Shown: piece after piece, positions 1 through 64,000 of the stretch
How positions within the stretch are numbered: the first letter of the stretch is position 1
Layout: every line of letters begins with the position of its first letter
DNA from: Maricaulis maris
GTDB lineage: Bacteria; Pseudomonadota; Alphaproteobacteria; Caulobacterales; Maricaulaceae
DNA: 64,000 nucleotides
Direction of reading: 5' to 3'
Assembly: GCF_036322705.1 (NCBI RefSeq)
Contig: NZ_AP027270.1
Location: 1,737,501-1,801,500, forward strand
Notes under the pieces: generated by a model
Seen by the model: the letters and a program-made list of their open reading frames with translations, nothing else
The model's database searches: none
What the model was told of the DNA's origin: nothing
Position numbers and translations under genes: made by a program

Positions 1-2
1 CG

Positions 3-140
3 GCCCCGGCCGAGGGGCTGGCCTGGGCCCTCTCCCAAAGCTGGACTGACAGCGTGGTCTGCCTGACGACACGCCCCGCTCACCTTTGCGCCAACGCAGC
101 GCTGGTTGACGCTCTTGAACAGCGCCCGGCGACGTCCTAG
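3..140 (+). CDS. C-terminal end of an unidentified protein (5' truncated by window)
   Basis: An open frame enters from the left edge and ends at a TAG at 138-140, giving about 45 residues that end in LEQRPATS. It lies in the same direction as the glutaredoxin gene 32 bases downstream and could share a transcript with it. In many alphaproteobacteria bolA precedes grxD, but these residues do not look like the end of BolA. I do not recognise the family; too little of the protein is present. Confidence 0.45.
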
Positions 141-172
141 CTACATGCCATTGTCAATCGAGGAGAACCGCC

Positions 173-505
173 ATGTCCGCGACCGCTCACGACACCATCA
201 AGTCGACCATCGAGAGTCATGACGTCGTGCTCTTCATGAAGGGTACGCCGGTCTTTCCGCAATGCGGCTTCTCCTCGGTCGTGGCCCGCGTTCTGGATCA
301 CCTCCAGGTCGACTTCCAGAGCGTCAACGTGCTCGAGGATGACGGCGTCCGCCAGGGCATCAAGGAGTTCTCGAACTGGCCGACCATTCCCCAGCTTTAT
401 GTGAAGGGTGAGTTTGTCGGCGGATGCGACATCATCAAGGAAATGTTCGAGACCGGTGAGCTGCAGGCCTATTTCAAGGAGAAGGGCGTGGTCAACGCCG
501 CCTGA
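173..505 (+). CDS. grxD: Grx4-type monothiol glutaredoxin
   Basis: A 110-residue protein with the monothiol active site CGFS at residues 31-34, followed by the glutathione-binding TIP motif (70-72) and GGCD (82-85). CGFS glutaredoxins bind a glutathione-ligated [2Fe-2S] cluster as a homodimer or with BolA and pass clusters to cytosolic Fe-S proteins. The whole usual length of the family is present. A GAGGAG ribosome site (161-166) sits 6 bases before the ATG and fixes the start. The 3' end is followed by a convergent lipoprotein gene. Confidence 0.95.
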
Positions 506-580
506 TCCATGGCCTGGGCCGAGCACCCGCCCCCACTCTGTCGAAGGTAAACCGGGCGGGCCGAGCGGCACGACCGCAGA

Positions 581-1108
581 TTATCGGCGTGACGCCACAT
601 AGCTGCGGTTTTCGTTCCAGTCCCAGGGCCGCTCGGTGTCAATCGGGTTGAGGACGATCACCTCGCCGCCGATCGGCACACCCAGCTCTTCAAAACCGAA
701 GCCGAGCTGGATTCCCCACGGCGTGGCGACATCACAGCGGTCCTCGACCTGGCGTGTCAGGCGGACCGTGTAGATGTCGTCATAATACTGCTCGACATTG
801 ACGAGGAAGTCCGCGCGCGACGTACAGCCATTGGTGTCAGCATGGACAATCAGGATGTCGTCCTCGATCACCCGCCAGTAGATCATCGCCTCCAGCGACG
901 GATCGACGGTCGGCGCCTGACGGTCCGTCCCCGGTATGCGCATGTCCGAGATGTTGATGGTCGGCAGGGACGGCATGGCGGGCATGGGCGGCAGGCTGGG
1001 CAGGAGACTGCGCCTCGCCTCGACTTGCGGGTCCCCGCTCGTTGCACATGCCGAAAGAAAAACAGCCAGCCCCAAACCAGCCACTACGCCCCGCCAACGC
1101 CCTGTCAT
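581..1108 (-). CDS. putative lipoprotein of unknown function
   Basis: About 175 residues from the chosen ATG at 1108, which places a lipoprotein signal peptide at the very N-terminus: basic MTGRWRG, a hydrophobic stretch, then the lipobox LSAC. A longer frame exists upstream, but it would bury the signal peptide. The segment after the acylated Cys is rich in Pro, Met and Leu (SLPPMPAMPSLP), probably a flexible linker from the membrane. The remaining ~100 residues contain two Cys (TNGCTSRADF and VEDRCDVA) that could form a periplasmic disulfide. I do not recognise a family; function unknown. Confidence 0.75.
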   Translation of the reverse strand: MTGRWRGVVAGLGLAVFLSACATSGDPQVEARRSLLPSLPPMPAMPSLPTINISDMRIPGTDRQAPTVDPSLEAMIYWRVIEDDILIVHADTNGCTSRADFLVNVEQYYDDIYTVRLTRQVEDRCDVATPWGIQLGFGFEELGVPIGGEVIVLNPIDTERPWDWNENRSYVASRR

Positions 1109-1312
1109 GCTTGCCCCCAAGACAGCCCTCAACCACACACAACGACCCTGATCTTTGCCCCACAGGATCGGCTTCAGCGTCATGAAAACAGGAATTAGGG
1201 TCTGATCAACCAAAGACTCGTGTGTGGGGAAATATGACGGGGAGATGCTCCAGAATGCAGCACGGGCCCGGCACGCTGCATCGCAGCAGAGCGGTCCGCA
1301 TCGCCCGCCATG

Positions 1313-1344
1313 AAAAAAGGCCGCCCCGGTGTCCCGGAGCGGCC
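1313..1344 (-). terminator. Rho-independent terminator of rpsD
   Basis: Read on the minus strand, a GC-rich stem (GGCCGCTCCGGG / CCGGGGCGGCC, with one mismatch) and a 3-nt loop is followed directly by a run of six T. It lies 25 bases past the rpsD stop codon. Confidence 0.85.
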
Positions 1345-1368
1345 TGTTTCTGGTCGATTGTCGTCCCC

Positions 1369-1986
1369 TTACGAGGAGTAGAATTCGATAACCAGGTTCG
1401 GTTCCATCTGTACCGGATACGGCACTTCAGAGAATTCCGGCATGCGCGTGAAGGTGGCCTTCATCGCCTTGGCATCGAGATCGATGTAATCCGGCAGGTC
1501 ACGCTCCGGGCTGTCCAGGGCTTCCAGGACCAGGGCCATCGAACGCGAACGCTCGCGGACTTCGATCACGTCACCCGGCTTGCAGCGGTAGGACGCGATG
1601 TTGACCTTGATGCCATTGACCTTCACGTGGCCGTGATTGACGAACTGGCGGGCGGCGAACACGGTCGGCACGAACTTGCAGCGGTAGACGATGGCGTCCA
1701 GGCGGCTTTCCAGCAGACCGATCAGCAGCTCGGCGGTGTTACCCTTACGGCGAGAGGCTTCGTCATAGGTACGACGGAACTGCTTCTCGGTGATGTTGCC
1801 GTAATAGCCCTTCAGCTTCTGCTTCGCCATGAGCTGAAGACCGAAATCGGACATCTTGGTCTTGCGGCGCTGACCATGCTGGCCGGGGCCATAGGAGCGC
1901 GAGTTGACCGGAGACTTCGGACGGCCCCAAAGGTTTTCACCCATGCGGCGATCAATTTTGTATTTCTGCGAATGACGCTTCGACAT
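1369..1986 (-). CDS. rpsD: 30S ribosomal protein S4
   Basis: A 205-residue S4 protein, one of the first proteins to bind 16S rRNA during assembly of the small subunit. The N-terminus ([21 protein letters not shown]) and the RNA-binding S4 domain around residues 95-160 ([12 protein letters not shown]...[15 protein letters not shown]) are both typical, as is the length. The alphaproteobacterial form lacks the N-terminal zinc-binding cysteines found in some phyla. It stands alone here rather than in the alpha operon of enterobacteria, with its own upstream region and a strong terminator. Confidence 0.98.
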
Positions 1987-2110
1987 GTTCTCTCTATTCG
2001 ATGCGGCCCGGCGCGCCTTCCCTCAAAGGCGTGCGATCTAAACGGCGGTTCTCGCATCGTCCCGTTGGTGTTGAACGATCCGGGGTCATGCCCCGGCGAG
2101 GGAAGCGCGG

Positions 2111-2138
2111 GTTTTACCTGTGTGGACTGGGAAGTCAA
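2111..2138 (-). promoter_or_regulatory. candidate sigma70-type promoter for rpsD
   Basis: On the minus strand TTGACT (2138-2133) and TAAAAC (2116-2111) are separated by 16 bases, about 125 bases before the rpsD start. The surrounding gap 1987-2290 shows nothing else that I can support: no conserved open frame and no clear RNA structure. Confidence 0.35.
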
Positions 2139-2290
2139 TGGGGGCTGTCGGTGAACCAATCCCATTATCCAGGGATAGAGTTGCGCCACCGCTTCGATAA
2201 CGTTGCCAACTTCCGCTGCGCCTCGTCCAACTGCTCACATGCCTCTTCCCGCGCAATGCGCGAATGCCAATACAAAATTTGAGGAAAGAC

Positions 2291-3142
2291 CTAGCCGCGC
2301 GTCAACAGACTGCCAAGACGCTCATGGAAGCCGCGATTGCCCCATTCGGACGTGTAGGCGGTCGCCTTCGACTTGGCTTCGCCGACCGACACGCCCCAGA
2401 AGTCTGCAAGCGTGTTCGCGTCGTCAAAATCCAGCCCGGTGTCGACCCAGTTGCACGCCACGCTCCGGCTGGTCGAGGCGATATCGGCATCGACGAGATC
2501 GGTCAGGCCATTGGCGATCTTGCTGCCGATGATCGCCTTGGCGGCCCCGACATCGGTGCCCCAGACATGCGCCACCTTGAGCGCGTCGCAATAGCCGTAA
2601 TCGCTGGTGAAGAAGAGCTGCAAATGGGCGTCATTGGTCTGTGTGACCTGGCTGTCGGCCCGCGCGATCACCGCGCCCATGGATTCCATGAAGCGGCGAT
2701 GGCCAACACTTGAGGCCATCGAGCTGGCCGTCGCCTTGGCCTGGTCGGGCGAACCGCCCCAGAAGGCCGCCAGCGCCTCGGCGTGATGGTAGTCCAGACC
2801 CAGATCGGCCCAGTCGCAGCTGACCGATTGCGCCGTGGAGGCGATATCGGTGTCGAGGAGATCAGTAATCCCGTTGGCAATCTTGCTGCCGATGACCGCC
2901 TTGGCGCTGAACACGTCGGTCCGCCAGACATGTGCCACCTTCTTGGCGTCGCAATAGCCGTATGCGCTGCTGAAGAAGAGATCGAGATGGCGCTGCGTGT
3001 CATCGAGGCCGAGGCCGGTCCCGGCCGACATCGCGGCAGTGATAACCGTCAGCTCGGATGTCGCCAGCGGCGCTTCAGCGAAACCGGGCGCACCGGTCAG
3101 TGATACGAGCGCAAAGGCGCCCATGACGGAAAGCTTGGACAT
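2291..3142 (-). CDS. secreted protein with two tandem copies of an unrecognised ~110-residue domain
   Basis: 283 residues with a signal peptide (MSKLSVMGAFALVSLTGAPGFAEA, cleavage near residue 22-24). The rest is an internal duplication: residues ~48-158 and ~169-279 align with an offset of 121. Each copy carries YGYCDA, KVAHVW, a GSKIANG segment, and a second Cys in SVxCxW, so Cys64/Cys109 pair by position with Cys185/Cys230 and probably form one disulfide per domain. I do not recognise the domain. The gene is monocistronic, between rpsD and a divergent amidoligase. Export to the periplasm or outside is likely; activity is unknown. Confidence 0.8.
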   Translation of the reverse strand: MSKLSVMGAFALVSLTGAPGFAEAPLATSELTVITAAMSAGTGLGLDDTQRHLDLFFSSAYGYCDAKKVAHVWRTDVFSAKAVIGSKIANGITDLLDTDIASTAQSVSCDWADLGLDYHHAEALAAFWGGSPDQAKATASSMASSVGHRRFMESMGAVIARADSQVTQTNDAHLQLFFTSDYGYCDALKVAHVWGTDVGAAKAIIGSKIANGLTDLVDADIASTSRSVACNWVDTGLDFDDANTLADFWGVSVGEAKSKATAYTSEWGNRGFHERLGSLLTRG

Positions 3143-3338
3143 TTCATCCCCCCGGAAAAGACAGATACAGGCTTAATCGGTACCGAGCCCGGCCGCAATG
3201 ACCCAGACGGGTGAGCCTGAGCGGCGCCGGACAAAAAGCCTGCTACCGCGCACCGGCGAACTCTGCCAGCCTGTGTCGGACACCTTGCGTTCGATGAGCG
3301 CCCCGAAGTCCGGTCCGAAGACAGGAACAGATCGAAAG

Positions 3339-4430
3339 ATGACCGCCACGCCCTGCCCCCGGCCCTGGAAAAAAGGGTTCGAGATCGAGCTGCTCGCCCC
3401 GCCGGGTCGCAGCCGCAAGGATCTCGCCGACACCATCGCGGCGCGAATCGGCGGCACGGTCCGCGTTTGTTTCTACCCGCAGTCCGAGCCGAGCCTGGTG
3501 CCCGACCTGCCGGTTTTCGAGACGCTCGTCCTCGGCTTCGAAATTCTCGATCCGGCCGGCGAGCGCGTGGCCCTGTGCGTTGACGACCTCACCCTTCGCG
3601 CCGACCTCAATCGAAACGCGCCCGCCCGGCCCGGCTGGTACCGCGTCTTGAGCGATGATGCCCGCCTGCTGGCACTGGTGGAACGTCATTGCGATCCGCA
3701 GGCGCCGCTGGAGCAGGTCCTGCAGCCGCTCGCCGACCTGTTCGGCACGCGCGTCGAGCTCACTGAGGGCGGGATGAGCAAGGCGGTCGACCATCTGGCG
3801 CGCTCCATTGCCATGCTCGCGCCGATCCCCGGCGAACGAGAACGGCCCTGCGAGCTGATCACCGCGCCCTTCGCGGATGATCCCGGTCCGGCGCTCGCCG
3901 CCCTGCTCGCCGATGCCCGGGCGCTGGGCTTTACCGTACCGGTCGAAGCCGCCGTCCACGTGCATTACGACGCCGCACCGCTGCGCTCGGCCCGCACCCT
4001 GTCCCGCCTCGTCACCTTTCTGGCCCGCCATGGCAGCCAGCTGCGAAACCTCGTCGGCACAAATCCGCACTGCGTCCGGCTTGGACCTGTTGCCGACACC
4101 CTCGTCGATCTGGTTGGCTCCGAGGCTTTCCTGGCCGCCGACTGGGATGACGCCCGCGCCATGCTGATCGCGGCCAAACCAACCAAATATGCCGACTTCA
4201 ACCTCCTCAACCTCGCCCATGAACTTCCGGGCAAGACGACCTTCGAAGCCCGGATCTTTCCCGGCTCGATGGCGGTCGAGGACATCCTGCGCAATGCGAG
4301 GCTGATGGAAGCGGTACTGGTCTGGGCGGTCGGCGATGACTGCCTGCCGGATGATGCGGATCTGATGGCGTCACTGGCGCTTTCCCCCGCGGACCGCACT
4401 GTCTGGGCCTCCCGCACTGTCCAGGCCTGA
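3339..4430 (+). CDS. putative amidoligase (Amidoligase_2-like)
   Basis: About 363 residues from ATG 3339, chosen because the family signature GFEIE then lies at residues 13-17, close to the N-terminus as in relatives; upstream ATGs at 3198 and 3294 extend the frame by low-complexity sequence and have no ribosome site. A second signature, KYADFNLLNL...FEARIFPGS, lies in the C-terminal third. The family has a glutamine-synthetase/amidoligase fold and is predicted to form ATP-dependent amide bonds on peptides or small metabolites. The next gene on the same strand is a secreted serine hydrolase. Substrate unknown; the family call rests on motifs seen by eye. Confidence 0.7.
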   Translation: MTATPCPRPWKKGFEIELLAPPGRSRKDLADTIAARIGGTVRVCFYPQSEPSLVPDLPVFETLVLGFEILDPAGERVALCVDDLTLRADLNRNAPARPGWYRVLSDDARLLALVERHCDPQAPLEQVLQPLADLFGTRVELTEGGMSKAVDHLARSIAMLAPIPGERERPCELITAPFADDPGPALAALLADARALGFTVPVEAAVHVHYDAAPLRSARTLSRLVTFLARHGSQLRNLVGTNPHCVRLGPVADTLVDLVGSEAFLAADWDDARAMLIAAKPTKYADFNLLNLAHELPGKTTFEARIFPGSMAVEDILRNARLMEAVLVWAVGDDCLPDDADLMASLALSPADRTVWASRTVQA

Positions 4431-4551
4431 GGGGGTGTCCCGGTCCTGCCTACCGGCGCCTTGATTCCGCTCGGCCGCGCCGGGTTGCCCGGAGCGACAA
4501 ACGACCCGATCGGGGCTTGCTTCACCGGATGGGCCTCCCTAACTGAGCGGC

Positions 4552-5661
4552 ATGCAACAGCTTGTTTCCGGCCTCCTCGCCGCGCTCATTTCCACCGCCG
4601 CCCTCGCGCAATCGGACACCGAGTCGATATTGCGCGCCCGGATCGATGCCGCGATGAACGAGGCGCTCGCCCCCGGCCTCTCCGCAAGCATTCTGCTGCC
4701 CGATGGTACACGCATCGACCATCAGGCCGGTCAGGCCGATCGGCAGCGCAATACGCCGGTTGATCCGGACACCCGCTTTCTGTCCGGAAGTATTGGCAAG
4801 ACGATCACGGCGATTGTCGCCGTCCAGCTGGCCGAGGAAGGTGTGCTGGATCTCGATGCGCCTGTTGAACCCTGGCTGTCCGGCCACGACTGGTGGCCCG
4901 CGCTGGCCAATCATGAGGGGATGACCATGCGTCACCTGCTCAATCATTCGGCGGGCGTACCGGACTATCTGGAAGATATCGACTTTTTCCTGGCCAACCT
5001 GACACGCGGTCGTCGCGGCTTCACGCCGGACGACACGATCGGCTTTGTCGCCGGCGACCAGGCTGAAGGCCCGCTGGGCCGCCATTTCTCCTATTCCGAT
5101 ACCGATTACATTCTGGTCGGTCTGATCATCGAAGCCGCGACCGGGGAAAGTTTCTACGAGCAGGCCCGGCGCCGCGTCATTTCACCGCTCGGCCTGTCGC
5201 GAACAGAACCCTTGCAGGGACGAGACTTTGCCCACCTCGCAAATGGCTATCGACGCAGCCTGCTCGGCCTCACACCGACGGCCCGCAACGGGCGTCTGCG
5301 GCGAAATCTCGACCATGAATGGACCGCCGGAGGCTGGGTGACCGCACCGCAGGACCTGGTCAGCCTCTACCGGGCGCTCGGTACGGGCGGCCTGTTTGAG
5401 GCAGAGGGGCAGACCATGCGCACAGACTACAATGCCTTCGAACCGGGTGGCGCCGCCGGTTACGGGCTGGGTATCTATGTACGGGTCACCGGCGATGAAC
5501 AGTACCGGATATCCCACGGCGGTGATTTCGGCGGCTACCGGTCCGCTGTCCTCTATGACAGCGCCACGGGGCTCACCGTTGCAACCCAGGCGAATGCCAA
5601 GGCGTTCGAGGCACCCGACTTCAACTTTGCCCTCTGGCAGTCGGTGGCGCAGACGCAGTAA
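4552..5661 (+). CDS. secreted serine hydrolase, beta-lactamase/D-Ala-D-Ala carboxypeptidase family
   Basis: 369 residues with a cleavable signal peptide ending ALAQ at residue 20. The class C beta-lactamase fold motifs are in order: nucleophile SIGK (Ser80, Lys83), YSD in place of YxN (181-183), and HGG near residue 320. Members act as esterases, peptidases or low-specificity D-amino-acid hydrolases; few are real beta-lactamases, and the YSD variant is common in those other members. It follows the amidoligase gene by 121 bases on the same strand, so the pair may be functionally linked, but no overlap proves an operon. Confidence 0.85.
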   Translation: MQQLVSGLLAALISTAALAQSDTESILRARIDAAMNEALAPGLSASILLPDGTRIDHQAGQADRQRNTPVDPDTRFLSGSIGKTITAIVAVQLAEEGVLDLDAPVEPWLSGHDWWPALANHEGMTMRHLLNHSAGVPDYLEDIDFFLANLTRGRRGFTPDDTIGFVAGDQAEGPLGRHFSYSDTDYILVGLIIEAATGESFYEQARRRVISPLGLSRTEPLQGRDFAHLANGYRRSLLGLTPTARNGRLRRNLDHEWTAGGWVTAPQDLVSLYRALGTGGLFEAEGQTMRTDYNAFEPGGAAGYGLGIYVRVTGDEQYRISHGGDFGGYRSAVLYDSATGLTVATQANAKAFEAPDFNFALWQSVAQTQ

Positions 5662-5678
5662 CGGGACACCCGTCCCGT
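5661..5678. terminator. hairpin between convergent genes
   Basis: A perfect 7-bp stem ACGGGAC / GTCCCGT with a 4-base loop lies exactly between the convergent serine hydrolase and trmJ stop codons. There is no T run on either side, so it may slow or protect transcripts rather than be a classic intrinsic terminator. Confidence 0.4.
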
Positions 5679-5687
5679 CGGGACACG

Positions 5688-6437
5688 CTAGTCCTCCCGC
5701 ACGATCCGCGCCTTGCCGCGGCCCAGCGCCAGCGCCTTTACGGCGCCGCGGAAGGTGCGGACTTCCTGTTCGGTCCAGCGGCCGCGGATGAAGGCATTGC
5801 GCAGGTTCTGGACCATCAGCGGCGTCTTGGACGGCGGATGGAAGAAGCCGGCGCGGTCGAGTTCGTATTCGAAATGCTCGAACATGCGCTCCAGATCCTC
5901 GCGTTTGGCGACATCGCTGACCGGCTCGAATTCAGCCGGGGCGCCCTCGCCTGCCGTCCATTCATAGGCGAGCACGGCGACAGCCTGGGCGAGATTGAGC
6001 GAGGAGAAGGAGCGGTCGACCGGCAGGGTAATGATGACGTCGGCCATGTTGACCGCCTCATTGGGCAGGCCGGACTTCTCGCCGCCGAACATCACCGCGA
6101 TCCTCTCACCCGACGCAATGGCAGCCTTCATGTCGCTGACCGCCTCGCGCGCCGTCATCACCGGCTTCTCCATGCCGCGCGGCCGGGCGGTCGTCGCGTA
6201 GAGCCGAGTATGATCATGAATGGCGTCGCCCAGCCGGTACTCGACGCGGGCATTGCCCAGCACGGGCGAGCCGGCCGACATGGTCACCGCCTTGTCATTG
6301 GGCCAACCGTCACGCGGGTCGACAACGATCAGCTCGGGCAGTCCGAAATTCCCCATGACACGCGCCGCGGCCCCAATATTCTCGCCGAGCTGGGGCGTGT
6401 GGAGTATGAATGCCGGCGTAGCGGAAATCTTGGGCAT
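5688..6437 (-). CDS. trmJ: tRNA (cytidine/uridine-2'-O-)-methyltransferase TrmJ-type
   Basis: 249 residues of the SPOUT/TrmH superfamily. Motif 1 (LHTPQLGENIGAAARVMGNFGL, starting near residue 12), motif 2 (AVMFGGEKSGLPNEA) and motif 3 (SFSSLNLAQAV) are all present; these build the trefoil-knot SAM site. The LGENIGAAAR form and the C-terminal helical extension are typical of TrmJ, which methylates the 2'-O of nucleotide 32 in tRNA anticodon loops. Divergent from icd across a 109-base gap. Confidence 0.88.
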   Translation of the reverse strand: MPKISATPAFILHTPQLGENIGAAARVMGNFGLPELIVVDPRDGWPNDKAVTMSAGSPVLGNARVEYRLGDAIHDHTRLYATTARPRGMEKPVMTAREAVSDMKAAIASGERIAVMFGGEKSGLPNEAVNMADVIITLPVDRSFSSLNLAQAVAVLAYEWTAGEGAPAEFEPVSDVAKREDLERMFEHFEYELDRAGFFHPPSKTPLMVQNLRNAFIRGRWTEQEVRTFRGAVKALALGRGKARIVRED

Positions 6438-6546
6438 GGAACGGGGCCTTCACCTTGGCGCGCACCGATGCTAGAGAGCGCGCGAATTGTCTATCCGCGC
6501 TGTCCTAGCGCGTCTTCAGTCCGTCCGAAAAGAAAGCAGAACACCC

Positions 6547-7770
6547 ATGGCGAAGATCAAAGTCGATACCCCGGTCGTCGAGCTCGACGGCGACGAGATG
6601 ACCCGCATCATCTGGCAGCTGATCAAGGACAAGCTGATCCTGCCCTATCTCGACATTGATCTGAAGTATTATGACCTCTCGGTCACCAAGCGTGACGAGA
6701 CGGACGACCAGATCACGATCGATGCTGCCGAAGCGATCAAGCATTACGGCGTCGGCGTGAAATGCGCCACCATCACCCCGGACGAAGCCCGCGTCGAAGA
6801 GTTCGGTCTCAAGAAGATGTGGCGCTCGCCGAACGGCACGATTCGCAACATCCTCGGCGGCGTTGTCTTCCGTGAGCCGATCGTGATCTCGAACGTGCCG
6901 CGTCTGGTGCCGGGTTGGCAAAAGCCGATGGTCATCGGCCGTCACGCCTTTGGCGACCAGTATCGCGCCACCGATTTCCTGGTCCCGGGACCGGGCAAGC
7001 TGACCATGACCTTCGAGCCGTCTGACGGCAGCGATCCGGTGACCCGCGAAGTCTTCGACTTCCCGTCCGCCGGCGTCGCCATGGGCATGTACAATCTCGA
7101 CGATTCGATCCGCGACTTCGCCCGCGCCTCGCTGAACTATGGCCTGCAGCGCGGCTGGCCGGTCTACCTGTCGACCAAGAACACGATCCTGAAAGCCTAT
7201 GACGGCCGCTTCAAGGACCTGTTCGAGGAAATCTACCAGGCCGAGTTCAAGGACGCCTTCCAGTCCAAGGGCATCTCCTACGAGCACCGCCTGATCGACG
7301 ACATGGTCGCCGCGGCCATGAAGTGGTCCGGTGGCTTCGTCTGGGCCTGCAAGAACTATGACGGCGACGTGCAGTCCGACACCGTGGCCCAGGGCTTCGG
7401 ATCGCTCGGCCTGATGACGTCGGTGCTGATGAGCCCCGATGGCAAGACGGTGGAAGCGGAAGCCGCCCACGGCACGGTCACCCGTCACTACCGCCAGCAT
7501 CAGCGCGGTGAGCAGACCTCGACCAACTCCATCGCCTCGATCTTCGCCTGGACGCAGGGCCTTAGCCATCGCGGCCGCATGGACGGCAATGAGGACGTGA
7601 TGAAGTTTGCGGCCACGCTGGAAGACACCATCATCAAGACGGTGGAAGCCGGCTTCATGACCAAGGACCTCGCCCTGCTGGTCGGCGAAAGCCAGGGCTG
7701 GCTGTCGACCGAAGGCTTCCTCGACAAGGTCGATGAGCGCTTCAAGGTCGCGATGGCGAACTGGAAATAA
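6547..7770 (+). CDS. icd: NADP-dependent isocitrate dehydrogenase
   Basis: 407 residues from ATG 6547 ([20 protein letters not shown]), the eukaryote-like/alphaproteobacterial dimeric class II NADP-IDH. It oxidatively decarboxylates isocitrate to 2-oxoglutarate in the TCA cycle and supplies NADPH. Visible motifs include the DGDEMTR N-terminus, the KSSGGF-type segment as [20 protein letters not shown], and [12 protein letters not shown]. The frame is open a further 60 bases upstream but lacks homology. A strong terminator follows. Confidence 0.97.
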
Positions 7771-7796
7771 GCGCCACCATCACGGCGACAATGACA

Positions 7797-7826
7797 GGGG
7801 CGGCTCCGACGGGGCCGCCCTTTTTC
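7797..7826 (+). terminator. Rho-independent terminator of icd
   Basis: The stem GGGCGGC / GCCGCCC (7798-7804 with 7814-7820) is followed by TTTTTCTT, 30 bases past the icd stop codon. Confidence 0.85.
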
Positions 7827-7880
7827 TTGCGTGTGAGGGTCAGGTCAGTGATGTGCGGATAGCGCCCGGCGCGCACCCCG

Positions 7881-8011
7881 CCATAAATCCCTTGCCGGGA
7901 GAAAGCCGTATCCGGTTCTTGAGCTCAAGGGGCCTGCCCGCGAAGCGGCGGCTGCGCCGCCCTTGACCTCAAGAACCGGATACGGCCCGCTGGCTGACAA
8001 GGAATCTATGG
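7881..8011. repeat. dispersed long-hairpin repeat, copy 1 (complete)
   Basis: Left arm 7881-7930 and right arm 7961-8011 are inverted repeats of about 50 bp that start with CCATARAT and end in TCAAGG. The 30-base centre (7931-7960) holds a smaller GC-rich hairpin (GCGGC...GCCGC). The innermost 16 bp of the stem is nearly perfect (GTATCCGGTTCTTGAG). Weaker symmetry continues about 20 bp outward on both sides. The same element recurs at 33743-33872 (complete), 40524-40575 (one arm) and 60021-60053 (fragment). No coding frame in it is convincing. It fills most of the 350-base icd-GDPD gap. Confidence 0.85.
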
Positions 8012-8120
8012 ATCGCTGCGCGCGTGGCGCGGCAAAGTTCAATCGCCCCGATCCCGTCCAATTCGTGCCTTGCTACCGCCGCGAGACGCCCCCAACCTCT
8101 CCGGATCTGGGGGACACAGC

Positions 8121-9107
8121 ATGAAAAGACGCTATATCGCACTCAGCCTTCTCGGCGTCGCAGGGGCAGCGCTTTATCTCAACAACGCGTCCTGGCTAGC
8201 GACGCCGCACCGTGAGGCACCCTATTTGATCTCGCATCGCGGCGTACACCAGACGTTCGATCCGGTTGGCGTCGGACCGGATGACTGCACCGCCACCCTG
8301 ATCGATCCACCGCAGCACGGCTTCATCGAGAACACGCTGCCGTCCATGGAATCCGCCTTTGCGGCCGGGGCCAGTCGGGTCGAGATCGACATTCACCCGA
8401 CCACGGATGGCGAATTCGCCGTTTTTCACGACTGGACGCTGGACTGCCGGACCGATGGCACCGGCGTGGTGCGCCAGCACTCGATGGCGACCCTGCGGAC
8501 CCTGGACGCCGGTTATGGCTATACCGCTGATGGCGGCGAGACCTGGCCATTGCGTGGCACGGCGGTCGGCGCCATTCCGACGCTCGGCGAGGTGCTGGCC
8601 GCCTTCCCCGAGCGTGATTTCCTGATCAATATCAAGAGCAATGATGCCGATGAGGCGGACTGGCTGCTGCGCTATCTGGACGCGCGGGCGGTTGATACCG
8701 ATCGCCTGATTGTCGTGGCCGCGCCCCGATCGGACGCCCGCCTGGCCGAGTTGCGGCCAGAGCTGCGCCGAATGAGCCGGGCCCGGGTGCGCGCCTGCGG
8801 CCTGTCCTACCTGGCCTGGGGCTGGAGCGGGCATGTTCCGGAAGCCTGCCATGACACGGTGCTGGTCCTGCCGGCCAACTATGCCCGCCTCGCCTGGGGC
8901 TGGCCGACCCGGCTGGAGGCGCGCATGGCCTCCGTCGGCAGTGAGGTCTGGGTGATGGGCGATCTCGACCGGACCACGATGAACTCGACCGGTATCGACA
9001 CGGTGGACCAGCGCGACGCCCTGCCCAGCCGTTTCCGGGGCGGCATTATGACCAACCGGATCGAACGGATCGGGCCGACATCGCAGGGCCGGACGGACGC
9101 GGAATAG
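8121..9107 (+). CDS. glycerophosphodiester phosphodiesterase family protein
   Basis: 328 residues from ATG 8121, preceded by GGGGGA. It begins with a hydrophobic segment (residues 5-20), a signal anchor or signal peptide, so the enzyme should sit in or beyond the inner membrane. The GDPD catalytic set is present: His39-Arg40 in SHRG, ENT (70-72), Glu88 and Asp90 in VEIDIHPT, and His103 in FHDW. Such enzymes split glycerophosphodiesters to glycerol 3-phosphate and an alcohol. The insert between residues 42 and 68 is longer than in short cytosolic members. It stands alone behind repeat copy 1. Confidence 0.88.
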   Translation: MKRRYIALSLLGVAGAALYLNNASWLATPHREAPYLISHRGVHQTFDPVGVGPDDCTATLIDPPQHGFIENTLPSMESAFAAGASRVEIDIHPTTDGEFAVFHDWTLDCRTDGTGVVRQHSMATLRTLDAGYGYTADGGETWPLRGTAVGAIPTLGEVLAAFPERDFLINIKSNDADEADWLLRYLDARAVDTDRLIVVAAPRSDARLAELRPELRRMSRARVRACGLSYLAWGWSGHVPEACHDTVLVLPANYARLAWGWPTRLEARMASVGSEVWVMGDLDRTTMNSTGIDTVDQRDALPSRFRGGIMTNRIERIGPTSQGRTDAE

Positions 9108-9217
9108 CGCCCGGCAGAAAGAGGCGTCGCAAAACAACTTGAAACGCGGTTCAACAGGTCGATATTGATGCAGAGGGCACCGTCCACGCTGGCGCGGCCC
9201 CGGTCAAAGTGCGCATC

Positions 9218-9607
9218 ATGGATGTAAATTTCGAGTTCGAACCTGACAACAGGCTTTGCGTCTACCGGATTGGCGGCCCCATCACCGTCAGCGACATGAT
9301 GTAGGTCTTCGCCAAGGCTCGCGCGCACCCGGACTGGTCAGACAGCTACGACTTCCTGACCCTGCTCGACCAAGCCTCACTGGCGGCCATGCCTGCCGAG
9401 GCGATGACCAAGCTTCAGGCGCAGATGGCTGCCGCAGATCCGGTCCGCGACGGACCATGCCGACGTGCGGCCATTGTCTGCAATGACGAGCTTTCCCGGG
9501 CAATGCTGGCCTACTGGGAAATGATCGCGGGCGGAACGCTGACCACGGATGAGCGGGTCTTCATGGACGAGGCGGCGGCCCGTAACTGGCTGGCGCAAGC
9601 GCGCTAG
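9218..9607 (+). pseudogene. STAS/SpoIIAA-like small protein interrupted by an in-frame TAG
   Basis: From ATG 9218 to TAG 9605 the frame is 129 codons with one internal TAG at 9302-9304 (codon 29). Both sides read like one protein: before it, MDVNFEFEPDNRLCVYRIGGPIT; after it, ARAHPDWSDSYDFLTLLDQA... and RAAIVCNDELSRAMLAYWE. Such 120-130-residue proteins with a RAHPDW...YDFLTLLD segment are common in alphaproteobacteria and have a STAS-like look (recalled, not searched). An internal ATG at 9389 could still give a 72-residue fragment. It is either a recent nonsense mutation, a base error, or, least likely, amber readthrough. The last codon overlaps the convergent photolyase-like gene. Confidence 0.6.
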
Positions 9608-10818
9608 AAGGTCTGCCCCAGCGCCTCGAGAATACCGGGAATTTCACGCTTCAGCTTGAAGAAGCCCTTGCTGGCATGTGGCCAGCTCAGACGATCATGG
9701 CGACGGGTCGGCAGCGAGATCGAGACCCCGGCCTCGCGCAGGCTGGCGACAAGATCGGGAACAAGATCGCGAACCGGACCGATGGTGGTGTAGGGCAAGA
9801 CCACCGTCTCCAGCGCCTCGGCGCGAACCCAGTTGCACACCAGCTCCAAAACCCCGGCAGTATCAGGCGCCAGCCCGACCGGCCGCGCGCGCTGACCAAA
9901 CATGTCGGCCCTCCCGACAAGTGCCGCCTGCTCAAAGGCGATCACCGCATCCGACACACGCCCCGGCGAGCGCAGAGCCGGGACGGCCAGGGCCAGCACG
10001 CTTGCCGGCGGCTCGGCGGCCGGCCAGCCCTCGTCATGGCTGTCACAGGTCAGCAGCAAGCCCACGCGGCCGGTCAGTGGCACGGCGTCGGGCCAGGCAA
10101 GCGGCACGGGATCGAAGTGGCGGCTCTCCTCGAGGGGGGCCGCTGACTCGTTGAGCTGGCCAACCGGATTGAAGCGACCTTCGGTGAAGCGTTCGATATT
10201 CTCGGCGCGGGCGAGATAGTGTTTGCCCTGGGTATGCAGACCGGCCACCCAGCGCCAGCTGCAGGTGTTGGACGCCGGATCACCATCGATGAGCTGACGC
10301 AGGAAAAAGTCGGCGCCCAGCTGCCAGGGCAGGTCCAGCGTGAAGATCCAGATACTCGCGAACCACATGCGGGCGTGATTGTGCAGATAGCCGGTCTCGA
10401 CCAGTTCGCGGGCCCAGTGGTCAAAGGCATCGATCCCGGTGGTGCCGCTGACCGCTGCCTGCCAGTCCCGCCGCAGCGCCGCATCTTGCTTCAGCCGGCT
10501 TGTCAAAGCCCGCACATCGGTTCGGTAGGCCTCCCAGACACCCGGCCGGTGCTCGAGCCAGCCCTTGAAATAGCTCCGCCAGAACACCTCGCTGACAAAG
10601 GCACCGGCATCGGCCGGGCTGTGCACGGACAGGACGGTCTCGAGAACGACGCGCTCGCTGATCACCCCGTTCCGGATCCAGGGCGACAGGGCCGAGACAT
10701 TGGAGCGGTCCGCCGCACCGAGGTCATGATTGCGGCGTTGGGCGTAATCCCGGCCAAGTCCGGGGAGAACGACATCAAGACGGGCCTTGGCGGCCGTGAA
10801 CGAGGCATCGGTAAACAT
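9604..10818 (-). CDS. photolyase/cryptochrome-like FAD protein with the FAD domain first
   Basis: 404 residues. Residues ~1-220 match the catalytic FAD-binding domain of photolyases: SALSPWIRNG (42-51), FWRSYF (79-84), TGYLHNHARMW (142-152) and GDPASNTCSWRW (179-190) followed by the AGLHT segment. Residues ~250-400 look like an alpha/beta Rossmann-type domain and end in SKGFFKLKREIP. Canonical photolyases have the alpha/beta antenna domain at the N-terminus, so the order here is swapped. Probably binds FAD; photorepair, photoreception or another role cannot be told. Overlaps the end of the broken STAS-like gene by 4 bases, tail to tail. Confidence 0.75.
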   Translation of the reverse strand: MFTDASFTAAKARLDVVLPGLGRDYAQRRNHDLGAADRSNVSALSPWIRNGVISERVVLETVLSVHSPADAGAFVSEVFWRSYFKGWLEHRPGVWEAYRTDVRALTSRLKQDAALRRDWQAAVSGTTGIDAFDHWARELVETGYLHNHARMWFASIWIFTLDLPWQLGADFFLRQLIDGDPASNTCSWRWVAGLHTQGKHYLARAENIERFTEGRFNPVGQLNESAAPLEESRHFDPVPLAWPDAVPLTGRVGLLLTCDSHDEGWPAAEPPASVLALAVPALRSPGRVSDAVIAFEQAALVGRADMFGQRARPVGLAPDTAGVLELVCNWVRAEALETVVLPYTTIGPVRDLVPDLVASLREAGVSISLPTRRHDRLSWPHASKGFFKLKREIPGILEALGQTF

Positions 10819-10902
10819 GGTAGATGTCCGGCTGACTACTACCGGGCAAACTAGGTCGCGCCGCGCGCGGGAACAGGCGTCCGATGTGTCAGGGGACAGG
10901 CC

Positions 10903-11352
10903 TCAGCCGAATGCCCCGCCCGCCCGCTTCAGTGTGACGAAGGTTTCGGCCTCGATCTGCCAGACGCCGTCGACGCTGCGCCACTTGGCGAAATACCGGC
11001 CGGAATAGCGGATCGCCAGACCCTCGCTGGACCAGGCGCCCTTCCAGCGACCGGTCTCGGCAGCCAGATGGCTGTCCTCGCAGACCTCGATCCGGGCCGG
11101 GGTGCGGACATAGCTGACATCCGGCATCTGGCTGAAGATCGAGGCCCAGGCCTCCAGCTGCGCATCGCGCCCGGTAATCAGCTGGGCCTCATCGCCCGGC
11201 ACCAGAACGGCATCCTCGGCCAGATGGGCGGCGATTGCCTTCAGGGCCCGGGCTTCGAGCGCGGCGTTGAAATCGGCGCGCGCCGCGGCTATCGCCCGCG
11301 CTGCCGACTTGTCACCAACCAGCTGGATATCGAGCCGCGAGGACCGCGCCAT
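10903..11352 (-). CDS. SnoaL/NTF2-like (DUF4440-type) protein
   Basis: 149 residues. After a short variable N-terminus, the sequence AARADFNAALEARALKAIAAHLAEDAVLVPGDEAQLITGRDAQL... and the closing GRYFAKWRSVDGVWQIEAETF are typical of the NTF2-like cone fold used by DUF4440 and ketosteroid-isomerase-like proteins. Its ATG overlaps the alaS stop as TGATG, which suggests translational coupling to alaS. Substrate and reaction unknown. Confidence 0.8.
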   Translation of the reverse strand: MARSSRLDIQLVGDKSAARAIAAARADFNAALEARALKAIAAHLAEDAVLVPGDEAQLITGRDAQLEAWASIFSQMPDVSYVRTPARIEVCEDSHLAAETGRWKGAWSSEGLAIRYSGRYFAKWRSVDGVWQIEAETFVTLKRAGGAFG

Positions 11353-14006
11353 CAGCCGGCCAGCACGTCACGGATCGCCGCGAGACCGGCGTCGGCCTTC
11401 GATCCGTCCGGACCACCGGCCTGGGCGAAGTCCGGTCGGCCGCCGCCGCCCTTGCCGCCGACAGCACCGGCCCCGGCCTTGACCAGATCGACCGCGCCGA
11501 AGCGGTCCTTGAGATCATCGGTAACACCGACCGCCAGCGCGGCCTTTCCGTCATTGACGCCGATGAAGGCCGCTACGCCGGAGCCCATCTGGGCCTTGGC
11601 CTCGTCGATCAGGCCGCGCAAATCCTTGCCGCCGACCCCTTCGACCACCCGGCCAATGAAGTTGACGCCATTGATCGTCTCCGGACCCGCCGGTGCGCCC
11701 GAAGCGCCTCCGCCCATGGCGAGCTGCTTCTTCGCCTCGGCGAGCTGGCGTTCCAGCTTCTTGCGCTCCTCCATCAGGGACGAGACACGGGTTGCCAGGT
11801 CAGCGGTCGGGATCTTCAGCGCATCGGCCGCGGCACGGCCGAAGCCCATCTGCTCTTCCATGTAGAGGCGGGCGCCCTCCGCGGTCATCGCCTCGATACG
11901 GCGGATGCCGGAGGAGACGGCGGTCTCGGCGACGATCTTGAACAGGGCGATATCGCCGGTACGCGCGACATGAGTGCCGCCGCACAGCTCGACCGAATAC
12001 GGCTTGTCATGGTCGCCGAGCGCCTCGCCCATGGTGAGAACGCGGACCTTGTCGCCATATTTCTCGCCAAACAGGGCCAGCGCGCCCGCCTCGATGGCAG
12101 CGTCCGGTGTCATCTCGCGGGTCGAGACCGGGCTGTTCTGGCGGATCACCGCATTGACCTGGGCCTCGATCGCCGTGATCTCGACCGCTGTCACCGACTT
12201 GTTGTGCGAGAAGTCGAAGCGCAGACGGTCGGGACCGACATGCGAGCCCTTCTGGGTCACATGCCCGCCGAGCACGTCGCGCAGGGCGGCATGCACGAGG
12301 TGTGTGGCCGAGTGGTTGGCGCGAATGGCGGCACGGCGCGGCGCATCGGCATCCAGCGTCGCGCTGTCGCCAAGGGTGATCTCGCCCTTGGTCAGCACAC
12401 CGATATGGGTGTGCATGTCACCGCCACGCTTCTGGGTGTCCTCTACGATGAAGACGGCCCCGTCGGTGAAACGGATTTCACCGGTATCGCCGCACTGGCC
12501 GCCACTCTCGCCGTAAAACGGTGTCTGGTCGAAAACGAGCTCGGCGCGTTGGCCGGCGCCAAGCGCCTTGGTTTCCTGCCCACCCGAGACGATCGCCACC
12601 AGGCGGCCCTCGCCACCGGCTCCGGCATAGCCGGTAAAGGCCGTCGCACCCGCCTTGTCGCGGACCGAGAACCAGACCGCATCCGGAGCGGCATCACCGG
12701 AGGAGAACTTGCTGGCCCGCGCATCAGCGCGCTGCTTGTCCATCGCCGTCTCGAACCCGGCCTCGTCGACCGTCATGCCCTTGGCGCGCAGGGCGTCCTG
12801 GGTGAGGTCGAGCGGGAAACCGAAAGTGTCATAAAGCTTGAACGCCGTCTCACCCGCAAGGGCATCGCCCTTGGACATGCCGGCGGTTGCCTCTTCAAGC
12901 AGGGTCAGACCGCGGCCGAGCGTACGCTGGAAGCGCTCCTCCTCGACCTTCAGCGAATCCTCCAGCAGGGCCTGGGCACGGCCGAGCTCGGGATAGGCCT
13001 CGCCCATCTCGGCCTGCAGGGCCGAGACCAGCTTCCACATCACCGGCTCATGGGCACCGAGGATATGGGCATGGCGCATGGCCCGCCGCATGATCCGGCG
13101 CAGCACATAGCCGCGGCCCTCATTGGAGGGGCTGACCCCATCGGCCATCAGGAAACAGGTCGAACGGAGGTGGTCGGCGATCACCCGGTGGCTGGCCAGC
13201 GCCGCCCCCTCGGCCTTCACACCGAGCACCGCCTCACCCGCCGCGATCAGATTGCGGAACAGGTCGGTCTCGTAGTTGTTGTGCTTGCCCTGCAGGATGG
13301 CGGAGATGCGCTCCAGCCCCATGCCGGTATCGATCGACGGCTTGGGCAGGTTGATGCGCTCGTCCGGGCCGAGCTGCTCGAACTGCATGAAGACGAGGTT
13401 CCAGATCTCGATGAAACGATCGCCATCCTCGTCCGGCGAACCGGGCGGTCCGCCCGGGATCGACGGGCCGTGATCGAAGAAGATTTCCGAACACGGACCG
13501 CAGGGGCCGGTATCGCCCATTGACCAGAAATTGTCCGAGGTGGAGATGCCGATGATGCGGTCATCGGAAAGACCGGCAATCTTGCGCCACAGGGCGCGCG
13601 CTTCCTCGTCCTCGGAATAGACCGTGACCAGGAGCTTGTCGGCGGGCAGTTCGAATTCGCGGGTGACCAGCTGCCAGGCGTGGGCGATCGCCTCTTCCTT
13701 GAAGTAGTCGCCGAAGGAGAAATTGCCCAGCATCTCGAAAAAAGTGTGGTGGCGGGCCGTGTAGCCGACATTGTCGAGGTCATTGTGCTTGCCACCGGCA
13801 CGCACACATTTCTGCGACGAGGTCGCGCGCGGCAGGGCTCGCTTTTCCTGACCGGTGAAGGCGTTCTTGAACGGGACCATGCCGGCGTTCACGAACAGCA
13901 GGGTCGGATCGTCCTGCGGCACCAGCGGCGCCGATTGCACCACCTCGTGGTCGTGTCTGGCGAAATAGTCGAGGAAAGTCGCACGGATGTCGCGCAGGCT
14001 GGCCAT
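11352..14006 (-). CDS. alaS: alanine-tRNA ligase
   Basis: 884 residues, full length for bacterial AlaRS. The class II aminoacylation core begins [30 protein letters not shown]; the editing domain contains the zinc-binding pattern HSATHL...[12 protein letters not shown]; the C-Ala domain with DHHA1-like glycine-rich [16 protein letters not shown] ends the protein. Charges tRNA-Ala and clears mischarged Ser/Gly-tRNA. Located downstream of recA on the same strand but 363 bases away. Confidence 0.98.
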
Positions 14007-14369
14007 GATGTCCGATCCCGTCGGCTGGAGTGTCGCGTCTCCGCAGGATCTGCGGACACAAACCGGTTTCTGTTGAGTGACATATAGAAACGGGTGCCCG
14101 GCCTAGCCAAGCACCCGTTCATAATCAAGCTGCGATTGTCGCCTCACCGTGGCGTTGAGGCCGCGTGCCCCGGCACCGACTCGCTTCTGACCACCCGGCA
14201 AGGCCGTTCTGGACAGGCCCGCCGCCGGCTGGAGGGTCCCGGCGGTAGCCGCAGCGGGTTGGCGATGTTGACGGCAGGCCACAGCAGGCCGGAGAGGTGC
14301 TGCGAGGCGCTCCGACCCGGGCGATCAAGCCGACCGCCTGCCAGAGTCCCCGCAACAGCCGCGCCCAAC
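14007..14369. other. alaS-recA intergenic region with one inverted repeat
   Basis: This 363-base stretch contains a perfect 8-bp inverted repeat ACGGGTGC / GCACCCGT (about 14091-14121) with a 14-base loop. On the minus strand it is followed by TTTCTATAT, so it could be a weak terminator of recA or part of the alaS leader. Open frames across the rest have no ribosome site and no recognisable protein; I see no gene. Confidence 0.4.
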
Positions 14370-15458
<1,089 letters not shown>

Positions 15459-15519
15459 CCCTTATTTCATGCCCCTCAGGTGCGGGCAACCAGATGCTGA
15501 TGTACCAATTTTGTTCCGG

Positions 15520-15534
15520 GAACACAAGCGGAAC
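15520..15534 (-). promoter_or_regulatory. SOS box (LexA operator) of recA
   Basis: On the minus strand the sequence GTTCCGCTTGTGTTC is an exact GTTC-N7-GTTC, the LexA operator of alphaproteobacteria. It ends about 60 bases before the recA start. It lies in a 164-base divergent region and is also about 90 bases upstream of the mltF start, so effects on both genes are possible. Confidence 0.85.
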
Positions 15535-15622
15535 ATTTATGGTTAACAAAACGGAACAAAAACCGATCACGAGTCATAATTGCCAATTTGAATTCCACAG
15601 ACACAGCCCCTAACTTGGGTAG

Positions 15623-17008
15623 ATGACAGATTTGCTTCGCCGAATCGGCCGCCGACTCAAACCGGCCCTTGCCCTCTCCCTCGGTCTGACTGTTCTCGCC
15701 AGCTGCGGTGGACCACCCGAAGGCCCAAGCCAACCCGATACACTGGCGCTGATCCGCGAGCGCGGCGAGCTGGTCGTGCTGACCCTGGAGGGTCCGACCA
15801 GCTACCAGGCCGGCGAAGACGGGCCGACCGGCTATGAAGTCGATCTGGCCCGGGCCTTTGCCGACAGCCTCGGCGTCACGGCCCGCTTCGAGCCGGTCCG
15901 CTCCATTCCCGACCTGCTGGACGCCCTCGCCGCCGGCGACGGCCACATCGCCGCAGCCGGGCTGACCCAGACCAGCGAGCGCTCGGCCGATCTCGACTTC
16001 GCCCCCGTCTACAAATCCGTGACGGAACAACTCATCTGCCGCCGCGACGGCGTCCGACCGACACGGCGCGCCGGCCTGGCCGGAATCGACATCGTTGTAC
16101 TTGAAGGGTCCAGTTACGAGGAGACCCTGCGCGGCCTGCAGGCCGACATCCCGGGACTGACCTGGCGCGCACGCCCGGGCGGCTCGGCGATGCCCCTGCT
16201 CGACATGGTCGATGAGGGCCGTGCCGATTGCACGGTGTCCGACTCCCATCTCGCCGACTTTGCCCGGCGCCGGCATCCCGAGCTGGTGGTCGCCCAGGAC
16301 CTGACCGACGAGCAATCGCTCGCCTGGCCCTATGATGCACGTGTCGACGGTCTGGGCACAGCCCTGACGGCCTGGTTTGCAGAGGCCCACACCAGCGGCT
16401 TGCTGGAAACACTGGATGAGACCTGGTTCGGGCAGTTCGGGGATTATGACTATGTCGACATCGCCCGCTTCGTCCGCCGTGTCGACGACCGCCTGCCGCA
16501 ATACCGCCCCGTGTTCGAGCGCGTGGCCGAGGACCTGCCCTTCGAGTGGGAATTGCTGGCGGCGCAGGCCTACCAGGAATCCCACTGGGATCCCGATGCC
16601 GTCAGCGCCACAGGCGTGCGCGGCCTGATGATGCTGACCCTGTCCACCGCCGAGCGGGTTGGCATCGAGGATCGAACCGACCCGCACCAGAGCATTCATG
16701 GCGGCGCCGCCTATCTGGACGAGCTCTACGAACGGGTCCCGGCCAGCGTCACCGGCGACGACCGGCTCTGGTTCGCCCTCGCTGCCTATAATGTCGGCAT
16801 GGGCCACATGTATAACGCCCGCCGTCTGGCCGAACGTCTCGGCCGCAACAAGGACAGCTGGGACGATCTCGCGGAAACCCTGCCCCTGCTGTCGGACCCG
16901 CAATATTATACCACGCTGCGCTACGGCTATGCCCGCGGTCACGAACCGGTTCGCTATGTCGCCAAGGTTCGCGAATACCGGGCCCTGCTCAACGCGCAGA
17001 ACCTGTAA
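15623..17008 (+). CDS. mltF: membrane-bound lytic murein transglycosylase F
   Basis: 461 residues with a lipobox LASC (signal ends near residue 28). Residues ~40-270 form a solute-binding-protein-like regulatory domain (LIRERGELVVLTLEGPTSY...GYEVDLARAFADSLGV), and residues ~290-455 form the SLT domain, with the catalytic Glu319 in AYQESHWDPDA and the following ATGVRGLMMLT. The enzyme cleaves peptidoglycan glycan strands to 1,6-anhydro products at the outer membrane inner face. Divergent from recA and tail-to-tail with the acyl-CoA ligase with a 14-base gap. Confidence 0.92.
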   Translation: MTDLLRRIGRRLKPALALSLGLTVLASCGGPPEGPSQPDTLALIRERGELVVLTLEGPTSYQAGEDGPTGYEVDLARAFADSLGVTARFEPVRSIPDLLDALAAGDGHIAAAGLTQTSERSADLDFAPVYKSVTEQLICRRDGVRPTRRAGLAGIDIVVLEGSSYEETLRGLQADIPGLTWRARPGGSAMPLLDMVDEGRADCTVSDSHLADFARRRHPELVVAQDLTDEQSLAWPYDARVDGLGTALTAWFAEAHTSGLLETLDETWFGQFGDYDYVDIARFVRRVDDRLPQYRPVFERVAEDLPFEWELLAAQAYQESHWDPDAVSATGVRGLMMLTLSTAERVGIEDRTDPHQSIHGGAAYLDELYERVPASVTGDDRLWFALAAYNVGMGHMYNARRLAERLGRNKDSWDDLAETLPLLSDPQYYTTLRYGYARGHEPVRYVAKVREYRALLNAQNL

Positions 17009-17022
17009 GGCCTCGCGCGCCG

Positions 17023-18708
17023 TCAGCTCTGCCCGGTCAGCCTGGCCCGCAACAGTTTCTTGTCGATCTTGCCGACCGGCGTGAGCGGGATTGCCGCGAT
17101 CAGGTGAATGTCCCGCGGCACCTTGTAAGGCGCCATATTGGCCCGGCAGAAGGCGAGAATGTCCCGCTTCATGACCTCGGGATCGGCGTCCGGCTCGGCC
17201 GGCTGCACAAAGAGATGGACCACATCATTGCCCGGACGGGCCGTATCCGGCGCGCCGACTACGGCACTCGCGGCAATCGAATCGAGGGCGGCCAGCTTGT
17301 CCTCGACCTCGACCGAGAACACCTTGTAGCCGCCGACCACGAGCATGTCCTTGGCCCGGTCGCACAGGAAGACATAGCCGTCCTCGTCCATGTAACCGAC
17401 ATCACCGGAGAACATCCAGCGCTCGCCGTCGATGCGGCGCAAGGCGTGGGCCGTCTCTTCGGGCAGGCCGAGATAGCCCTTCATCACCTGCGGACCGGCG
17501 CAGATAATCTCTCCCGGCTCGCCGGCGGGCAGGGTCTGCGTCCCGGTCTCGACATCGACAATGCGGACATCGGCGCCGGGTACCGGGATTCCCACCGCTC
17601 CCGGGCGGCGGGCCTGTCGCGGATGGAAGAGGTAGCACGGGCTGGTCTCGGTCATGCCAAACACATCGACCAGCTTGCCCGCGCCGATCGTCGCGTCCAG
17701 CGCGTCGCTGGTTGCGGTCGTGATCGGCGCGGCACCGGTCACGGCCGTCTTGAGGCCTGAAAAATCGCAGGCTGCAAAGGCCGGATCGGCCAGAAGCATG
17801 TCATAAAGCGCTGGAACCGCCGCGATCCGGGTTGGTGGCATCGCGGTCATCAGGGCACAGATCTGGGCCGTGTTGCGCGGGTCCGTCACCACGGCCAGAC
17901 AGCCCCCGGCCTCGGCCCCGAACAAGCATTGCGACAGGCCGGCCACGTGGAAGAAGGGAAAGGCGCTGGTGGTCACCTCGCGGCCGATCTCGATCGGATC
18001 GGCAGCCGTGTATTGCGCCACATTATGCATCAGATTGCGAACGGTCAGCTCGGCCCCCTTGGGCTTGCCCGTCGTGCCTCCGGTATACTGGATCATGAAG
18101 ACATCATCCGGCCCGACCTCGGCCTGGGCGCAGGTCTCCGCCTGCCCGTCCATGACATCCTGCCAGCGCTGAACCGGAATACTGTCCAAGGCCGCGAGCT
18201 CGGCCGGCGGCAGACCGAGCAGCTCGGCGGCGCCGGTTGCGACAATCGTGTCGAGGCTGTCCCCAAGCGCCGGCCCAAGGGCGGCATAGGCGGGCAGAAG
18301 ATCGCCGAGGGCAATCACGGTGCGGGCGCCGCTATCGGCGATCTGGTCGGCCAGCTCGGGCGGCGACAGCAGCGGCGAGAGGCCGGTTCCGATCGCACCC
18401 AGGCGGCTGATGGCCGCCAGCGCGATCGGATATTGCGGGATATTCGGCATATGAAGGCCGACCACGTCGCCACGCGAAACCCCAAGCGCAGTCAACGTGT
18501 TGGCAAGCTGACTGGCGAGCCGGTCATAGGTCGAGAAATCGATCAGGCGATCGAAATACTGCAGCGCCGGCCGGTCGCCGCGCTCGGCCGCGTGTCGCGC
18601 GATATGAACCGCCATCGGCCGATCATCGAAGGCCAGCGGCTGGATGCCGAGCTGGTCATAGATGGCCTGCCAGGGCCGCATCATCCTGTCGGTCTTTGTG
18701 ATGGTCAT
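17023..18708 (-). CDS. AMP-binding long-chain acyl-CoA ligase family protein
   Basis: About 561 residues. The ATP/AMP signature YTGGTTGKPKGA, the DVFGMTETSP (A5) motif and the YMDEDGYVFLCDRAKDMLVVGGYKVF hinge region are present, with the C-terminal catalytic Lys in PVGKIDKKLL. Such enzymes activate fatty or aromatic acids as acyl-adenylates and then acyl-CoA. Two nearby ATGs (18714 and 18708) follow a GGGGAGG site; the second has the better 6-base spacing. The leader just upstream is a 12-13-base direct-repeat array. Substrate not determinable. Confidence 0.9.
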   Translation of the reverse strand: MTITKTDRMMRPWQAIYDQLGIQPLAFDDRPMAVHIARHAAERGDRPALQYFDRLIDFSTYDRLASQLANTLTALGVSRGDVVGLHMPNIPQYPIALAAISRLGAIGTGLSPLLSPPELADQIADSGARTVIALGDLLPAYAALGPALGDSLDTIVATGAAELLGLPPAELAALDSIPVQRWQDVMDGQAETCAQAEVGPDDVFMIQYTGGTTGKPKGAELTVRNLMHNVAQYTAADPIEIGREVTTSAFPFFHVAGLSQCLFGAEAGGCLAVVTDPRNTAQICALMTAMPPTRIAAVPALYDMLLADPAFAACDFSGLKTAVTGAAPITTATSDALDATIGAGKLVDVFGMTETSPCYLFHPRQARRPGAVGIPVPGADVRIVDVETGTQTLPAGEPGEIICAGPQVMKGYLGLPEETAHALRRIDGERWMFSGDVGYMDEDGYVFLCDRAKDMLVVGGYKVFSVEVEDKLAALDSIAASAVVGAPDTARPGNDVVHLFVQPAEPDADPEVMKRDILAFCRANMAPYKVPRDIHLIAAIPLTPVGKIDKKLLRARLTGQS

Positions 18709-18715
18709 GGTCATC

Positions 18716-18777
18716 CTCCCCGTTTTTCGGCCCGCTTTTCGGCTCTCTTTTTGGCCCAGTTTTCCGGCCCGGTTTTC
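18716..18777 (-). repeat. five 12-13-base purine-rich direct repeats leading into the ribosome site
   Basis: On the minus strand five consecutive units of the form AAAANCGGGCCG (13, 12, 12, 12 and a final unit that becomes AAAAACGGGGAGG) end in the Shine-Dalgarno sequence of the acyl-CoA ligase. If an upstream ATG at 18786 were used, the units would code for a Lys/Arg/Gly-rich 4-residue repeat. Confidence 0.7.
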
Positions 18778-18831
18778 TGGCGTCATCGTGGCCGAGTTCG
18801 CCGGGCGCGGGAAGACGGGGTGGGCACCAAA

Positions 18832-18859
18832 GAAAAAGGCGCGCCCGGCGGACGCGCCC
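18832..18859 (-). terminator. Rho-independent terminator of popZ
   Basis: On the minus strand the stem GGCGCG / CGCGCC with a short loop is followed by TTTTTCTTT, 27 bases past the popZ stop codon. Confidence 0.8.
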
Positions 18860-18885
18860 TTGTCTGTTGATCCGGTCGTCGCAGC

Positions 18886-19476
18886 CTAGCGGCGGCGGCG
18901 GGCGACCCGGTCGATCTCGGCCTGGACCTTCTCGTCGACGATCGAAGGCAGGTTCGAGTCGAGCCACTCCTTCAGCATCGGACGCAGCAGGGCCCGGACA
19001 ACGCCTTCCAGCGTGCGGCCTTCCTCGTCGGAAATGCGGATATTCTCGGCCAGCGTATGGAAGGAGCCCATCGCAGCGGCAGCCGCCGGCTCGCTCATGA
19101 TGCCGTCCGCGGCTTCATCAGCCAGCGCGTCGAAATCGATTTCCGGTTCCGGCTCGGGGTCGGCCATGAACGGCTCGTCGTCGATCTCATCCTCGCGATC
19201 AACGATCATCAGGTCATCATCGACCGCGAGCGGCTCGGTGCCCTCATCGGAAGCGTCAACGCGCTCGGTCAGCTCGAGAACATCGTCACCGCCTGCGTCG
19301 ACATCCGCCATCGGCTCGTCGAACAGCGCGTCGACATCGTCCTGGCTTTTGGGACCGTCATCGACGGGAGCCGCCTCGGCTTCCGCAGGCGCATCATCAT
19401 CGTCTTCATTGATGATGCGGCGGATCGAGGAGAGGATTTCCTCCATCGACGGTTCGTTTTCAGCGGCATCGGCCAT
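18886..19476 (-). CDS. popZ: polar organising protein PopZ (DUF2497)
   Basis: 196 residues in the three-part PopZ layout: an N-terminal helix EPSMEEILSSIRRII (8-22) that recruits client proteins, a central acidic and proline-containing linker (about residues 23-130, dominated by Asp and Glu), and a C-terminal oligomerisation region LEGVVRALLRPMLKEWLDSNLPSIV near 155-180. In Caulobacter PopZ forms the polar scaffold that anchors the ParB-origin complex. It lies downstream of tolC on the same strand. In Caulobacter valS follows; here an unrelated acyl-CoA ligase does. Confidence 0.93.
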   Translation of the reverse strand: MADAAENEPSMEEILSSIRRIINEDDDDAPAEAEAAPVDDGPKSQDDVDALFDEPMADVDAGGDDVLELTERVDASDEGTEPLAVDDDLMIVDREDEIDDEPFMADPEPEPEIDFDALADEAADGIMSEPAAAAAMGSFHTLAENIRISDEEGRTLEGVVRALLRPMLKEWLDSNLPSIVDEKVQAEIDRVARRRR

Positions 19477-19595
19477 GAGCGCCCAAGTCCTTGTTTTGGT
19501 CCGGCGTGGCAGTTCCCTGCGTCACGCGGATTCCCGTACCACGCGAATAAACCGGGCCGAAACTCGCCTGTCCAGCCCGCGACTCTGCGAAAACC

Positions 19596-20984
19596 CTAAT
19601 TCCAAGGCGTTAAGTCAAGGTTAGGGAAACGCGATTCGCGCGATTCACCCGCAGCCGCGTCATAGATTTCCACGTCCAATCCCAGACTTTCGGCCGAGGC
19701 CAGACCCATCGCCTGCAAGAGACGATAGCCCGCGACAAAGCTGTCACGTTCGGCCGTCACGAATGTCAGACGGGATTCGAGCAATTCCTGCTCGGCATTG
19801 AGCACGTCCAGCGTGGTGCGGATGCCGACGAAGGCTTCCTGCTGCACCCCGTCGAGCGCGATCTCGTTGGCGCGAACCGCCTGGCGGCTCGACTCGATCA
19901 CGGCCAGCGATGCGACATAGGAATACCAGGCATTGGTCACCGCTTCGGTGACCTGGCGACGGGCCTCGCGGACCTGGTAACGCGCCTGCTCTTCCTGGGC
20001 CACGGCCGAGCGCACGCGCGAGCGGTTGAGGCCACCGGTGAAAATCGGCATCGAGACCTGGCCGACAATCGAGGCGCTGTCACGCACGTCACCGGAGAAG
20101 CTTGAGTCGCGGGCCGACGAGGCCGAGGCGGTCAGCGAGACTTCCGGACGCAGGGCACCGCGGGCGATGCGGATGGCATGTTGGGCCGCTTCTTCGCCAT
20201 AACGGGCGGCCAGCAATTGCGGGCTGTTGTCGAAGGCGAACTCGGCTGCATCGGCCAGATTGTCCGGCAGCGGCGGCAAGGCCGGCGGCTCGCTGAGCGA
20301 GGCGGCAGGCTGACCGGTCACGCGCTCATAGGCCGCGCGGCTGGCGGCCAGCTGGGCCTGGGCGGAGGCCAGCTGGGTCTGTGCCAGCGACAGGCGCGCC
20401 TCGGCCTGGGAGACATCGGTGCGGGTGATCTCACCGACTTCAAAGCGGTCCTGGGCCGCGCGCAACTGCTGGGCCAGCACTTCGACATTGTTCTGGCGGA
20501 TCTCGACCACATTGCCGTCGCGGCGCACATCCATGAAGGCGGTCACGGCGTCCACCAGAACCGCTTGTTCGGTCGCCCGCAGCGTCTCGCGCCCGGCCAT
20601 GACAATGGCGGTCGCCTGATCGATCGCACCGTCGATGCGGCCGCCGCGATAGATGGGCTGGCTGGCCGAGAGACCGTAATTCTTCGGCGTCGCGTCGGCT
20701 TCGAAACTGTTGGTGGCATTATTGATCTGCGAGAAGCTTTCGCCTTCGCTGTGCGAGCGCGAAATCGAGGCCGACGCCGAAACGGTCGGCAAGCGACCGG
20801 CCTCGGCCTGGACACGGCCTTCGTCAGTCGCGCGCAGTCGCGCCCGCTCGGCCTGCAGCGTCGGGTTGGAATTATAGGCGAGCGCCAGCGTCTCTTCGAG
20901 CGTCTGGGCCTGACCGGCCCCCGCCAGGACCAGCACCGACGCGCTTGCAGCCAGTGCCAGCGCCATGTTCTTCAGTCGCGACAT
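19596..20984 (-). CDS. tolC: TolC-family outer-membrane efflux/secretion protein
   Basis: 462 residues with signal peptide (cleavage after GAGQA, near residue 26). The OEP repeats begin TLEETLALAYNSNPTLQAERARLRATDE and recur in the second half as FAFDNSPQLLAARYGEEAAQHAIRIARGAL; the coiled-coil segments are Ala/Gln-rich (SLAQTQLASAQAQLAASRAAYERVTG). This trimeric channel serves type I secretion and RND efflux pumps. Followed by popZ with a 119-base gap; preceded by the pcm-like gene on the same strand. Confidence 0.93.
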   Translation of the reverse strand: MSRLKNMALALAASASVLVLAGAGQAQTLEETLALAYNSNPTLQAERARLRATDEGRVQAEAGRLPTVSASASISRSHSEGESFSQINNATNSFEADATPKNYGLSASQPIYRGGRIDGAIDQATAIVMAGRETLRATEQAVLVDAVTAFMDVRRDGNVVEIRQNNVEVLAQQLRAAQDRFEVGEITRTDVSQAEARLSLAQTQLASAQAQLAASRAAYERVTGQPAASLSEPPALPPLPDNLADAAEFAFDNSPQLLAARYGEEAAQHAIRIARGALRPEVSLTASASSARDSSFSGDVRDSASIVGQVSMPIFTGGLNRSRVRSAVAQEEQARYQVREARRQVTEAVTNAWYSYVASLAVIESSRQAVRANEIALDGVQQEAFVGIRTTLDVLNAEQELLESRLTFVTAERDSFVAGYRLLQAMGLASAESLGLDVEIYDAAAGESRESRFPNLDLTPWN

Positions 20985-21078
20985 TACGAACCCCTCTTGC
21001 AGCGACAGGCCAGGAGCCCGCGCGTCCGCCTTACACTAGCGCGTTACGCCATCCGATCCAGTACAACCGGAGCGAAAA

Positions 21079-21118
21079 TGCCTATGCACCACGCCAATAG
21101 CACGTGTGCATATAGGCA
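21079..21118. promoter_or_regulatory. inverted repeat upstream of tolC
   Basis: TGCCTATGCA (21079-21088) faces TGCATATAGGCA (21107-21118) across an 18-base spacer, about 95 bases before the tolC start. It is AT-richer than its surroundings and could be an operator. No known regulator is assigned. Nothing else was identified in the 270-base pcm-tolC gap. Confidence 0.35.
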
Positions 21119-21255
21119 CGCCAACCCAAAAAGTGAACAGCGTTCACAGTGACAATCTGATGACCCGAACGGTCATGCGAAACCCGGATACACCGGCCTG
21201 CCTGTCCTGTAACGCGAGAACAGCGCCGATCCCGTCCCGCCGGGTGCAAAAAATG

Positions 21256-21909
21256 TCAGAGGACGAAGCCGGCCTCGGCCTGGAAGCCGGGCAGCGGCGC
21301 CACATGGGCGTCGAACACAACCCGCTCGCCAATGCCTGCAGCCGAGCGCGTGAAGACCGTCGCCTTGCCGATCGGCCCGTGACGAACCACCGCGACGAGA
21401 CGGCCGCCATCGGCGAGCTGGTCGAACCAGGCCTGCGGAACGGCATCCACCGCGCCATTGACGAAAATCACGTCGAACGGGCCCTGTTTGGCGACACCGG
21501 CAGCGAGATCCCCTTCGATCACGACCGCATTGTCCGCACCGATATCGGCGAGCAGACCGGAGGCCCGTGACAGGCTGTCCTCGTCTGATTCGAGGCCAAC
21601 CACCGTTCCGGCCATGCGGGCCAGGATCGCCGAGGAGTAACCGCGCGCGCAGGCAATATCGAGAACGAGTTCGTCGGGCTGGATATCAGCCGCATGAACC
21701 AGCTTGGCGAAGTCACGGGGGCGCATCAGGACGCGGGCATCACCGACCGGGACCTGCGAGTCGGAATAGGCCGAGGCGCGTCGTGCGCGCGGCACGAAGA
21801 TATGTCTCGGAATATCGAGAAAGGCAGCGATCAGACGCCGATCGGTGACATCGGACGGCCGAATCTGGCTGTCCACCATCTGCTTGCGCGCCGTTTCGAA
21901 TTCGCTCAC
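21256..21909 (-). CDS. pcm: protein-L-isoaspartate O-methyltransferase family protein
   Basis: 217 residues starting at a GTG (21909), chosen because GGGAG lies 9 bases upstream and the following SEFETARKQMVDSQIRPSDVTD is the family N-terminus. The SAM-binding segment reads VLDIACARGYSSAILARM. The N-terminal IRHIFVP-like helix is present as IPRHIFVPRARR. The substrate motif usually written as T(V/I)SxP is replaced by GDARVLMRPRDFAK, so true isoaspartyl repair activity is doubtful; alphaproteobacterial pcm-like genes before tolC often share this form. Gene order pcm-tolC-popZ matches Caulobacter. Confidence 0.8.
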   Translation of the reverse strand: MSEFETARKQMVDSQIRPSDVTDRRLIAAFLDIPRHIFVPRARRASAYSDSQVPVGDARVLMRPRDFAKLVHAADIQPDELVLDIACARGYSSAILARMAGTVVGLESDEDSLSRASGLLADIGADNAVVIEGDLAAGVAKQGPFDVIFVNGAVDAVPQAWFDQLADGGRLVAVVRHGPIGKATVFTRSAAGIGERVVFDAHVAPLPGFQAEAGFVL

Positions 21910-22060
21910 GAGGCTCTCCCTGACTGGGCCCTGTCCGGTTACGGTTTGGCGCTGATATATCCCGGCATCGCGCAGCGCGGCAAGCATGACACTGCGTGCG
22001 CGTCGAATTGCCCCGCTGTGCGTCGCACAAGCGACCTGTATTGAAGCTGAGAAAGCCGGA

Positions 22061-22089
22061 TTGCTCGCGCCGCGCGAGAGCGCTATAGC
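22061..22089 (+). promoter_or_regulatory. promoter of tRNA-Cys
   Basis: TTGCTC (22061-22066) and TATAGC (22084-22089) with a 17-base spacer end 18 bases before the mature 5' end of tRNA-Cys. Confidence 0.55.
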
Positions 22090-22107
22090 TCCCGGCTCAC
22101 AAGGCTT

Positions 22108-22181
22108 GGCACCGTGGCGGAGTGGTGACGCAGCGGATTGCAAATCCGTGTACCCCGGTTCGATTCCGGGCGGTGCCTCCA
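22108..22181 (+). tRNA. tRNA-Cys (GCA)
   Basis: Acceptor stem GGCACCG pairs with CGGTGCC. The anticodon loop TTGCAAA carries GCA, the T-arm GGTTCGATTCC is standard, and the 3' CCA is encoded (22179-22181). Length 74. Confidence 0.97.
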
Positions 22182-22240
22182 GCCTTTCTCCCGACATTCC
22201 CAAATCAGGCGGCCTGCGCGCCCCCCGCCATCGGCCGGGC

Positions 22241-22936
22241 TCAGAACGGGATCGGCTCGCCCTTGTGGTCGAAGAAGCCGCCGGTTTGCGCCGGGGTCAG
22301 ACCGTCAATCACCGCCATGATCTCCGCCGCTGCCTGCGGGGCCGGGCGCACATCCAGCCCTGATTTTGCAAAAGGCTGCGAGAGCGGCGTATCGACCGTA
22401 CCGGGATGCAGGGCGACGCAGACTGCCGACTTGCGCTTGCGGCCCAGCTCGATGGCAGCGCCGCGCACAAACTGGTTCAGGGCCGACTTGGAAGCCCGGT
22501 AGCTGTGCCATCCGCCGAGCCGGTTATCCTCGATCGAGCCAACGCGCGCTGACAGCGTTGCAAAGACGGACCGACCCTCGCGAGGCAGCAGCGGCAAGAC
22601 ATGTTTCATCAGAAGAGCCGGCCCGATCGCATTGATCGCAAATGCTTTTTTCATGTGCTCGGGATCGAGGTCGCGCAGGCTGCGCTCCGGGCTGAACGTG
22701 TCATCATGGAGGAAGCCGGTCGCGTCGATGACCAGGCGAACCTCGCCCGGCTGGTCGGACAGCCACCCGGCAGCGATGGCAATCGACTCCGGATCGGCCA
22801 TGTCGATAGCCGGTGTCGAACGGCGGGACAGGCTGATCACGCGGTCATAATCGGGGTGGCTGAGCAGCGCCTCGCCGAGCGCAGCGCCGATGCCGCCCCG
22901 GCCGCCGATTATCACCGCCAGTCGCGATGTATCCAT
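22241..22936 (-). CDS. short-chain dehydrogenase/reductase (C-factor-like)
   Basis: 231 residues from ATG 22936, preceded by AGGAG. A Rossmann glycine motif GGRGGIG (near residues 11-17), a catalytic YRASKSA (Tyr-x-x-x-Lys) and the preceding Ser region (TLSARVGS) are present. The variant GGRGGIG and the short C-terminus resemble the C-factor/CsgA-like SDRs that often neighbour photolyase genes. Divergent from the FeS photolyase gene with a 65-base gap. Substrate unknown. Confidence 0.85.
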   Translation of the reverse strand: MDTSRLAVIIGGRGGIGAALGEALLSHPDYDRVISLSRRSTPAIDMADPESIAIAAGWLSDQPGEVRLVIDATGFLHDDTFSPERSLRDLDPEHMKKAFAINAIGPALLMKHVLPLLPREGRSVFATLSARVGSIEDNRLGGWHSYRASKSALNQFVRGAAIELGRKRKSAVCVALHPGTVDTPLSQPFAKSGLDVRPAPQAAAEIMAVIDGLTPAQTGGFFDHKGEPIPF

Positions 22937-23001
22937 GTCCGCTCTCCTGTCATGAAGACTGGTCTGTTCCGGCATGGGCTACGTATGCGTGAGGCAATCG
23001 G

Positions 23002-24537
23002 ATGATGGGACATACTGTGACCGACCTTGTGCTTGTACTCGGTGACCAGCTGTCGCCGCACCTGCCCAGCTTGCGCCAGACTTCGCCGGGCGATGCCGAC
23101 ATCCTGATGGTCGAGGCGATCAGCGAGACCGAATATGTCTGGCATCACCGCAAGAAGATCGCCCTCATCTTCTCCGCCATGCGCCATTTCGCCGCCGAAC
23201 TGGAAGCGCAGGGTCGGCGCGTGATCTATCACCGGCTGGACCAGGACGAGCCGTGCACCGACTTCGCCGATGGGGTCGCCCGGGCCCTTAAGGCCGGGGC
23301 CTATGAGCGCCTGATCGTGACCGAGCCTGGCGAATGGCGCCTCAAGCAGGCGTTCGAGACCTGGCAGGACCGCTTCAACCTGCCGGTGACCCTGATCGAG
23401 GATGATCGCTTCCTGTGCTCGCACGAGCGGTTCGAGCGCTGGGCCGAGGGTCGCAAGCAGTTCCGGATGGAGTATTTCTACCGTGAGATGCGGCGAGAGA
23501 CCGGCCTTCTGATGGAAGGCGACAAGCCGGCCGGCGGGCAATGGAATTACGACGCCGAGAACCGCAAGCCGGCCGCCGGCAACCTGTTCATGCCGCGCCC
23601 CTTCCGGGTCGAGCCCGATGCCATCACCCGGGACGTGCTCGACCTTGTCGCAAACCGGTTTGCGGACGGGTTCGGGGATATCGAGCCCTTCCACTTCGCC
23701 GTGACCGCCGCTCAGGCGGAGGACGCCCTCGATCACTTCATCGAGCACGCCCTCGCCGACTTCGGCACCTATCAGGACGCCATGCTCAAGGGCGAGGCCT
23801 TTCTCTATCACTCCCTGCTGTCGGCCTACATGAATATCGGCCTGCTCGACCCGCTCGAGGTCTGCCGCCGGGTCGAGGCGGCATGGCAGGCCGGCGATGT
23901 GCCGCTCAACTCGGCCGAGGGCTATATCCGCCAGATCATCGGCTGGCGCGAATATGTGCGCGGGATCTACTGGCATGAGGGGCCGGACTATGTCCGCCGC
24001 AATGCACTGGGTGCCTCACGCCCCCTGCCCGACTTCTACTGGACCGGAAAGACCGACATGGCCTGCCTCGCCGATGCGATCGGTCAGACCCGCCGCGAAG
24101 CCTATGCCCACCACATTCAGCGCCTGATGGTGACCGGCACCTTCGCGCTGATCGCCGGCATTGATCCACATGCCCTGCATGAATGGTATCTGGCGGTCTA
24201 TATCGACGCCTTCGAATGGGTCGAGGCACCGAATACGGTCGGCATGTCGCAATTTGCCGATGGCGGCCTGCTGGGCTCCAAACCCTATGCCGCGAGCGGC
24301 GCCTATATCGACCGCATGTCCGATTATTGTGGCGACTGCCGCTACAAGGTGAAGGACAAGACCGGGCCGGACAGCTGCCCCTTCAACTCGCTCTACTGGG
24401 ACTTCCTCGACCGCAATGCCGAGACCCTGCGCGGCAATCCGCGGCTGGGCCCGGTCTATCGCAACTGGGACCGGATGAGCGACGAGAAGCGCCAGGCCTA
24501 TCTGGACCGGGCCAGGGACGTCCTCGCCGACCTCTAG
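23002..24537 (+). CDS. phrB: FeS-BCP cryptochrome/(6-4) photolyase
   Basis: 511 residues. The N-terminus DLVLVLGDQLSPHLPSL and the C-terminal YCGDCRYKVKDKTGPDSCPFNSLYWDF identify the iron-sulfur bacterial cryptochrome/photolyase family. The four cluster ligands are Cys355, Cys443, Cys446 and Cys459; the spacing 88-3-13 equals what I recall for Agrobacterium PhrB. Members bind FAD, an antenna ribolumazine and a [4Fe-4S] cluster and repair (6-4) photoproducts in blue light. Divergent from an SDR and convergent with a DUF2256-photolyase operon. Confidence 0.93.
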   Translation: MMGHTVTDLVLVLGDQLSPHLPSLRQTSPGDADILMVEAISETEYVWHHRKKIALIFSAMRHFAAELEAQGRRVIYHRLDQDEPCTDFADGVARALKAGAYERLIVTEPGEWRLKQAFETWQDRFNLPVTLIEDDRFLCSHERFERWAEGRKQFRMEYFYREMRRETGLLMEGDKPAGGQWNYDAENRKPAAGNLFMPRPFRVEPDAITRDVLDLVANRFADGFGDIEPFHFAVTAAQAEDALDHFIEHALADFGTYQDAMLKGEAFLYHSLLSAYMNIGLLDPLEVCRRVEAAWQAGDVPLNSAEGYIRQIIGWREYVRGIYWHEGPDYVRRNALGASRPLPDFYWTGKTDMACLADAIGQTRREAYAHHIQRLMVTGTFALIAGIDPHALHEWYLAVYIDAFEWVEAPNTVGMSQFADGGLLGSKPYAASGAYIDRMSDYCGDCRYKVKDKTGPDSCPFNSLYWDFLDRNAETLRGNPRLGPVYRNWDRMSDEKRQAYLDRARDVLADL

Positions 24538-24548
24538 TTCACTCTGGT

Positions 24549-24689
24549 TCAGCGCGCGCGTCGGCAGCGGTCGGAACAGTACTTCACCTCGTCCCACACG
24601 GCTGCCCATTTGCGGCGCCACTCGAAAGGGCGGCCGCAGGCGGCGCAGGTCTTGGTCGGCTTGGGTTGGCGCGAGGCGTGACGGGCCAT
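24549..24689 (-). CDS. DUF2256 zinc-ribbon-like small protein
   Basis: 46 residues, MARHASRQPKPTKTC..., with four cysteines as CxxC (15, 18) and CSDRC (38, 42), a small zinc-binding knuckle. The frame is open further upstream but that part overlaps the photolyase gene. Its ATG lies one base after the photolyase TGA, so it is the second gene of that operon. DUF2256 genes are frequent partners of photolyase/cryptochrome genes; the function is not established. Confidence 0.85.
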   Translation of the reverse strand: MARHASRQPKPTKTCAACGRPFEWRRKWAAVWDEVKYCSDRCRRAR

Positions 24690-24690
24690 G

Positions 24691-26238
24691 TCAGAGATCC
24701 AGCTGCATCTGGTTGGCGGGCGGCGGGCTTGCCACCTTCTTGCGGGCATGGCGACGTCCCGGCGGTGTCGCACGGCTGCCATGGCGGACCAGGACATCCC
24801 TGGAAGCCGACCTGAAGCCCGCCTCGCGGCGACGGCCGAACACTGCCTCCCGGGCCGTGCGCGCCGCCTCGACCAGATCGATGATGGGCTCGGGATAGAT
24901 CCGTCCCAGCACTTGCCCTGCGCCTGACCACAGCCAGGGTTGTTGCAGCCAGCGGTCGGGTACCGCCTCCAGCTCGGGCAACCAGCGCCGGGTGAAAGCG
25001 CCGTCCGGATCCTGGTCCTCGCCCTGCTTGACCGGGTTATAGATCCGGATCGCATTCACCCCCGTGGTGCCGGACTGCATCTGCACCTGCGGCCAGTGAA
25101 TGCCCGGCTCGTAATCGGTGAATTTGCGCGCCAGCACAGTCCCGCTCGCCTGCCAGGGCTGCCAGAGATGATAGCTGGCAAAGGAGACCAGCATCGCCCG
25201 CATGCGAAAATTCATCCAGCCGGTCTCGTTGAGACAGCGCATGCAGGCATCCACAAACGGGACCCCGGTCTCGCCGCGTGACCAGGCCTCAAGCCGGACC
25301 GGGTCCGGTGCGTCGGGTCGAAGGCCCGCCAGTCCGGGATGCATGTCGGTGTTCTCGAGGCGCGGTTCGTCCTCGAGTTTCTGCATGAAATGATCGCGCC
25401 AGTGCAGCCGGCTGACAAAGCTTTTCATCGAGCCCGCCCAGGGTCCCGACCGGGCCTGTTGCGCCAGCCCGGCCTGCCGAGACCAGCCGGCTTGGGCGAC
25501 CTCGCGCAGGGACAGCGTTCCCAGTGCGATATGGGGCGACAGGCGGGAGCAATGCAGCGCGCCGGGACCGGGCGAGGACATCGCCTTGCGATAGGGCGCG
25601 CCGCGGGTCTCCAGAAAGCTGCGGAGCCGTTCCAGTCCGGCGGTACGCCCCCCGGGCTGGCGTTGCGGACAGGGATCCTCGGCCAACCCCAGCTGACGCG
25701 CCGACGGCCAGGGATCGCTGGCCACCACCGGTCCGTTCAATCGCTCCGGCCGGACCGCGCCGGGCCGGGCCATCCATCGGTCCCAGCGCCGGGCCCAGCC
25801 ATTGCGCGAGGTCGCCCCGCGCTCGACGCCGCACTGGCGCAACTGGGTCCAGACCACGCCGGCCTGGCGCGCCCACGTGGCGACCACACGGTCGCGGGCA
25901 AAGGTCCAGCCATTGCCGGTCTCCTCATGCGACCACAGACGGAACGGGCCGAGCGTCTGGCGCAAGGCTTCAAGAACGGTCTCCACGGCGCCGACGCGAA
26001 TCACCAGCGGCGTTCCCGCTGCGGCCAGCTGGTCGGCCAGCTCGGTCACGCTGTCGCCGAGGAAGGCATGCTGGCGCGCGGACATGTCGGGCTGGTGCCA
26101 GTAATCCGGTTCGACGACATAGAGCGGCACAACCGGCCCTGCCCCCGTCGCGGCCATCAGGGCAGCGTGACCGTCAAGCCGCAGATCGCGCTTGAACCAG
26201 ACAATCTGGACCGGGGTATCAGGGCTGAAGGACGACAT
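24691..26238 (-). CDS. phr: cryptochrome/DNA photolyase family protein
   Basis: 515 residues from ATG 26238 (MSSFSPDTPVQIVWFKRDLRL); the frame is open 126 codons further but without homology. The N-terminal antenna domain starts VWFKRDLRLDGHAALMAA and holds the EETGN segment. The FAD domain includes SRLSPHIALGTLSLREV, WRDHFMQKL, a TGWMNFRMRAM helix and the segment GTTGVNAIRIYNPVKQGEDQDPDGAFTRRWLPEL. Light-driven repair of pyrimidine dimers is likely but a photoreceptor role cannot be excluded. DUF2256 follows directly. Confidence 0.9.
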   Translation of the reverse strand: MSSFSPDTPVQIVWFKRDLRLDGHAALMAATGAGPVVPLYVVEPDYWHQPDMSARQHAFLGDSVTELADQLAAAGTPLVIRVGAVETVLEALRQTLGPFRLWSHEETGNGWTFARDRVVATWARQAGVVWTQLRQCGVERGATSRNGWARRWDRWMARPGAVRPERLNGPVVASDPWPSARQLGLAEDPCPQRQPGGRTAGLERLRSFLETRGAPYRKAMSSPGPGALHCSRLSPHIALGTLSLREVAQAGWSRQAGLAQQARSGPWAGSMKSFVSRLHWRDHFMQKLEDEPRLENTDMHPGLAGLRPDAPDPVRLEAWSRGETGVPFVDACMRCLNETGWMNFRMRAMLVSFASYHLWQPWQASGTVLARKFTDYEPGIHWPQVQMQSGTTGVNAIRIYNPVKQGEDQDPDGAFTRRWLPELEAVPDRWLQQPWLWSGAGQVLGRIYPEPIIDLVEAARTAREAVFGRRREAGFRSASRDVLVRHGSRATPPGRRHARKKVASPPPANQMQLDL

Positions 26239-26327
26239 GTCCCCACAGATAGCCTTCCGGAGCGGCGGGGAAAGAGAGACCGGCTGCGACAGTGCCCGAC
26301 CGCGGGTCGGCGCCCTGTCGCGCGATC

Positions 26328-26678
26328 TCAGCCCTCGTCTGCCTGGCGTCCCGTCGGCACACCGGCCTTGTCGAGCTCGGCGTCCAGCTTGCCCGCGAGG
26401 AAGAGGCCATACATGCGATAATCGCCAATCAGCGACCAGAGCGGATAGGTGAAGGTCGCCGGCTTGTTGCGCTCGACAAAGGCGTGACTGACCCAGGCGA
26501 AGAAATAGCCCGAGACCGGCACCGCCGCGAGCAGCCACCAATTGCGCGAGACCAGCGCGTAGATCAGCACGAAGATGGCCAGGGTCGAGCCGACAAAATG
26601 CCAGGCCCGGGTCCACGGCTTGGCGTGTTCCTGGAGATAGAAGGGCCAGAAGGACTGGAAGGTCGCGTGCTCGCGCAT
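26328..26678 (-). CDS. DUF962/Mpo1-like membrane protein
   Basis: 116 residues with a CGGAG site 6 bases before ATG 26678. MREHATFQSFWPFYLQEHAKPWTRAWHFVGS and the second-half SHAFVERNKPATFTYPLWSLIGDYRM are the DUF962 signature with conserved His residues; two hydrophobic segments lie near 28-60. The yeast homologue Mpo1 is an Fe-dependent dioxygenase of 2-hydroxy fatty acids. 89 bases upstream of the photolyase gene and on the same strand. Confidence 0.88.
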   Translation of the reverse strand: MREHATFQSFWPFYLQEHAKPWTRAWHFVGSTLAIFVLIYALVSRNWWLLAAVPVSGYFFAWVSHAFVERNKPATFTYPLWSLIGDYRMYGLFLAGKLDAELDKAGVPTGRQADEG

Positions 26679-26844
26679 GGTCAACTCCGGTGATTCGCCA
26701 GCCGATTCAGGGGCTCGGCGGCTTTGTGGCCCGAGATCGGGCAAAGATCATGGTGAATGAAATCTACCGACTTATCCACGCATTTCCATGATTCCATTAG
26801 GAATCCGGCAATGACAATAAACCAAATCCCCAATTCTTCCGATC

Positions 26845-26958
26845 CCGTTAACCCAGCTTTAAGGGTTCGGGCCCGATTTTAGGTGCGTCTTCCCGTGAAG
26901 ACACCCCACCATCCACCCAATGCCTTTTCGGGAGCCCCAGCGGCTCCCGATTTTTTTT
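26845..26958 (+). ncRNA. candidate small RNA ending in an orphan terminator
   Basis: The plus strand between the minus-strand DUF962 start and tRNA-Asn has no protein gene, yet shows three successive hairpins: AACCC/GGGTT (26851-26868), GTCTTC-ccgt-GAAGAC (26887-26902) and a strong terminator (26929-26958). Between the second and third lies an unpaired C-rich stretch (ACCCCACCATCCACCC) of the kind that can pair with ribosome sites. The 5' end is uncertain; a promoter was not identified with confidence. I do not recognise the RNA. Confidence 0.5.
26929..26958 (+). terminator. Rho-independent terminator without a coding gene upstream
   Basis: An 8-bp perfect stem CGGGAGCC / GGCTCCCG with a 5-base loop is followed by eight T (26951-26958). 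The nearest plus-strand gene upstream is more than 2 kb away, so it most likely ends a short transcript made from this gap. Confidence 0.85.
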
Positions 26959-27048
26959 GCACACACTTCCGGCTTCTTGCGCAGCAGGGTGCTTGCGCCC
27001 CGAGCAAAAGCTCTGATAAAAGCCGGTCCTCGCTTGAGAGCACGGTAT

Positions 27049-27124
27049 TCCTCGGTAGCTCAGTTGGTAGAGCAGGTGACTGTTAATCACCGGGTCGGCG
27101 GTTCGAGCCCGTCCCGGGGAGCCA
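27049..27124 (+). tRNA. tRNA-Asn (GTT)
   Basis: Acceptor stem TCCTCGG pairs with CCGGGGA (one G-T pair). The anticodon GTT is at 27082-27084, D-arm AGCTCAGTTGGTAGAGC and T-arm GGTTCGAGCCC are canonical, and the 3' CCA is encoded. Length 76. A weak promoter (TTGCGC, then ATAAAA 17 bases later) ends about 27 bases upstream. Confidence 0.97.
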
Positions 27125-27158
27125 CTCTCAAGAGATCGCCAGTCCGCTGGCACGACAG

Positions 27159-27181
27159 GCCCGCTTCCGAGCGGGCTTTTT
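27159..27181 (+). terminator. Rho-independent terminator of tRNA-Asn
   Basis: Stem GCCCGC / GCGGGC with a 6-base loop and a following run of five T, 34 bases past the tRNA. Confidence 0.82.
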
Positions 27182-27216
27182 CGTATCCGGATCCAGCGAA
27201 CGGGCTGCGCCCGCGC

Positions 27217-28713
27217 CTAGTCCCAGAAACTGGGCAGGAGCAGGACGAGGAAGGTGAGCACTTCCAGGCGCCCGAGAATCATTTCCAGCGACAACAGCCA
27301 TTTGGCGGCGTCCGGCAGGCTGGCAGAATTGCCCGCCGGTCCGATGATCTCACCGAGACCGGGGCCGACATTGGTGATCGCGGTGGCGCTGCCTGACAGC
27401 GCGGTGACAAAGTCGAGACCCGTCAGGCTCAGCGCGATGGCGAACATGATGAAGGTCACGAAGAAGACCACGACCATGACAAGGACGCCGATCCAGGCAT
27501 CCTCTTCCATGCGGCGGCCATCGAAGGTCCGCGACACCACCCGCGACGGCATCACGGTGCGCATCAGATAGCGCCGGATGACCTGGTAGAGCACCAGCAG
27601 GCGGTAGGCCTTGATCCCGCCGCTGGTTGACCCGGCACACCCGCCCAGAAAGGTCAGCGCGAAGAACACGGTGATCGCCGCCCCGCCCCAAGCGGTATAG
27701 TCCGTGCTGGCATAGCCGGTCGTCGTGACCACGGAAACGGTATTGAAGGCGGACGCCAGCAAGGCCTCTCCAAAGCCCGCCGCCGATGTCGATGCGTGCC
27801 AGACCGCCAGCGAGACCGACGCGAACAGCAGGATAATGAGCAACGAGCGAACCTGCGGGTCCCGCAGGAAAATGGTGCGGTCGCCGTCGATGAATTTCAG
27901 ATAGGCGACAAACGGTATGGCGCCGGCAATCATGAAGACGATCGCCGCCAGGTGGAGACCGGTCTGCTCGAAATGGCCGAAGCTGGCATCATGGGTTGAA
28001 TAGCCACCGGTGGATAGCGTCGTCAGCGCGTGATCGATGGCGTCAAACCCGCTCATGCCGAGGCTTGAATAGACAAAGGCGCACAACAGGGTCATGGCCG
28101 CATAAATGGTCAGGATCCGCAAAACGAAAACATGCGCCCGGGCCTCAAACTTGCCGGACGGGTCAGAGCTTTCCGTACTGAGCAACTGCATACCGCCCAC
28201 CCGCATGAAAGGCAGAAGAGCGACCGCGATGACGATGATCCCGACCCCGCCAATCCATTGCAGGAGAGAGCGCCACAAAAGAAGGCTGGGGTGGAGCGCG
28301 TCGAGATCGCCGATCACGGTCGACCCGGTTGTGGTCAGGCCCGAAGCGGCCTCGAACACCGCATCGGTCCAGCTCATGCCGTGGAAGGTGAAGGGGATGG
28401 CAGAGACCAGAGGCATGATGAACCAGCTCGCGCCGGTAATCAGGAAAGCCTGGCGATGATCCAGAACAAGCTCGAACGTCGACCGGCTCGCGCCAAAAAC
28501 CAGACCACCGACCGCCAGGCTGCCGAACATCGGGACGGCGAACATCAAGACATTGCCGTCCGCCTCGCCCATCTCCATCAGGAAAGGGACCAGCATCGCC
28601 GCCCCGCTTCCCATGACGAGAAGCGAGAGGATGAAAACAACGGGGAAGCTGTGCATTTGGGGGCGTCCTGGAAAACGGGTCTTGATCGGGACCGGGTCGG
28701 GACTGACGCTCAT
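27217..28713 (-). CDS. trkH: TrkH-family potassium uptake protein
   Basis: 498 residues from ATG 28713, fixed by AGGAGG 7 bases upstream. Four pore repeats each supply a filter segment; visible are ASGLTTTGSTV, ALTTLSTGGYST, FNTVSVVTTTGYAS and GSATAITNVGPGLG. About ten membrane helices. TrkH/Ktr subunits conduct K+ (or Na+-coupled K+) with a cytosolic TrkA-type regulator, which is not in this window. Monocistronic; convergent with tRNA-Asn. Confidence 0.95.
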   Translation of the reverse strand: MSVSPDPVPIKTRFPGRPQMHSFPVVFILSLLVMGSGAAMLVPFLMEMGEADGNVLMFAVPMFGSLAVGGLVFGASRSTFELVLDHRQAFLITGASWFIMPLVSAIPFTFHGMSWTDAVFEAASGLTTTGSTVIGDLDALHPSLLLWRSLLQWIGGVGIIVIAVALLPFMRVGGMQLLSTESSDPSGKFEARAHVFVLRILTIYAAMTLLCAFVYSSLGMSGFDAIDHALTTLSTGGYSTHDASFGHFEQTGLHLAAIVFMIAGAIPFVAYLKFIDGDRTIFLRDPQVRSLLIILLFASVSLAVWHASTSAAGFGEALLASAFNTVSVVTTTGYASTDYTAWGGAAITVFFALTFLGGCAGSTSGGIKAYRLLVLYQVIRRYLMRTVMPSRVVSRTFDGRRMEEDAWIGVLVMVVVFFVTFIMFAIALSLTGLDFVTALSGSATAITNVGPGLGEIIGPAGNSASLPDAAKWLLSLEMILGRLEVLTFLVLLLPSFWD

Positions 28714-28793
28714 CACCCGCCTCCTGAGACAGTTGGCCTGACGCCTGATTAGCCAAAAGCCCGACACCGCCCAACCGGTTTTGGCGGCCGCCC

Positions 28794-29516
28794 CTACTCC
28801 AGCCGCGCGTCCAGCGCCCGCGCCGCTTTGAAAAAGCGGGCCCGTAGGTCTGCCGCATAGGGGTTGTGGCGCTCGATGGCGCGGAAGAGATCATCGCTGT
28901 CGCCGGCGACCAGATCGGCGGCCTGCTTGAGCAGGTCATAGCTGCGCGTCGTATAGGGCGCAGATGGCAGGTCGAGATCGGTGATGACCTTGGACACCAG
29001 ATGGGTCAGCGCCTGCACGCTGGCCATGGTTCGGTCATGGGTGTCGGCATCGGACAGGTGAACCTCGAGCCGCAGATCATCACGCAGCACATGCGCCACA
29101 CAGGTCGGATCAACGCCGGGATCGGGACACAGGACGATGGATTGTCCCTCCAGGCCGTCCGCCGCGCTCTGGGGACCGAAAAGCGGGTGGGTGCCAAGGA
29201 TCCGCGTCCCGGCCGGCAGGTTGTCCCGCATCGCCGCCATCGGCTGCAGCTTGACCGAGGCTACGTCGACGACCAGCGCCCCCTCACTGAGATGCGGTGC
29301 GATCTGTTGGCAGACCGTCGCCATGAGCTGGACCGGCACGGCCAGGATCACAACGTCGCGCGAGGCTGCCTCCGCAAGCTCGACACAGCGCACATCCTCC
29401 AGGGCTGCGACCGCCGGGTCATGCGCGACCAGATCGAGGTGCGGGGCGAGATGGGTCGCGGCGAGCCGACCGAAGGCGCCGAGTCCGATCAGGCCGACGA
29501 GCGGGGTTGCGGTCAT
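28794..29516 (-). CDS. tyrA: prephenate/arogenate dehydrogenase family protein
   Basis: 240 residues. The Rossmann start LVGLIGLGAFGRLAATHLAPHL, the DVASVK segment near residue 85, and the conserved GTHPLFGPQS are typical of the short TyrA form without ACT or chorismate mutase domain. It makes 4-hydroxyphenylpyruvate or tyrosine from prephenate or arogenate. Its ATG overlaps the stop of the upstream frameshifted membrane gene as ATGA. Confidence 0.88.
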   Translation of the reverse strand: MTATPLVGLIGLGAFGRLAATHLAPHLDLVAHDPAVAALEDVRCVELAEAASRDVVILAVPVQLMATVCQQIAPHLSEGALVVDVASVKLQPMAAMRDNLPAGTRILGTHPLFGPQSAADGLEGQSIVLCPDPGVDPTCVAHVLRDDLRLEVHLSDADTHDRTMASVQALTHLVSKVITDLDLPSAPYTTRSYDLLKQAADLVAGDSDDLFRAIERHNPYAADLRARFFKAARALDARLE

Positions 29517-30231
29517 GATTGCTCACCGGTGAACTCGCCGGCCTCGGCACGCTGCAAGCGGTCCTCATAAAAGCGGATCCATCGATCAATATTGGGCATT
29601 CCACGCCACACGCGGTAAATCATGTAGCCCGCCGCCGCGGTCACCGCCCCGGCGGCGATGCGGTAAATCACGATCATCCAGGAAATCACGGCATTTTCGG
29701 GATTATTGCTGATCGGGGTGAGCCCGAGTCGAAACACCTCCGGGACATCGGCAAGAGCACCGCGGAAAATCTGATCAATCAGAAAAACTCCGATCTCGCC
29801 GAAGGCCGGCGCGCCGGAACCACCACCGTCCACCAGGATGGGCCGCGCGTAATCCGGCAACAGCCAGTCATGCAGCCAAACCGAGCAGAAGACGACACCC
29901 CCCGGGACGACCAGGCCCAGCACGACCAATCCCCCAAGGCCTGCCAGATCCCCCCGATGATCGTGGCGCGACGATCCCGATAGCGTTGCAGGCGGTCACG
30001 GATTGTTTGTGGACGGGTGGGTATCGGTCCGGAGAGCTTTTCATCGGATTCCAGCTCAACGGCGCGAACGCCCTTCAGCAGACCGAGCTGGCGCTGTGCG
30101 GCGACGAGACTGACGGCATAGGTGAGCGCCAGCGCGGTCCACGCATAGATGCGCTGTGCCTCCACAGACGTGACCGCGCCGCCAAAGCCGCTGGCCTGAA
30201 AAGCCTGCCAGCCATCCACAATCAATTCCAT
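29513..30231 (-). pseudogene. membrane protein gene with an apparent frameshift
   Basis: Two overlapping frames seem to be one gene. The first (from ATG 30231) reads sensibly for ~110 residues to GGIWQALG and then turns into Trp/Cys/Arg-rich nonsense. The second frame continues with LVVLGLVVPGGVVFCSVWLHDWLLPDYARP and a further membrane helix (WMIVIYRIAAGAVTAAAGYMI), ending as ATGA on tyrA. The switch is at a run of five G on the coding strand (plus 29931-29935), where one extra G or a -1 slip joins the frames to ~239 residues. Mutation, base error or programmed shift cannot be told apart. Family unknown; probably three membrane helices. Confidence 0.6.
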
Positions 30232-30286
30232 TGAACGCCCCCACGCTATCCACCCAGACTAGGCGGCACGACCGCAAAGACAACGC

Positions 30287-32191
30287 CTATTCGGCGACAG
30301 ACACCTTGGCGGCATCCAGGCTGGCCCCGACTGCCGAGACCGCCTCGCTCTGCCGGCGCCACATGTCGGCATAGAGGCCGCCAAGCGCGAGGAGTTCGTC
30401 ATGGGTGCCGGTTTCGGCCACCTTGCCGGCATCGAGCACGAAGATGCGGTCGGCGCTGGCAATGGTCGAGAGCCGGTGGGCCACGGCGATGGTGGTGCGC
30501 CCCTCGGCGGCGTCACCCAGGGCGTCCTGGACTTCCTGCTCGGTCTGGCTGTCGAGCGCCGAGGTGGCCTCGTCGAGGATCAGCACGGCGGGGTCCTTGA
30601 GGATGGCGCGGGCGACACCGACCCGCTGCTTCTCGCCACCGGAGAGCTTGAGGCCCCGCTCGCCGACCAGGGTCTCCAGACCGTCCGGCAGGCCGCGCAC
30701 GAAAGCCGACAGATGCGCCCGCTCGAGCACATCGGCGATCTCGGCCTCGCTGGCGTCCGGCTTGCCGTAGACCACATTGGCGCGCAGCGTATCGTTGAAC
30801 AGGACGACGTCCTGCGGCACCAGGCCAAGCGCATCGCGCAGGCTGGTCTGGGCGATGGTGCGCAAGTCCTGGCCGTCAATCGAGACACGACCGGCCTCGG
30901 GATCATAGAAGCGGAAGAGGAGCCGCAGGATGGTCGACTTGCCAGCGCCCGACGGACCACAAATCCCGACGAAACTCCCGGCCGGAATGTCCATCGAGAC
31001 GCCGCCGAGCGAGCGCGAGCGGCCGTCATGGGTGAAGGTCACGTCCTCGAAGCGGACGGCACCGCCTGCAAGGGTGAGCGGACGGGCGTCCGGTGCGTCG
31101 GCGACATCGGGCTTCAGCGCCAGCGTCTCATAGACGCGCTCCATGTCAACCGCGCCCTGCTTGATCTCGCGATAGGCCCAGCCGAGGATGTTGAGCGGCT
31201 GATAGATATTCATCAGCACCATGGTCACCGCGGCCACGTCGCCGGCTCCCAGAATGCCGTTATAGGCCTTCCAGCCCGCCGTCAGCGCCATCGCCAGCAG
31301 GCCGGCATTCATCACAAATGCCTGCAGGCCGTTGAGCAGGGCGAGGGAGGACTGCGAGCGCGCAGCGGCCTGGGCGTAGCGCGTCATCGCGTCATTATAG
31401 GCGTCACTCTCGCGCTCTTCCGCGGCGAAGGCCTTGACCGTCTCGAAATTGATCAGCCCGTCGACCGCCCGCGCGGAGGCCTCATTGTCGGCCTCATTCA
31501 TCTGCCGCCGGATGACCACACGCCACTCGGTCATGGTCCAGGTCAGGCTCATGTAGATGACGATGGTGACCACTGCGATGACCGCGAACTCCCAGCCATA
31601 ATTGGCGCTGAGCACGATGGCGGCGAGGGTCAGTTCGAACAGGGTCGGCGCGATATTAAAGATCAGGAAGCGCATCAGGAAATCGACGGCGCGGGCGCCG
31701 CGTTCAATGATGCGCTGCAGGGCGCCGGTGCGCTTTGACTGGTGATAGCCGATCGACAGGCGCTGGACGTGGGCGAAGGCGCGGACGGCCGTCAGCCGCT
31801 GGGCGTCCTGGCTGACAGGGGCGAACATCGCATCGCGCAATTGCGGCGCGCCGACCGAGAGGAAACGCGCCACGGCATAGGCGATGAAGGCGAGCGAAAA
31901 CGTCGTCAGCACAGTCGGCCAGAGCGTACTGCCCGCCTGCTCACCCTGGGACGCGCCGCCGCCGCCGGTGGCGTCAACAATCAGGTTGATGCCGTCGCCG
32001 AACAGGATGGGCGCGCCGACCGAGAACAGCTTGGCAATGACGGTCAGCACCAGCGCCAGCACCATGCGGAACCGCCATTTGGCCATCTCCGGCGACGCCA
32101 GCAGCGCCGTCAGTCGCCACATGGTCAGCCCCAGCGAGCCTTGCGGCGCCTGCTTGGCCTCTTCCTCGCTATCGGGCTTGGTCGGTCTCAT
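30287..32191 (-). CDS. Atm1/ABCB7-type ABC exporter
   Basis: 634 residues, a half-transporter with an N-terminal six-helix membrane domain (~35-330) and a C-terminal ATPase: Walker [10 protein letters not shown], signature [10 protein letters not shown], Walker [15 protein letters not shown]-loop AHRLST. The long N-terminus and the segment [38 protein letters not shown] are characteristic of the Atm1 group, which in alphaproteobacteria exports glutathione-derived or metal-glutathione compounds. Monocistronic. Confidence 0.93.
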
Positions 32192-32287
32192 CGTGTCGAG
32201 AGATAGGGCGTTGCGCAGACAAGCGCCAGAGGGCGGGCGCGTGCAGACACACCGTCCGGCCTGAGCCCGACGCCCGGCAATTCCGGG

Positions 32288-33265
32288 TCAGACCTCCGGG
32301 CGCGCCTTGGCCGCCGCTGTCGGCGGGCCGTCACGACCGACCCGGTTCTGCCAGTCGCGCCAAAGCGCCGAGCCGGCCTCGAGAAGGCCCCAGCCCCCGG
32401 ACAGCGCCATCGCCAGCTTCATGATCTCGTTTGCCGGCTCGGCGGCGAAGACGTCACCGGCGAGGACGATCTGCAACAGCGCCACCGACAGCACCAATGT
32501 CAAACCGGTATTGATCCGGCGCGTCAGCCGCGTCCAGCGACCGGTCATGACCGGCCAAGCCTGGCCAAGGATCGCGAGGGCGAGCAAGGCCCACAAGACA
32601 ACGGACCGCTCGGCGGCGAATACGGCATCGTAGGCGAAGGCCGCCAGCAGCGGCGCTGGTGCGTCCGCCCCCATCACAGACGCGACCAGGGTCGAGGGGC
32701 CAACCGCCAGCATGGCGAGACCGGCGGCCCAGAAGGCGATGGCCGGGACCATCAGCGCCCGATTGACCGCATCGGGGTCGCGCACGGGCGGCAGGTTGTC
32801 GGGCGACCAGCTGCGGGGCGGCGTCCGTCGACGCAACGTGCCAACCACCCAGAAGACGAGCAGCAGCAGACCCAGACTCTGCAACCCTGTCTTCGTGGCC
32901 TCGTCGGTCAGGTGGCTGCCGAACATCGGATCGGTGCCGGCGGCCGGATCGGACAGCGCGACGCCGATCGCCAGAATGGAGATGGCCCCGAGTAGGATCA
33001 CCGCAATCTTCCCGAACAGGCGTGTATCCCGGGGATCCAGCACGGGAGCGGGCGTGTGATAACGCAGGGCCATGGCGTCCGGCGGACCGTAATCGGCCAG
33101 CAGGTCGCGCGCAGCGGCCTCATCCGGTGCAGCATCTCCCGCCCGCGCCTCGACTTCCTCGGTCAAGAGCACCGTCAGCTCGGCACTGATATCGGCGCGC
33201 AAGGCCTGCGGCAGGCGCCGCACCACCGCATGGACGTAACGGTCAATCATCTCACTTGCGGTCAT
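32288..33265 (-). CDS. HAAS-domain membrane protein
   Basis: 325 residues. Residues 1-75 (MTASEMIDRYVHAVVRRLPQALRADISAELTVLL...LLADYGPPDAMALRY) match the HAAS/DUF1700-like helical signalling domain normally encoded next to PadR regulators. Five or so hydrophobic segments follow. Its ATG overlaps the padR stop as ATGA, so the pair is co-translated. Probably a membrane partner under PadR control; its biochemical role is unknown. Confidence 0.82.
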   Translation of the reverse strand: MTASEMIDRYVHAVVRRLPQALRADISAELTVLLTEEVEARAGDAAPDEAAARDLLADYGPPDAMALRYHTPAPVLDPRDTRLFGKIAVILLGAISILAIGVALSDPAAGTDPMFGSHLTDEATKTGLQSLGLLLLVFWVVGTLRRRTPPRSWSPDNLPPVRDPDAVNRALMVPAIAFWAAGLAMLAVGPSTLVASVMGADAPAPLLAAFAYDAVFAAERSVVLWALLALAILGQAWPVMTGRWTRLTRRINTGLTLVLSVALLQIVLAGDVFAAEPANEIMKLAMALSGGWGLLEAGSALWRDWQNRVGRDGPPTAAAKARPEV

Positions 33266-33609
33266 TTCGACACTCCATCGGTGATGAGATCATCCATGAC
33301 CGCGCTCAGCGCCTGCCATGATCGGGAAAGTCTGGCGTAGAGTTCCGCGCCGGCCTCGCTGAGGGCGTAATAGCGCCGCGGCGGGCCGTCTCCGGTCCGC
33401 CATTCGCTGACCAGCAAGCCCTGCGCCTCCAGACGCCGCAACAGCGGGTAGAGCGTGCCCTCCTCGATCTCCATGCCCCGCGCCGCGAGGGCCTGGCGCA
33501 GGGAGTAGCCGTATTGGGCGCGGGTCAGCTGCGACAAGGCCGCCAGCACGATCGCACCGCGGCGCAATTCGAGTTCAAGTTTCGAGAATGGGTCTGAAGG
33601 CTCTACCAT
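33262..33609 (-). CDS. PadR-family transcriptional regulator
   Basis: 115 residues from ATG 33609. A winged helix with the PadR pattern LELRRGAIVLAALSQLTRAQYGYSLRQAL, EEGTLYPLLRRLEAQGLLVSEW and RRYYALSEAGAELYARL, followed by a short dimerisation helix. PadR proteins are mostly repressors that also bind their own promoter. First gene of a two-gene operon with the HAAS membrane protein; a 5-bp inverted repeat lies just upstream. Confidence 0.92.
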   Translation of the reverse strand: MVEPSDPFSKLELELRRGAIVLAALSQLTRAQYGYSLRQALAARGMEIEEGTLYPLLRRLEAQGLLVSEWRTGDGPPRRYYALSEAGAELYARLSRSWQALSAVMDDLITDGVSK

Positions 33610-33622
33610 GCAGCACACTATA

Positions 33623-33637
33623 CTGTGAGTCGCACAG
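33623..33637. promoter_or_regulatory. candidate PadR operator
   Basis: CTGTG-agtcg-CACAG, 14 bases upstream of the padR start, inside an AT-rich stretch. PadR regulators usually bind short inverted repeats of this layout in their own promoter; the assignment is inferred from position. Confidence 0.4.
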
Positions 33638-33742
33638 CATGTAAGTGCCAAAAATCGGAACGGGCACCATTTTCCCTCCTGGAATAACCGGGAGAGACGC
33701 AATCACTGCCCCTCTCCGCCCGCGCGCCCGGCGCATACCCAA

Positions 33743-33872
33743 CCATAAACCGCTTGCCGAGAGATCGCCGTACCCGCTTCTTCAGGTCAAGGGCCGCGAG
33801 GCGGCCGCCTCGCGGTTCCACCCTTGAGCTGAAGAAGCGGGTACGGCCTGCTGGCTGACAAGCGATCTATGG
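33743..33872. repeat. dispersed long-hairpin repeat, copy 2 (complete)
   Basis: Left arm 33743-33793 and right arm 33821-33872 form a ~50-bp inverted repeat like copy 1; the loop holds a perfect 9-bp palindrome (CCGCGAGGC / GCCTCGCGG). The inner stem reads GTACCCGCTTCTTCAG and pairs fully, although it differs from copy 1 at three positions. Outer sequence GCGCCCGGCGC before the left arm is shared with copy 1. The 338-base padR-LysM gap holds nothing else besides the padR operator. Confidence 0.85.
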
Positions 33873-33947
33873 ACAGCCCTTCGCGGGGCGCCCGTATCAG
33901 ATCCAAAATGCAGGCAGCTCTGTACGGGTTGCGGAGCTTCCGCCCCG

Positions 33948-34958
33948 CTACCCGTCTTCCGTCGGCGCTTCGAGCACCTGGCCGGGATAGATCAGGTTCG
34001 GGTCGCGGATCTGTTCGCGGTTGGCTTCATAGATCACCGTGTACTGGACACCCTCGCCATAGAGGCGGCGGGCCAGGCGCCAAAGCGAATTACCGGGCTG
34101 CACGACGACCGAATTCGGTCCCATGTTGAGATTTTCGGCGGCGACGCGCTCGAAGGGCAGGACGATGACGGCGCTCACAAGCCCGTCCTCGCCGACCTGG
34201 TCAATCTGCAGATCGTAAATACCGGGCGCCAGAAGTGCGCCGGCCTGCAGCGTCCAGCGACCATCGCGGCCGACATTGGCCTCGCCGACCTGGGCGCCAT
34301 TGGCATAGATGCGAACGGTGGTCCCCGCTTCGGCACGGCCGGAGAAGATGACCGCACCGGTATCGTCATAGTCGACGGTTTCCAGCACCAGCAGCCCCAT
34401 CTCGCCATTCGAGCAGGACGGGCATTGCCAGACGCGGCTGGCCTCGCCGGGCCGACCGACCACGACCAGCGGCGTCGGACCGCGCTGCTCAGGGATCGAC
34501 ACCACGACGACCTGGTCCGAGCGCAACTGGCGCCCGTCCGCAGCGGTCATCATCAGTGACAGCTCGACCGCACCCGAGGGCAGCGGGTCGTTGAGAATGA
34601 TCACCCACTCGCCGCGCTCATTGATCGGCATGCGATCAGTGCGGCTGTTGGCATTGTCGAATTCGAGAGCGACTTCATTGGCCAGCAGCTGGATCATCGC
34701 GCCCGGCTCGCCGCGACCGGCGATCACGGCCGTCCCGGCCGGAGCCACACGGACAATGTCAAAAACCGGGGCGGCCAGCATCACCGCACTCGGATCAGGC
34801 TGGGTGGTCGTGCCAGCCGGAGACACCGGATTGCCGGCGACCGGCACGCTCGCGCCGTCATCGGCCGGACCCGGGCGATACATGATGAAGGCCAGCGCGG
34901 CGGCGATCGCCAGCGCGGCAAGGGCTGCAGCGATAATAAACGACCGCGTGGCGGTCAT
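33948..34958 (-). CDS. LysM-domain envelope protein with Ig-like repeats
   Basis: 336 residues from ATG 34958, fixed by GGGAGAG. An N-terminal membrane anchor (residues 5-27) is followed by a Pro/Thr-rich linker, two regions that look like beta-sandwich repeats (VIAGRGEPGAMIQLLANEVAL... and VIFSGRAEAGTTVRIYANGAQVG...), and a C-terminal LysM (VVVQPGNSLWRLARRLYGEGVQYTVIYEAN...IYPGQVL). A CPSC pair sits between the repeats. Probably a periplasmic peptidoglycan-binding protein anchored in the inner membrane. Confidence 0.88.
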   Translation of the reverse strand: MTATRSFIIAAALAALAIAAALAFIMYRPGPADDGASVPVAGNPVSPAGTTTQPDPSAVMLAAPVFDIVRVAPAGTAVIAGRGEPGAMIQLLANEVALEFDNANSRTDRMPINERGEWVIILNDPLPSGAVELSLMMTAADGRQLRSDQVVVVSIPEQRGPTPLVVVGRPGEASRVWQCPSCSNGEMGLLVLETVDYDDTGAVIFSGRAEAGTTVRIYANGAQVGEANVGRDGRWTLQAGALLAPGIYDLQIDQVGEDGLVSAVIVLPFERVAAENLNMGPNSVVVQPGNSLWRLARRLYGEGVQYTVIYEANREQIRDPNLIYPGQVLEAPTEDG

Positions 34959-35078
34959 GGCGGCTCTCCCGTCGTCAACTCGGCTCGGCGCGAATATGCG
35001 CTCCGTCATTGCGGAACTGGATGCAAGCCTCGCGCCGTCAGCCTTCGGCGAATAGCATCCCGGTCCGATAAAGCAAAT

Positions 35079-35687
35079 ATGAGTGATGTCACGATGGCGA
35101 AACTAAGGTCGATTGGTGTCTTCTGCGGATCACGTCTCGGCGAACGCGAAACCTATGCCGATGCGGCCGAAGCGGTCGGCAGGGCGATCGCCCGGGCGGG
35201 CTGCCGCCTCGTCTATGGCGGCGGCGATGTCGGCCTGATGGGGATTGCCGCCTCCACGGCAGCGGCCGAGGGCGGCCCGGTGCACGGCATCATCCCCGGC
35301 TTCCTGATCGCCCGCGAAGGGCATCTCGAGGGGGTCGACATCAAGATCGTCGAGACCATGAGCGAGCGCAAAAGCCTGCTCATCGCCGAGAGCGACGCCT
35401 ATATCATCCTGCCCGGCGGGACCGGGACGCTGGAAGAAGTCTTCGACGTCATCTCGCGCCAGCAGCTCGGCCTGCAGGACAAGCCGATCGTGTTTCTCAA
35501 CACGGACGGCTTCTGGTCGCCCTTCATGGATCTGATCTGCCATACCGTGACAGAGGGCTTCACGCCGCAAAGCCTGGCCGATCATGTCGAGCTGATCGAC
35601 GATGCCGACACCGCCATCAGCCGCATTGTCACCCAGCTCGACGCCCAGCAGACGACCGACGCCGGGACCGCCAACACGGCGGACTGA
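35079..35687 (+). CDS. LOG family protein (TIGR00730), nucleotide 5'-monophosphate phosphoribohydrolase
   Basis: 202 residues with the family motif PGGTGTLEEV (about residue 110) and the N-terminal Rossmann GGGDVGLMGIAA. LOG proteins cleave the N-glycosidic bond of cytokinin ribotides or ordinary AMP-like nucleotides. Met6 (35094) is an alternative start; neither has a strong ribosome site. The stop codon abuts that of the convergent XRE gene. Confidence 0.9.
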   Translation: MSDVTMAKLRSIGVFCGSRLGERETYADAAEAVGRAIARAGCRLVYGGGDVGLMGIAASTAAAEGGPVHGIIPGFLIAREGHLEGVDIKIVETMSERKSLLIAESDAYIILPGGTGTLEEVFDVISRQQLGLQDKPIVFLNTDGFWSPFMDLICHTVTEGFTPQSLADHVELIDDADTAISRIVTQLDAQQTTDAGTANTAD

Positions 35688-35891
35688 TCAGTCCGCCTCA
35701 CCGGTCGGGTCGAACACCGCTTCAATGGTGAGATCGAAGGCCCCGGCCAGGGCGAAGGCAAGCGTCAGGGACGGGTCATGCTTGCCCGTCTCCACCGCAT
35801 TGATCGCCTGCCGGGACACACCGACCCGCTCGCCCAGCTCGGCCTGGCTCCAGCGCCGCTCGGCGCGCAGCACGCGCAGCCGGTTCTTCAC
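35688..35891 (-). CDS. XRE-family HTH regulator
   Basis: 67 residues beginning at a GTG (35891) that overlaps the upstream stop as GTGA. Nearly the whole protein is one HTH: VKNRLRVLRAERRWSQAELG...VSRQAINAVETGKHDPSLTLAFALAGAFDLTIEAVF. Such short regulators are typically coded beside a small multi-helix membrane protein, as here. It may bind the large palindrome at the operon front; that is inference. Confidence 0.88.
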   Translation of the reverse strand: MKNRLRVLRAERRWSQAELGERVGVSRQAINAVETGKHDPSLTLAFALAGAFDLTIEAVFDPTGEAD

Positions 35892-36277
35892 CGGTACACC
35901 ACGTATTTCTGGAAGCAGCCGACCAGGCCCCAAAGCCCGATCATTACCGGGAAGATCCAGATCGTCGGAATGGGTGGCAGATCAAGCGCACCCTCGAGGA
36001 AGCCGTAGGCGAAGGTTCCGAACCCGGTCAGCAGCGCCGCGATGATCATCGCCTCGGCAATCAGCCGCTGCTTGAACTCGTCAAGCGAGCGGTAGAAGAC
36101 CATCACCGCCCACAAGGCGACGAGGCCCGGAATGATCGGCAGCAAGGCAACGACGCCGCGGACAAGTGGCCCGGTCTCATGACCGTTCAGCCAGGCCACC
36201 GATCCGAACAGGACCACCATATAGGCCAGCATCGAGCCGCCGAAATGAAGCATGTAGCGTTTGGCATTCGCTTGCAT
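35888..36277 (-). CDS. four-helix membrane protein paired with the XRE regulator
   Basis: 129 residues with four predicted membrane helices near 12-30, 38-60, 75-95 and 103-122. The cytosolic loop FYRSLDEFKQRLIAEAMIIAALLTGFGTF is typical of small membrane proteins found with XRE genes. Middle gene of a three-gene operon: 11 bases after the hydrolase, 4-base overlap with the XRE gene. Function unknown. Confidence 0.8.
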   Translation of the reverse strand: MQANAKRYMLHFGGSMLAYMVVLFGSVAWLNGHETGPLVRGVVALLPIIPGLVALWAVMVFYRSLDEFKQRLIAEAMIIAALLTGFGTFAYGFLEGALDLPPIPTIWIFPVMIGLWGLVGCFQKYVVYR

Positions 36278-36288
36278 CCTGGTCTCTC

Positions 36289-37233
36289 CTAGCGATCGTG
36301 CGCAATGATATCGGCCAGCATCGCCCGAAAGGCGTCGGGCTGATCGAGCATGATAAAGTGACGCGAACCGTCAACGCGTTCGAGAACGACCGACGGCAAA
36401 TCGGAATACTGGTTTGCATAAACAGATTCGAGCTGTTCCGCGCTCATCGGTGCCCCTTCGCTCCACGCAAACAGCACCGTGACCGGAACACCGACATCGG
36501 GCAGGACCGGGCTGTAGTCGGTCCCCATCACCTCACCCATCGCGGCGCTGACGACCGACTGCTCGGCCTGCTCCATCCAGCCCATCACCTGCGCCTGCCC
36601 CTCCGGCGAGATCGACTGCACCGGGAGGCCCTGCCGACTGATCGCCAGGAACTGCTCGCGCGGGGCGGCTGCCATCTGGGCCGAGACACCGGCGGCGTAG
36701 GCTGCGGCCTGGTCGACAGTGATCGCCGGGTTGAACAGCCGGGCAAAGAACGGCGCACTGTCGACCACAACAACCGCGCTGACGCGCTCAGGCGCAGCCG
36801 CCGCGACCTGCAGGGCGATCTGCGCGCCCATCGAATGACCGACGAGGACAGCATCTTCCAGGCCTTCTGCGGCGAGCCAGGCGGTCAGGTCTGCCACCGC
36901 AGAGCCCACCACACCGGCCTCGCCGCGCGGCACCGCCGGCACGTCCCCGAACCCGGCCAGGGTCACCACATGGGCATCGACCCGCTCGCCGAGCGCGGCG
37001 ATGGTCCCGTCCCAGATCTCGCCCGGGCTCGCCAGGCCCGGAATAAAGACCACATCGCGTCCCGACACGTCACCGGCGCGTTCCAGGCGCAGGGTGCCCA
37101 GAATCTGCGTTTCCGGCTCCGCGATCTCCAAGGTCTGCGCGTTGCCGCGCTCGGCCATGAGAGAGGCGAGAATCGCCACGATGATGCCGGTCCAGCCGGC
37201 GAGGCTCAGACCTCTATTTCCACAGGCTTTCAT
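36289..37233 (-). CDS. secreted alpha/beta hydrolase
   Basis: About 314 residues from ATG 37233 (GGAG 6 bases upstream), with a signal peptide MKACGNRGLSLAGWTGIIV...ERGNA. Nucleophile elbow GHSMGAQ, the oxyanion segment FIPGLASPGEIWDG and the terminal HFIMLDQPDAF (catalytic His) are visible. Likely an esterase or lipase-like enzyme in the periplasm. It is followed by a membrane protein and an XRE regulator, and preceded by a 76-bp nested palindrome, so it is probably regulated. Confidence 0.87.
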   Translation of the reverse strand: MKACGNRGLSLAGWTGIIVAILASLMAERGNAQTLEIAEPETQILGTLRLERAGDVSGRDVVFIPGLASPGEIWDGTIAALGERVDAHVVTLAGFGDVPAVPRGEAGVVGSAVADLTAWLAAEGLEDAVLVGHSMGAQIALQVAAAAPERVSAVVVVDSAPFFARLFNPAITVDQAAAYAAGVSAQMAAAPREQFLAISRQGLPVQSISPEGQAQVMGWMEQAEQSVVSAAMGEVMGTDYSPVLPDVGVPVTVLFAWSEGAPMSAEQLESVYANQYSDLPSVVLERVDGSRHFIMLDQPDAFRAMLADIIAHDR

Positions 37234-37250
37234 AATGCGCTCCATCAGCT

Positions 37251-37326
37251 ATGCATGACTTAGTGTCACGCAAACCTGACATCCGATCGTGCAGATGTCA
37301 ACACAACCTGACTAAGTGAAATGCAT
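37251..37326. promoter_or_regulatory. 76-bp three-level nested palindrome upstream of the hydrolase operon
   Basis: Three inverted repeats share one centre within a base: ATGCAT (37251-37256 / 37321-37326), ACTTAGT/ACTAAGT (37258-37264 / 37311-37317) and TGACATC/GATGTCA (37277-37283 / 37294-37300). A perfect minus-strand -35 TTGACA lies inside (37301-37296). AACCTGAC also occurs twice as a direct repeat (37273 and 37305). The block is AT-richer than its surroundings and ends 17 bases before the hydrolase ATG. The rest of the 330-base gap (37327-37563) shows only a short CTCACA-rich stretch and no gene. Confidence 0.65.
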
Positions 37327-37563
37327 ACATGTCATATGGTCAGGCTGTGATGGCAAACAGGCGATCGCGATGAGCCGCAGCGCTGGCCGCCCGACGGCTG
37401 GGAGGTCTTGCCCCAACTCCGTCAGACCGTGCTCACACGGGCTCACACAGGCGCTCACGGGCGCACAACGCCACCGACAGGGCGGGTCTACGAACAGGGT
37501 GAGAGCAATCGGGCGGCTGCCTGTCCCTCGGAACGGCAACCGCCGAAAGCCGGCAATAACGTC

Positions 37564-38901
37564 CTACGCGGCCTCGCCCGCCAGACGCTTGAGCACTTTC
37601 TCGCGACCGATCAACGGCAGCAGCACTGCCATCTCCGGGCCGCGTTCCTCGCCGGTCAGCATCTGGCGCAGCGGCATGAAGAGCGCCTTGCCCTTGCGGC
37701 CGGTGGCCTCTTTCAGGGCATTGGTCCAGGCCGACCAGCTGTCGCCGTCCAGCAAGCCTGCGGGCAGGTGCTGTGCGGCGGCGGCGGCGTAGTCGGCATC
37801 CTCGATGAGCGGGGTAACTGGCCCCTCGATCAGGACTGCCCAGGTTTTCGCATCGGCCAGGGTTTCAAGATTGGGACGCACCGCGTTCCAGACCGCCTCG
37901 CCGGTGTCAGCCCCCAGTTCGGCGAGTCGCGGCCTGGCGGTCTCGTAGGACATGGTGTGCAGCAGCTTGGCGTTGACGCGCTTGAGCTCCTCATCATCAA
38001 AACGGGCCGGCGAGCGTGACAGCTTGCCGAGGTCAAACCCTTCCAGAATACCCTCGACATCGGCGAAGGCATCAACCGGGTCCGAGGTGCCCAGCTTGGA
38101 CAGCAGCGACATGATCGCCATCGCCTCGAGACCGTCCACATCGCGCAATTCGGCAATCCCCAGCGAGCCGGTCCGCTTGGACAGCTTGCCGCCGTCGGCA
38201 CCGACCAACAGGGCCTGGTGACCGAACAGAGGCGGCGTGCCGCCAAGCGCTTCGAAAATCTCGATCTGGGCGCCGGAATTGGTGGTGTGATCCTCGCCGC
38301 GGATGATGTGGGTGATCCCCGCCTCGATATCATCAAGCACGCTGGGCAGGGTGTAGAGATAGGAGCCGTCCTCGCGGATCAGGATCGGGTCAGACAGGGA
38401 GGAGGTCTCGATCGTGACATGGCCGCGCACCATGTCATCCCACTCGACCGGATTGCCCGACAGCTTGAAACGCCAATGCGGCTTGCGGCCCTCGGCCTCG
38501 AAGGCGGCCTTCTCGGCATCGCTGAGCGCCAGGGCGGCGCGGTCATAGACCGGCGGCCGGCCATTGGCCATTTGCAGGCGACGCTTGCGGTCCAGCTCCT
38601 CGCCGGTTTCATAGCAGGGATAGAGCAGCCCCTTGGCCTTCAGCGTCGCGGCGGCGGCCTCGTATCGGTCGAAGCGATCGGACTGCTTGAAGGTCTCGTC
38701 CCAGGAAATCCCCAGCCAGGTCAGATCAGCCCGGATCCCGTCCTCATAGGCCTGGGTCGAGCGTTCGACATCGGTATCGTCAATGCGCAGCACGAAGGTC
38801 CCGCCGGCCTTGCGCGCAAACAGGTAGTTGAAGATCGCGGTGCGGACATTGCCGACATGAAGCTTGCCGGTCGGGCTGGGCGCAAAACGGACTTTTGTCA
38901 T
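37564..38901 (-). CDS. gltX: glutamate-tRNA ligase
   Basis: 445 residues from ATG 38901 (MTKVRFAPSPTGKLHVGN); an open frame of 55 codons upstream is not conserved sequence. Class I motifs: HIGH as HVGN and KMSKS as KLSKR. The GluRS family in alphaproteobacteria often has two paralogues, one of which charges tRNA-Gln with Glu; this window shows only one. Its 3' side is the hydrolase operon promoter region. Confidence 0.96.
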   Translation of the reverse strand: MTKVRFAPSPTGKLHVGNVRTAIFNYLFARKAGGTFVLRIDDTDVERSTQAYEDGIRADLTWLGISWDETFKQSDRFDRYEAAAATLKAKGLLYPCYETGEELDRKRRLQMANGRPPVYDRAALALSDAEKAAFEAEGRKPHWRFKLSGNPVEWDDMVRGHVTIETSSLSDPILIREDGSYLYTLPSVLDDIEAGITHIIRGEDHTTNSGAQIEIFEALGGTPPLFGHQALLVGADGGKLSKRTGSLGIAELRDVDGLEAMAIMSLLSKLGTSDPVDAFADVEGILEGFDLGKLSRSPARFDDEELKRVNAKLLHTMSYETARPRLAELGADTGEAVWNAVRPNLETLADAKTWAVLIEGPVTPLIEDADYAAAAAQHLPAGLLDGDSWSAWTNALKEATGRKGKALFMPLRQMLTGEERGPEMAVLLPLIGREKVLKRLAGEAA

Positions 38902-38990
38902 GGAACTACGAGCTTCCTGAATCTGAGGCGCAGGGCTTAGCGCTGTCATGGCTTGGGAGCAAGCGGGGGCTGCGGATGAGCCGTGCGGCG

Positions 38991-39500
38991 TCAGTCGACG
39001 ATGTGTGCCGTCAGCGCGTCCTGTGCCGCATCGACCGGCAGACCGGGACGCCCGGCCAGGCGCCAATAAGTCAATCCGGCCGCGGCACCGGCAATCAGGA
39101 AGACTAGATAGAGCCAGGGCGGGAAAGGACGCGGTCCCTCAGCGGCACCGAAGGCCAATGCGCCGGCCAGCATCTGAAGCAGAATAACGCCGAGCAAGAC
39201 CCCGGCGACGATTTCGCTCAGCGGTCGCGGCCACTTCATGATCCGGAACAGGCTCACAAACCCCCAGACCGGCAGAGCGGAGGCCAGCGCGGTGATCGCG
39301 CCGGCGAACACCCCCCACAAGGGGGCCATGGTCGCACTCTCCCAATAAGATTGCTCACCGCGCTCACTCGCTGAATCAAGCGCCGAGAGCGTGGCAAAGC
39401 CTGCAATCACCACCACCGAGACCAGATAACAGGTCAAAAGCCAGGCCCCGATCGCACGCCACGGACTACGTCCAAGCAGGCGTTTGAGAGTTTCAGGCAT
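38991..39500 (-). CDS. small membrane protein A of a three-gene paralogue family
   Basis: 169 residues from ATG 39500. Four hydrophobic segments and a C-terminus AGAAAGLTYWRLAGRPG. The middle (ALASALPVWGFVSLFRIMKWPRPLSEIVAGVLLG) matches the other two members by position: a LP motif, a basic/Trp loop, then a Gly-rich helix. 55 bases after member B on the same strand. Unknown function. Confidence 0.78.
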   Translation of the reverse strand: MPETLKRLLGRSPWRAIGAWLLTCYLVSVVVIAGFATLSALDSASERGEQSYWESATMAPLWGVFAGAITALASALPVWGFVSLFRIMKWPRPLSEIVAGVLLGVILLQMLAGALAFGAAEGPRPFPPWLYLVFLIAGAAAGLTYWRLAGRPGLPVDAAQDALTAHIVD

Positions 39501-39555
39501 GGGGAGGCTTCCTGTGACGCGACCACAAACACTCAAGCCGCCGCCCGGGACCAAA

Positions 39556-39993
39556 TCAAGGCCGCACCGACAAGCGCCAATACACCGCGCCGCCGACCAG
39601 CCCTGCTGCCGCGAAGAAGGCGGTCATCGGCAGGCCGTCCACCCCGTAGGAGAGCGGCACGCCGAACAGCTGGATGGTGGCGGCGCCGGTCAGCGCGCCC
39701 ATGATGAGGTGGGCCGGCAGGCCATACCAGCCGGCTGCGCGACGAAGCCAGGTGAGGATCACGGTCGGCAATGCCGTCAGCACGGCGACATAGGCGCCAA
39801 TGAACAGGCTGCCGGGAATGAGGGCTTCCAGGAAATCGGGATCAAACGGACTGCCCTCGCCCGCCTCGATCGCCATCAGGAGCGCAAAACCGGTCACCAC
39901 GGACAGGCCGGTGGCGAGCGCGGCGACCAGCCAGGCCAGGATATTGCGGAATGTGCCCGGCATGCTCAACGGTGGGCGAATGCGTGTGGTCAT
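39556..39993 (-). CDS. small membrane protein B of a three-gene paralogue family
   Basis: 145 residues from ATG 39993, with GGAGA nearby. Helices near 12-35, 53-75, 85-105 and 112-135; loop LTALPTVILTWLRRAAGWYGLPAHLIMGALTG; C-terminus AGLVGGAVYWRLSVRP. The ATG overlaps the stop of member C as TGATG, so translation is coupled. Function unknown. Confidence 0.78.
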   Translation of the reverse strand: MTTRIRPPLSMPGTFRNILAWLVAALATGLSVVTGFALLMAIEAGEGSPFDPDFLEALIPGSLFIGAYVAVLTALPTVILTWLRRAAGWYGLPAHLIMGALTGAATIQLFGVPLSYGVDGLPMTAFFAAAGLVGGAVYWRLSVRP

Positions 39994-40406
39994 CACTGTT
40001 CTCCGTACCATCGATGCGAGGCTTCGGGCTTGCCGGCAGTGTACCAGTACACCCAACCGCCGAGTGCGCCGAGTGGTGCCAGAAGCAGGGTCGCCGGATG
40101 CCCACCCGTGATAACGGCGCCAACGAGCAGGCTGATACAGGCCGGAATGCAGACATCCGCAAATCCGCGTGGCCATCCAGCTCCGCGCGCGAGATTGACG
40201 AGCAGGATGGCGGGAATTCCAGTCACCGTCATGGTCAGCACAAGAGCAATGACAAAGATGAACGGGGCCAGGGGGGCGAAAACGAGATTGATCAGGCCGC
40301 AGAAGAAGCTCATAGCGCCCGAGACCGCGAGGCAGGCCACCAACCAGGCCTTGAGTCCGGCCCCCACATCAATGTCTTCGGGTGCTGTTGTCGGACTCCC
40401 CACCAT
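39993..40406 (-). CDS. small membrane protein C of a three-gene paralogue family
   Basis: 137 residues from ATG 40406 behind a GGAGG-rich leader. Helices near 18-40, 42-62, 85-105 and 108-125; loop GIPAILLVNLARGAGWPRGFADV; C-terminal GALGGWVYWYTAGKPE. First gene of the C-B-A cluster. Function unknown. Confidence 0.78.
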   Translation of the reverse strand: MVGSPTTAPEDIDVGAGLKAWLVACLAVSGAMSFFCGLINLVFAPLAPFIFVIALVLTMTVTGIPAILLVNLARGAGWPRGFADVCIPACISLLVGAVITGGHPATLLLAPLGALGGWVYWYTAGKPEASHRWYGEQ

Positions 40407-40523
40407 GCCTCTTCCGCCTCCTCTGATTTTATAATTTCTGTTTTGACAGAAATAACCGATGGAAAGAATGTGGCGGGGTGACGCAGGAGCTTCCAAGCAG
40501 GCGCGCACCAGGCGTGGATATAT

Positions 40524-40575
40524 CCATACATTGCTTGTCAGCCAGCAGGCCGCATCCGGTTTTCCAGCTCAAGGG
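40524..40575. repeat. dispersed long-hairpin repeat, copy 3 (one arm)
   Basis: CCATACATTGCTTGTCAGCC... to TCAAGGG matches one arm of copies 1 and 2 (the reverse complement of their right arms), including CTTGTCAGCCAGC. The expected second arm is missing; it is replaced by a different GC-rich stretch and a 9-bp palindrome (40614-40636). Lies between nadE and membrane protein C. Confidence 0.75.
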
Positions 40576-40613
40576 TGGGACCGCGACGCGGCCGCTCTGC
40601 GGCCCTTCGGGCC

Positions 40614-40636
40614 ACCTTCCCCGTCAAGGGGAAGGT
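40614..40636. repeat. short REP-like palindrome after nadE
   Basis: ACCTTCCCC / GGGGAAGGT is a near-perfect 9-bp inverted repeat 8 bases past the nadE stop codon. It looks like the short CCTTCCCC...GGGGAAGG palindromes that are scattered in intergenic regions of this class. No T run. Confidence 0.55.
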
Positions 40637-40643
40637 CCTGAAC

Positions 40644-42302
40644 TCAGTTGCGAAACCGGTTGGTGATCGGATAGCGCCGATCGCGGCCGAAATTCTTGGG
40701 CCCGATCTTGGCGCCGGGCGGGGCCTGGCGGCGTTTGTATTCGGCGCGGTAGAGGAGATTCTCGATGCGCTTGACCTCGGCTTCGTCATGACCGTCAGCG
40801 ACCAGCTCGCGCACCGAGCGTTCTTCCTCGACCAGACCATAGAGAATGGCGTCGAGGATGTCATAGGGCGGCAGGCTGTCCTGGTCGGTCTGGTCATCGC
40901 GCAATTCCGCCGAAGGCGGCTTGGTGATGATGCGCTCGGGAATGACCTGGCCAACCGGGCCGAGGCCGACCCGGTGATTGGCCGAATTGCGCCACCAGGC
41001 CAGCTCGAAGACCTCTGTCTTGTAGATGTCCTTGAGGGCGTTATAGCCGCCATTCATGTCGCCATAGAGGGTGGCATAGCCGACCGCCATCTCCGACTTG
41101 TTGCCGGTCGAGAGCACCATCGGGCCGAACTTGTTGGAGAGCGCCATCAGCACCACGCCGCGTGTGCGCGATTGCAGGTTCTCCTCGGTCGTATCCGGCT
41201 GGGTGCCGGCAAACGACTCCGACAGGATCGAGCCGAAGGCGGCGATCGTCGGTTCGACATCGATGATGTCATAGCGCACACCCAGCGCCTCGGCGCAGGC
41301 CTTGGCGTCCTCGAGGCTGTCGGCGCTGGTGTAGCGGGACGGCATCATGACCGCCCAGACCTTGTCGGCGCCCAGCGCGTCGACTGCGAGGGCCGCCGAG
41401 ATTGCGCTGTCGATACCGCCGGACATGCCCAGCACCACTCCGGGAAAGCCGTTTTTCTCGACATAGTCATGCAGCGCCAGCGTGGTCGCTTTCCAGTCGG
41501 CTTCCAGTCCGGACTTCACCGAAACCGCGGTACCGCCGGCGCCGAACCAGCCCTTGTCTGTCTTGACCCACTCGACTGCGTCGATACAGGTCTCGAAGGC
41601 GGGCAAGCGCTGGACCTCCCGCCCCTCACTATCGAGCGACCAGGAAGCACCGTCGAAAACCAGCTCGTCCTGGCCACCGACCTGGTTGATGAAGACCATG
41701 GCCTTGGGCGCCTGCCAGCGGTCGAACCAGCTTGCGAAAGCCTTCTTGCGCTCGCGCTCGATCGTGCGACGCCAGGGCGAGCCATTGATGGCGATGAGCA
41801 TTTCGGCACCCTGGTCGATCAGCGCCTGGGGCACGGTATCGAACCAGAGATCCTCGCAGATCGGCAGTCCGATCTTGATGCCACGCCACTTGACGATTTC
41901 CGGAAGCGGACCGGGCTGGAAGACGCGTTTCTCGTCGAAGACGGCGTAATTGGGCAGCTCATGCTTGAAGCGCAGGGCGACCAGTCGCCCCTCGTCCAGC
42001 AGCGCCACCGCATTGTGCAGGCGGGAATTCTGTTTCCAAGGCAGACCGATCAGGATTGCCGGACCACCGCGGGTGGCCGCCGCCAGCGTATCAAGCGCCT
42101 CGCGGCACGCCTCGACCGCCGAAGGCTTGAGCACCAGATCCTCCGGCGGATAGCCGAGCATGAACATTTCCGGAAAGACGACGATGTCGCCGCCCCGTGT
42201 CCGGGCCTCGGCATGAGCCGCACGGGCCATCGCCAGATTGCCCGCAATGTCCCCGACAACCGGGTTGAGCTGGGCGGTAACGAGGGTGATACGATCTGTC
42301 AT
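40644..42302 (-). CDS. nadE: NAD+ synthase, glutamine-hydrolysing
   Basis: 552 residues in two parts. Residues ~1-250 are a nitrilase-type glutaminase with Cys149 in LPICEDLWF and the Glu (VVFPEMFMLGYPPEDL) and Lys sites; residues ~275-552 are the ATP-pyrophosphatase NAD synthetase, with the P-loop LGMSGGIDS and the STGNKSEM segment. Makes NAD+ from deamido-NAD, ATP and glutamine. Monocistronic. Confidence 0.95.
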   Translation of the reverse strand: MTDRITLVTAQLNPVVGDIAGNLAMARAAHAEARTRGGDIVVFPEMFMLGYPPEDLVLKPSAVEACREALDTLAAATRGGPAILIGLPWKQNSRLHNAVALLDEGRLVALRFKHELPNYAVFDEKRVFQPGPLPEIVKWRGIKIGLPICEDLWFDTVPQALIDQGAEMLIAINGSPWRRTIERERKKAFASWFDRWQAPKAMVFINQVGGQDELVFDGASWSLDSEGREVQRLPAFETCIDAVEWVKTDKGWFGAGGTAVSVKSGLEADWKATTLALHDYVEKNGFPGVVLGMSGGIDSAISAALAVDALGADKVWAVMMPSRYTSADSLEDAKACAEALGVRYDIIDVEPTIAAFGSILSESFAGTQPDTTEENLQSRTRGVVLMALSNKFGPMVLSTGNKSEMAVGYATLYGDMNGGYNALKDIYKTEVFELAWWRNSANHRVGLGPVGQVIPERIITKPPSAELRDDQTDQDSLPPYDILDAILYGLVEEERSVRELVADGHDEAEVKRIENLLYRAEYKRRQAPPGAKIGPKNFGRDRRYPITNRFRN

Positions 42303-42368
42303 GCGCGCGACTTAGACCGCGCCGCCAAGGACGGCAAGTCCGGGATCAACCGGGAGCGGCGGCCCCGA

Positions 42369-43298
42369 TCAGGACCCGTAGGTCCGCGCGCCGTCGATCG
42401 CCCGTGCCGCATCGAGCGCCCGCAGGCCGGCAATGCCGGGCACCGCGACCGGCGCACCGTCAAGCACGGACGCGATGAACGCGTTGACGTTGGCCCCCAG
42501 CGAGTCCTTCGCCAGCGGATCCTCAGCGAAGTCTGCATTGAGCGCATACGGGGTGGTGTTGACGAAGGTCTTGGCGACGAAATCAATGTCCAGCACGCCG
42601 GTCTCGTACTCGACCCGCATCTTGCGATCACGCTCGTGATGGATCCGGCTGGCCGTCAGATCGGCCTCGCAGCCATTGTCGAAGACCAGCTTGGCCCGGG
42701 CGATATCGGGATGGCCGAAACGGCCCTTGTCGACCTCGCCACTGACCGATTTCACGGCGCCGCCGGACAGGGCGATGACCAGGTCGAGGTCATGCACCAT
42801 CAGGTCAAGGGTTACCGAGACGTCGAGGCAGCGCTCGGAGGGCGGCCCCATGCGGCTGGCGGTGATCTTCAACGGCCTTGCATCGACGGCGAACAGTCCC
42901 ATCGCATTGAACACGAAACGCTCCTGGTGGCCGACCTGGAGCACGACGCCATGCTTGGATGCCAGCGCGATCAGTTCGCGCGCTTCTTCGACCGTCGAAG
43001 CGATCGGCTTTTCGACCAGGACATGCTTGCCCATGGCGAGAGCCGTCGCGGCAGCCTCAAAGTGATGGACTGCGGGGCTGGCCACCGTGATGGCGTCCAC
43101 TTGCCCGAGGAAATCGGCGAAATTGTCGAAGCCTTTCGCCCCGTGCTTTTCCGCAAGCGCCCGGGCCCGCTCGAGGTCCGGCTCATAGACACCGACCAGG
43201 TCCACACGCTCATGGGCTGCGTATTTGGACGCGTGAAAGCCGCCGAACACGCCGGCCCCGACGACACCGGTCCGCAGGATACGAGAATTGGACACCAT
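42369..43298 (-). CDS. Gfo/Idh/MocA-family oxidoreductase
   Basis: 309 residues from ATG 43298, with AAGGAAG 4 bases before it. Rossmann GVVGAGVFGGFHASKY, the EKP motif in KHVLVEKPIAST and the following ELIALASKHGVVLQVGHQERF are typical. Most members use NAD(P) to act on sugars, inositols or bile pigment-like substrates; which one here cannot be told. 66 bases before nadE, same strand, possibly co-transcribed. Confidence 0.87.
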   Translation of the reverse strand: MVSNSRILRTGVVGAGVFGGFHASKYAAHERVDLVGVYEPDLERARALAEKHGAKGFDNFADFLGQVDAITVASPAVHHFEAAATALAMGKHVLVEKPIASTVEEARELIALASKHGVVLQVGHQERFVFNAMGLFAVDARPLKITASRMGPPSERCLDVSVTLDLMVHDLDLVIALSGGAVKSVSGEVDKGRFGHPDIARAKLVFDNGCEADLTASRIHHERDRKMRVEYETGVLDIDFVAKTFVNTTPYALNADFAEDPLAKDSLGANVNAFIASVLDGAPVAVPGIAGLRALDAARAIDGARTYGS

Positions 43299-43474
43299 GA
43301 AACTTCCTTGGCTGTTGGCGCCGTGCATAACGGTGCCGCGGTCACGATCAAGCTCGCCATGCATCACCACTTGTTTCGGGCAATTGCAGGGCAGGATCGC
43401 GGAATAGCTGCGCTCTGACGACTTGCACGGATACATCCCCCGTCTAGGATGCCCCGTCACCGTGGGGGATCGAG

Positions 43475-44308
43475 ATGACAGAGCAGCCGGACCGGACTGA
43501 CCAAAAGCCAGACAAACCGCCTGCAAAGTCCGAGCCTGACTCGACGCTCGACACGATGTCGATCGCCGTGTTCGACGTCGATGCCCGCATTTTCCGGACC
43601 ATGCTGGACAGCTTCATCCGGGTCAGCGCCGTCGCCCGTGCCGGGCTCGACCGCGACTACAGCCGCTACCTGTCGCCGATACGGGTCTTCATCGCTCTGT
43701 TCTCCTTCCAGTTTGTCGTCGCCGCGCTGTTCGGCACCCCGCTGGTCGCGACCATTGAAAGCCTGACAGCCGGGCTGGAAAACGTGGATACGGAGGCTTG
43801 GCTGGCATCGGCCCGCCTCGCCAGCGACACGCCGCTGACCATCGCAACGATCAACAATGCAATCGGCGATGCGCAGGCCTTCATGATCTGGCCGATCACC
43901 GTGATCGCCTCCCTGCCCTACCTGCTCCTGCTCAAGCTCTATCGTCCCTCCATCCCGCTGTGGGGGCATTTGCAGATTTACCTGACCGGCACCAATGCCA
44001 GCTTCATCGTGATGATTGCCTTGATCCCGTCGCTGTTGCTCGGCCCGGATTACTTCTCGCTGGCGATGATCCTCGCCATGCTCGTCTACTTCATTCTGAC
44101 CGGTATCCTGCTGCGCCGGTTTTATGCGCAATCTGCGGGCGGCACCGCCTGGCGGATGGTCGGACTCGTCGCCATGCTTCCGGTCACCCTGCTGCTGTCC
44201 TTCGCCGGCACGACCCTGACGATCGACCGGGTGCTGGAGACCGAGTTCGGGCTCGACCTGATTAGCCTCTGGTCGCCGGACCTGTTATCCCCTGACACCA
44301 CACAATAA
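43475..44308 (+). CDS. DUF3667-like membrane protein
   Basis: 277 residues with a charged, Pro/Lys-rich N-terminus and about five hydrophobic segments from residue 65. The stretch ARIFRTMLDSFIRVSAVARAGLDRDYSRYLSPIRVFIALFSFQFVVA resembles the conserved core of DUF3667 proteins (a membrane-entry helix after a PxR). GGGGGATCGAG precedes the ATG. Followed at 32 bases by an MDR gene on the same strand. Function unknown. Confidence 0.7.
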   Translation: MTEQPDRTDQKPDKPPAKSEPDSTLDTMSIAVFDVDARIFRTMLDSFIRVSAVARAGLDRDYSRYLSPIRVFIALFSFQFVVAALFGTPLVATIESLTAGLENVDTEAWLASARLASDTPLTIATINNAIGDAQAFMIWPITVIASLPYLLLLKLYRPSIPLWGHLQIYLTGTNASFIVMIALIPSLLLGPDYFSLAMILAMLVYFILTGILLRRFYAQSAGGTAWRMVGLVAMLPVTLLLSFAGTTLTIDRVLETEFGLDLISLWSPDLLSPDTTQ

Positions 44309-44340
44309 ACCCACCCCAGAAAAAGACCGGGAGCCTCCCC

Positions 44341-45336
44341 ATGAAATCACGTGAAGTCCATCTCAACGCCTATCTCAAGGGCACGCCGGACCCGAAATAC
44401 TATGACGTCGTCGAGACCGAAGTCCCGGCCCCGGGCGCCGGCGAAGTCCTGGTCCGCAACCTCTTCATCTCGGTCGACCCCTATATGCGCGGCCGGATGA
44501 GCGGGATCCGCACCTATATCGGTCCGTTCGAACTCGGCAAGGTGATGGATGGCGGCGCTGTCGGCGAAGTCATCGAGAGCAATTTCGACGGTCTCAAGCC
44601 GGGTGACCATGTCAGCTCCATGCATGGCTGGCGTGAGGCCTATGTCGCCCCGGGCGAGGGCCTGACCAAGATCGACACCTCGATCCTGCCGCCGCAGGCC
44701 TTTCTCGGCATTGCCGGCATGCCGGGCCTGACCGCCTATGTGGGCATCAAGCGGATGATCAACCTCCAGCCCGGCGAGACGCTGTGGATGTCCGGCGGCG
44801 CCGGCGCGGTCGGCACGTCCGGCATCCAGTTCGCCAAGGCGATGGGCGCGACCGTTATCGCCACGGCTGGCGGCGCCGAGAAATGCGCCTTCGTGAAATC
44901 ACTCGGTGCCGACCATGTCGTCGACTACAAGGCGACCGACAACCTCACCGCCGCGATCGCCGAAGTCGCCCCGAACGGGGTCGATGGCTATTTCGAGAAT
45001 GTTGGCGGCACGCACTTCACAGCGGCGCTGAACTCGCTGCGCCCGAAAGGCCGCATGGCCGCCTGCGGCATGATCCAGCGTTACAACGACACCGCACCGG
45101 CAACCCTGCCCGACAATCTCACCCAGATCGTCGGCAAGTCGCTGACCATTCGCGGCTTCATCGTCTCGGACCATGCCGACATGTTCGGTGACTTCGTGAA
45201 GGATCTCGGCGCCTGGATGGCCGCCGGCAAGATCAAGCCGGCTGAAACGATCATGGAGGGGATCGAGAACGCGCCGGCCGCCTTCTCCGGCCTCTTCACC
45301 GGCCAGAATACCGGCAAGATGCTGGTCAGGATCTAG
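44341..45336 (+). CDS. NADP-dependent MDR oxidoreductase (CurA/leukotriene-B4 dehydrogenase type)
   Basis: 331 residues with no zinc-binding cysteines. N-terminal NAYLKGTPDPKYYDVVETEVPAPGAGEVLVRN and VDPYMRGRM, cofactor motif SGGAGAVGTSGIQFAKAMGA, and the late VGGTHFTAALNSLRPKGRMAACG are characteristic of the zinc-free 2-alkenal/alkenone reductases. Reduces enones or aldehydes, probably in detoxification. A hairpin lies after the gene. Confidence 0.93.
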   Translation: MKSREVHLNAYLKGTPDPKYYDVVETEVPAPGAGEVLVRNLFISVDPYMRGRMSGIRTYIGPFELGKVMDGGAVGEVIESNFDGLKPGDHVSSMHGWREAYVAPGEGLTKIDTSILPPQAFLGIAGMPGLTAYVGIKRMINLQPGETLWMSGGAGAVGTSGIQFAKAMGATVIATAGGAEKCAFVKSLGADHVVDYKATDNLTAAIAEVAPNGVDGYFENVGGTHFTAALNSLRPKGRMAACGMIQRYNDTAPATLPDNLTQIVGKSLTIRGFIVSDHADMFGDFVKDLGAWMAAGKIKPAETIMEGIENAPAAFSGLFTGQNTGKMLVRI

Positions 45337-45353
45337 CATTGCCCCTACGCCTC

Positions 45354-45381
45354 GGGACCTGACCCTTCGGGGGTCGGGTCC
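45354..45381 (+). terminator. TTCG-loop hairpin after the MDR gene
   Basis: A 12-bp stem (GGGACCTGACCC, one mismatch) closes on a TTCG loop 17 bases past the stop codon. No T run; may be a processing or weak termination site. Confidence 0.45.
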
Positions 45382-45436
45382 CTGCGCCGGCCCGATACGG
45401 CGCCAAACAGACGACACCGCCAGCCACACTCAAGCC

Positions 45437-45625
45437 CTATCTCCGGGTCAGTCGACCCAGCGTCCAGCCACCGGCTATCGCTGCCAGAACCGGTGACCAG
45501 GTCTCCCCTGCACCTGCGAGATGGGCGAGCAGATACACCCCCAAACCTGCTGCAAGTGCGAACGGGAGCATGCGAATCGGACGATTCGCGGATGGCGCGT
45601 TAGGAGTTGGTTCACCGTGATACAT
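45437..45625 (-). CDS. small single-helix protein
   Basis: 62 residues, MYHGEPTPNAPSANRPIRMLP... with one helix (FALAAGLGVYLLAHLAG) and a C-terminal SPVLAAIAGGWTLGRLTRR. No strong ribosome site. It could be real because the helix and length are sensible, but nothing confirms it. Confidence 0.45.
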   Translation of the reverse strand: MYHGEPTPNAPSANRPIRMLPFALAAGLGVYLLAHLAGAGETWSPVLAAIAGGWTLGRLTRR

Positions 45626-45828
45626 GGCTTGCAGGGTACGCAATTCGGGGGCCGAACTGTGAAAAACCTCGCTCTGACAGTGAAATTGCAGCGATTTGGG
45701 CCGGATTCGCCTGTTGCAGCTTGCAATCGCAGGCAGTTCTTGGCCTTGATGGACCGTCAACGAACACGCGGCACCCGGACGGCTACGATGACCGTGCTTG
45801 CCGGACCGCGACAACTGGGGGGAACCCT

Positions 45829-46095
45829 ATGAACAAGTCTGATCTCGCCAAAGCCGTTTCCGAAAAGACCGGCCTGTCCCGCGCTCAAGCGGGCGAAGCA
45901 GTCGATTCCGCCATCGAAGCCATCGTCGGCTCGGTGAAGGCAAATGACAGCGTCCAGATCGCTGGCTTCGGCACCTTCTATGCCAAGCACCGCGAAGCAC
46001 GCGAAGTGCGCAATCCGCGCACCGGCGAAACGATGATGTCCAAGGCTCGCACCGCGGCGGCTTTCCGTCCGGCTGCTGCCCTCAAGGACATCTAA
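45829..46095 (+). CDS. HU-family DNA-binding protein
   Basis: 88 residues from ATG 45829 behind GGGGGGAA. MNKSDLAKAVSEKTGLSRAQAGEAVDSAIEAI and the arm segment GFGTFYAKHREAREVRNPRTGE are the HU/IHF pattern; the Gly-Phe-Gly turn and the basic arm are intact. Homodimers bend and compact DNA. A longer frame upstream exists but is not conserved. Confidence 0.95.
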   Translation: MNKSDLAKAVSEKTGLSRAQAGEAVDSAIEAIVGSVKANDSVQIAGFGTFYAKHREAREVRNPRTGETMMSKARTAAAFRPAAALKDI

Positions 46096-46123
46096 TCAGT
46101 CCAACGGGTTCTGATTACGCGAA

Positions 46124-46155
46124 ACGCCGTCCGGATCACTCCGGACGGCGTTTTT
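46124..46155. terminator. bidirectional terminator between HU and aroG
   Basis: Perfect 12-bp stem ACGCCGTCCGGA / TCCGGACGGCGT with a 4-base loop. Five T follow on the plus strand (HU) and three T on the minus strand (aroG), so it probably serves both convergent transcripts. Confidence 0.88.
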
Positions 46156-46180
46156 CATGGCCGGTACCCAAGACCCGGTG

Positions 46181-47551
46181 TCAGGCGGCGTTGGCGGCCG
46201 AACTGTTTTTGCGGATACGCTTGAGCGACTCGGCGATGCGGAAAGCCATGTCGAGCGCCTGGTCGGCATTGAGACGCGGGTCGCACTGGGTGTGATAGCG
46301 GTCGGCCAGGTCAGCTTCGGTGACCGGCTTGGCGCCACCGGTACATTCGGTGACATCATGGCCCGTCATCTCGAAATGAACCCCGCCGGGATAGGCCCCC
46401 TCGGCGTAGAGCACATCCATGAAGCCCTCGAGCTCGGACAGGATGCGATCGAAGTTACGGGTCTTGTAACCATTGCCGGTCTTGACCGTATTGCCGTGCA
46501 TCGGATCTGACGACCAGACCACGTTGCGGCCAGCCTTGGTCACCGCACTGGCGAGCGCCGGCAGGTTCTTCACGACATTGTCCGCCCCCATCCGCACGAT
46601 CAGGACAAGACGGCCCGCCTCGTTCTCGGGATTGAGCGCGTCGATCAATGACAGGAGCTCATCCGGCTGCATGGTCGGACCGCATTTGACCCCGACCGGG
46701 TTGGAGATGCCCCGCGCATACTCGACATGGGCGCCGTCCAGCTGACGCGTGCGCTCGCCGGTCCAGATCATGTGGGCCGAGGTCGCGTACCACTGACCGG
46801 TATTGGGGTCACGGCGGGTCAGCGCTTCCTCGAACGGCAGGTGCAGGGCTTCGTGACTGGTGAAGAAGTCGACAGCTTCCAGCGACGGTGCGCTGTCACG
46901 GCCGATGCCGCATGCCTTCATGAAGGCCAGGGCCTCGGAGATGCGCGTCGCGGTCTCGGCGTAGCGCTCGGCCGCCGGGCTGCCGCTGACGAAGTCCTGG
47001 GTCCACTGGTGGACGTTGTGCAGGTCGGCATAGCCGCCCGAGGCGAAAGCCCGCAACAGGTTCAGCGTCGAGGCCGACTGGTCATAGGAGCGGATCAGGC
47101 GCTGCGGGTCCGGCTCGCGGGCCTCCGCCGTGAATTCGGGACCGTTCACGCTGTCGCCGCGATAGCTGGGCAAGGTCACCCCATCAATCGTCTCGGTGTC
47201 CGACGAGCGCGGCTTGGCAAACTGTCCGGCGATCCGGCCGACCTTCACGATCGGCTTGGAGGCGGCAAAGGTCATCACGACGGCCATCTGCAGCAGAACC
47301 CGGAAGGTGTCGCGCACGCCCTCTGTGGAGAAGTCCTTGAAGCTCTCTGCGCAATCGCCGCCCTGAAGCAGGAAGGCCTTGCCGGCCGATACATCACCCA
47401 GCTGGCGATGCAGACGGCGGGCTTCGCCGGCAAATACCAGCGCCGGCCGTGCCGAAAGCTCGTTGAGCACCGCATCCAGTTTGGCGGCGTCCTTGTAGGT
47501 CGGCATCTGGCTGACGGGTTTATCGCGCCAGGATTGGGGGGACCAGGTCAT
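46181..47551 (-). CDS. aroG: class II 3-deoxy-7-phosphoheptulonate synthase
   Basis: 456 residues of the plant-like type II DAHP synthase family. [30 protein letters not shown], the [16 protein letters not shown] segment and WSSDPMHGN are typical. Condenses phosphoenolpyruvate and erythrose 4-phosphate, the first step of the shikimate pathway. Last gene of a five-gene operon, 1 base after gor. Confidence 0.95.
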
Positions 47552-47552
47552 G

Positions 47553-48941
47553 TTACTCGGCTGCTTTCAACTCCGGTGGTGTCCACTTTTCCTTCATGGT
47601 CACCAACTCTTCCGCACTGGTCGGATGCACGGCACAGGCCGCATCATACTGATCCTTGGTCAGGCCCGCCTTCACGGCGATCCCGGCCAGCTGGATCATT
47701 TCAGGCGCATCCGGCCCGACAATATGGACGCCCAGTACCCGCTCTGTCTCCCCGTCGACGACGAGTTTCATCAGCATACGGGACGCGTCCGATGTGAGGG
47801 ATAGTTTCATAGGCCGGAACGAGGTCTTGTAAACATCAACCTGTGCATATTTTTTGCGCGCATCGGCCTCGGAGAGACCAACAGAGCCAACAGGCGGCTG
47901 TGTAAAGACGGCTGACGCAATGTCTTCGTGGTCATAGGCGGTCGGCGTCCCACCAAACACGGTCGCGGCAAAGGCCGCCCCCTCGCGGATCGCCACCGGT
48001 GTCAGATTGACCCGGTTGGTGACATCGCCGACGGCGTAAATGTTCGCAGCCGAGGTCTTCGAGAAGGCATCGACCTTGACCGCCCCACTCGGGTCCAGTG
48101 CCACGCCGGCCTTGTCGACACCCAGATCGACCACGTGCGGATTGCGACCGATCGCATACATCACGACGTCGGTATCGATATGATGGCCATTGTCGAGATG
48201 GACCCGCTTGCGGCCATTCTCCAGCGCCTCGATCTTGGAGAATACCGTGTGCGTGATCACCCGCGCGCCCGAGCGCACCAGCTCTTCATGGACATGACTG
48301 CGCACATCATCGTCAAAGCCGCGCAGGACCGTGTCGCCGCGATAGACCTGGCAGACCTCGGAGCCCATACCGGCGAAGATCTGCGCGAACTCGCAGGCGA
48401 TATAGCCCCCGCCGGCAATCACGACATGCTTCGGCTGGGCCTCGAGATGGAAGGCCTCATTGGAGGTGATGCCCAGCTCGGCCCCCTCGATCTCGGGAAT
48501 GTAGGGCGTGCCACCGACCGCGATCAGGATCTTGTCGGCGGTCACCGTCGTGCCGGACTTCACGAGGCGAATGGTGTGCGCGTCCTCGAACACGGCCCGG
48601 TCCTCGATCACCTCGACTCCGGAATTGTTGAGATTGCGACTGTAGATGCCGGACAGGCGATCAATCTCGGCATCCTTGGCGGCAATCAGCTTTTCCCAGC
48701 TGAACGCGGTCTCGCCGACGCTCCAGCCATAGCTCTCGGCCAGCTTGAAGGCCTTGGCGAACTCGCTCGCATAGACCAGCAGCTTCTTGGGCACGCAGCC
48801 GCGAATGACGCAGGTCCCGCCAACCCGATACTCCTCGGCAACAGCCACCTTGCCGGCGCCATGCTGTTTGGCCATCCGGGCCGCGCGGACACCGCCGGAA
48901 CCGGCGCCGATGACGAAGAGGTCGTAGTCGTACTGGGTCAT
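47553..48941 (-). CDS. gor: glutathione-disulfide reductase
   Basis: 462 residues. FAD site [13 protein letters not shown], redox disulfide in [23 protein letters not shown] domain [10 protein letters not shown] and the C-terminal [11 protein letters not shown] (catalytic His) are all present. Keeps the glutathione pool reduced with NADPH. In the glmU-gabD-rpiA-gor-aroG operon, 28 bases after rpiA. The CVIRGC form distinguishes it from mercuric and dihydrolipoyl reductases. Confidence 0.93.
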
Positions 48942-48969
48942 GAACTTCCCTTGTGGTGCGTGTCGGAGC

Positions 48970-49671
48970 CTAAAGCTCCATCACCCGGGCTTCACCGTCT
49001 TCACCAACGATGACCACACGGGCGAGATTGATGAACAGGCCGTGTTCGACCACGCCCGGAATCGCTTTCAGGACCTGGTCGACCGCCCGGGCATCCGGGA
49101 TGGCCTGGCAGGCGCAATCGAGAATGTAGTGCCCGCCATCGGTGATCAAAGGCTCGAGCCCGTCACCCTTGCGGCGAAGCTGGACATCCGGTGACGCCAC
49201 ACCGGCCTTGCGCAGGGCCTCATAGACCTGGCTGGCGGTCAGTGAAAAGCCGAAGCGGTCCACTTCCACCGGCAGGGGAAACTTGCCAAGCGTCGAGACC
49301 AGCTTGGTCTCGTCGACCATCACAATCATCAGGTCGGAGGCGTGCGCGATGATCTTTTCGCGCAGCAGGCAGGCCCCGCCGCCCTTGATCAGCTGGAAGC
49401 GACCATCGACCTCATCGGCGCCGTCGATCGTGATGGCGATATGGTCGACATGATCAACATCGATCAGCGGCACGCCATGCTCGGCCGCGACCTCGGCGGT
49501 GCGCTGCGAGGTCGGCACGCCACGCACCTCGAGGCCGTCGCGGACCTTTTCGCCCAACAGGCGCAAAAAGATCTCGGCCGTGGACCCAGACCCCAGCCCG
49601 AGCGTCATTCCGCTCTCGACATAGTCGAGCGCGGCTGCCGCTGCGAGTGTCTTCTGGCGCTCGGCGCTCAT
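48970..49671 (-). CDS. rpiA: ribose-5-phosphate isomerase A
   Basis: 233 residues from ATG 49671, which overlaps the gabD stop as ATGA. LGLGSGSTAEIFLRLL, TIDGADEVD and IKGGGACLLREKI are the RpiA motifs. Interconverts ribose 5-phosphate and ribulose 5-phosphate. Translationally coupled to gabD. The longer open frame upstream runs into gabD and was not used. Confidence 0.95.
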   Translation of the reverse strand: MSAERQKTLAAAAALDYVESGMTLGLGSGSTAEIFLRLLGEKVRDGLEVRGVPTSQRTAEVAAEHGVPLIDVDHVDHIAITIDGADEVDGRFQLIKGGGACLLREKIIAHASDLMIVMVDETKLVSTLGKFPLPVEVDRFGFSLTASQVYEALRKAGVASPDVQLRRKGDGLEPLITDGGHYILDCACQAIPDARAVDQVLKAIPGVVEHGLFINLARVVIVGEDGEARVMEL

Positions 49672-51137
49672 CCCTCGACGCCACCCAGCAGCACGTATTT
49701 GAGCTCGGTGAACTCCTCGACGCCCCACTTGCCGCCTTCGCGACCAATGCCGCTTTCCTTGACGCCGCCGAACGGTGTCGAGGCCGCACCGACCATCGGC
49801 GCATTGATGCCGATCATGCCGTACTCGATACCCTCGCTCAGGCGGTGAACCCGCCCGACATCATTGGTGTAGATATAGGCCGCGAGACCATAGGGCGTGT
49901 CATTGGCCAGCTTGATGATGTCGGCCTCGCTTTCGGCGCGATAGACCGAACACACCGGCCCGAAGATCTCGGAACAGGAGACGTCCAGCGACGGGTCGGC
50001 GCCATCGATCAGGGTCGGCGCATAGAAGGAGCCACCCAGCTCGTCGGCCAGCGACTTGCCGCCGGTGACGATCCGCGCGCCCTGTTCACGTGCCTGGCTG
50101 ACCAGCTTGTCAACGCGGCTCACCGCCGTCATGTGAATCAGCGGACCGACATCGGTATCGCTGGCGAAACCATCCCCGGCCTTGAGTTTGGAGATCCGGG
50201 CCTCCAGCGCCGCGACCAGCTTGTCGGCAATGGCCGGCTGGGCGATGATCCGGTTGGCGGAGACGCAAGTCTGGCCGGAGACGCGGAATTTCGACGCGAT
50301 CACACCGTCAGCCGCCTTCTCGATATCGGCATCATCCATGACGATGAAGGGGGCATTGCCGCCGAGCTCGAGGGCCACGCGCTTCACGGTCGAGGCCGCC
50401 TGCTTCATCAGCAGCTTGCCGACCGCAGTCGACCCGGTGAACCCGACCATGCGGACATCACTGGAACTGGTCAGAACGCCACCGATGGCCGGCGCGTCAC
50501 CGCACACCACATTGAAGACGCCGTCCGGGATGCCGGCGCGTCTCGCCAACTCGGCCAGGGCCAGGGCAGAGAGCGGGGTCTCCGGGGCCGGCTTGATGAC
50601 CATGGTGCAGCCCGCCGCCAAGGCCGGTGCACACTTGCGAGTAATCATCGCATTGGGGAAATTCCACGGCGTGATGCAGCCGACGACACCGATCGGCTGA
50701 CGGATGGTCCAGCCGCGCGAACCCGGGAAGGGCGTCGACAGGGTTTCGCCATGGACCCGCTTGCCCTCTTCCGCCGACCATTCGATGAAGGAGGCGCCGT
50801 AGATGACCTCACCCTGGGCTTCCTTGTTCACCTTGCCCATTTCGAGCGTGATCAGGGTCGCCAGATCCTTCGCGTTCTCGTGGATCAGCTTGTACCAGTT
50901 CATCAGCAGGCGGGCGCGCTCGAAAGGCGAGACCTTCTTCCAGCTTTCGAAGGCCCGGGTCGCTGCAGCGACAGCCTTGCGGGCGCCTGCTTCACCGACA
51001 TCGCCGACGGTTGCGATGACCGCGTTATTGGCCGGGTTCAGAACCTCAACACCGCCCTCACCGCTGACCCACTGGCCATCAATGAAGCTGTCCGTCCGAA
51101 ACAGGCTCTTGTCATCAAGACGATCCGTCACACTCAT
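49668..51137 (-). CDS. gabD: NAD(P)-dependent succinate-semialdehyde dehydrogenase
   Basis: 489 residues of the ALDH superfamily. ELGGNAPFIV carries the catalytic Glu, FRVSGQTCVSANR the catalytic Cys, and the C-terminal PFGGVKESGIGREGGKWGVEEFTELKYVLL is the SSADH form. Oxidises succinic semialdehyde to succinate. Overlaps glmU by 4 bases (ATGA) and rpiA by 4 bases. Confidence 0.93.
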   Translation of the reverse strand: MSVTDRLDDKSLFRTDSFIDGQWVSGEGGVEVLNPANNAVIATVGDVGEAGARKAVAAATRAFESWKKVSPFERARLLMNWYKLIHENAKDLATLITLEMGKVNKEAQGEVIYGASFIEWSAEEGKRVHGETLSTPFPGSRGWTIRQPIGVVGCITPWNFPNAMITRKCAPALAAGCTMVIKPAPETPLSALALAELARRAGIPDGVFNVVCGDAPAIGGVLTSSSDVRMVGFTGSTAVGKLLMKQAASTVKRVALELGGNAPFIVMDDADIEKAADGVIASKFRVSGQTCVSANRIIAQPAIADKLVAALEARISKLKAGDGFASDTDVGPLIHMTAVSRVDKLVSQAREQGARIVTGGKSLADELGGSFYAPTLIDGADPSLDVSCSEIFGPVCSVYRAESEADIIKLANDTPYGLAAYIYTNDVGRVHRLSEGIEYGMIGINAPMVGAASTPFGGVKESGIGREGGKWGVEEFTELKYVLLGGVEG

Positions 51138-52492
51138 GTCTGGCTGTCCTTCCTGGCCTTGCGGGCAGTCTTGGCAGCCGTGAAACGGGCCGCCCAGCCC
51201 GGCTTGTGGGTTTGCGTTGTCCGCGCGAGCGCAAGCGCGTCAGCGGGCACATCCTCGGTCACGATGGTCCCGGTCGCCGTGAAGGCACCGGCACCGACCG
51301 TGACCGGCGCGACAAGACATGTGTTCGAGCCGATGAAGGCATTCTCGCCGATCACCGTGCGATGCTTGTCAAATCCGTCGTAATTGCAGGTGATGGTACC
51401 GGCCCCGATATTCGCGTTCGCGCCAATGGATGCATCGCCGATATAGGTAAGGTGGGAGACTTTTGCGCCCTCTGCGAGCTGCGATTTCTTGATTTCGACG
51501 AAATTACCCACCTTCGAGCGTTCGCCGAGCTCGGCACCGGGCCGAAGGCGCGCGAACGGGCCGACACTGGCGCCGCGCTTCAAGACCGCGCCCTCGATAT
51601 GGCAGTGGGCATGAACCACCACATCTTCCTCGATCACCACGCCGGGACCAAACACCACATTGGGCTCGATCACCACATCGCGCTCGATCTGCGTGTCATG
51701 GGCGAAGAAAACGGTCTCCGGGGCCACCAGCGTCACGCCGCCAGCCATCATCCGGGTCCGCATACGGGTCTGGAAGGCAGCCTCGGCAGCCGCCAGATCG
51801 GCGCGGGAATTGACCCCCAGAACCTCGTCGGCATCGGCGATGACAACGGCGGCCCGAAGGCCCCGGTCGCGGGCGAGACCGACGACATCGGTCAGATAAT
51901 ATTCGCCATTTGCATTATCATTGCGGACCTCGCCCAGAAGTTCGAACAGGAGCGCCGCCGGCGCCGCAAGCACGCCGGAATTCACAAGGCCGACCGCGCG
52001 CTCGGCATCATTGGCATCCTTGAACTCCACAATCCGGTCGAGATCGCCATCGGCATTGGTAATCAACCGGCCATAGGCCGCCGGATCCGCCGGTTCGAAA
52101 CCCAGGACGGCAACCGATGCGCCACCCTCCAATGCCGCGAAGACACGGGCCACGGTCTCTGACGAAATGAGGGGTGTGTCGGCATAAAGGACGATGGCAT
52201 CGCCGGAGAGGTCTGCCAGCGCCGCCCGGGCGGCAAGAACCGCGTGCCCCGTCCCCTTGGGCGGATCCTGCAGGGCCGTCTTCGTCCCCAGCGCCTCGGC
52301 GGCATCCTTCACCGCCGGCGAGTGTGCGCCGTAGACCGTGACAATATCCGAGGCCGCGCAATCACCGGCCAGGGCGACGGCCCAGTCCAGCATGGGGCGC
52401 CCTGCGACCTTGTGCAGGACCTTGACCGTTTTCGACTTCATTCGCGTGCCTTGACCGGCAGCGAGGATGATGGCGGCGCGGGATCGGGACAT
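51134..52492 (-). CDS. glmU: bifunctional UDP-GlcNAc pyrophosphorylase / GlcN-1-P acetyltransferase
   Basis: 452 residues from ATG 52492. N-terminal uridylyltransferase loop LAAGQGTRMKS, then left-handed beta-helix hexapeptide repeats (IGANANIGAGTITCNYDGFDKHRTVIGENAFIGS) with the acetyltransferase active site. Makes UDP-GlcNAc for peptidoglycan and lipid A. First gene of the five-gene operon, divergent from gph. Confidence 0.97.
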   Translation of the reverse strand: MSRSRAAIILAAGQGTRMKSKTVKVLHKVAGRPMLDWAVALAGDCAASDIVTVYGAHSPAVKDAAEALGTKTALQDPPKGTGHAVLAARAALADLSGDAIVLYADTPLISSETVARVFAALEGGASVAVLGFEPADPAAYGRLITNADGDLDRIVEFKDANDAERAVGLVNSGVLAAPAALLFELLGEVRNDNANGEYYLTDVVGLARDRGLRAAVVIADADEVLGVNSRADLAAAEAAFQTRMRTRMMAGGVTLVAPETVFFAHDTQIERDVVIEPNVVFGPGVVIEEDVVVHAHCHIEGAVLKRGASVGPFARLRPGAELGERSKVGNFVEIKKSQLAEGAKVSHLTYIGDASIGANANIGAGTITCNYDGFDKHRTVIGENAFIGSNTCLVAPVTVGAGAFTATGTIVTEDVPADALALARTTQTHKPGWAARFTAAKTARKARKDSQT

Positions 52493-52607
52493 GCCGGCTT
52501 CCTTGTTCCGTAATTTCGACGGTTTCAACCTGCCACGCGCTATAGCCTATCGCTCCGGTGCGCGTAACCTAGCTTCTCCCGTTTTGCCCACCCAAAGGCC
52601 TGAATTC

Positions 52608-53297
52608 ATGCTCGATCCCCGTGACGTTGCCCTGTTTGCCGATGCTGCGATCGCCTTCGACCTCGATGGCACGCTGGTCGACACGGCGCCGGACCTGCTG
52701 CGCGCGCTCAATGCGGTGATCCAGCCGCGCGGGCTCGAGGCCGTGGAGTTGCACGCTGTCAGGGCCATGGTCGGGCGCGGCGCGCGCGCCCTGCTCGAGC
52801 GTGCGCACGCCGCCCAGTCACGAACACTGGCCGACCCGGACGACGCGGTCGCGGAATTCATCGAAATCTACCGGTCCGACGTGGCCGCCCACAGCCGCCC
52901 CTTCGATGGCGTCGAGGAAACACTGGCCTGGCTCAAGGCGCAGGGAAGCCGGCTATCGGTCTGCACCAACAAGCCTTCTGTCCTCTCGGACATGCTGATC
53001 GGGGAATTGGGGCTGTCGGGCTATTTCGACCGCATTATCGGTCCGGAACGAACCACCGCGAAAAAACCGGCGGCGGACCATCTCTTCGATGCCCTGGGAA
53101 GCGGCTATGGCCGGGCCGCCCTAGTCGGGGATAGCGAGCCGGATGTCGCATCGGCCGCAGCCGCCGGACTACCGAGCATCGTGATGAGCTATGGCTACAG
53201 TGAAAGACCGGCCGACTCCTTGGGAGCCGGCCGGGTCATTCATTCATTCAGCGATGTTCCGCTGGCGCTCGCCGGGCTGTGGCGAGGCACGACCTGA
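52608..53297 (+). CDS. gph: phosphoglycolate phosphatase-type HAD hydrolase
   Basis: 229 residues from ATG 52608. FDLDGTLVDTAPDL (nucleophile Asp and acid Asp), the Thr/Ser motif VCTNKPS, the Lys in TTAKKPAADHLF and the final Asp pair VGDSEPDVASA follow the Gph/HAD subfamily I order. Dephosphorylates 2-phosphoglycolate. The start is divergent from glmU; the stop abuts that of a small convergent gene. Confidence 0.9.
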   Translation: MLDPRDVALFADAAIAFDLDGTLVDTAPDLLRALNAVIQPRGLEAVELHAVRAMVGRGARALLERAHAAQSRTLADPDDAVAEFIEIYRSDVAAHSRPFDGVEETLAWLKAQGSRLSVCTNKPSVLSDMLIGELGLSGYFDRIIGPERTTAKKPAADHLFDALGSGYGRAALVGDSEPDVASAAAAGLPSIVMSYGYSERPADSLGAGRVIHSFSDVPLALAGLWRGTT

Positions 53298-53516
53298 TCA
53301 GGCCGAGCGACGCTCGCGGCCAGCGTCGTTGGCAGCGCGGGTCGGCATGCCGTTGACGAGGTTGGAGCGCACATCCGTGCGGGCAGACCGCATGGCGGGC
53401 ATGAAGCCGGCTTCCACGAGGTCAACGGAGACATCATAGCCACGCTCGGCCCAGTAGGCTTCAATGCGGGCTTTCAGACGACGCGCACCCTCGGGCGTGC
53501 ACAGATCATTACTCAT
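53298..53516 (-). CDS. conserved small protein, family not named
   Basis: 72 residues from ATG 53516 behind a strong GGAGG. Sequence MSNDLCTPEGARRLKARIEAYWAERGYDV with a C-terminal RSNLVNGMPTRA. The YWAERGYDVSV and VRSxxVNGxP parts resemble small proteins I remember from Caulobacterales (recalled, not searched). Soluble, no export signal. Function unknown. Confidence 0.75.
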   Translation of the reverse strand: MSNDLCTPEGARRLKARIEAYWAERGYDVSVDLVEAGFMPAMRSARTDVRSNLVNGMPTRAANDAGRERRSA

Positions 53517-53719
53517 GAACAAAACCTCCTGCTCGACCGAAGCTCTCCTCGGCCGGGAATTGCGTCCAATCGGGTTGATTGACGGACCGACCACGACGGC
53601 CGAATTCCAGCTTGGTGGAGGCTGATATAGGGACCAGCTGCATATGACGAGACCATGACGGTGTGGCAAGTTGTCGCACTTGGGGCGTGACCCATCTGCG
53701 CTTCAACTTCCACATGTGG

Positions 53720-53748
53720 TTGACCGGGCAGAAGTGCCTGCTTATACG
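53720..53748 (+). promoter_or_regulatory. promoter of tRNA-Val
   Basis: TTGACC (53720-53725) and TATACG (53743-53748) with a 17-base spacer end 19 bases before the mature tRNA. A very good match to a housekeeping promoter. Confidence 0.65.
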
Positions 53749-53767
53749 CTCGCTTTCCGGAAACACC

Positions 53768-53842
53768 GGGCGATTAGCTCAGCGGGAGAGCACCTCGTTC
53801 ACACCGAGGGGGTCACTGGTTCAATCCCAGTATCGCCCACCA
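53768..53842 (+). tRNA. tRNA-Val (CAC)
   Basis: Acceptor GGGCGAT pairs with ATCGCCC; anticodon stem CCTCG/CGAGG encloses TTCACAC with CAC at the centre; T-arm GGTTCAATCCC; encoded CCA. Length 75. A CGGGCG/CGCCCG stem-loop lies about 80 bases downstream but has no T run. Confidence 0.95.
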
Positions 53843-53978
53843 TTTCCACAAATCTCCTTGTTCAGATGATACCGCTACAGACGCAGCAGGCGACTCACCT
53901 GGCCGATTCCCGCGTCTTTTGACGGGCGGCCTCGCCCGGTGCGGCGCGATGGCGCACAAGAAACCTGCAACCCATTCT

Positions 53979-53999
53979 TGCGAAACATTCTCATTAGTG
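53979..53999. promoter_or_regulatory. candidate Fur box before the iron ABC operon
   Basis: TGCGAAACATTCTCATTAG with the half-site TTCTCATT and an overlapping palindrome TCTCATTAGTGAGA resembles Fur-type operators. It is about 37 bases upstream of the substrate-binding protein start. Iron control of this importer would be expected from the family. Confidence 0.55.
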
Positions 54000-54035
54000 A
54001 GAGGACTTCATCCGATCAATAAGATTGGGTGAGAG

Positions 54036-55079
54036 ATGAAATCCGTGAAATTCCTCGTACTCGCCGCCAGCGCGACGCTGGCTGCCTGTTCGCAACCGGT
54101 GACCGATGAGAGCAGCGATGCTGCGCGCGTCGTGAATGTCTACAGTGCGCGCCACTATGCCAGTGATGACGCCATCTACGCCGCCTTCACGGAACAGACC
54201 GGCATCGCCGTCAATGTGGTCGCTGCCGGTGGCGACCAGCTGATCGAACGCGTCCGCGCCGATGGCGAGCGCAGCCCCGCCGATGTCATCATCACGGTCG
54301 ACGCCGCCCGCCTGCACCGCGCCGAACAGGCCGGGCTGTTTGCCGAGACCGATTTCAGCGACCTGACCAGCACCGTGCCGGCCAATCTCATCGACCCTCA
54401 GGGCTATTGGGTATCGATGGCAAAACGGGCCCGCGTGATCGCCTACTCGAATACCCGCGTTCAGCCCGGCGAGATCGAGACCTATGAAGACCTTGCCGAC
54501 CCTCGCTGGCGCGGCCGTATCTGCGTGCGCGAGAGCGGCAATGCCTACAACCAGTCCCTGCTCGCCTCGATCGTCGCCCGCTCGGGCGAAGAGGCGGCCC
54601 AGGCCTGGGCCCAGGGCATTGTCGACAACATGGCACGCGCCCCGCAGGGCGGCGACATCACCCAGATCCAGGGCATCGCCGCCGGCGAATGCGACGTCGC
54701 CATCGTCAACCATTATTACTATGCGCTGATGGTCAATTCCGACGAGCCGGCGCGCCAGGCCGCTGCCGCTGCCGTGACCCTCTTCTTCCCGAACCAGGAA
54801 ACGTCAGGCGCCCATATCAACGTGTCCGGGGCCGGCATCGCCGCCAATGCTCCGCACCCGGACGAGGCCCGCGCGCTGATCGACTTCTTCTTCACCGACG
54901 AGGCCCAGCGGATGTTCGCCGAGCTGAGCAACGAGATTCCGGTGAATGCCGACGCCTCATGGGACAATCCGACGCTCGACGCCATGCTGCCTTTCGTCGA
55001 GGACAGCCGGAATGTCTCCGAGCTCGGCGACCATAACGAGACCGCCCAGCGCATCTTCGACCGGGTCGGCTGGCAATAG
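54036..55079 (+). CDS. fbpA: iron(III) ABC transporter substrate-binding lipoprotein
   Basis: 347 residues, lipobox LAAC (Cys18). A type II ferric-binding fold: VVNVYSARHYASDDAIYAAFTEQTGI, the hinge SNTRVQPGEIETYEDLADPRWRGRICVRE, and the Tyr-rich site NHYYYALM. Acylated to the envelope, it captures Fe3+ for the permease. First gene of fbpABC, downstream of a Fur-like box. Confidence 0.92.
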   Translation: MKSVKFLVLAASATLAACSQPVTDESSDAARVVNVYSARHYASDDAIYAAFTEQTGIAVNVVAAGGDQLIERVRADGERSPADVIITVDAARLHRAEQAGLFAETDFSDLTSTVPANLIDPQGYWVSMAKRARVIAYSNTRVQPGEIETYEDLADPRWRGRICVRESGNAYNQSLLASIVARSGEEAAQAWAQGIVDNMARAPQGGDITQIQGIAAGECDVAIVNHYYYALMVNSDEPARQAAAAAVTLFFPNQETSGAHINVSGAGIAANAPHPDEARALIDFFFTDEAQRMFAELSNEIPVNADASWDNPTLDAMLPFVEDSRNVSELGDHNETAQRIFDRVGWQ

Positions 55080-55081
55080 GC

Positions 55082-56698
55082 ATGCAGGCGGCGGCGCGCT
55101 CCCTCTATCGCCAGCTGCCGGGCCGTGCGCTCGGCCTGGCCATACTGGCCGCCGCCATTTGCGCGGCCCCGGTGATTGCCGTCGCCTGGATCGCCCTGAC
55201 CGGCGAGACCGGTGACTATCTGCGCCATCTCGCCGGGACCCGCCTCGCCACCTACCTGACCACCTCCGCCGTCGTGGCCCTGATCGCGGCAACCGGCGCC
55301 GGCGTGATCGGCACCGGCCTGGGCTGGCTGATTGCGCGCACCGCGTTCTTCGGCCGCAAGACCCTGGCCTGGGTCCTGATCCTGCCGCTGGCGGTCCCCG
55401 CCTATGTCGCCGCCTACGCCTGGCTCGATCTCAGCCATGCCGGCGGCCCCCTGCACGCGATGACCGGCGGGCTGTTTCCGACCATCCGCGGCAGCTGGGG
55501 CTCCGGGCTGATGTTCGCCCTGGTCCTTTACCCCTATGTCTACCTGCTCGCCCGCGACACCTTTGCCGGCCAGTCGGCAGACGCCTACAACGCCGCGAGG
55601 ACGCTCGGTGCCGGGCCCTTCACCGCTTTCTGGCGCACCTCCCTGCCAATGGCTCGCCCGGCGATCGCGGCCGGTCTGGCCCTGGTCGTGATGGAAAGCC
55701 TCGCCGACTACGGCACCGTCTCGCATCTTGGCGCACCGACCCTGTCAATCGGACTGATCCGCGCCTGGAGCGGGGCCGGCTCGCTCGTCGATGCGGCCCG
55801 CCTGTCCCTCGTTCTCGTGCTGATCGCGATCTTCATTTTCGGCCTGGAGCGCGCTCAGCGCAGCCGCGCCCGCAGCGTCAATGCTGCCGGACGTCACAAA
55901 CCCGCGCCCCGCCACCCGCTCCACGGTGCCGTCGCGCTCGCCGCTCTCGCCGCCTGCCTTATTCCGCTGGTGCTCGGCATGGTCATCCCGCTTGGACGCC
56001 TCGCCTGGCTGGCCCTGCGGACCGAGACCGCCTCGGGCCTCGCCGCTGCCAGCCTGCACAGCCTGACCCTGGCCGGCAGCACTGCGCTGATCGCTGCCGG
56101 GCTCGGCCTTGCCACCGCTTACGCCCTGCGCAGCCGGACCGCGATCGCCACCCTCGCCGCACGGGCTGCCGGGCTGGGCTATGCCGTGCCGGGCGCTGTC
56201 GCCGCGGTAGGGGTCATCGCCCTTCTGTCAGGGACGCAGGCGCTGATCGATCCGGCCTGGCGGCAGCTCACCGGCGATGTCTTCCCCATCCTGCTCACCG
56301 GTACCGGTGCGGCGCTGGTCTTTGCCTACCTGTCGCGTTTTGCTGCGGCTGCAATCAGCCCCGCCGAAACAGCGCTGGCACGGGTCACCCCCTCGCTCGA
56401 CGGCGCCGCGCGCACGCTGGGTGCCCGTCGCGGCCGGCGGGTCTGGCGCATTCACTGGCCACTGATTGCCGCCGGCGTGACCTCGGCAGGCCTGCTGGTC
56501 TTCGTCGAAGTGCTCAAGGAATTGCCGGCGACCATGATCCTTCGCCCGTTCAACTACGACACGCTGGCCATAATCGCGCATAATTTCGCGACCGATGAGC
56601 GTCTCGGCGAGGCGGCCCTGCCCTCCCTCCTGATTCCGCTGGTCGCCCTGCTTCCCATGATCTTCGTGGCCCGCTACCTATCGCGGCAGGATCACTAG
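55082..56698 (+). CDS. fbpB: iron ABC transporter permease (fused double module)
   Basis: 538 residues, about 12 membrane helices in two tandem six-helix halves. Each half carries the EAA-like loop: AARTLGAGPFTAFWRTSLPMARPAI in the first and GAARTLGARRGRRVWRIHWPLIAAGVTS in the second. Starts 2 bases after the fbpA stop. The first loop keeps the EAA glycine spacing for contact with FbpC. Confidence 0.93.
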   Translation: MQAAARSLYRQLPGRALGLAILAAAICAAPVIAVAWIALTGETGDYLRHLAGTRLATYLTTSAVVALIAATGAGVIGTGLGWLIARTAFFGRKTLAWVLILPLAVPAYVAAYAWLDLSHAGGPLHAMTGGLFPTIRGSWGSGLMFALVLYPYVYLLARDTFAGQSADAYNAARTLGAGPFTAFWRTSLPMARPAIAAGLALVVMESLADYGTVSHLGAPTLSIGLIRAWSGAGSLVDAARLSLVLVLIAIFIFGLERAQRSRARSVNAAGRHKPAPRHPLHGAVALAALAACLIPLVLGMVIPLGRLAWLALRTETASGLAAASLHSLTLAGSTALIAAGLGLATAYALRSRTAIATLAARAAGLGYAVPGAVAAVGVIALLSGTQALIDPAWRQLTGDVFPILLTGTGAALVFAYLSRFAAAAISPAETALARVTPSLDGAARTLGARRGRRVWRIHWPLIAAGVTSAGLLVFVEVLKELPATMILRPFNYDTLAIIAHNFATDERLGEAALPSLLIPLVALLPMIFVARYLSRQDH

Positions 56699-56719
56699 AA
56701 CGCCTTTTCGGGGAGCCGC

Positions 56720-57751
56720 ATGGCGGACACGCGTACAGTGTTGAGCATTCGCGGGGCGGAACGCCGCTATCGCGCTGACCACGCCGCACTCGCCGGCGCG
56801 GATCTCGACCTGCATGCCGGCCGCATCACCGCCCTGCTCGGCCCGTCCGGCAGCGGCAAGTCGACCCTGCTGCGTGCCATCGCCGGGCTCGAGCGCCTCG
56901 AAGCCGGCACGATCCGGCTCGGCGACACGATCTGGAATGACGTTGGCACCCATGTGCCGCCGGAAGCCCGGCGCGTCGGCATGGTGTTCCAGGACTATGC
57001 CCTCTTCCCGCACATGACAGCGCTGGCCAATGTCGCCTTCGGTCTCAGTGGTCCGGACAAACAGGCGCGCGCCCTGGCCCAGCTCGAGCTGGCCGAGCTC
57101 GGTCCGCGCGCCGGCGCCTATCCGCACGAACTCTCTGGCGGCGAACAGCAACGCGTCGCCCTGGCCCGCGCCCTTGCGCCGCAGCCGACCGTGGTGCTGC
57201 TGGACGAGCCTTTCTCGGGCCTGGACCGGCGCCTGCGCGGCGAGCTGCGCGAACGCACGGTCGATACCCTGCGGGCGGCCCGGACCACGGCCCTCATTGT
57301 CACCCATGACGCCGAGGAAGCCATGGCCGTCGCCGACGATCTGGCCCTGATGGACAATGGCCGGATCATCCAGACCGGCTCGCCGGACGAGGTCTGGATG
57401 AGCCCGGTCAGCGCCACGGCGGCAAAACTCCTGGGCGATGTCGAGATAATCGAAAGCCGCGTCAGCCATGGTCAGGCCGAAACGCCGTTTGGGCCGGTTG
57501 ACGGCAATGGCTTTGACGACGGTCAGCCGGTCTCCGTGCTGATCCGTCCACGTGCCCTGAGCCTCAGCCTCGACACGGATGGCCCCTTCACCGTGACCCG
57601 CCGCCGCTCGGCTGGCCCCCACCTGACCCACCGCTTCCACAGCGACGCCGGGGAATGGACGGCCCAGACGCCCTCGCCCTCGCCGATTGCCGAGGGAGAC
57701 CGGGTCAGCGTCGCTCTCGATCCGGCCTATGTGCGGGTTGTCCCGGCCTGA
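56720..57751 (+). CDS. fbpC: iron ABC transporter ATP-binding protein
   Basis: 343 residues. Walker A GPSGSGKST, Q-loop FQDYALFPHMTA, signature LSGGEQQRVALARAL, Walker B VVLLDEPFSGLD and H-loop VTHDAEEA. The C-terminal ~110 residues form a TOBE-like regulatory domain (VLIRPRALSLSLD). Third gene of fbpABC, 21 bases after fbpB. Confidence 0.95.
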   Translation: MADTRTVLSIRGAERRYRADHAALAGADLDLHAGRITALLGPSGSGKSTLLRAIAGLERLEAGTIRLGDTIWNDVGTHVPPEARRVGMVFQDYALFPHMTALANVAFGLSGPDKQARALAQLELAELGPRAGAYPHELSGGEQQRVALARALAPQPTVVLLDEPFSGLDRRLRGELRERTVDTLRAARTTALIVTHDAEEAMAVADDLALMDNGRIIQTGSPDEVWMSPVSATAAKLLGDVEIIESRVSHGQAETPFGPVDGNGFDDGQPVSVLIRPRALSLSLDTDGPFTVTRRRSAGPHLTHRFHSDAGEWTAQTPSPSPIAEGDRVSVALDPAYVRVVPA

Positions 57752-57844
57752 ATGCGACGCGCCTGCCCCCGGGTTTTGAAGAGATTGCGATCCCGCCCGA
57801 GTTTGCACCCCGCATCTGCGTGAAACTGGTATAGGCTGCGCCGC

Positions 57845-59044
57845 ATGGCTAAGCTCAAGCGTGTCATCGGCCCGATCGAACTGGTTTTGTACGGGCTGGG
57901 TGTCACCCTCGGAGCCGGCATATATGCGCTCGTCGGCGAGATGGCCGGCGTGGCTGGCGTGTACACGCCGCTGGCCTTCCTGTTCGCCGGCGCCCTCGCC
58001 GGGCTCACAGCCCTGTCCTATGCCGAACTGGGATCGCGCTATCCGGAGAGTGCCGGGGAAGCCGCCTATGTCAGTCGAGCCTTCGACCCCCGCGCGCTGA
58101 CGGCGACCGCCGGTTATGGCGTGATCCTGTCCGGGGCGACGTCGGCCGCTGTCGTTTTGCATGGCTTTGCCGGCTATGTCAGCGAGCTGGCGAACATACC
58201 GAGCTGGATTTCAATGGTCGGCGCCCTCGCCGTGCTGAGCCTGATCGCGATCTGGGGGATCAAGGAATCGATCTGGGTCGCCGGGGCGATCACCATCGTC
58301 GAAGCGCTCGGTCTTTTGGTGATCATCTTTGTGGCGGCCCCCGGAGCCATCGCCGCCCCGGCGCCGATCATCCCGGACATCGCCATCCCCTGGACCGGGC
58401 TGTTCGCGGCCAGCGTGATGGCCTTCTTTGCCTTTATCGGCTTCGAGGACATCGCCAACATGGCCGAGGAGGTCAAACGGCCGCGTCACACCCTGCCGCT
58501 TGCCATTCTGGTCACGCTAACCGTCTCGGCACTGTTCTACTTTGCGGTCGCCTGGGTCGCGGTCCGCACCATGTCGCCAGACATGCTGGCGCAGGCCGAC
58601 GGGCCGCTGGCAGCGCTGTTCGAACAGGCCACGGGACGGTCCGGCGCGGCGATTGCCTATGTCGCGCTTCTGGCCATGGTCAATGGCGCGCTGGTCCAGA
58701 TCATCATGGCCGCGCGGTTGCTATATGGCCTGTCAAAACGCGGGCTCGCGCCACGCGCGTTCGGGACCATCCACCCGAAACGAAACACCCCCTTCATCGC
58801 AACCGGTGTGGCGGCCTTGCTGGTCGCGGCCCTGGCCCTGTCCGGCGTTCTCGGCCAGTTGGCGATCCTCGCCTCGACGGTGACCCTTCTCGTCTTCGCG
58901 CTGGTAAATGCGGCCCTGCTGGCCTTGCGGATGCGTGGCGAGCCTAGTCGCGACGACGCCTTTCGCGCCCCGATCTGGGCCCCCGCCCTCGGCCTGGTCG
59001 CCAGCATAGCCGTCGCCATCGGCGCCATCGTGACCGCGTTCTAG
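57845..59044 (+). CDS. APC-superfamily amino acid permease
   Basis: 399 residues with 10-12 membrane helices. GLGVTLGAGIYALVGE in helix 1 is the APC substrate-binding GxG, and FFAFIGFEDIANMAEEVKRPRHTLP in helix 6 and after is the APC signature. Likely an amino acid or polyamine transporter; direction and substrate unknown. Not obviously part of the iron operon (93-base gap). Confidence 0.9.
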   Translation: MAKLKRVIGPIELVLYGLGVTLGAGIYALVGEMAGVAGVYTPLAFLFAGALAGLTALSYAELGSRYPESAGEAAYVSRAFDPRALTATAGYGVILSGATSAAVVLHGFAGYVSELANIPSWISMVGALAVLSLIAIWGIKESIWVAGAITIVEALGLLVIIFVAAPGAIAAPAPIIPDIAIPWTGLFAASVMAFFAFIGFEDIANMAEEVKRPRHTLPLAILVTLTVSALFYFAVAWVAVRTMSPDMLAQADGPLAALFEQATGRSGAAIAYVALLAMVNGALVQIIMAARLLYGLSKRGLAPRAFGTIHPKRNTPFIATGVAALLVAALALSGVLGQLAILASTVTLLVFALVNAALLALRMRGEPSRDDAFRAPIWAPALGLVASIAVAIGAIVTAF

Positions 59045-59068
59045 CCGTGCCGCTGTCGCAACCCGTCG

Positions 59069-59944
59069 TTAGTTGCCGCCCGGCCAGACGATATTCAGGC
59101 GCGGCCGCACAGCTTCGGGACGGTCCTCGACCTCAAAGCTGACCGCAACCATCCACGACTTGTAATCGGGGTCCTTGCCGACAAAGGCGGCAACGACTTC
59201 CTCGCGATAAATCGTCTCGATCGGCTGGGCGCGACCGGGCCAGATCCGGAACTTGATCCGGACAAATTCGCGCCCGGAGGACAGGCGCGTCCGCCCGACA
59301 TTGGACGGCCGCGACAGGAAAATGCCGGGAAACTGCTCGTAGAATCCATGCATCAGCGTGGTCGCCGTCTCTTCCGCGGCATCGCGCTCGGCCGGGTCAC
59401 CGGTCAGCGTCACATCGACGATGCAGCGGATATAGCCGCGCGGATAATTGATCACATTGGTGATCGTGCGATTGGGAATGAAGACACTGGCCCCCAGCGC
59501 GTTCTCCAGCTCCACGAAGCGCATGGAGATCGTCTTGACGATCCCGGTCTGGCCGGAAATCTCGACCAGATCCCCGATGTCCAGAAGGTCGGAAAAGATA
59601 AAGGTGACGCCGTTGACGACGTCCTGGACCACGCCCTGAGAGCCGAAACCGATCGCGAGGCCGATCACCGAGGCGCTGGCCAGATAGGCGGTGAGTGACA
59701 CGCCCAGCTCGTGCAGGATGAAGCCGACAATCAGGAAGTAGACCGTGAAGATCAGAACACTGGCGGCCATCGAGGTCACCGAACGCAGCTTGGCGTCCTT
59801 GCGTTCGGACCGCACCGCGATCACCAGGTTGGCCATCACGCGGATCGCCAGCACCAGGCCATGGGCCGCGAACGCCATCCCGGCAAAGGCCAGCAGTCGG
59901 CCCCACAGGGGCAGGTCGGAGAGGAGAGCGGTCAGGGCTTCCAC
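59069..59944 (-). CDS. MscS-family mechanosensitive channel
   Basis: 291 residues. Three helices then the MscS pore region ASASVIGLAIGFGSQGVVQDVVNGVTFIFSDLLDIGDLVEI, and the beta domain with FIPNRTITNVINYPRGY. Opens under hypo-osmotic shock. Convergent with the APC permease. Confidence 0.93.
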   Translation of the reverse strand: MEALTALLSDLPLWGRLLAFAGMAFAAHGLVLAIRVMANLVIAVRSERKDAKLRSVTSMAASVLIFTVYFLIVGFILHELGVSLTAYLASASVIGLAIGFGSQGVVQDVVNGVTFIFSDLLDIGDLVEISGQTGIVKTISMRFVELENALGASVFIPNRTITNVINYPRGYIRCIVDVTLTGDPAERDAAEETATTLMHGFYEQFPGIFLSRPSNVGRTRLSSGREFVRIKFRIWPGRAQPIETIYREEVVAAFVGKDPDYKSWMVAVSFEVEDRPEAVRPRLNIVWPGGN

Positions 59945-60020
59945 GTGATCGATCCTTTGGTGTCAGGGCAAGGCTGAGGCAAGGCGAAGCGAGGCGCAAA
60001 CGCCAGTCCGCTACCCGCGC

Positions 60021-60053
60021 GCCAGCAGGCCGCATCAGCCGACCGGGGTCAAG
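60021..60053. repeat. dispersed long-hairpin repeat, copy 4 (fragment)
   Basis: GCCAGCAGGCCGCATC (60021-60036) is identical to 16 bases of copy 3, and a GGTCAAG ends the fragment as in the other arms. The rest has diverged. It lies between the LeuDH terminator and the mscS start. Confidence 0.55.
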
Positions 60054-60108
60054 CGATGAGTAGCGGGTGCGCCCCGCGAACGTCCCGACCGGACTTGAGC
60101 CTCAACAG

Positions 60109-60141
60109 CAAAACGCCCCCACCATCCGGCAGGGGCGTTTC
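60109..60141 (-). terminator. Rho-independent terminator of the leucine-type dehydrogenase
   Basis: On the minus strand AAACGCCCC / GGGGCGTTT forms a stem around an ~11-base loop and ends in a short T run, 25 bases past the stop codon. Confidence 0.8.
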
Positions 60142-60165
60142 AGTGTCAGCGTCCGGCGGCGTAAC

Positions 60166-61239
60166 TTACGCAGCCTTGCCCAGCTTGGCGGCGCGCTTTT
60201 CCTCAATGCGCTGACGGGCAATCTCGTCGGCGATGAGGTTGGACGGGCGACCTTCGCGATCGGACTGGTCGAGGATCTCGGCCAGCGTGTTCTCCAAGCC
60301 GACCAGCTTGCCCTGGACCCATTCTGGATTGAAGTCGCCGGCGATCTCGCCCATCACATTGATGATGCCGCCGGCATTGAGGACATAATCCGGCGCATAG
60401 ATCATGCCGCGCTTGAGGATTTCAGCGCCCATCTCACGGGTCGAGAGCTGGTTGTTGGCGGCACCGGCGATGATCTTCGCCTTGATGCGATCAATCGTGT
60501 CCGGATTGATCACGGCCCCGAGGGCACACGGCGCAAACACGTCGACATCGAGATCATAGATCTCGTCGAGGCCAACAATGGTGGCACCGTGCTCGGCCTT
60601 GAGACGTTCCAGGCCGTCCTGGTTGATATCGGTGATGAAGAGCTCGGCGCCAGCCTTGGCCAGGTGACCGGCGAGATAGGAGCCGACATGGCCGGCCGCG
60701 CCCTGGATGGCGATCTTGACGCCGGACAGGTCGGTCTTGCCCAGACCGCGCTCAATGCAAACCTTCATGCCGCGGAACACGCCTTCGGCGGTCACCGGCG
60801 ACGGGTCGCCCGAGGCTGCCTTGCCTTCCGGCAGACCGACCACGTGGGCCGTCGAGGCGCGGGCGGCCATCATGTCGTCCGGGCTGACACCGACATCCTC
60901 GGCCGTGATGTACTGGCCATTGAGGCTGTCCACGGCGCGGCCAAAGGCTTCAAACAGGGCGCGGCGATCAAAGGAGCCCGACGGCTTCATGATCACGGAC
61001 TTGCCGCCACCGATCGGCAGGTCGGCCATGATGTTCTTGTAGCTCATGCCCTGGGACAGGCGCAGCACATCCTGCAGGGCGGCATCCGAGCTCGGATAGG
61101 ACCACATGCGGCAACCGCCGCAGGCAGGACCGCTGACCGTCGAGTGGACACCGATGACGGCTTTCAGCCCGGTGACTTCGTCGGTCGCGAACAGAACTTT
61201 CTCGTGATTGTCGAAGGACGGATGCTCGAGAACACTCAT
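60166..61239 (-). CDS. Glu/Leu/Phe/Val dehydrogenase (leucine dehydrogenase type)
   Basis: 357 residues. The catalytic Lys in PIGGGKSVI, the NAD Rossmann motif IQGAAGHVGSYLA (GxGxxG variant), and the DVFAPCALGAVIN segment identify the short branched-chain/aromatic amino acid dehydrogenase group. Oxidatively deaminates an amino acid such as leucine with NAD+. Monocistronic, with its own terminator. Confidence 0.9.
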   Translation of the reverse strand: MSVLEHPSFDNHEKVLFATDEVTGLKAVIGVHSTVSGPACGGCRMWSYPSSDAALQDVLRLSQGMSYKNIMADLPIGGGKSVIMKPSGSFDRRALFEAFGRAVDSLNGQYITAEDVGVSPDDMMAARASTAHVVGLPEGKAASGDPSPVTAEGVFRGMKVCIERGLGKTDLSGVKIAIQGAAGHVGSYLAGHLAKAGAELFITDINQDGLERLKAEHGATIVGLDEIYDLDVDVFAPCALGAVINPDTIDRIKAKIIAGAANNQLSTREMGAEILKRGMIYAPDYVLNAGGIINVMGEIAGDFNPEWVQGKLVGLENTLAEILDQSDREGRPSNLIADEIARQRIEEKRAAKLGKAA

Positions 61240-61358
61240 ACCGGCAAAACCCTTTTGTTCCGCTAGAGCGGCCGCCGCTGTCGGGGCCGCGATTTCGGGC
61301 GCCGGAATACCCTTTCAGACGGCAAGACACAAGCGGTCAGAAACACCGCGAAATCTGG

Positions 61359-61949
61359 TTACGATAACATTTCTTTCATGCGGCATCGCAGCATCGGGAG
61401 AATTATTTCTCCGAACCACGGGTTTTTGCGCAACCAGGCACTATTCCGCCATGACGGGTGGGGGAGCGGCAGAAAATCGGGCGCATAGTCGGCTGCGTGA
61501 CGCACGGTTTCGGTGAGGGTTTTGTGCGCCTGCGAACCCAGCCAGAAGCGCTGGGCGTACTGGCCAACCAGCAGGGTCAGGCGCAGATTCGGAAGCCCGG
61601 CCCGCACCCGCGCCTGCCATAGCGGCGCACACTCGCGGCGCGGCGGCAGATCGCCGCCCTTGGCGTCGAGACCGGGAAAACAAAAGCCCATCGGCGCGAT
61701 GGCCAGCTTGGTCGGGTCGTAGAAGTCCGCCTCACTGACCTGTAGCCAGTCGCGCAGACGGTCACCGGACGGATCGGTAAACGGCTTGCCGGAGGCATGG
61801 ACCCTTGTCCCCGGAGCCTGACCAACCAGCAGGACACGCGCATCCCGATGGGCCTGGATCACCGGTCGCGGCTCGTGTGGCAGCGCATCGGCGCAGACCC
61901 GGCAGCCGCGGATCTCGGCGAGAAGCGGGTCCAGATCAGGCGCGGCCAA
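61359..61949 (-). CDS. uracil-DNA glycosylase family protein
   Basis: 196 residues. GCRVCADALPHEPRP, LLVGQAPGTRVHASGKPFTDPSGDRLR (motif A region) and the late LPLPHPSWRN (motif B region) are the UDG-superfamily pattern. The GQAPG form in this small protein resembles a group annotated as UDG-family of uncertain activity. Its ATG lies 14 bases inside the upstream DUF3253 gene, so the two are translationally linked. Confidence 0.85.
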   Translation of the reverse strand: MAAPDLDPLLAEIRGCRVCADALPHEPRPVIQAHRDARVLLVGQAPGTRVHASGKPFTDPSGDRLRDWLQVSEADFYDPTKLAIAPMGFCFPGLDAKGGDLPPRRECAPLWQARVRAGLPNLRLTLLVGQYAQRFWLGSQAHKTLTETVRHAADYAPDFLPLPHPSWRNSAWLRKNPWFGEIILPMLRCRMKEMLS

Positions 61950-62208
61950 TCCGCCAGACGCCCTTGAAAGTCTCCGGATCCTCGACCGGTTTGCCCTTGC
62001 GCAGGATCGTCACCTTGCCGTCCTTGGCAAGCCGGATGGCGGCCTGGCGGACATGGCCGAACTTGCGATTGAAGCGCTCCGGCTCGATATCCTTGGCGAC
62101 GTCGGCCGGCGCGATCGAACGGCCTTCCGGCGCGGCGGCGACCAATCGCAGGATGGCCTCTTCGATGGGATCCGGACCGGAGCGTTCGGTATCAGGCGTG
62201 TCGGTCAT
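61936..62208 (-). CDS. DUF3253 protein
   Basis: 90 residues with the DUF3253 pattern: IEEAILRLVAAAPEGRSIAPADVAKDI, then a winged-helix-like HVRQAAIRLAKDGKVTILRKGKPVEDPETFKGVWRIGR. Overlaps the next gene by 14 bases. The fold suggests nucleic-acid binding; function unknown. Confidence 0.87.
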   Translation of the reverse strand: MTDTPDTERSGPDPIEEAILRLVAAAPEGRSIAPADVAKDIEPERFNRKFGHVRQAAIRLAKDGKVTILRKGKPVEDPETFKGVWRIGRA

Positions 62209-62220
62209 GAGGTTTCGATC

Positions 62221-62658
62221 TCAGCTGGTCTTGGGCGGCAGGGAATAGGTCGCGCTGGCCTGGGCAATCAAGTCTTCAGCGCCGCCGGCAAGGATATCAC
62301 AATCAGTGACCGCCAGTCGCGACCCGAGTTTCAGCAGACGGCAATGGCCGGTCACCGGCCCGGGCGGCGCCTTGCGCAGGAAGTTGATATTGAGATTGGT
62401 CGTCACCGCCAGCGCCTGCTTGCCGACATGGCCGAGTATGACCGCATAGGCGGCAAAGTCGGCCAGCGTGAACAAGGTCGGACCGGACACCGTCCCGCCC
62501 GGACGCAAATGCTCTGCGCGGGCCTCGGCGCTGACAATCGCCCGCCCCGGTTCAATCCGCTCGATCACAAATCTGATCCCGCCCTGATTCCACTGCGGGA
62601 AGACCTCGTCGAGATAGGCGGCCACCGCCGCGGCATCCATGGAGACGTGCAAACCCAT
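62221..62658 (-). CDS. PaaI-family (hotdog) thioesterase
   Basis: 145 residues from ATG 62658 (MDAAA at residue 7 is an alternative start). Hotdog motifs: GGIRFVIERIEPGRA, HLRPGGTVSGPTLFTLADFAAYAVIL and NLNINFLRKAPPG. Probably a homotetrameric acyl-CoA thioesterase. First gene of a three-gene cluster with DUF3253 and the UDG-family gene (12-base gap). Confidence 0.87.
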   Translation of the reverse strand: MGLHVSMDAAAVAAYLDEVFPQWNQGGIRFVIERIEPGRAIVSAEARAEHLRPGGTVSGPTLFTLADFAAYAVILGHVGKQALAVTTNLNINFLRKAPPGPVTGHCRLLKLGSRLAVTDCDILAGGAEDLIAQASATYSLPPKTS

Positions 62659-62802
62659 CCACCTGTCCGGCCCTTCGCCTGCACCGCAGGCGAGACAGGG
62701 CCCCTCCCTTATAGTCTCATGTCAGACGAAAGCTTTGCCGCCGCAACGCCTTGCGGCAAGCTATCTACTCAGCCGCCCGCCACCAGCCAGACGGATACAC
62801 CC

Positions 62803-63525
62803 ATGCGCCGCGACCACCGCCCCTATTGGATGCACCAGGCCTGGGAAAGTTTCGAGAACCGCTGGGCGCGACATTTCCTGTGGCCGCACTTTGCTGAGAT
62901 CGGCCGCGATCCCAAGATCGTGCAGCCCTGGGCGGTCGAGGTTTTCGGACCCAATATCAGCGCCGGCGAATATCTCCACATCATCGCCAACAAGCATGAC
63001 CCGGTGCGCCTCACGGTCTGGGCACCGCAGACCCAGGCCGGTCGGGTCAGCCTGGGCGATCATGTCTTCCTGGCACCCGGCACGCGCATCCTCGCGGCCG
63101 GCGAGATCGAGATCGGCGATGCCTGCCTGATCGCCAACAAGGTCACGATCACCGATTGCGACTGGCACTCCATCCATGACCGCGTCGACCCGCAGCCGGC
63201 GTTCAAACCGGTCAGGCTGGGCAAGAATGTCTGGATCGGCGACGGCGCCTTTATCGGCAAGGGCGTGACCATTGGCGACCATTCCGTGGTCGGCGCGCGG
63301 TCTGTGGTCACCCGGGATGTCGAACCCTGGACCATCGTCGCCGGCAATCCGGCACGTGTCATCAAGCGGATCGACCCGGACGCCCCGATGAAGACCCGCT
63401 CCGACCTGTTCGCGGACGCCGCCGGTCTCGACCGCTTCATGGACACGGCCTACCGGCAGTCGCTGGCCGGCAATTCCACCATTGGCTGGCTCCGCAGCCG
63501 GCTGTGGCCGGCGCGCGGGGATTAG
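62803..63525 (+). CDS. hexapeptide-repeat acyltransferase
   Basis: About 240 residues from ATG 62803; ATG 62719 is possible but its extra segment is low in conservation. Left-handed beta-helix repeats fill residues 70-190 (IGDACLIANKVTITDCDWHSIHD..., VWIGDGAFIGKGVTIGDHSVVGARSVV), ending with NPARVIKRI. The His in CDWHSIHD is likely catalytic. Possibly an O-acetyltransferase for surface sugars. The stop overlaps the convergent monooxygenase stop. Confidence 0.85.
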   Translation: MRRDHRPYWMHQAWESFENRWARHFLWPHFAEIGRDPKIVQPWAVEVFGPNISAGEYLHIIANKHDPVRLTVWAPQTQAGRVSLGDHVFLAPGTRILAAGEIEIGDACLIANKVTITDCDWHSIHDRVDPQPAFKPVRLGKNVWIGDGAFIGKGVTIGDHSVVGARSVVTRDVEPWTIVAGNPARVIKRIDPDAPMKTRSDLFADAAGLDRFMDTAYRQSLAGNSTIGWLRSRLWPARGD

Positions 63526-64000
63526 CGGCTGCTATCCACCACATAATCCTTCAGCCGGAAACGCTTGAGCCGGCGGCGCATCGCGCCCGTCGTCCACGGC
63601 CAGTTGGTGCTGTTGCGACCGTTCTTGTCGATGAAATAGCTCTGACAGCCACCGGCATTCCAGACGCTGGTCTGCAGCGCTGCCTGGACGTCGTCATTGA
63701 AAGCGCGCGCCGACTGCGGGTCGACGGCGACGGTGCGGATGCGTCTGGAGGTCAACGTGCGGAGTGCGCTCATGATGTATTTCAGCTGCGCCTCGATCAT
63801 CACGAAGGCCGAGGAGAAGGTGTAAAGATTGGGCCCGAACATCATGAAAAGATTGGGACAGTCCTCCACCATAGTGCCCAGATAGGCTTGTGGACTGCCC
63901 TGCCAGCGCGTCGCCAGTGTCTCGCCGCTCACGCCGGTGATGATTTCGGCCACCGGCGGATTGGCGACCTCGAAACCGGTGGCATAGATGATGATGTCGG
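63522..64000 (-). CDS. flavin-containing monooxygenase, C-terminal part (cut by window end)
   Basis: The visible 159 residues are DIIIYATGFEVANPPVAEI..., where the ATGF segment is the flavin/NADP linker of FMO/Baeyer-Villiger monooxygenases, followed by MFGPNLYTFSSAFVMIEAQLKYIMSAL and the C-terminal NAGGCQSYFIDKNGRNSTNWPW. The N-terminal FAD and NADP sites are outside the window. Likely oxygenates ketones or other carbonyl compounds. Confidence 0.88.
   Translation of the reverse strand, partial: DIIIYATGFEVANPPVAEIITGVSGETLATRWQGSPQAYLGTMVEDCPNLFMMFGPNLYTFSSAFVMIEAQLKYIMSALRTLTSRRIRTVAVDPQSARAFNDDVQAALQTSVWNAGGCQSYFIDKNGRNSTNWPWTTGAMRRRLKRFRLKDYVVDSSR

What the first reader, a model, noticed from the sequence alone, without database searches (positions are those of the whole stretch)
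7881..33872. Dispersed long-hairpin repeat whose two arms covary between copies
The complete copies at 7881-8011 and 33743-33872 have the inner 16-bp stem GTATCCGGTTCTTGAG / CTCAAGAACCGGATAC in one and GTACCCGCTTCTTCAG / CTGAAGAAGCGGGTAC in the other. They differ at three stem positions, and every change on one arm is matched by the pairing change on the other. That is the signature of a structure under selection, or of arm homogenisation by hairpin-based copying. A one-arm copy lies at 40524-40575 and a fragment at 60021-60053. All four lie between genes that run in the same direction, in a region with no known mobile element. I do not know a described family that fits.
Basis: partly seen in the sequence, partly recalled or inferred. 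Interest (0 to 1): 0.75.

Follow-up and report, generated by a model that had tools for sequence, protein, structure and literature searches.

The report
Maricaulis long-hairpin repeat with matched arms
Dozens of copies of an apparently undescribed intergenic DNA hairpin in the marine bacterium Maricaulis keep their two arms matched while the arm sequence drifts, and many stay recognisable at the same site after the neighbouring spacer DNA has been scrambled, so they look like kept DNA structures and offer a natural test of how matched arms evolve.

Summary
Both complete window copies match a covariance model over its full length (they helped train it). The element occurs in 17 of 19 genomes of the genus. 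In 142 distinct copies, 2640 of 2698 variable-stem cells are Watson-Crick although there are 65 different left arms (scan biased to paired arms). In 40 copies found without requiring pairing, arms differ at 0.9 of 19 positions within copies and 4.5 between copies. The element is about 172 bp: flanking GCGC hairpins, outer stem, conserved asymmetric loop, fixed-length 27-bp stem with a frequent C·C or G·G mismatch, and a branched apex found in both orientations. In 52 orthologous pairs the core is 89% identical while the adjacent 100 nt are at 54% and 52%, near random. No wobble preference, fork bias, fixed-offset target duplication, Rfam match, phage or plasmid copy was found. Other families of the order carry look-alike elements. 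Best reading: a dispersed DNA hairpin/cruciform element now largely kept in place, its arms co-evolving by selection plus template switching. Binding protein and function are unknown. It does not fit CIR, REP or classical MITE definitions.

The parts
7862..8030 (+). Complete copy 1, full extent with both flanking GCGC hairpins
   Evidence: R1 match 7851-8039, 181.5 bits; family-wide conservation ends about 21 nt before CCAT and 20 nt after ATGG
7862..7872 (+). 5' flanking hairpin GCGC-CCG-GCGC, 8 nt before the core
   Evidence: Sequence; conserved position in 140 copies
7881..7894 (+). Outer stem, left arm (CCATAAATCCCTTG)
   Evidence: Pairs with 7998-8011; helix 1
7895..7904 (+). Left side of the asymmetric basal internal loop (CCGGGAGAAA; family CCGRGAG)
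   Evidence: Alignment A1
7905..7931 (+). 27-bp stem, left arm; about 19 bp variable, top TCAAGGG conserved
   Evidence: 96% complementary; helix 2
7932..7959 (+). Apical module (two small hairpins plus linker), orientation A
7960..7986 (+). 27-bp stem, right arm
7987..7997 (+). Right side of the basal loop (family CTGCTGGCTGA)
7998..8011 (+). Outer stem, right arm
8018..8030 (+). 3' flanking GCGC hairpin
   Evidence: Sequence; conserved position
33722..33893 (+). Complete copy 2, full extent with flanking hairpins (3' end approximate)
   Evidence: R1 match 33713-33900, 180.4 bits
33743..33872 (+). Copy 2 core, outer stem to outer stem
33767..33793 (+). Copy 2, 27-bp stem left arm
33794..33820 (+). 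Copy 2 apical module, orientation B (inverted relative to copy 1)
33821..33847 (+). Copy 2, 27-bp stem right arm
40496..40665 (-). Decayed copy 3; the better kept arm is 40524-40575
   Evidence: R1 45.4 bits, E 2.8e-10; sequence

Best explanation
This is a family of about 172-bp chromosomal DNA elements that can fold, as an extruded cruciform or as a hairpin when the DNA is single-stranded, into one long hairpin with a branched apex, flanked by two short hairpins. SHOWN: the predicted fold, the covariation, the fixed stem length, the conserved basal loop, the frequent apical mismatch, the two apex orientations, the intergenic placement with few divergent neighbours, and conservation of orthologous copies beside nearly randomised spacer. 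INFERRED: the structure works at the DNA level and on either strand; a structure-specific host protein reads the basal loop and the apex, with the stem as a fixed-length ruler of free sequence; arm mismatches are removed both by selection and by template switching across the hairpin, which also inverts the apex; the family was dispersed by an unknown mechanism and most copies are now kept by selection.
For: Covariation: 23 of 41 pairs with changes on both sides, 165 cells, 0 of 500 shuffles, slid controls 16-38 cells. Arms match within copies (0.9 of 19 differences) but not between copies (4.5) in 40 copies found without requiring pairing (register chosen for best fit, the same one in 37 of 40). 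Residual mismatches in 142 copies: G·T 15, A·C 12, other 31, so no wobble preference; read on the transcript in co-directional copies, G·T 3 and A·C 8. The apex occurs in both orientations (A 77, B 64, 1 unclear), and the mismatch goes with it: C·C in 54 A and no B copies, G·G in 52 B and no A copies. In 52 pairs orthologous by both flanks the core identity is 0.893 against 0.542 and 0.515 for the adjacent 100 nt (unrelated flanks 0.448); the core exceeds both flanks in 49 of 52. No fork-direction bias: 12 of 23 and 18 of 32. The C·C mismatch is at the same place in 9 of 9 relatives from another family.
Against: No binding protein, transcript or phenotype is known; all evidence is sequence. 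The wobble test rests on 27 G·T plus A·C cells. In co-directional copies the apex favours one sense relative to transcription, 35 against 19, uncorrected p 0.04, which would fit an RNA role. The f3 relatives show a frequent G·U pair (5 of 9). Near-identical cores sit at unrelated places of one genome (up to 0.985 in G003 and 0.962 in G002), so dispersal or gene conversion is not all ancient. Gene conversion among copies could mimic part of the in-place conservation. C-G exchanges are the commonest both-arm change (42 of 109), which neither ordinary point mutation nor template switching alone explains. Copies are missing at some loci in close relatives.
Confidence: 0.42

Rival explanations
1. 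Non-autonomous mobile element (MITE-like or single-strand transposon): hairpins are the substrate of a transposase encoded elsewhere; conservation comes from transposition needs plus gene conversion among copies.
For: Dispersed copies with very unequal numbers: 2 to 115 strand-counted matches in 17 genomes, 10 or fewer in 9 of them, 0 in two, one of which is 100% complete. Copies absent at some orthologous loci. Near-identical cores at unrelated places in G003 and G002 (0.954-0.985); one G002 pair about 2 kb apart has identical interiors, beside an assembly gap. More copies in the half of the chromosome away from hemE. No fixed-offset target duplication, compatible with a single-strand mechanism.
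Against: Many copies are at orthologous sites and far better conserved than their flanks. Y1 transposase family PF01797 is absent from the five richest carriers other than the own genome. No copy found in viral contigs, phages or plasmids.
Confidence: 0.28
2. Structured RNA: a transcribed 3'-end element (stability, processing or a multi-copy ncRNA) under selection for its RNA fold.
For: Strong fold and covariation. Placement: convergent 53, co-directional 54, divergent 14 of 121 copies, against 28, 75 and 41 of 144 background gaps of 100 bp or more. Weak sense bias of the apex.
Against: No wobble preference overall or on transcripts. Basal orientation to co-directional genes 33 to 21. The apex is used in either orientation, which would give two different RNAs. 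In the two complete window copies no T-run follows directly, and at the icd locus a separate terminator-like hairpin precedes it. No Rfam match at gathering score.
Confidence: 0.2
3. Blind arm homogenisation: template switching keeps arms matched without selection on the element.
For: In-place two-arm changes (52 against 46 one-arm and 2 other, in 52 both-flank pairs; 109, 75 and 5 in all 94 pairs) and opposite apex orientations at orthologous sites are footprints described for template switching (PMC8794818, passages read).
Against: The C·C or G·G mismatch would be erased but is present in 106 of 142 copies and in 9 of 9 f3 relatives. Stem length and loop motifs are fixed. Element conserved beside nearly randomised flanks.
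Confidence: 0.05

Closest known systems
Caulobacter CcrM-associated intergenic repeats (CIR1-4, Chen and Shapiro 2003)
   Same: Alphaproteobacteria, intergenic, about 110 bp, palindromic, multi-copy, predicted hairpins (as described in PMC2229807, passages read; the original paper is not held)
   Different: CIR carries a GANTC methylation site at a terminal loop and folds as two stem-loops joined by a linker without end-to-end pairing; here GANTC is in 13 of 142 copies and the two ends pair in one long hairpin
REP/BIME palindromes with RAYT transposases (GTAG, CGTC superfamilies)
   Same: Extragenic palindromes with alternative complementary stem residues (PMC3733652, abstract in a listing and passages read)
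   Different: REPs are 20-40 bp with a GTAG or CGTC tag; this element is about 172 bp, and PF01797 is absent from most rich carriers
MITEs such as ERIC, Correia/NEMIS, RUP
   Same: 100-200 bp, inverted-repeat ends, stable hairpins (table in PMC2229807)
   Different: No fixed-offset target duplication, no parent transposon known, per-copy conservation in place
Template-switch-maintained rRNA hairpins (PMC8794818)
   Same: Compensatory changes and loop inversions expected from one replication event
   Different: There compensatory change with loop inversion was counted in 6 cases; here both apex orientations are common and the apex is 25-29 nt, and the element is not rRNA
AAV inverted terminal repeat (recalled, not tested)
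   Same: Long stem with two small hairpins at the tip in two orientations
   Different: A viral genome end replicated by a Rep protein; nothing here suggests a viral origin

Membership tests
CIR (Caulobacter intergenic repeat) | Conserved GANTC site in the repeat | tested here: not met
   13 of 142 copies hold any GANTC; commonest position 7 copies
CIR (Caulobacter intergenic repeat) | Two stem-loop arms joined by a linker, ends not paired | tested here: not met
   Ends pair in a 14-bp outer stem, 86.2% of cells paired; definition from PMC2229807
CIR (Caulobacter intergenic repeat) | Sequence similarity to published CIR1-4 | not testable with these tools
   Chen and Shapiro 2003 not held
REP/RAYT | 20-40 bp palindrome | tested here: not met
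   About 172 bp
REP/RAYT | Dedicated Y1 (RAYT) transposase in carrier genomes | tested here: not met
   PF01797 in 5 of 19 genomes (the own genome is one), absent from G002, G003, G007, G016 and G017
REP/RAYT | Unpaired GTAG or CGTC tag at one end | not tested
   No dedicated count made; the A1 consensus core ends read CCAT and ATGG
MITE | Terminal inverted repeats | tested here: met
   Outer stem and GCGC-rich flanks at equal distance on both sides
MITE | Target site duplication | tested here: not met
   No fixed-offset direct repeat in 140 copies; variable-offset duplications and clean empty sites not obtained
MITE | Parent transposon sharing the ends | not tested
   Only PF01797 was searched
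Rfam RNA family | Match above gathering score | tested here: not met
   Window: only 3 tRNAs; 20 relatives: 12 weak matches, none at gathering score
Selected structured element (generic) | Covariation beyond shuffles and slid controls | tested here: met
   one search also, except that one of five measures there (further pair types) did not exceed shuffles
Selected structured RNA | G·U tolerated more than A·C | tested here: not met
   15 against 12 overall; 3 against 8 on transcripts; small numbers

The most novel reading that the evidence does not exclude
An order-wide class of chromosomal DNA structure elements: branched, flip-flopping cruciforms with sequence-free, fixed-length stems, read by a dedicated host protein through shape and held in place by selection, with template switching as the routine mechanism that keeps the arms matched and inverts the tip.
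Probability: 0.25. Interest if true: 0.85.

Novelty: new variant of a known kind. Interest (0 to 1): 0.6.

Why it matters
How long hairpins keep matched arms while the sequence drifts is an open question; template switching has been proposed, but the footprint its authors call strongest (compensation with loop inversion) was extremely rare in their rRNA data. This family gives tens of natural replicates per genome, many at orthologous sites in several species, with an invertible tip and an internal mismatch, so mutation and selection can be separated. If the elements are bound by a host protein, they would be a new class of shape-coded chromosomal site in alphaproteobacteria.

Tried and rejected
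Terminator of icd: rejected. Read by eye, a hairpin with five or more T follows icd in 13 of the 18 genomes whose downstream region was held (G016 was not), and the element lies beyond it, within the 330 nt shown, in only 3. RAYT/IS200 mobilisation: rejected on co-occurrence. Known RNA family: none. Phage or plasmid passenger: no match of two exact patterns in viral contigs, and no blastn match of one f3 relative or of window copy 2 in phages or plasmids. Clean empty site: attempted from loci in hand and at two further loci without a clean junction. Leading- or lagging-strand bias: none. CIR: rejected on two defining features; sequences not comparable.

That draft also gave flank conservation for 92 pairs including one-flank pairs; the figures now used are for the 52 both-flank pairs.

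Biases and dropped rows. The scan required at most 7 arm mismatches and merges identical copies; one search gives the count without the pairing requirement (41 matches, 40 distinct; one has 7 mismatches, 39 at most 3). L014 (both basal ends of left type) and partial copies were left out of the 142; 8 copies were skipped and re-added for A1; L075_-600 was left out of A1 (run of N). For family-rich genomes only listed matches were fetched, so the 142 are a sample. Gene contexts come from my own crude ORF caller, which has errors (it chose 40575-43418 + where a minus-strand NAD synthetase-like gene, named by eye, is more likely). Counts are per strand (palindromic copies ring twice) and limited by the number of candidates scored. 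Orthologous pairs share copies and are not independent. Gene names (icd, GDPD-, LysM- and PadR-like) are by eye; that the origin lies near hemE is recalled from Caulobacter.
Full report
1. Observation. The two complete copies are real and at the stated places. The window lies at G000:C1:1737501-1801500 of a 3.14-Mb single-contig genome. The inner stems differ at three positions, all compensated, inside a 27-bp stem. Both copies fold more stably than shuffles (z -7.35 and -11.47, 0 of 200). The window holds a third, decayed copy on the minus strand at 40496-40665. The claimed fragment at 60021 was not recovered.

2. The family. blastn with copy 1 in the own genome gave 59 matches at E<=1, many of them both strands of one palindromic copy; I collapse them to 39 places, some only fragments (listed), of which 23 were parsed with both arms. 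A two-ended exact pattern in the named genome collection gave 37 stretches, all titled Maricaulis. Contig lengths tie G002 to M. maris DSM 4734 and G007, G016 and G017 to three of those MAGs, which identifies genus g1 as Maricaulis. A covariance model R1 from 65 copies matches 17 of 19 genomes of the genus, with 2 to 115 strand-counted matches; nine of them have 10 or fewer, and two genomes have none, one of them 100% complete. In the family 19 of 137 genomes match, 17 of this genus.

3. Anatomy. In 140 copies conservation runs from about 21 nt before the outer stem to 20 nt after it: 5' GCGC hairpin, 8 nt, outer stem CCAT...CTTG, left loop CCGRGAG, 27-bp stem ending in TCAAGGG, apical module, right stem arm, right loop CTGCTGGCTGA, outer stem CAAG...ATGG, 8 nt, 3' GCGC hairpin. 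Stem length stays the same although the stem is rewritten almost entirely in some copies and in distant species of the genus; there are 65 distinct 19-nt left arms in 142 copies. One position beside TCAAGGG is mismatched in 106 of 142 copies, C·C in 54 and G·G in 52. The apex occurs in two orientations, A 77 and B 64, 1 unclear; C·C goes only with A and G·G only with B, so the mismatch belongs to the inverted module.

4. Covariation. On A1 92.3% of cells pair; 23 of 41 pairs and 165 cells show changes on both sides, with 0 of 500 shuffles reaching this and slid controls at 16-38 cells. Because the 142-copy scan required paired arms, I repeated the test on 40 distinct exact-pattern matches that did not: mean 0.9 arm differences of 19 within a copy and 4.5 between copies; 39 of 40 have at most 3 and one has 7. 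Permuting arms among the 142 copies never gave as few mismatches (0 of 2000).

5. Evolution in place. By flank similarity 94 cross-genome pairs look orthologous, 52 of them by both flanks; pairs share copies and are not independent. In the 52, 52 stem positions changed on both arms, 46 on one arm, 2 otherwise and 940 not; in all 94 the numbers are 109, 75, 5 and 1691. Core identity in the 52 is 0.893 against 0.542 and 0.515 in the adjacent 100 nt; the core exceeds both flanks in 49 of 52. Unrelated flanks give 0.448. Over all 94 pairs orthologs (0.894) are closer than non-orthologous copies of other genomes (0.752), and the ortholog ranks first in 88 of 188 comparisons among a median of 23 copies. 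Against a purely ancient family, cores at unrelated places of one genome reach 0.985 identity in G003 and 0.962 in G002. Of 93 pairs with both orientations called, 78 agree and 15 are opposite. Three opposite pairs fit inversion in place best: L007/L084 (reverse-complement identity 0.89, direct 0.70; both flanks orthologous), L086/L176 (0.85, 0.67; both flanks) and L053/L168 (0.93, 0.61; one flank). Because modules of the two orientations resemble each other's reverse complements anyway, replacement by another copy's module is not excluded; in several other pairs the module has clearly diverged or been replaced.

6. DNA or RNA. Residual stem mismatches are G·T 15, A·C 12, others 31 of 2698 cells; read on the transcript in co-directional copies, G·T 3 and A·C 8. 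A stem selected as RNA on one strand would be expected to tolerate G·U more. Basal orientation to co-directional genes is 33 to 21, and replication direction is unbiased (12 of 23, 18 of 32, assuming an origin near hemE as recalled for Caulobacter). Against this, the apex sense relative to transcription is 35 to 19, uncorrected p 0.04, and the f3 relatives have a frequent G·U pair (5 of 9). I favour DNA but do not exclude RNA.

7. Surroundings. Of 121 classifiable copies 53 are between convergent, 54 between co-directional and 14 between divergent genes, with none overlapping a called gene, against 28, 75 and 41 of 144 background gaps of at least 100 bp (same crude caller, and the background includes element-bearing loci). 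At the icd locus a terminator-like hairpin with at least five T follows icd in 13 of 18 genomes (by eye), and the element lies beyond it, within the 330 nt shown, only in G000, G002 and G017; G007 looks as if a deletion removed it. At the copy-2 locus G002 and G016 hold a copy with a different stem type in the same intergenic region. At the L031 locus G000, G002, G003 and G007 share a copy, with one compensated difference in G003 (by eye).

8. Relatives in the order. R1 at order level matched 49 of 398 genomes in 12 of 59 genera. Twenty fetched loci all show TCAAGG...CCTTGA at the top of a long stem (by eye); most f3 examples have flanking hairpins and loops GGCGAGACGATC / CTGCAGCCTCCAA that resemble the Maricaulis loops. 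These loci were found with R1, so shared TCAAGG is partly ascertainment. Model R2, built from nine f3 copies, shows its own covariation (23 of 62 pairs, 45 cells, 0 of 500 shuffles; one of five measures, further pair types, did not exceed shuffles), carries the C·C mismatch in 9 of 9, and matches back full-length in Maricaulis (best E 4.9e-14, 15 matches in G003, 3 in G000). It matched 18 of 20 chosen genomes, and neither of the two f2 genomes tried. At class level R2 matched 1 of 385 genomes; that search also missed G000, so its sensitivity is low, but it argues against chance matches to any long hairpin. Common ancestry is likely, not proven.

9. Mechanism. Shown: predicted structure, covariation, in-place conservation, two apex orientations, no fixed-offset target duplication, no Y1 transposase in G002, G003, G007, G016 and G017. 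Inferred: structure-specific recognition of loop and apex with the stem as ruler; mismatches removed by selection and by template switching. Template switching can give compensations and loop inversion in one event (PMC8794818, passages read). Blind switching would erase the internal mismatch, which instead persists here and in the f3 relatives, so selection probably acts too. C-G exchanges make up 42 of 109 both-arm changes; exchange between copies may contribute, and this is unexplained.

10. Known families. CIR fails on GANTC (13 of 142) and on fold. REP/RAYT fails on size and transposase. MITE is partly met: inverted ends yes, fixed-offset target duplication no. No Rfam family at gathering score. 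My paper searches listed no description in Maricaulis; the library holds open-licence papers only.

Noticed in passing
G000 and G003, whole contigs: Copies cluster on the chromosome: 20 of 39 and 20 of 35 listed places fall in one 20% arc (simulation p 0.0015 and 0.0005), mostly in the half away from hemE (19 of 23 and 23 of 32).
   Followed up: partly
window 7798-7826: A terminator-like hairpin with a T-run follows icd and recurs in 13 of 18 genomes of the genus (by eye).
   Followed up: partly
L014 (G000:C1:1912645): A copy with left-type basal loop sequence at both ends, possibly a recombinant between two copies in opposite orientation.
   Followed up: no
L036, L045, L038: Copies that lost the long stem but keep the outer stem, as expected from deletion at a hairpin.
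   Followed up: no
L265 (G002) against L263, L266 and L267: At the L010 locus G002 holds a copy in the opposite basal orientation to G000, G003 and G016, either an independent insertion or inversion of the whole element (by eye).
   Followed up: no
L075 (G002), two copies about 2 kb apart: Two copies with identical interiors, one beside a run of N, near the icd locus: a duplication or an assembly artefact.
   Followed up: no
L284-L290: In other families of the order the long hairpin has a long perfect hairpin beside it instead of the GCGC hairpin.
   Followed up: no
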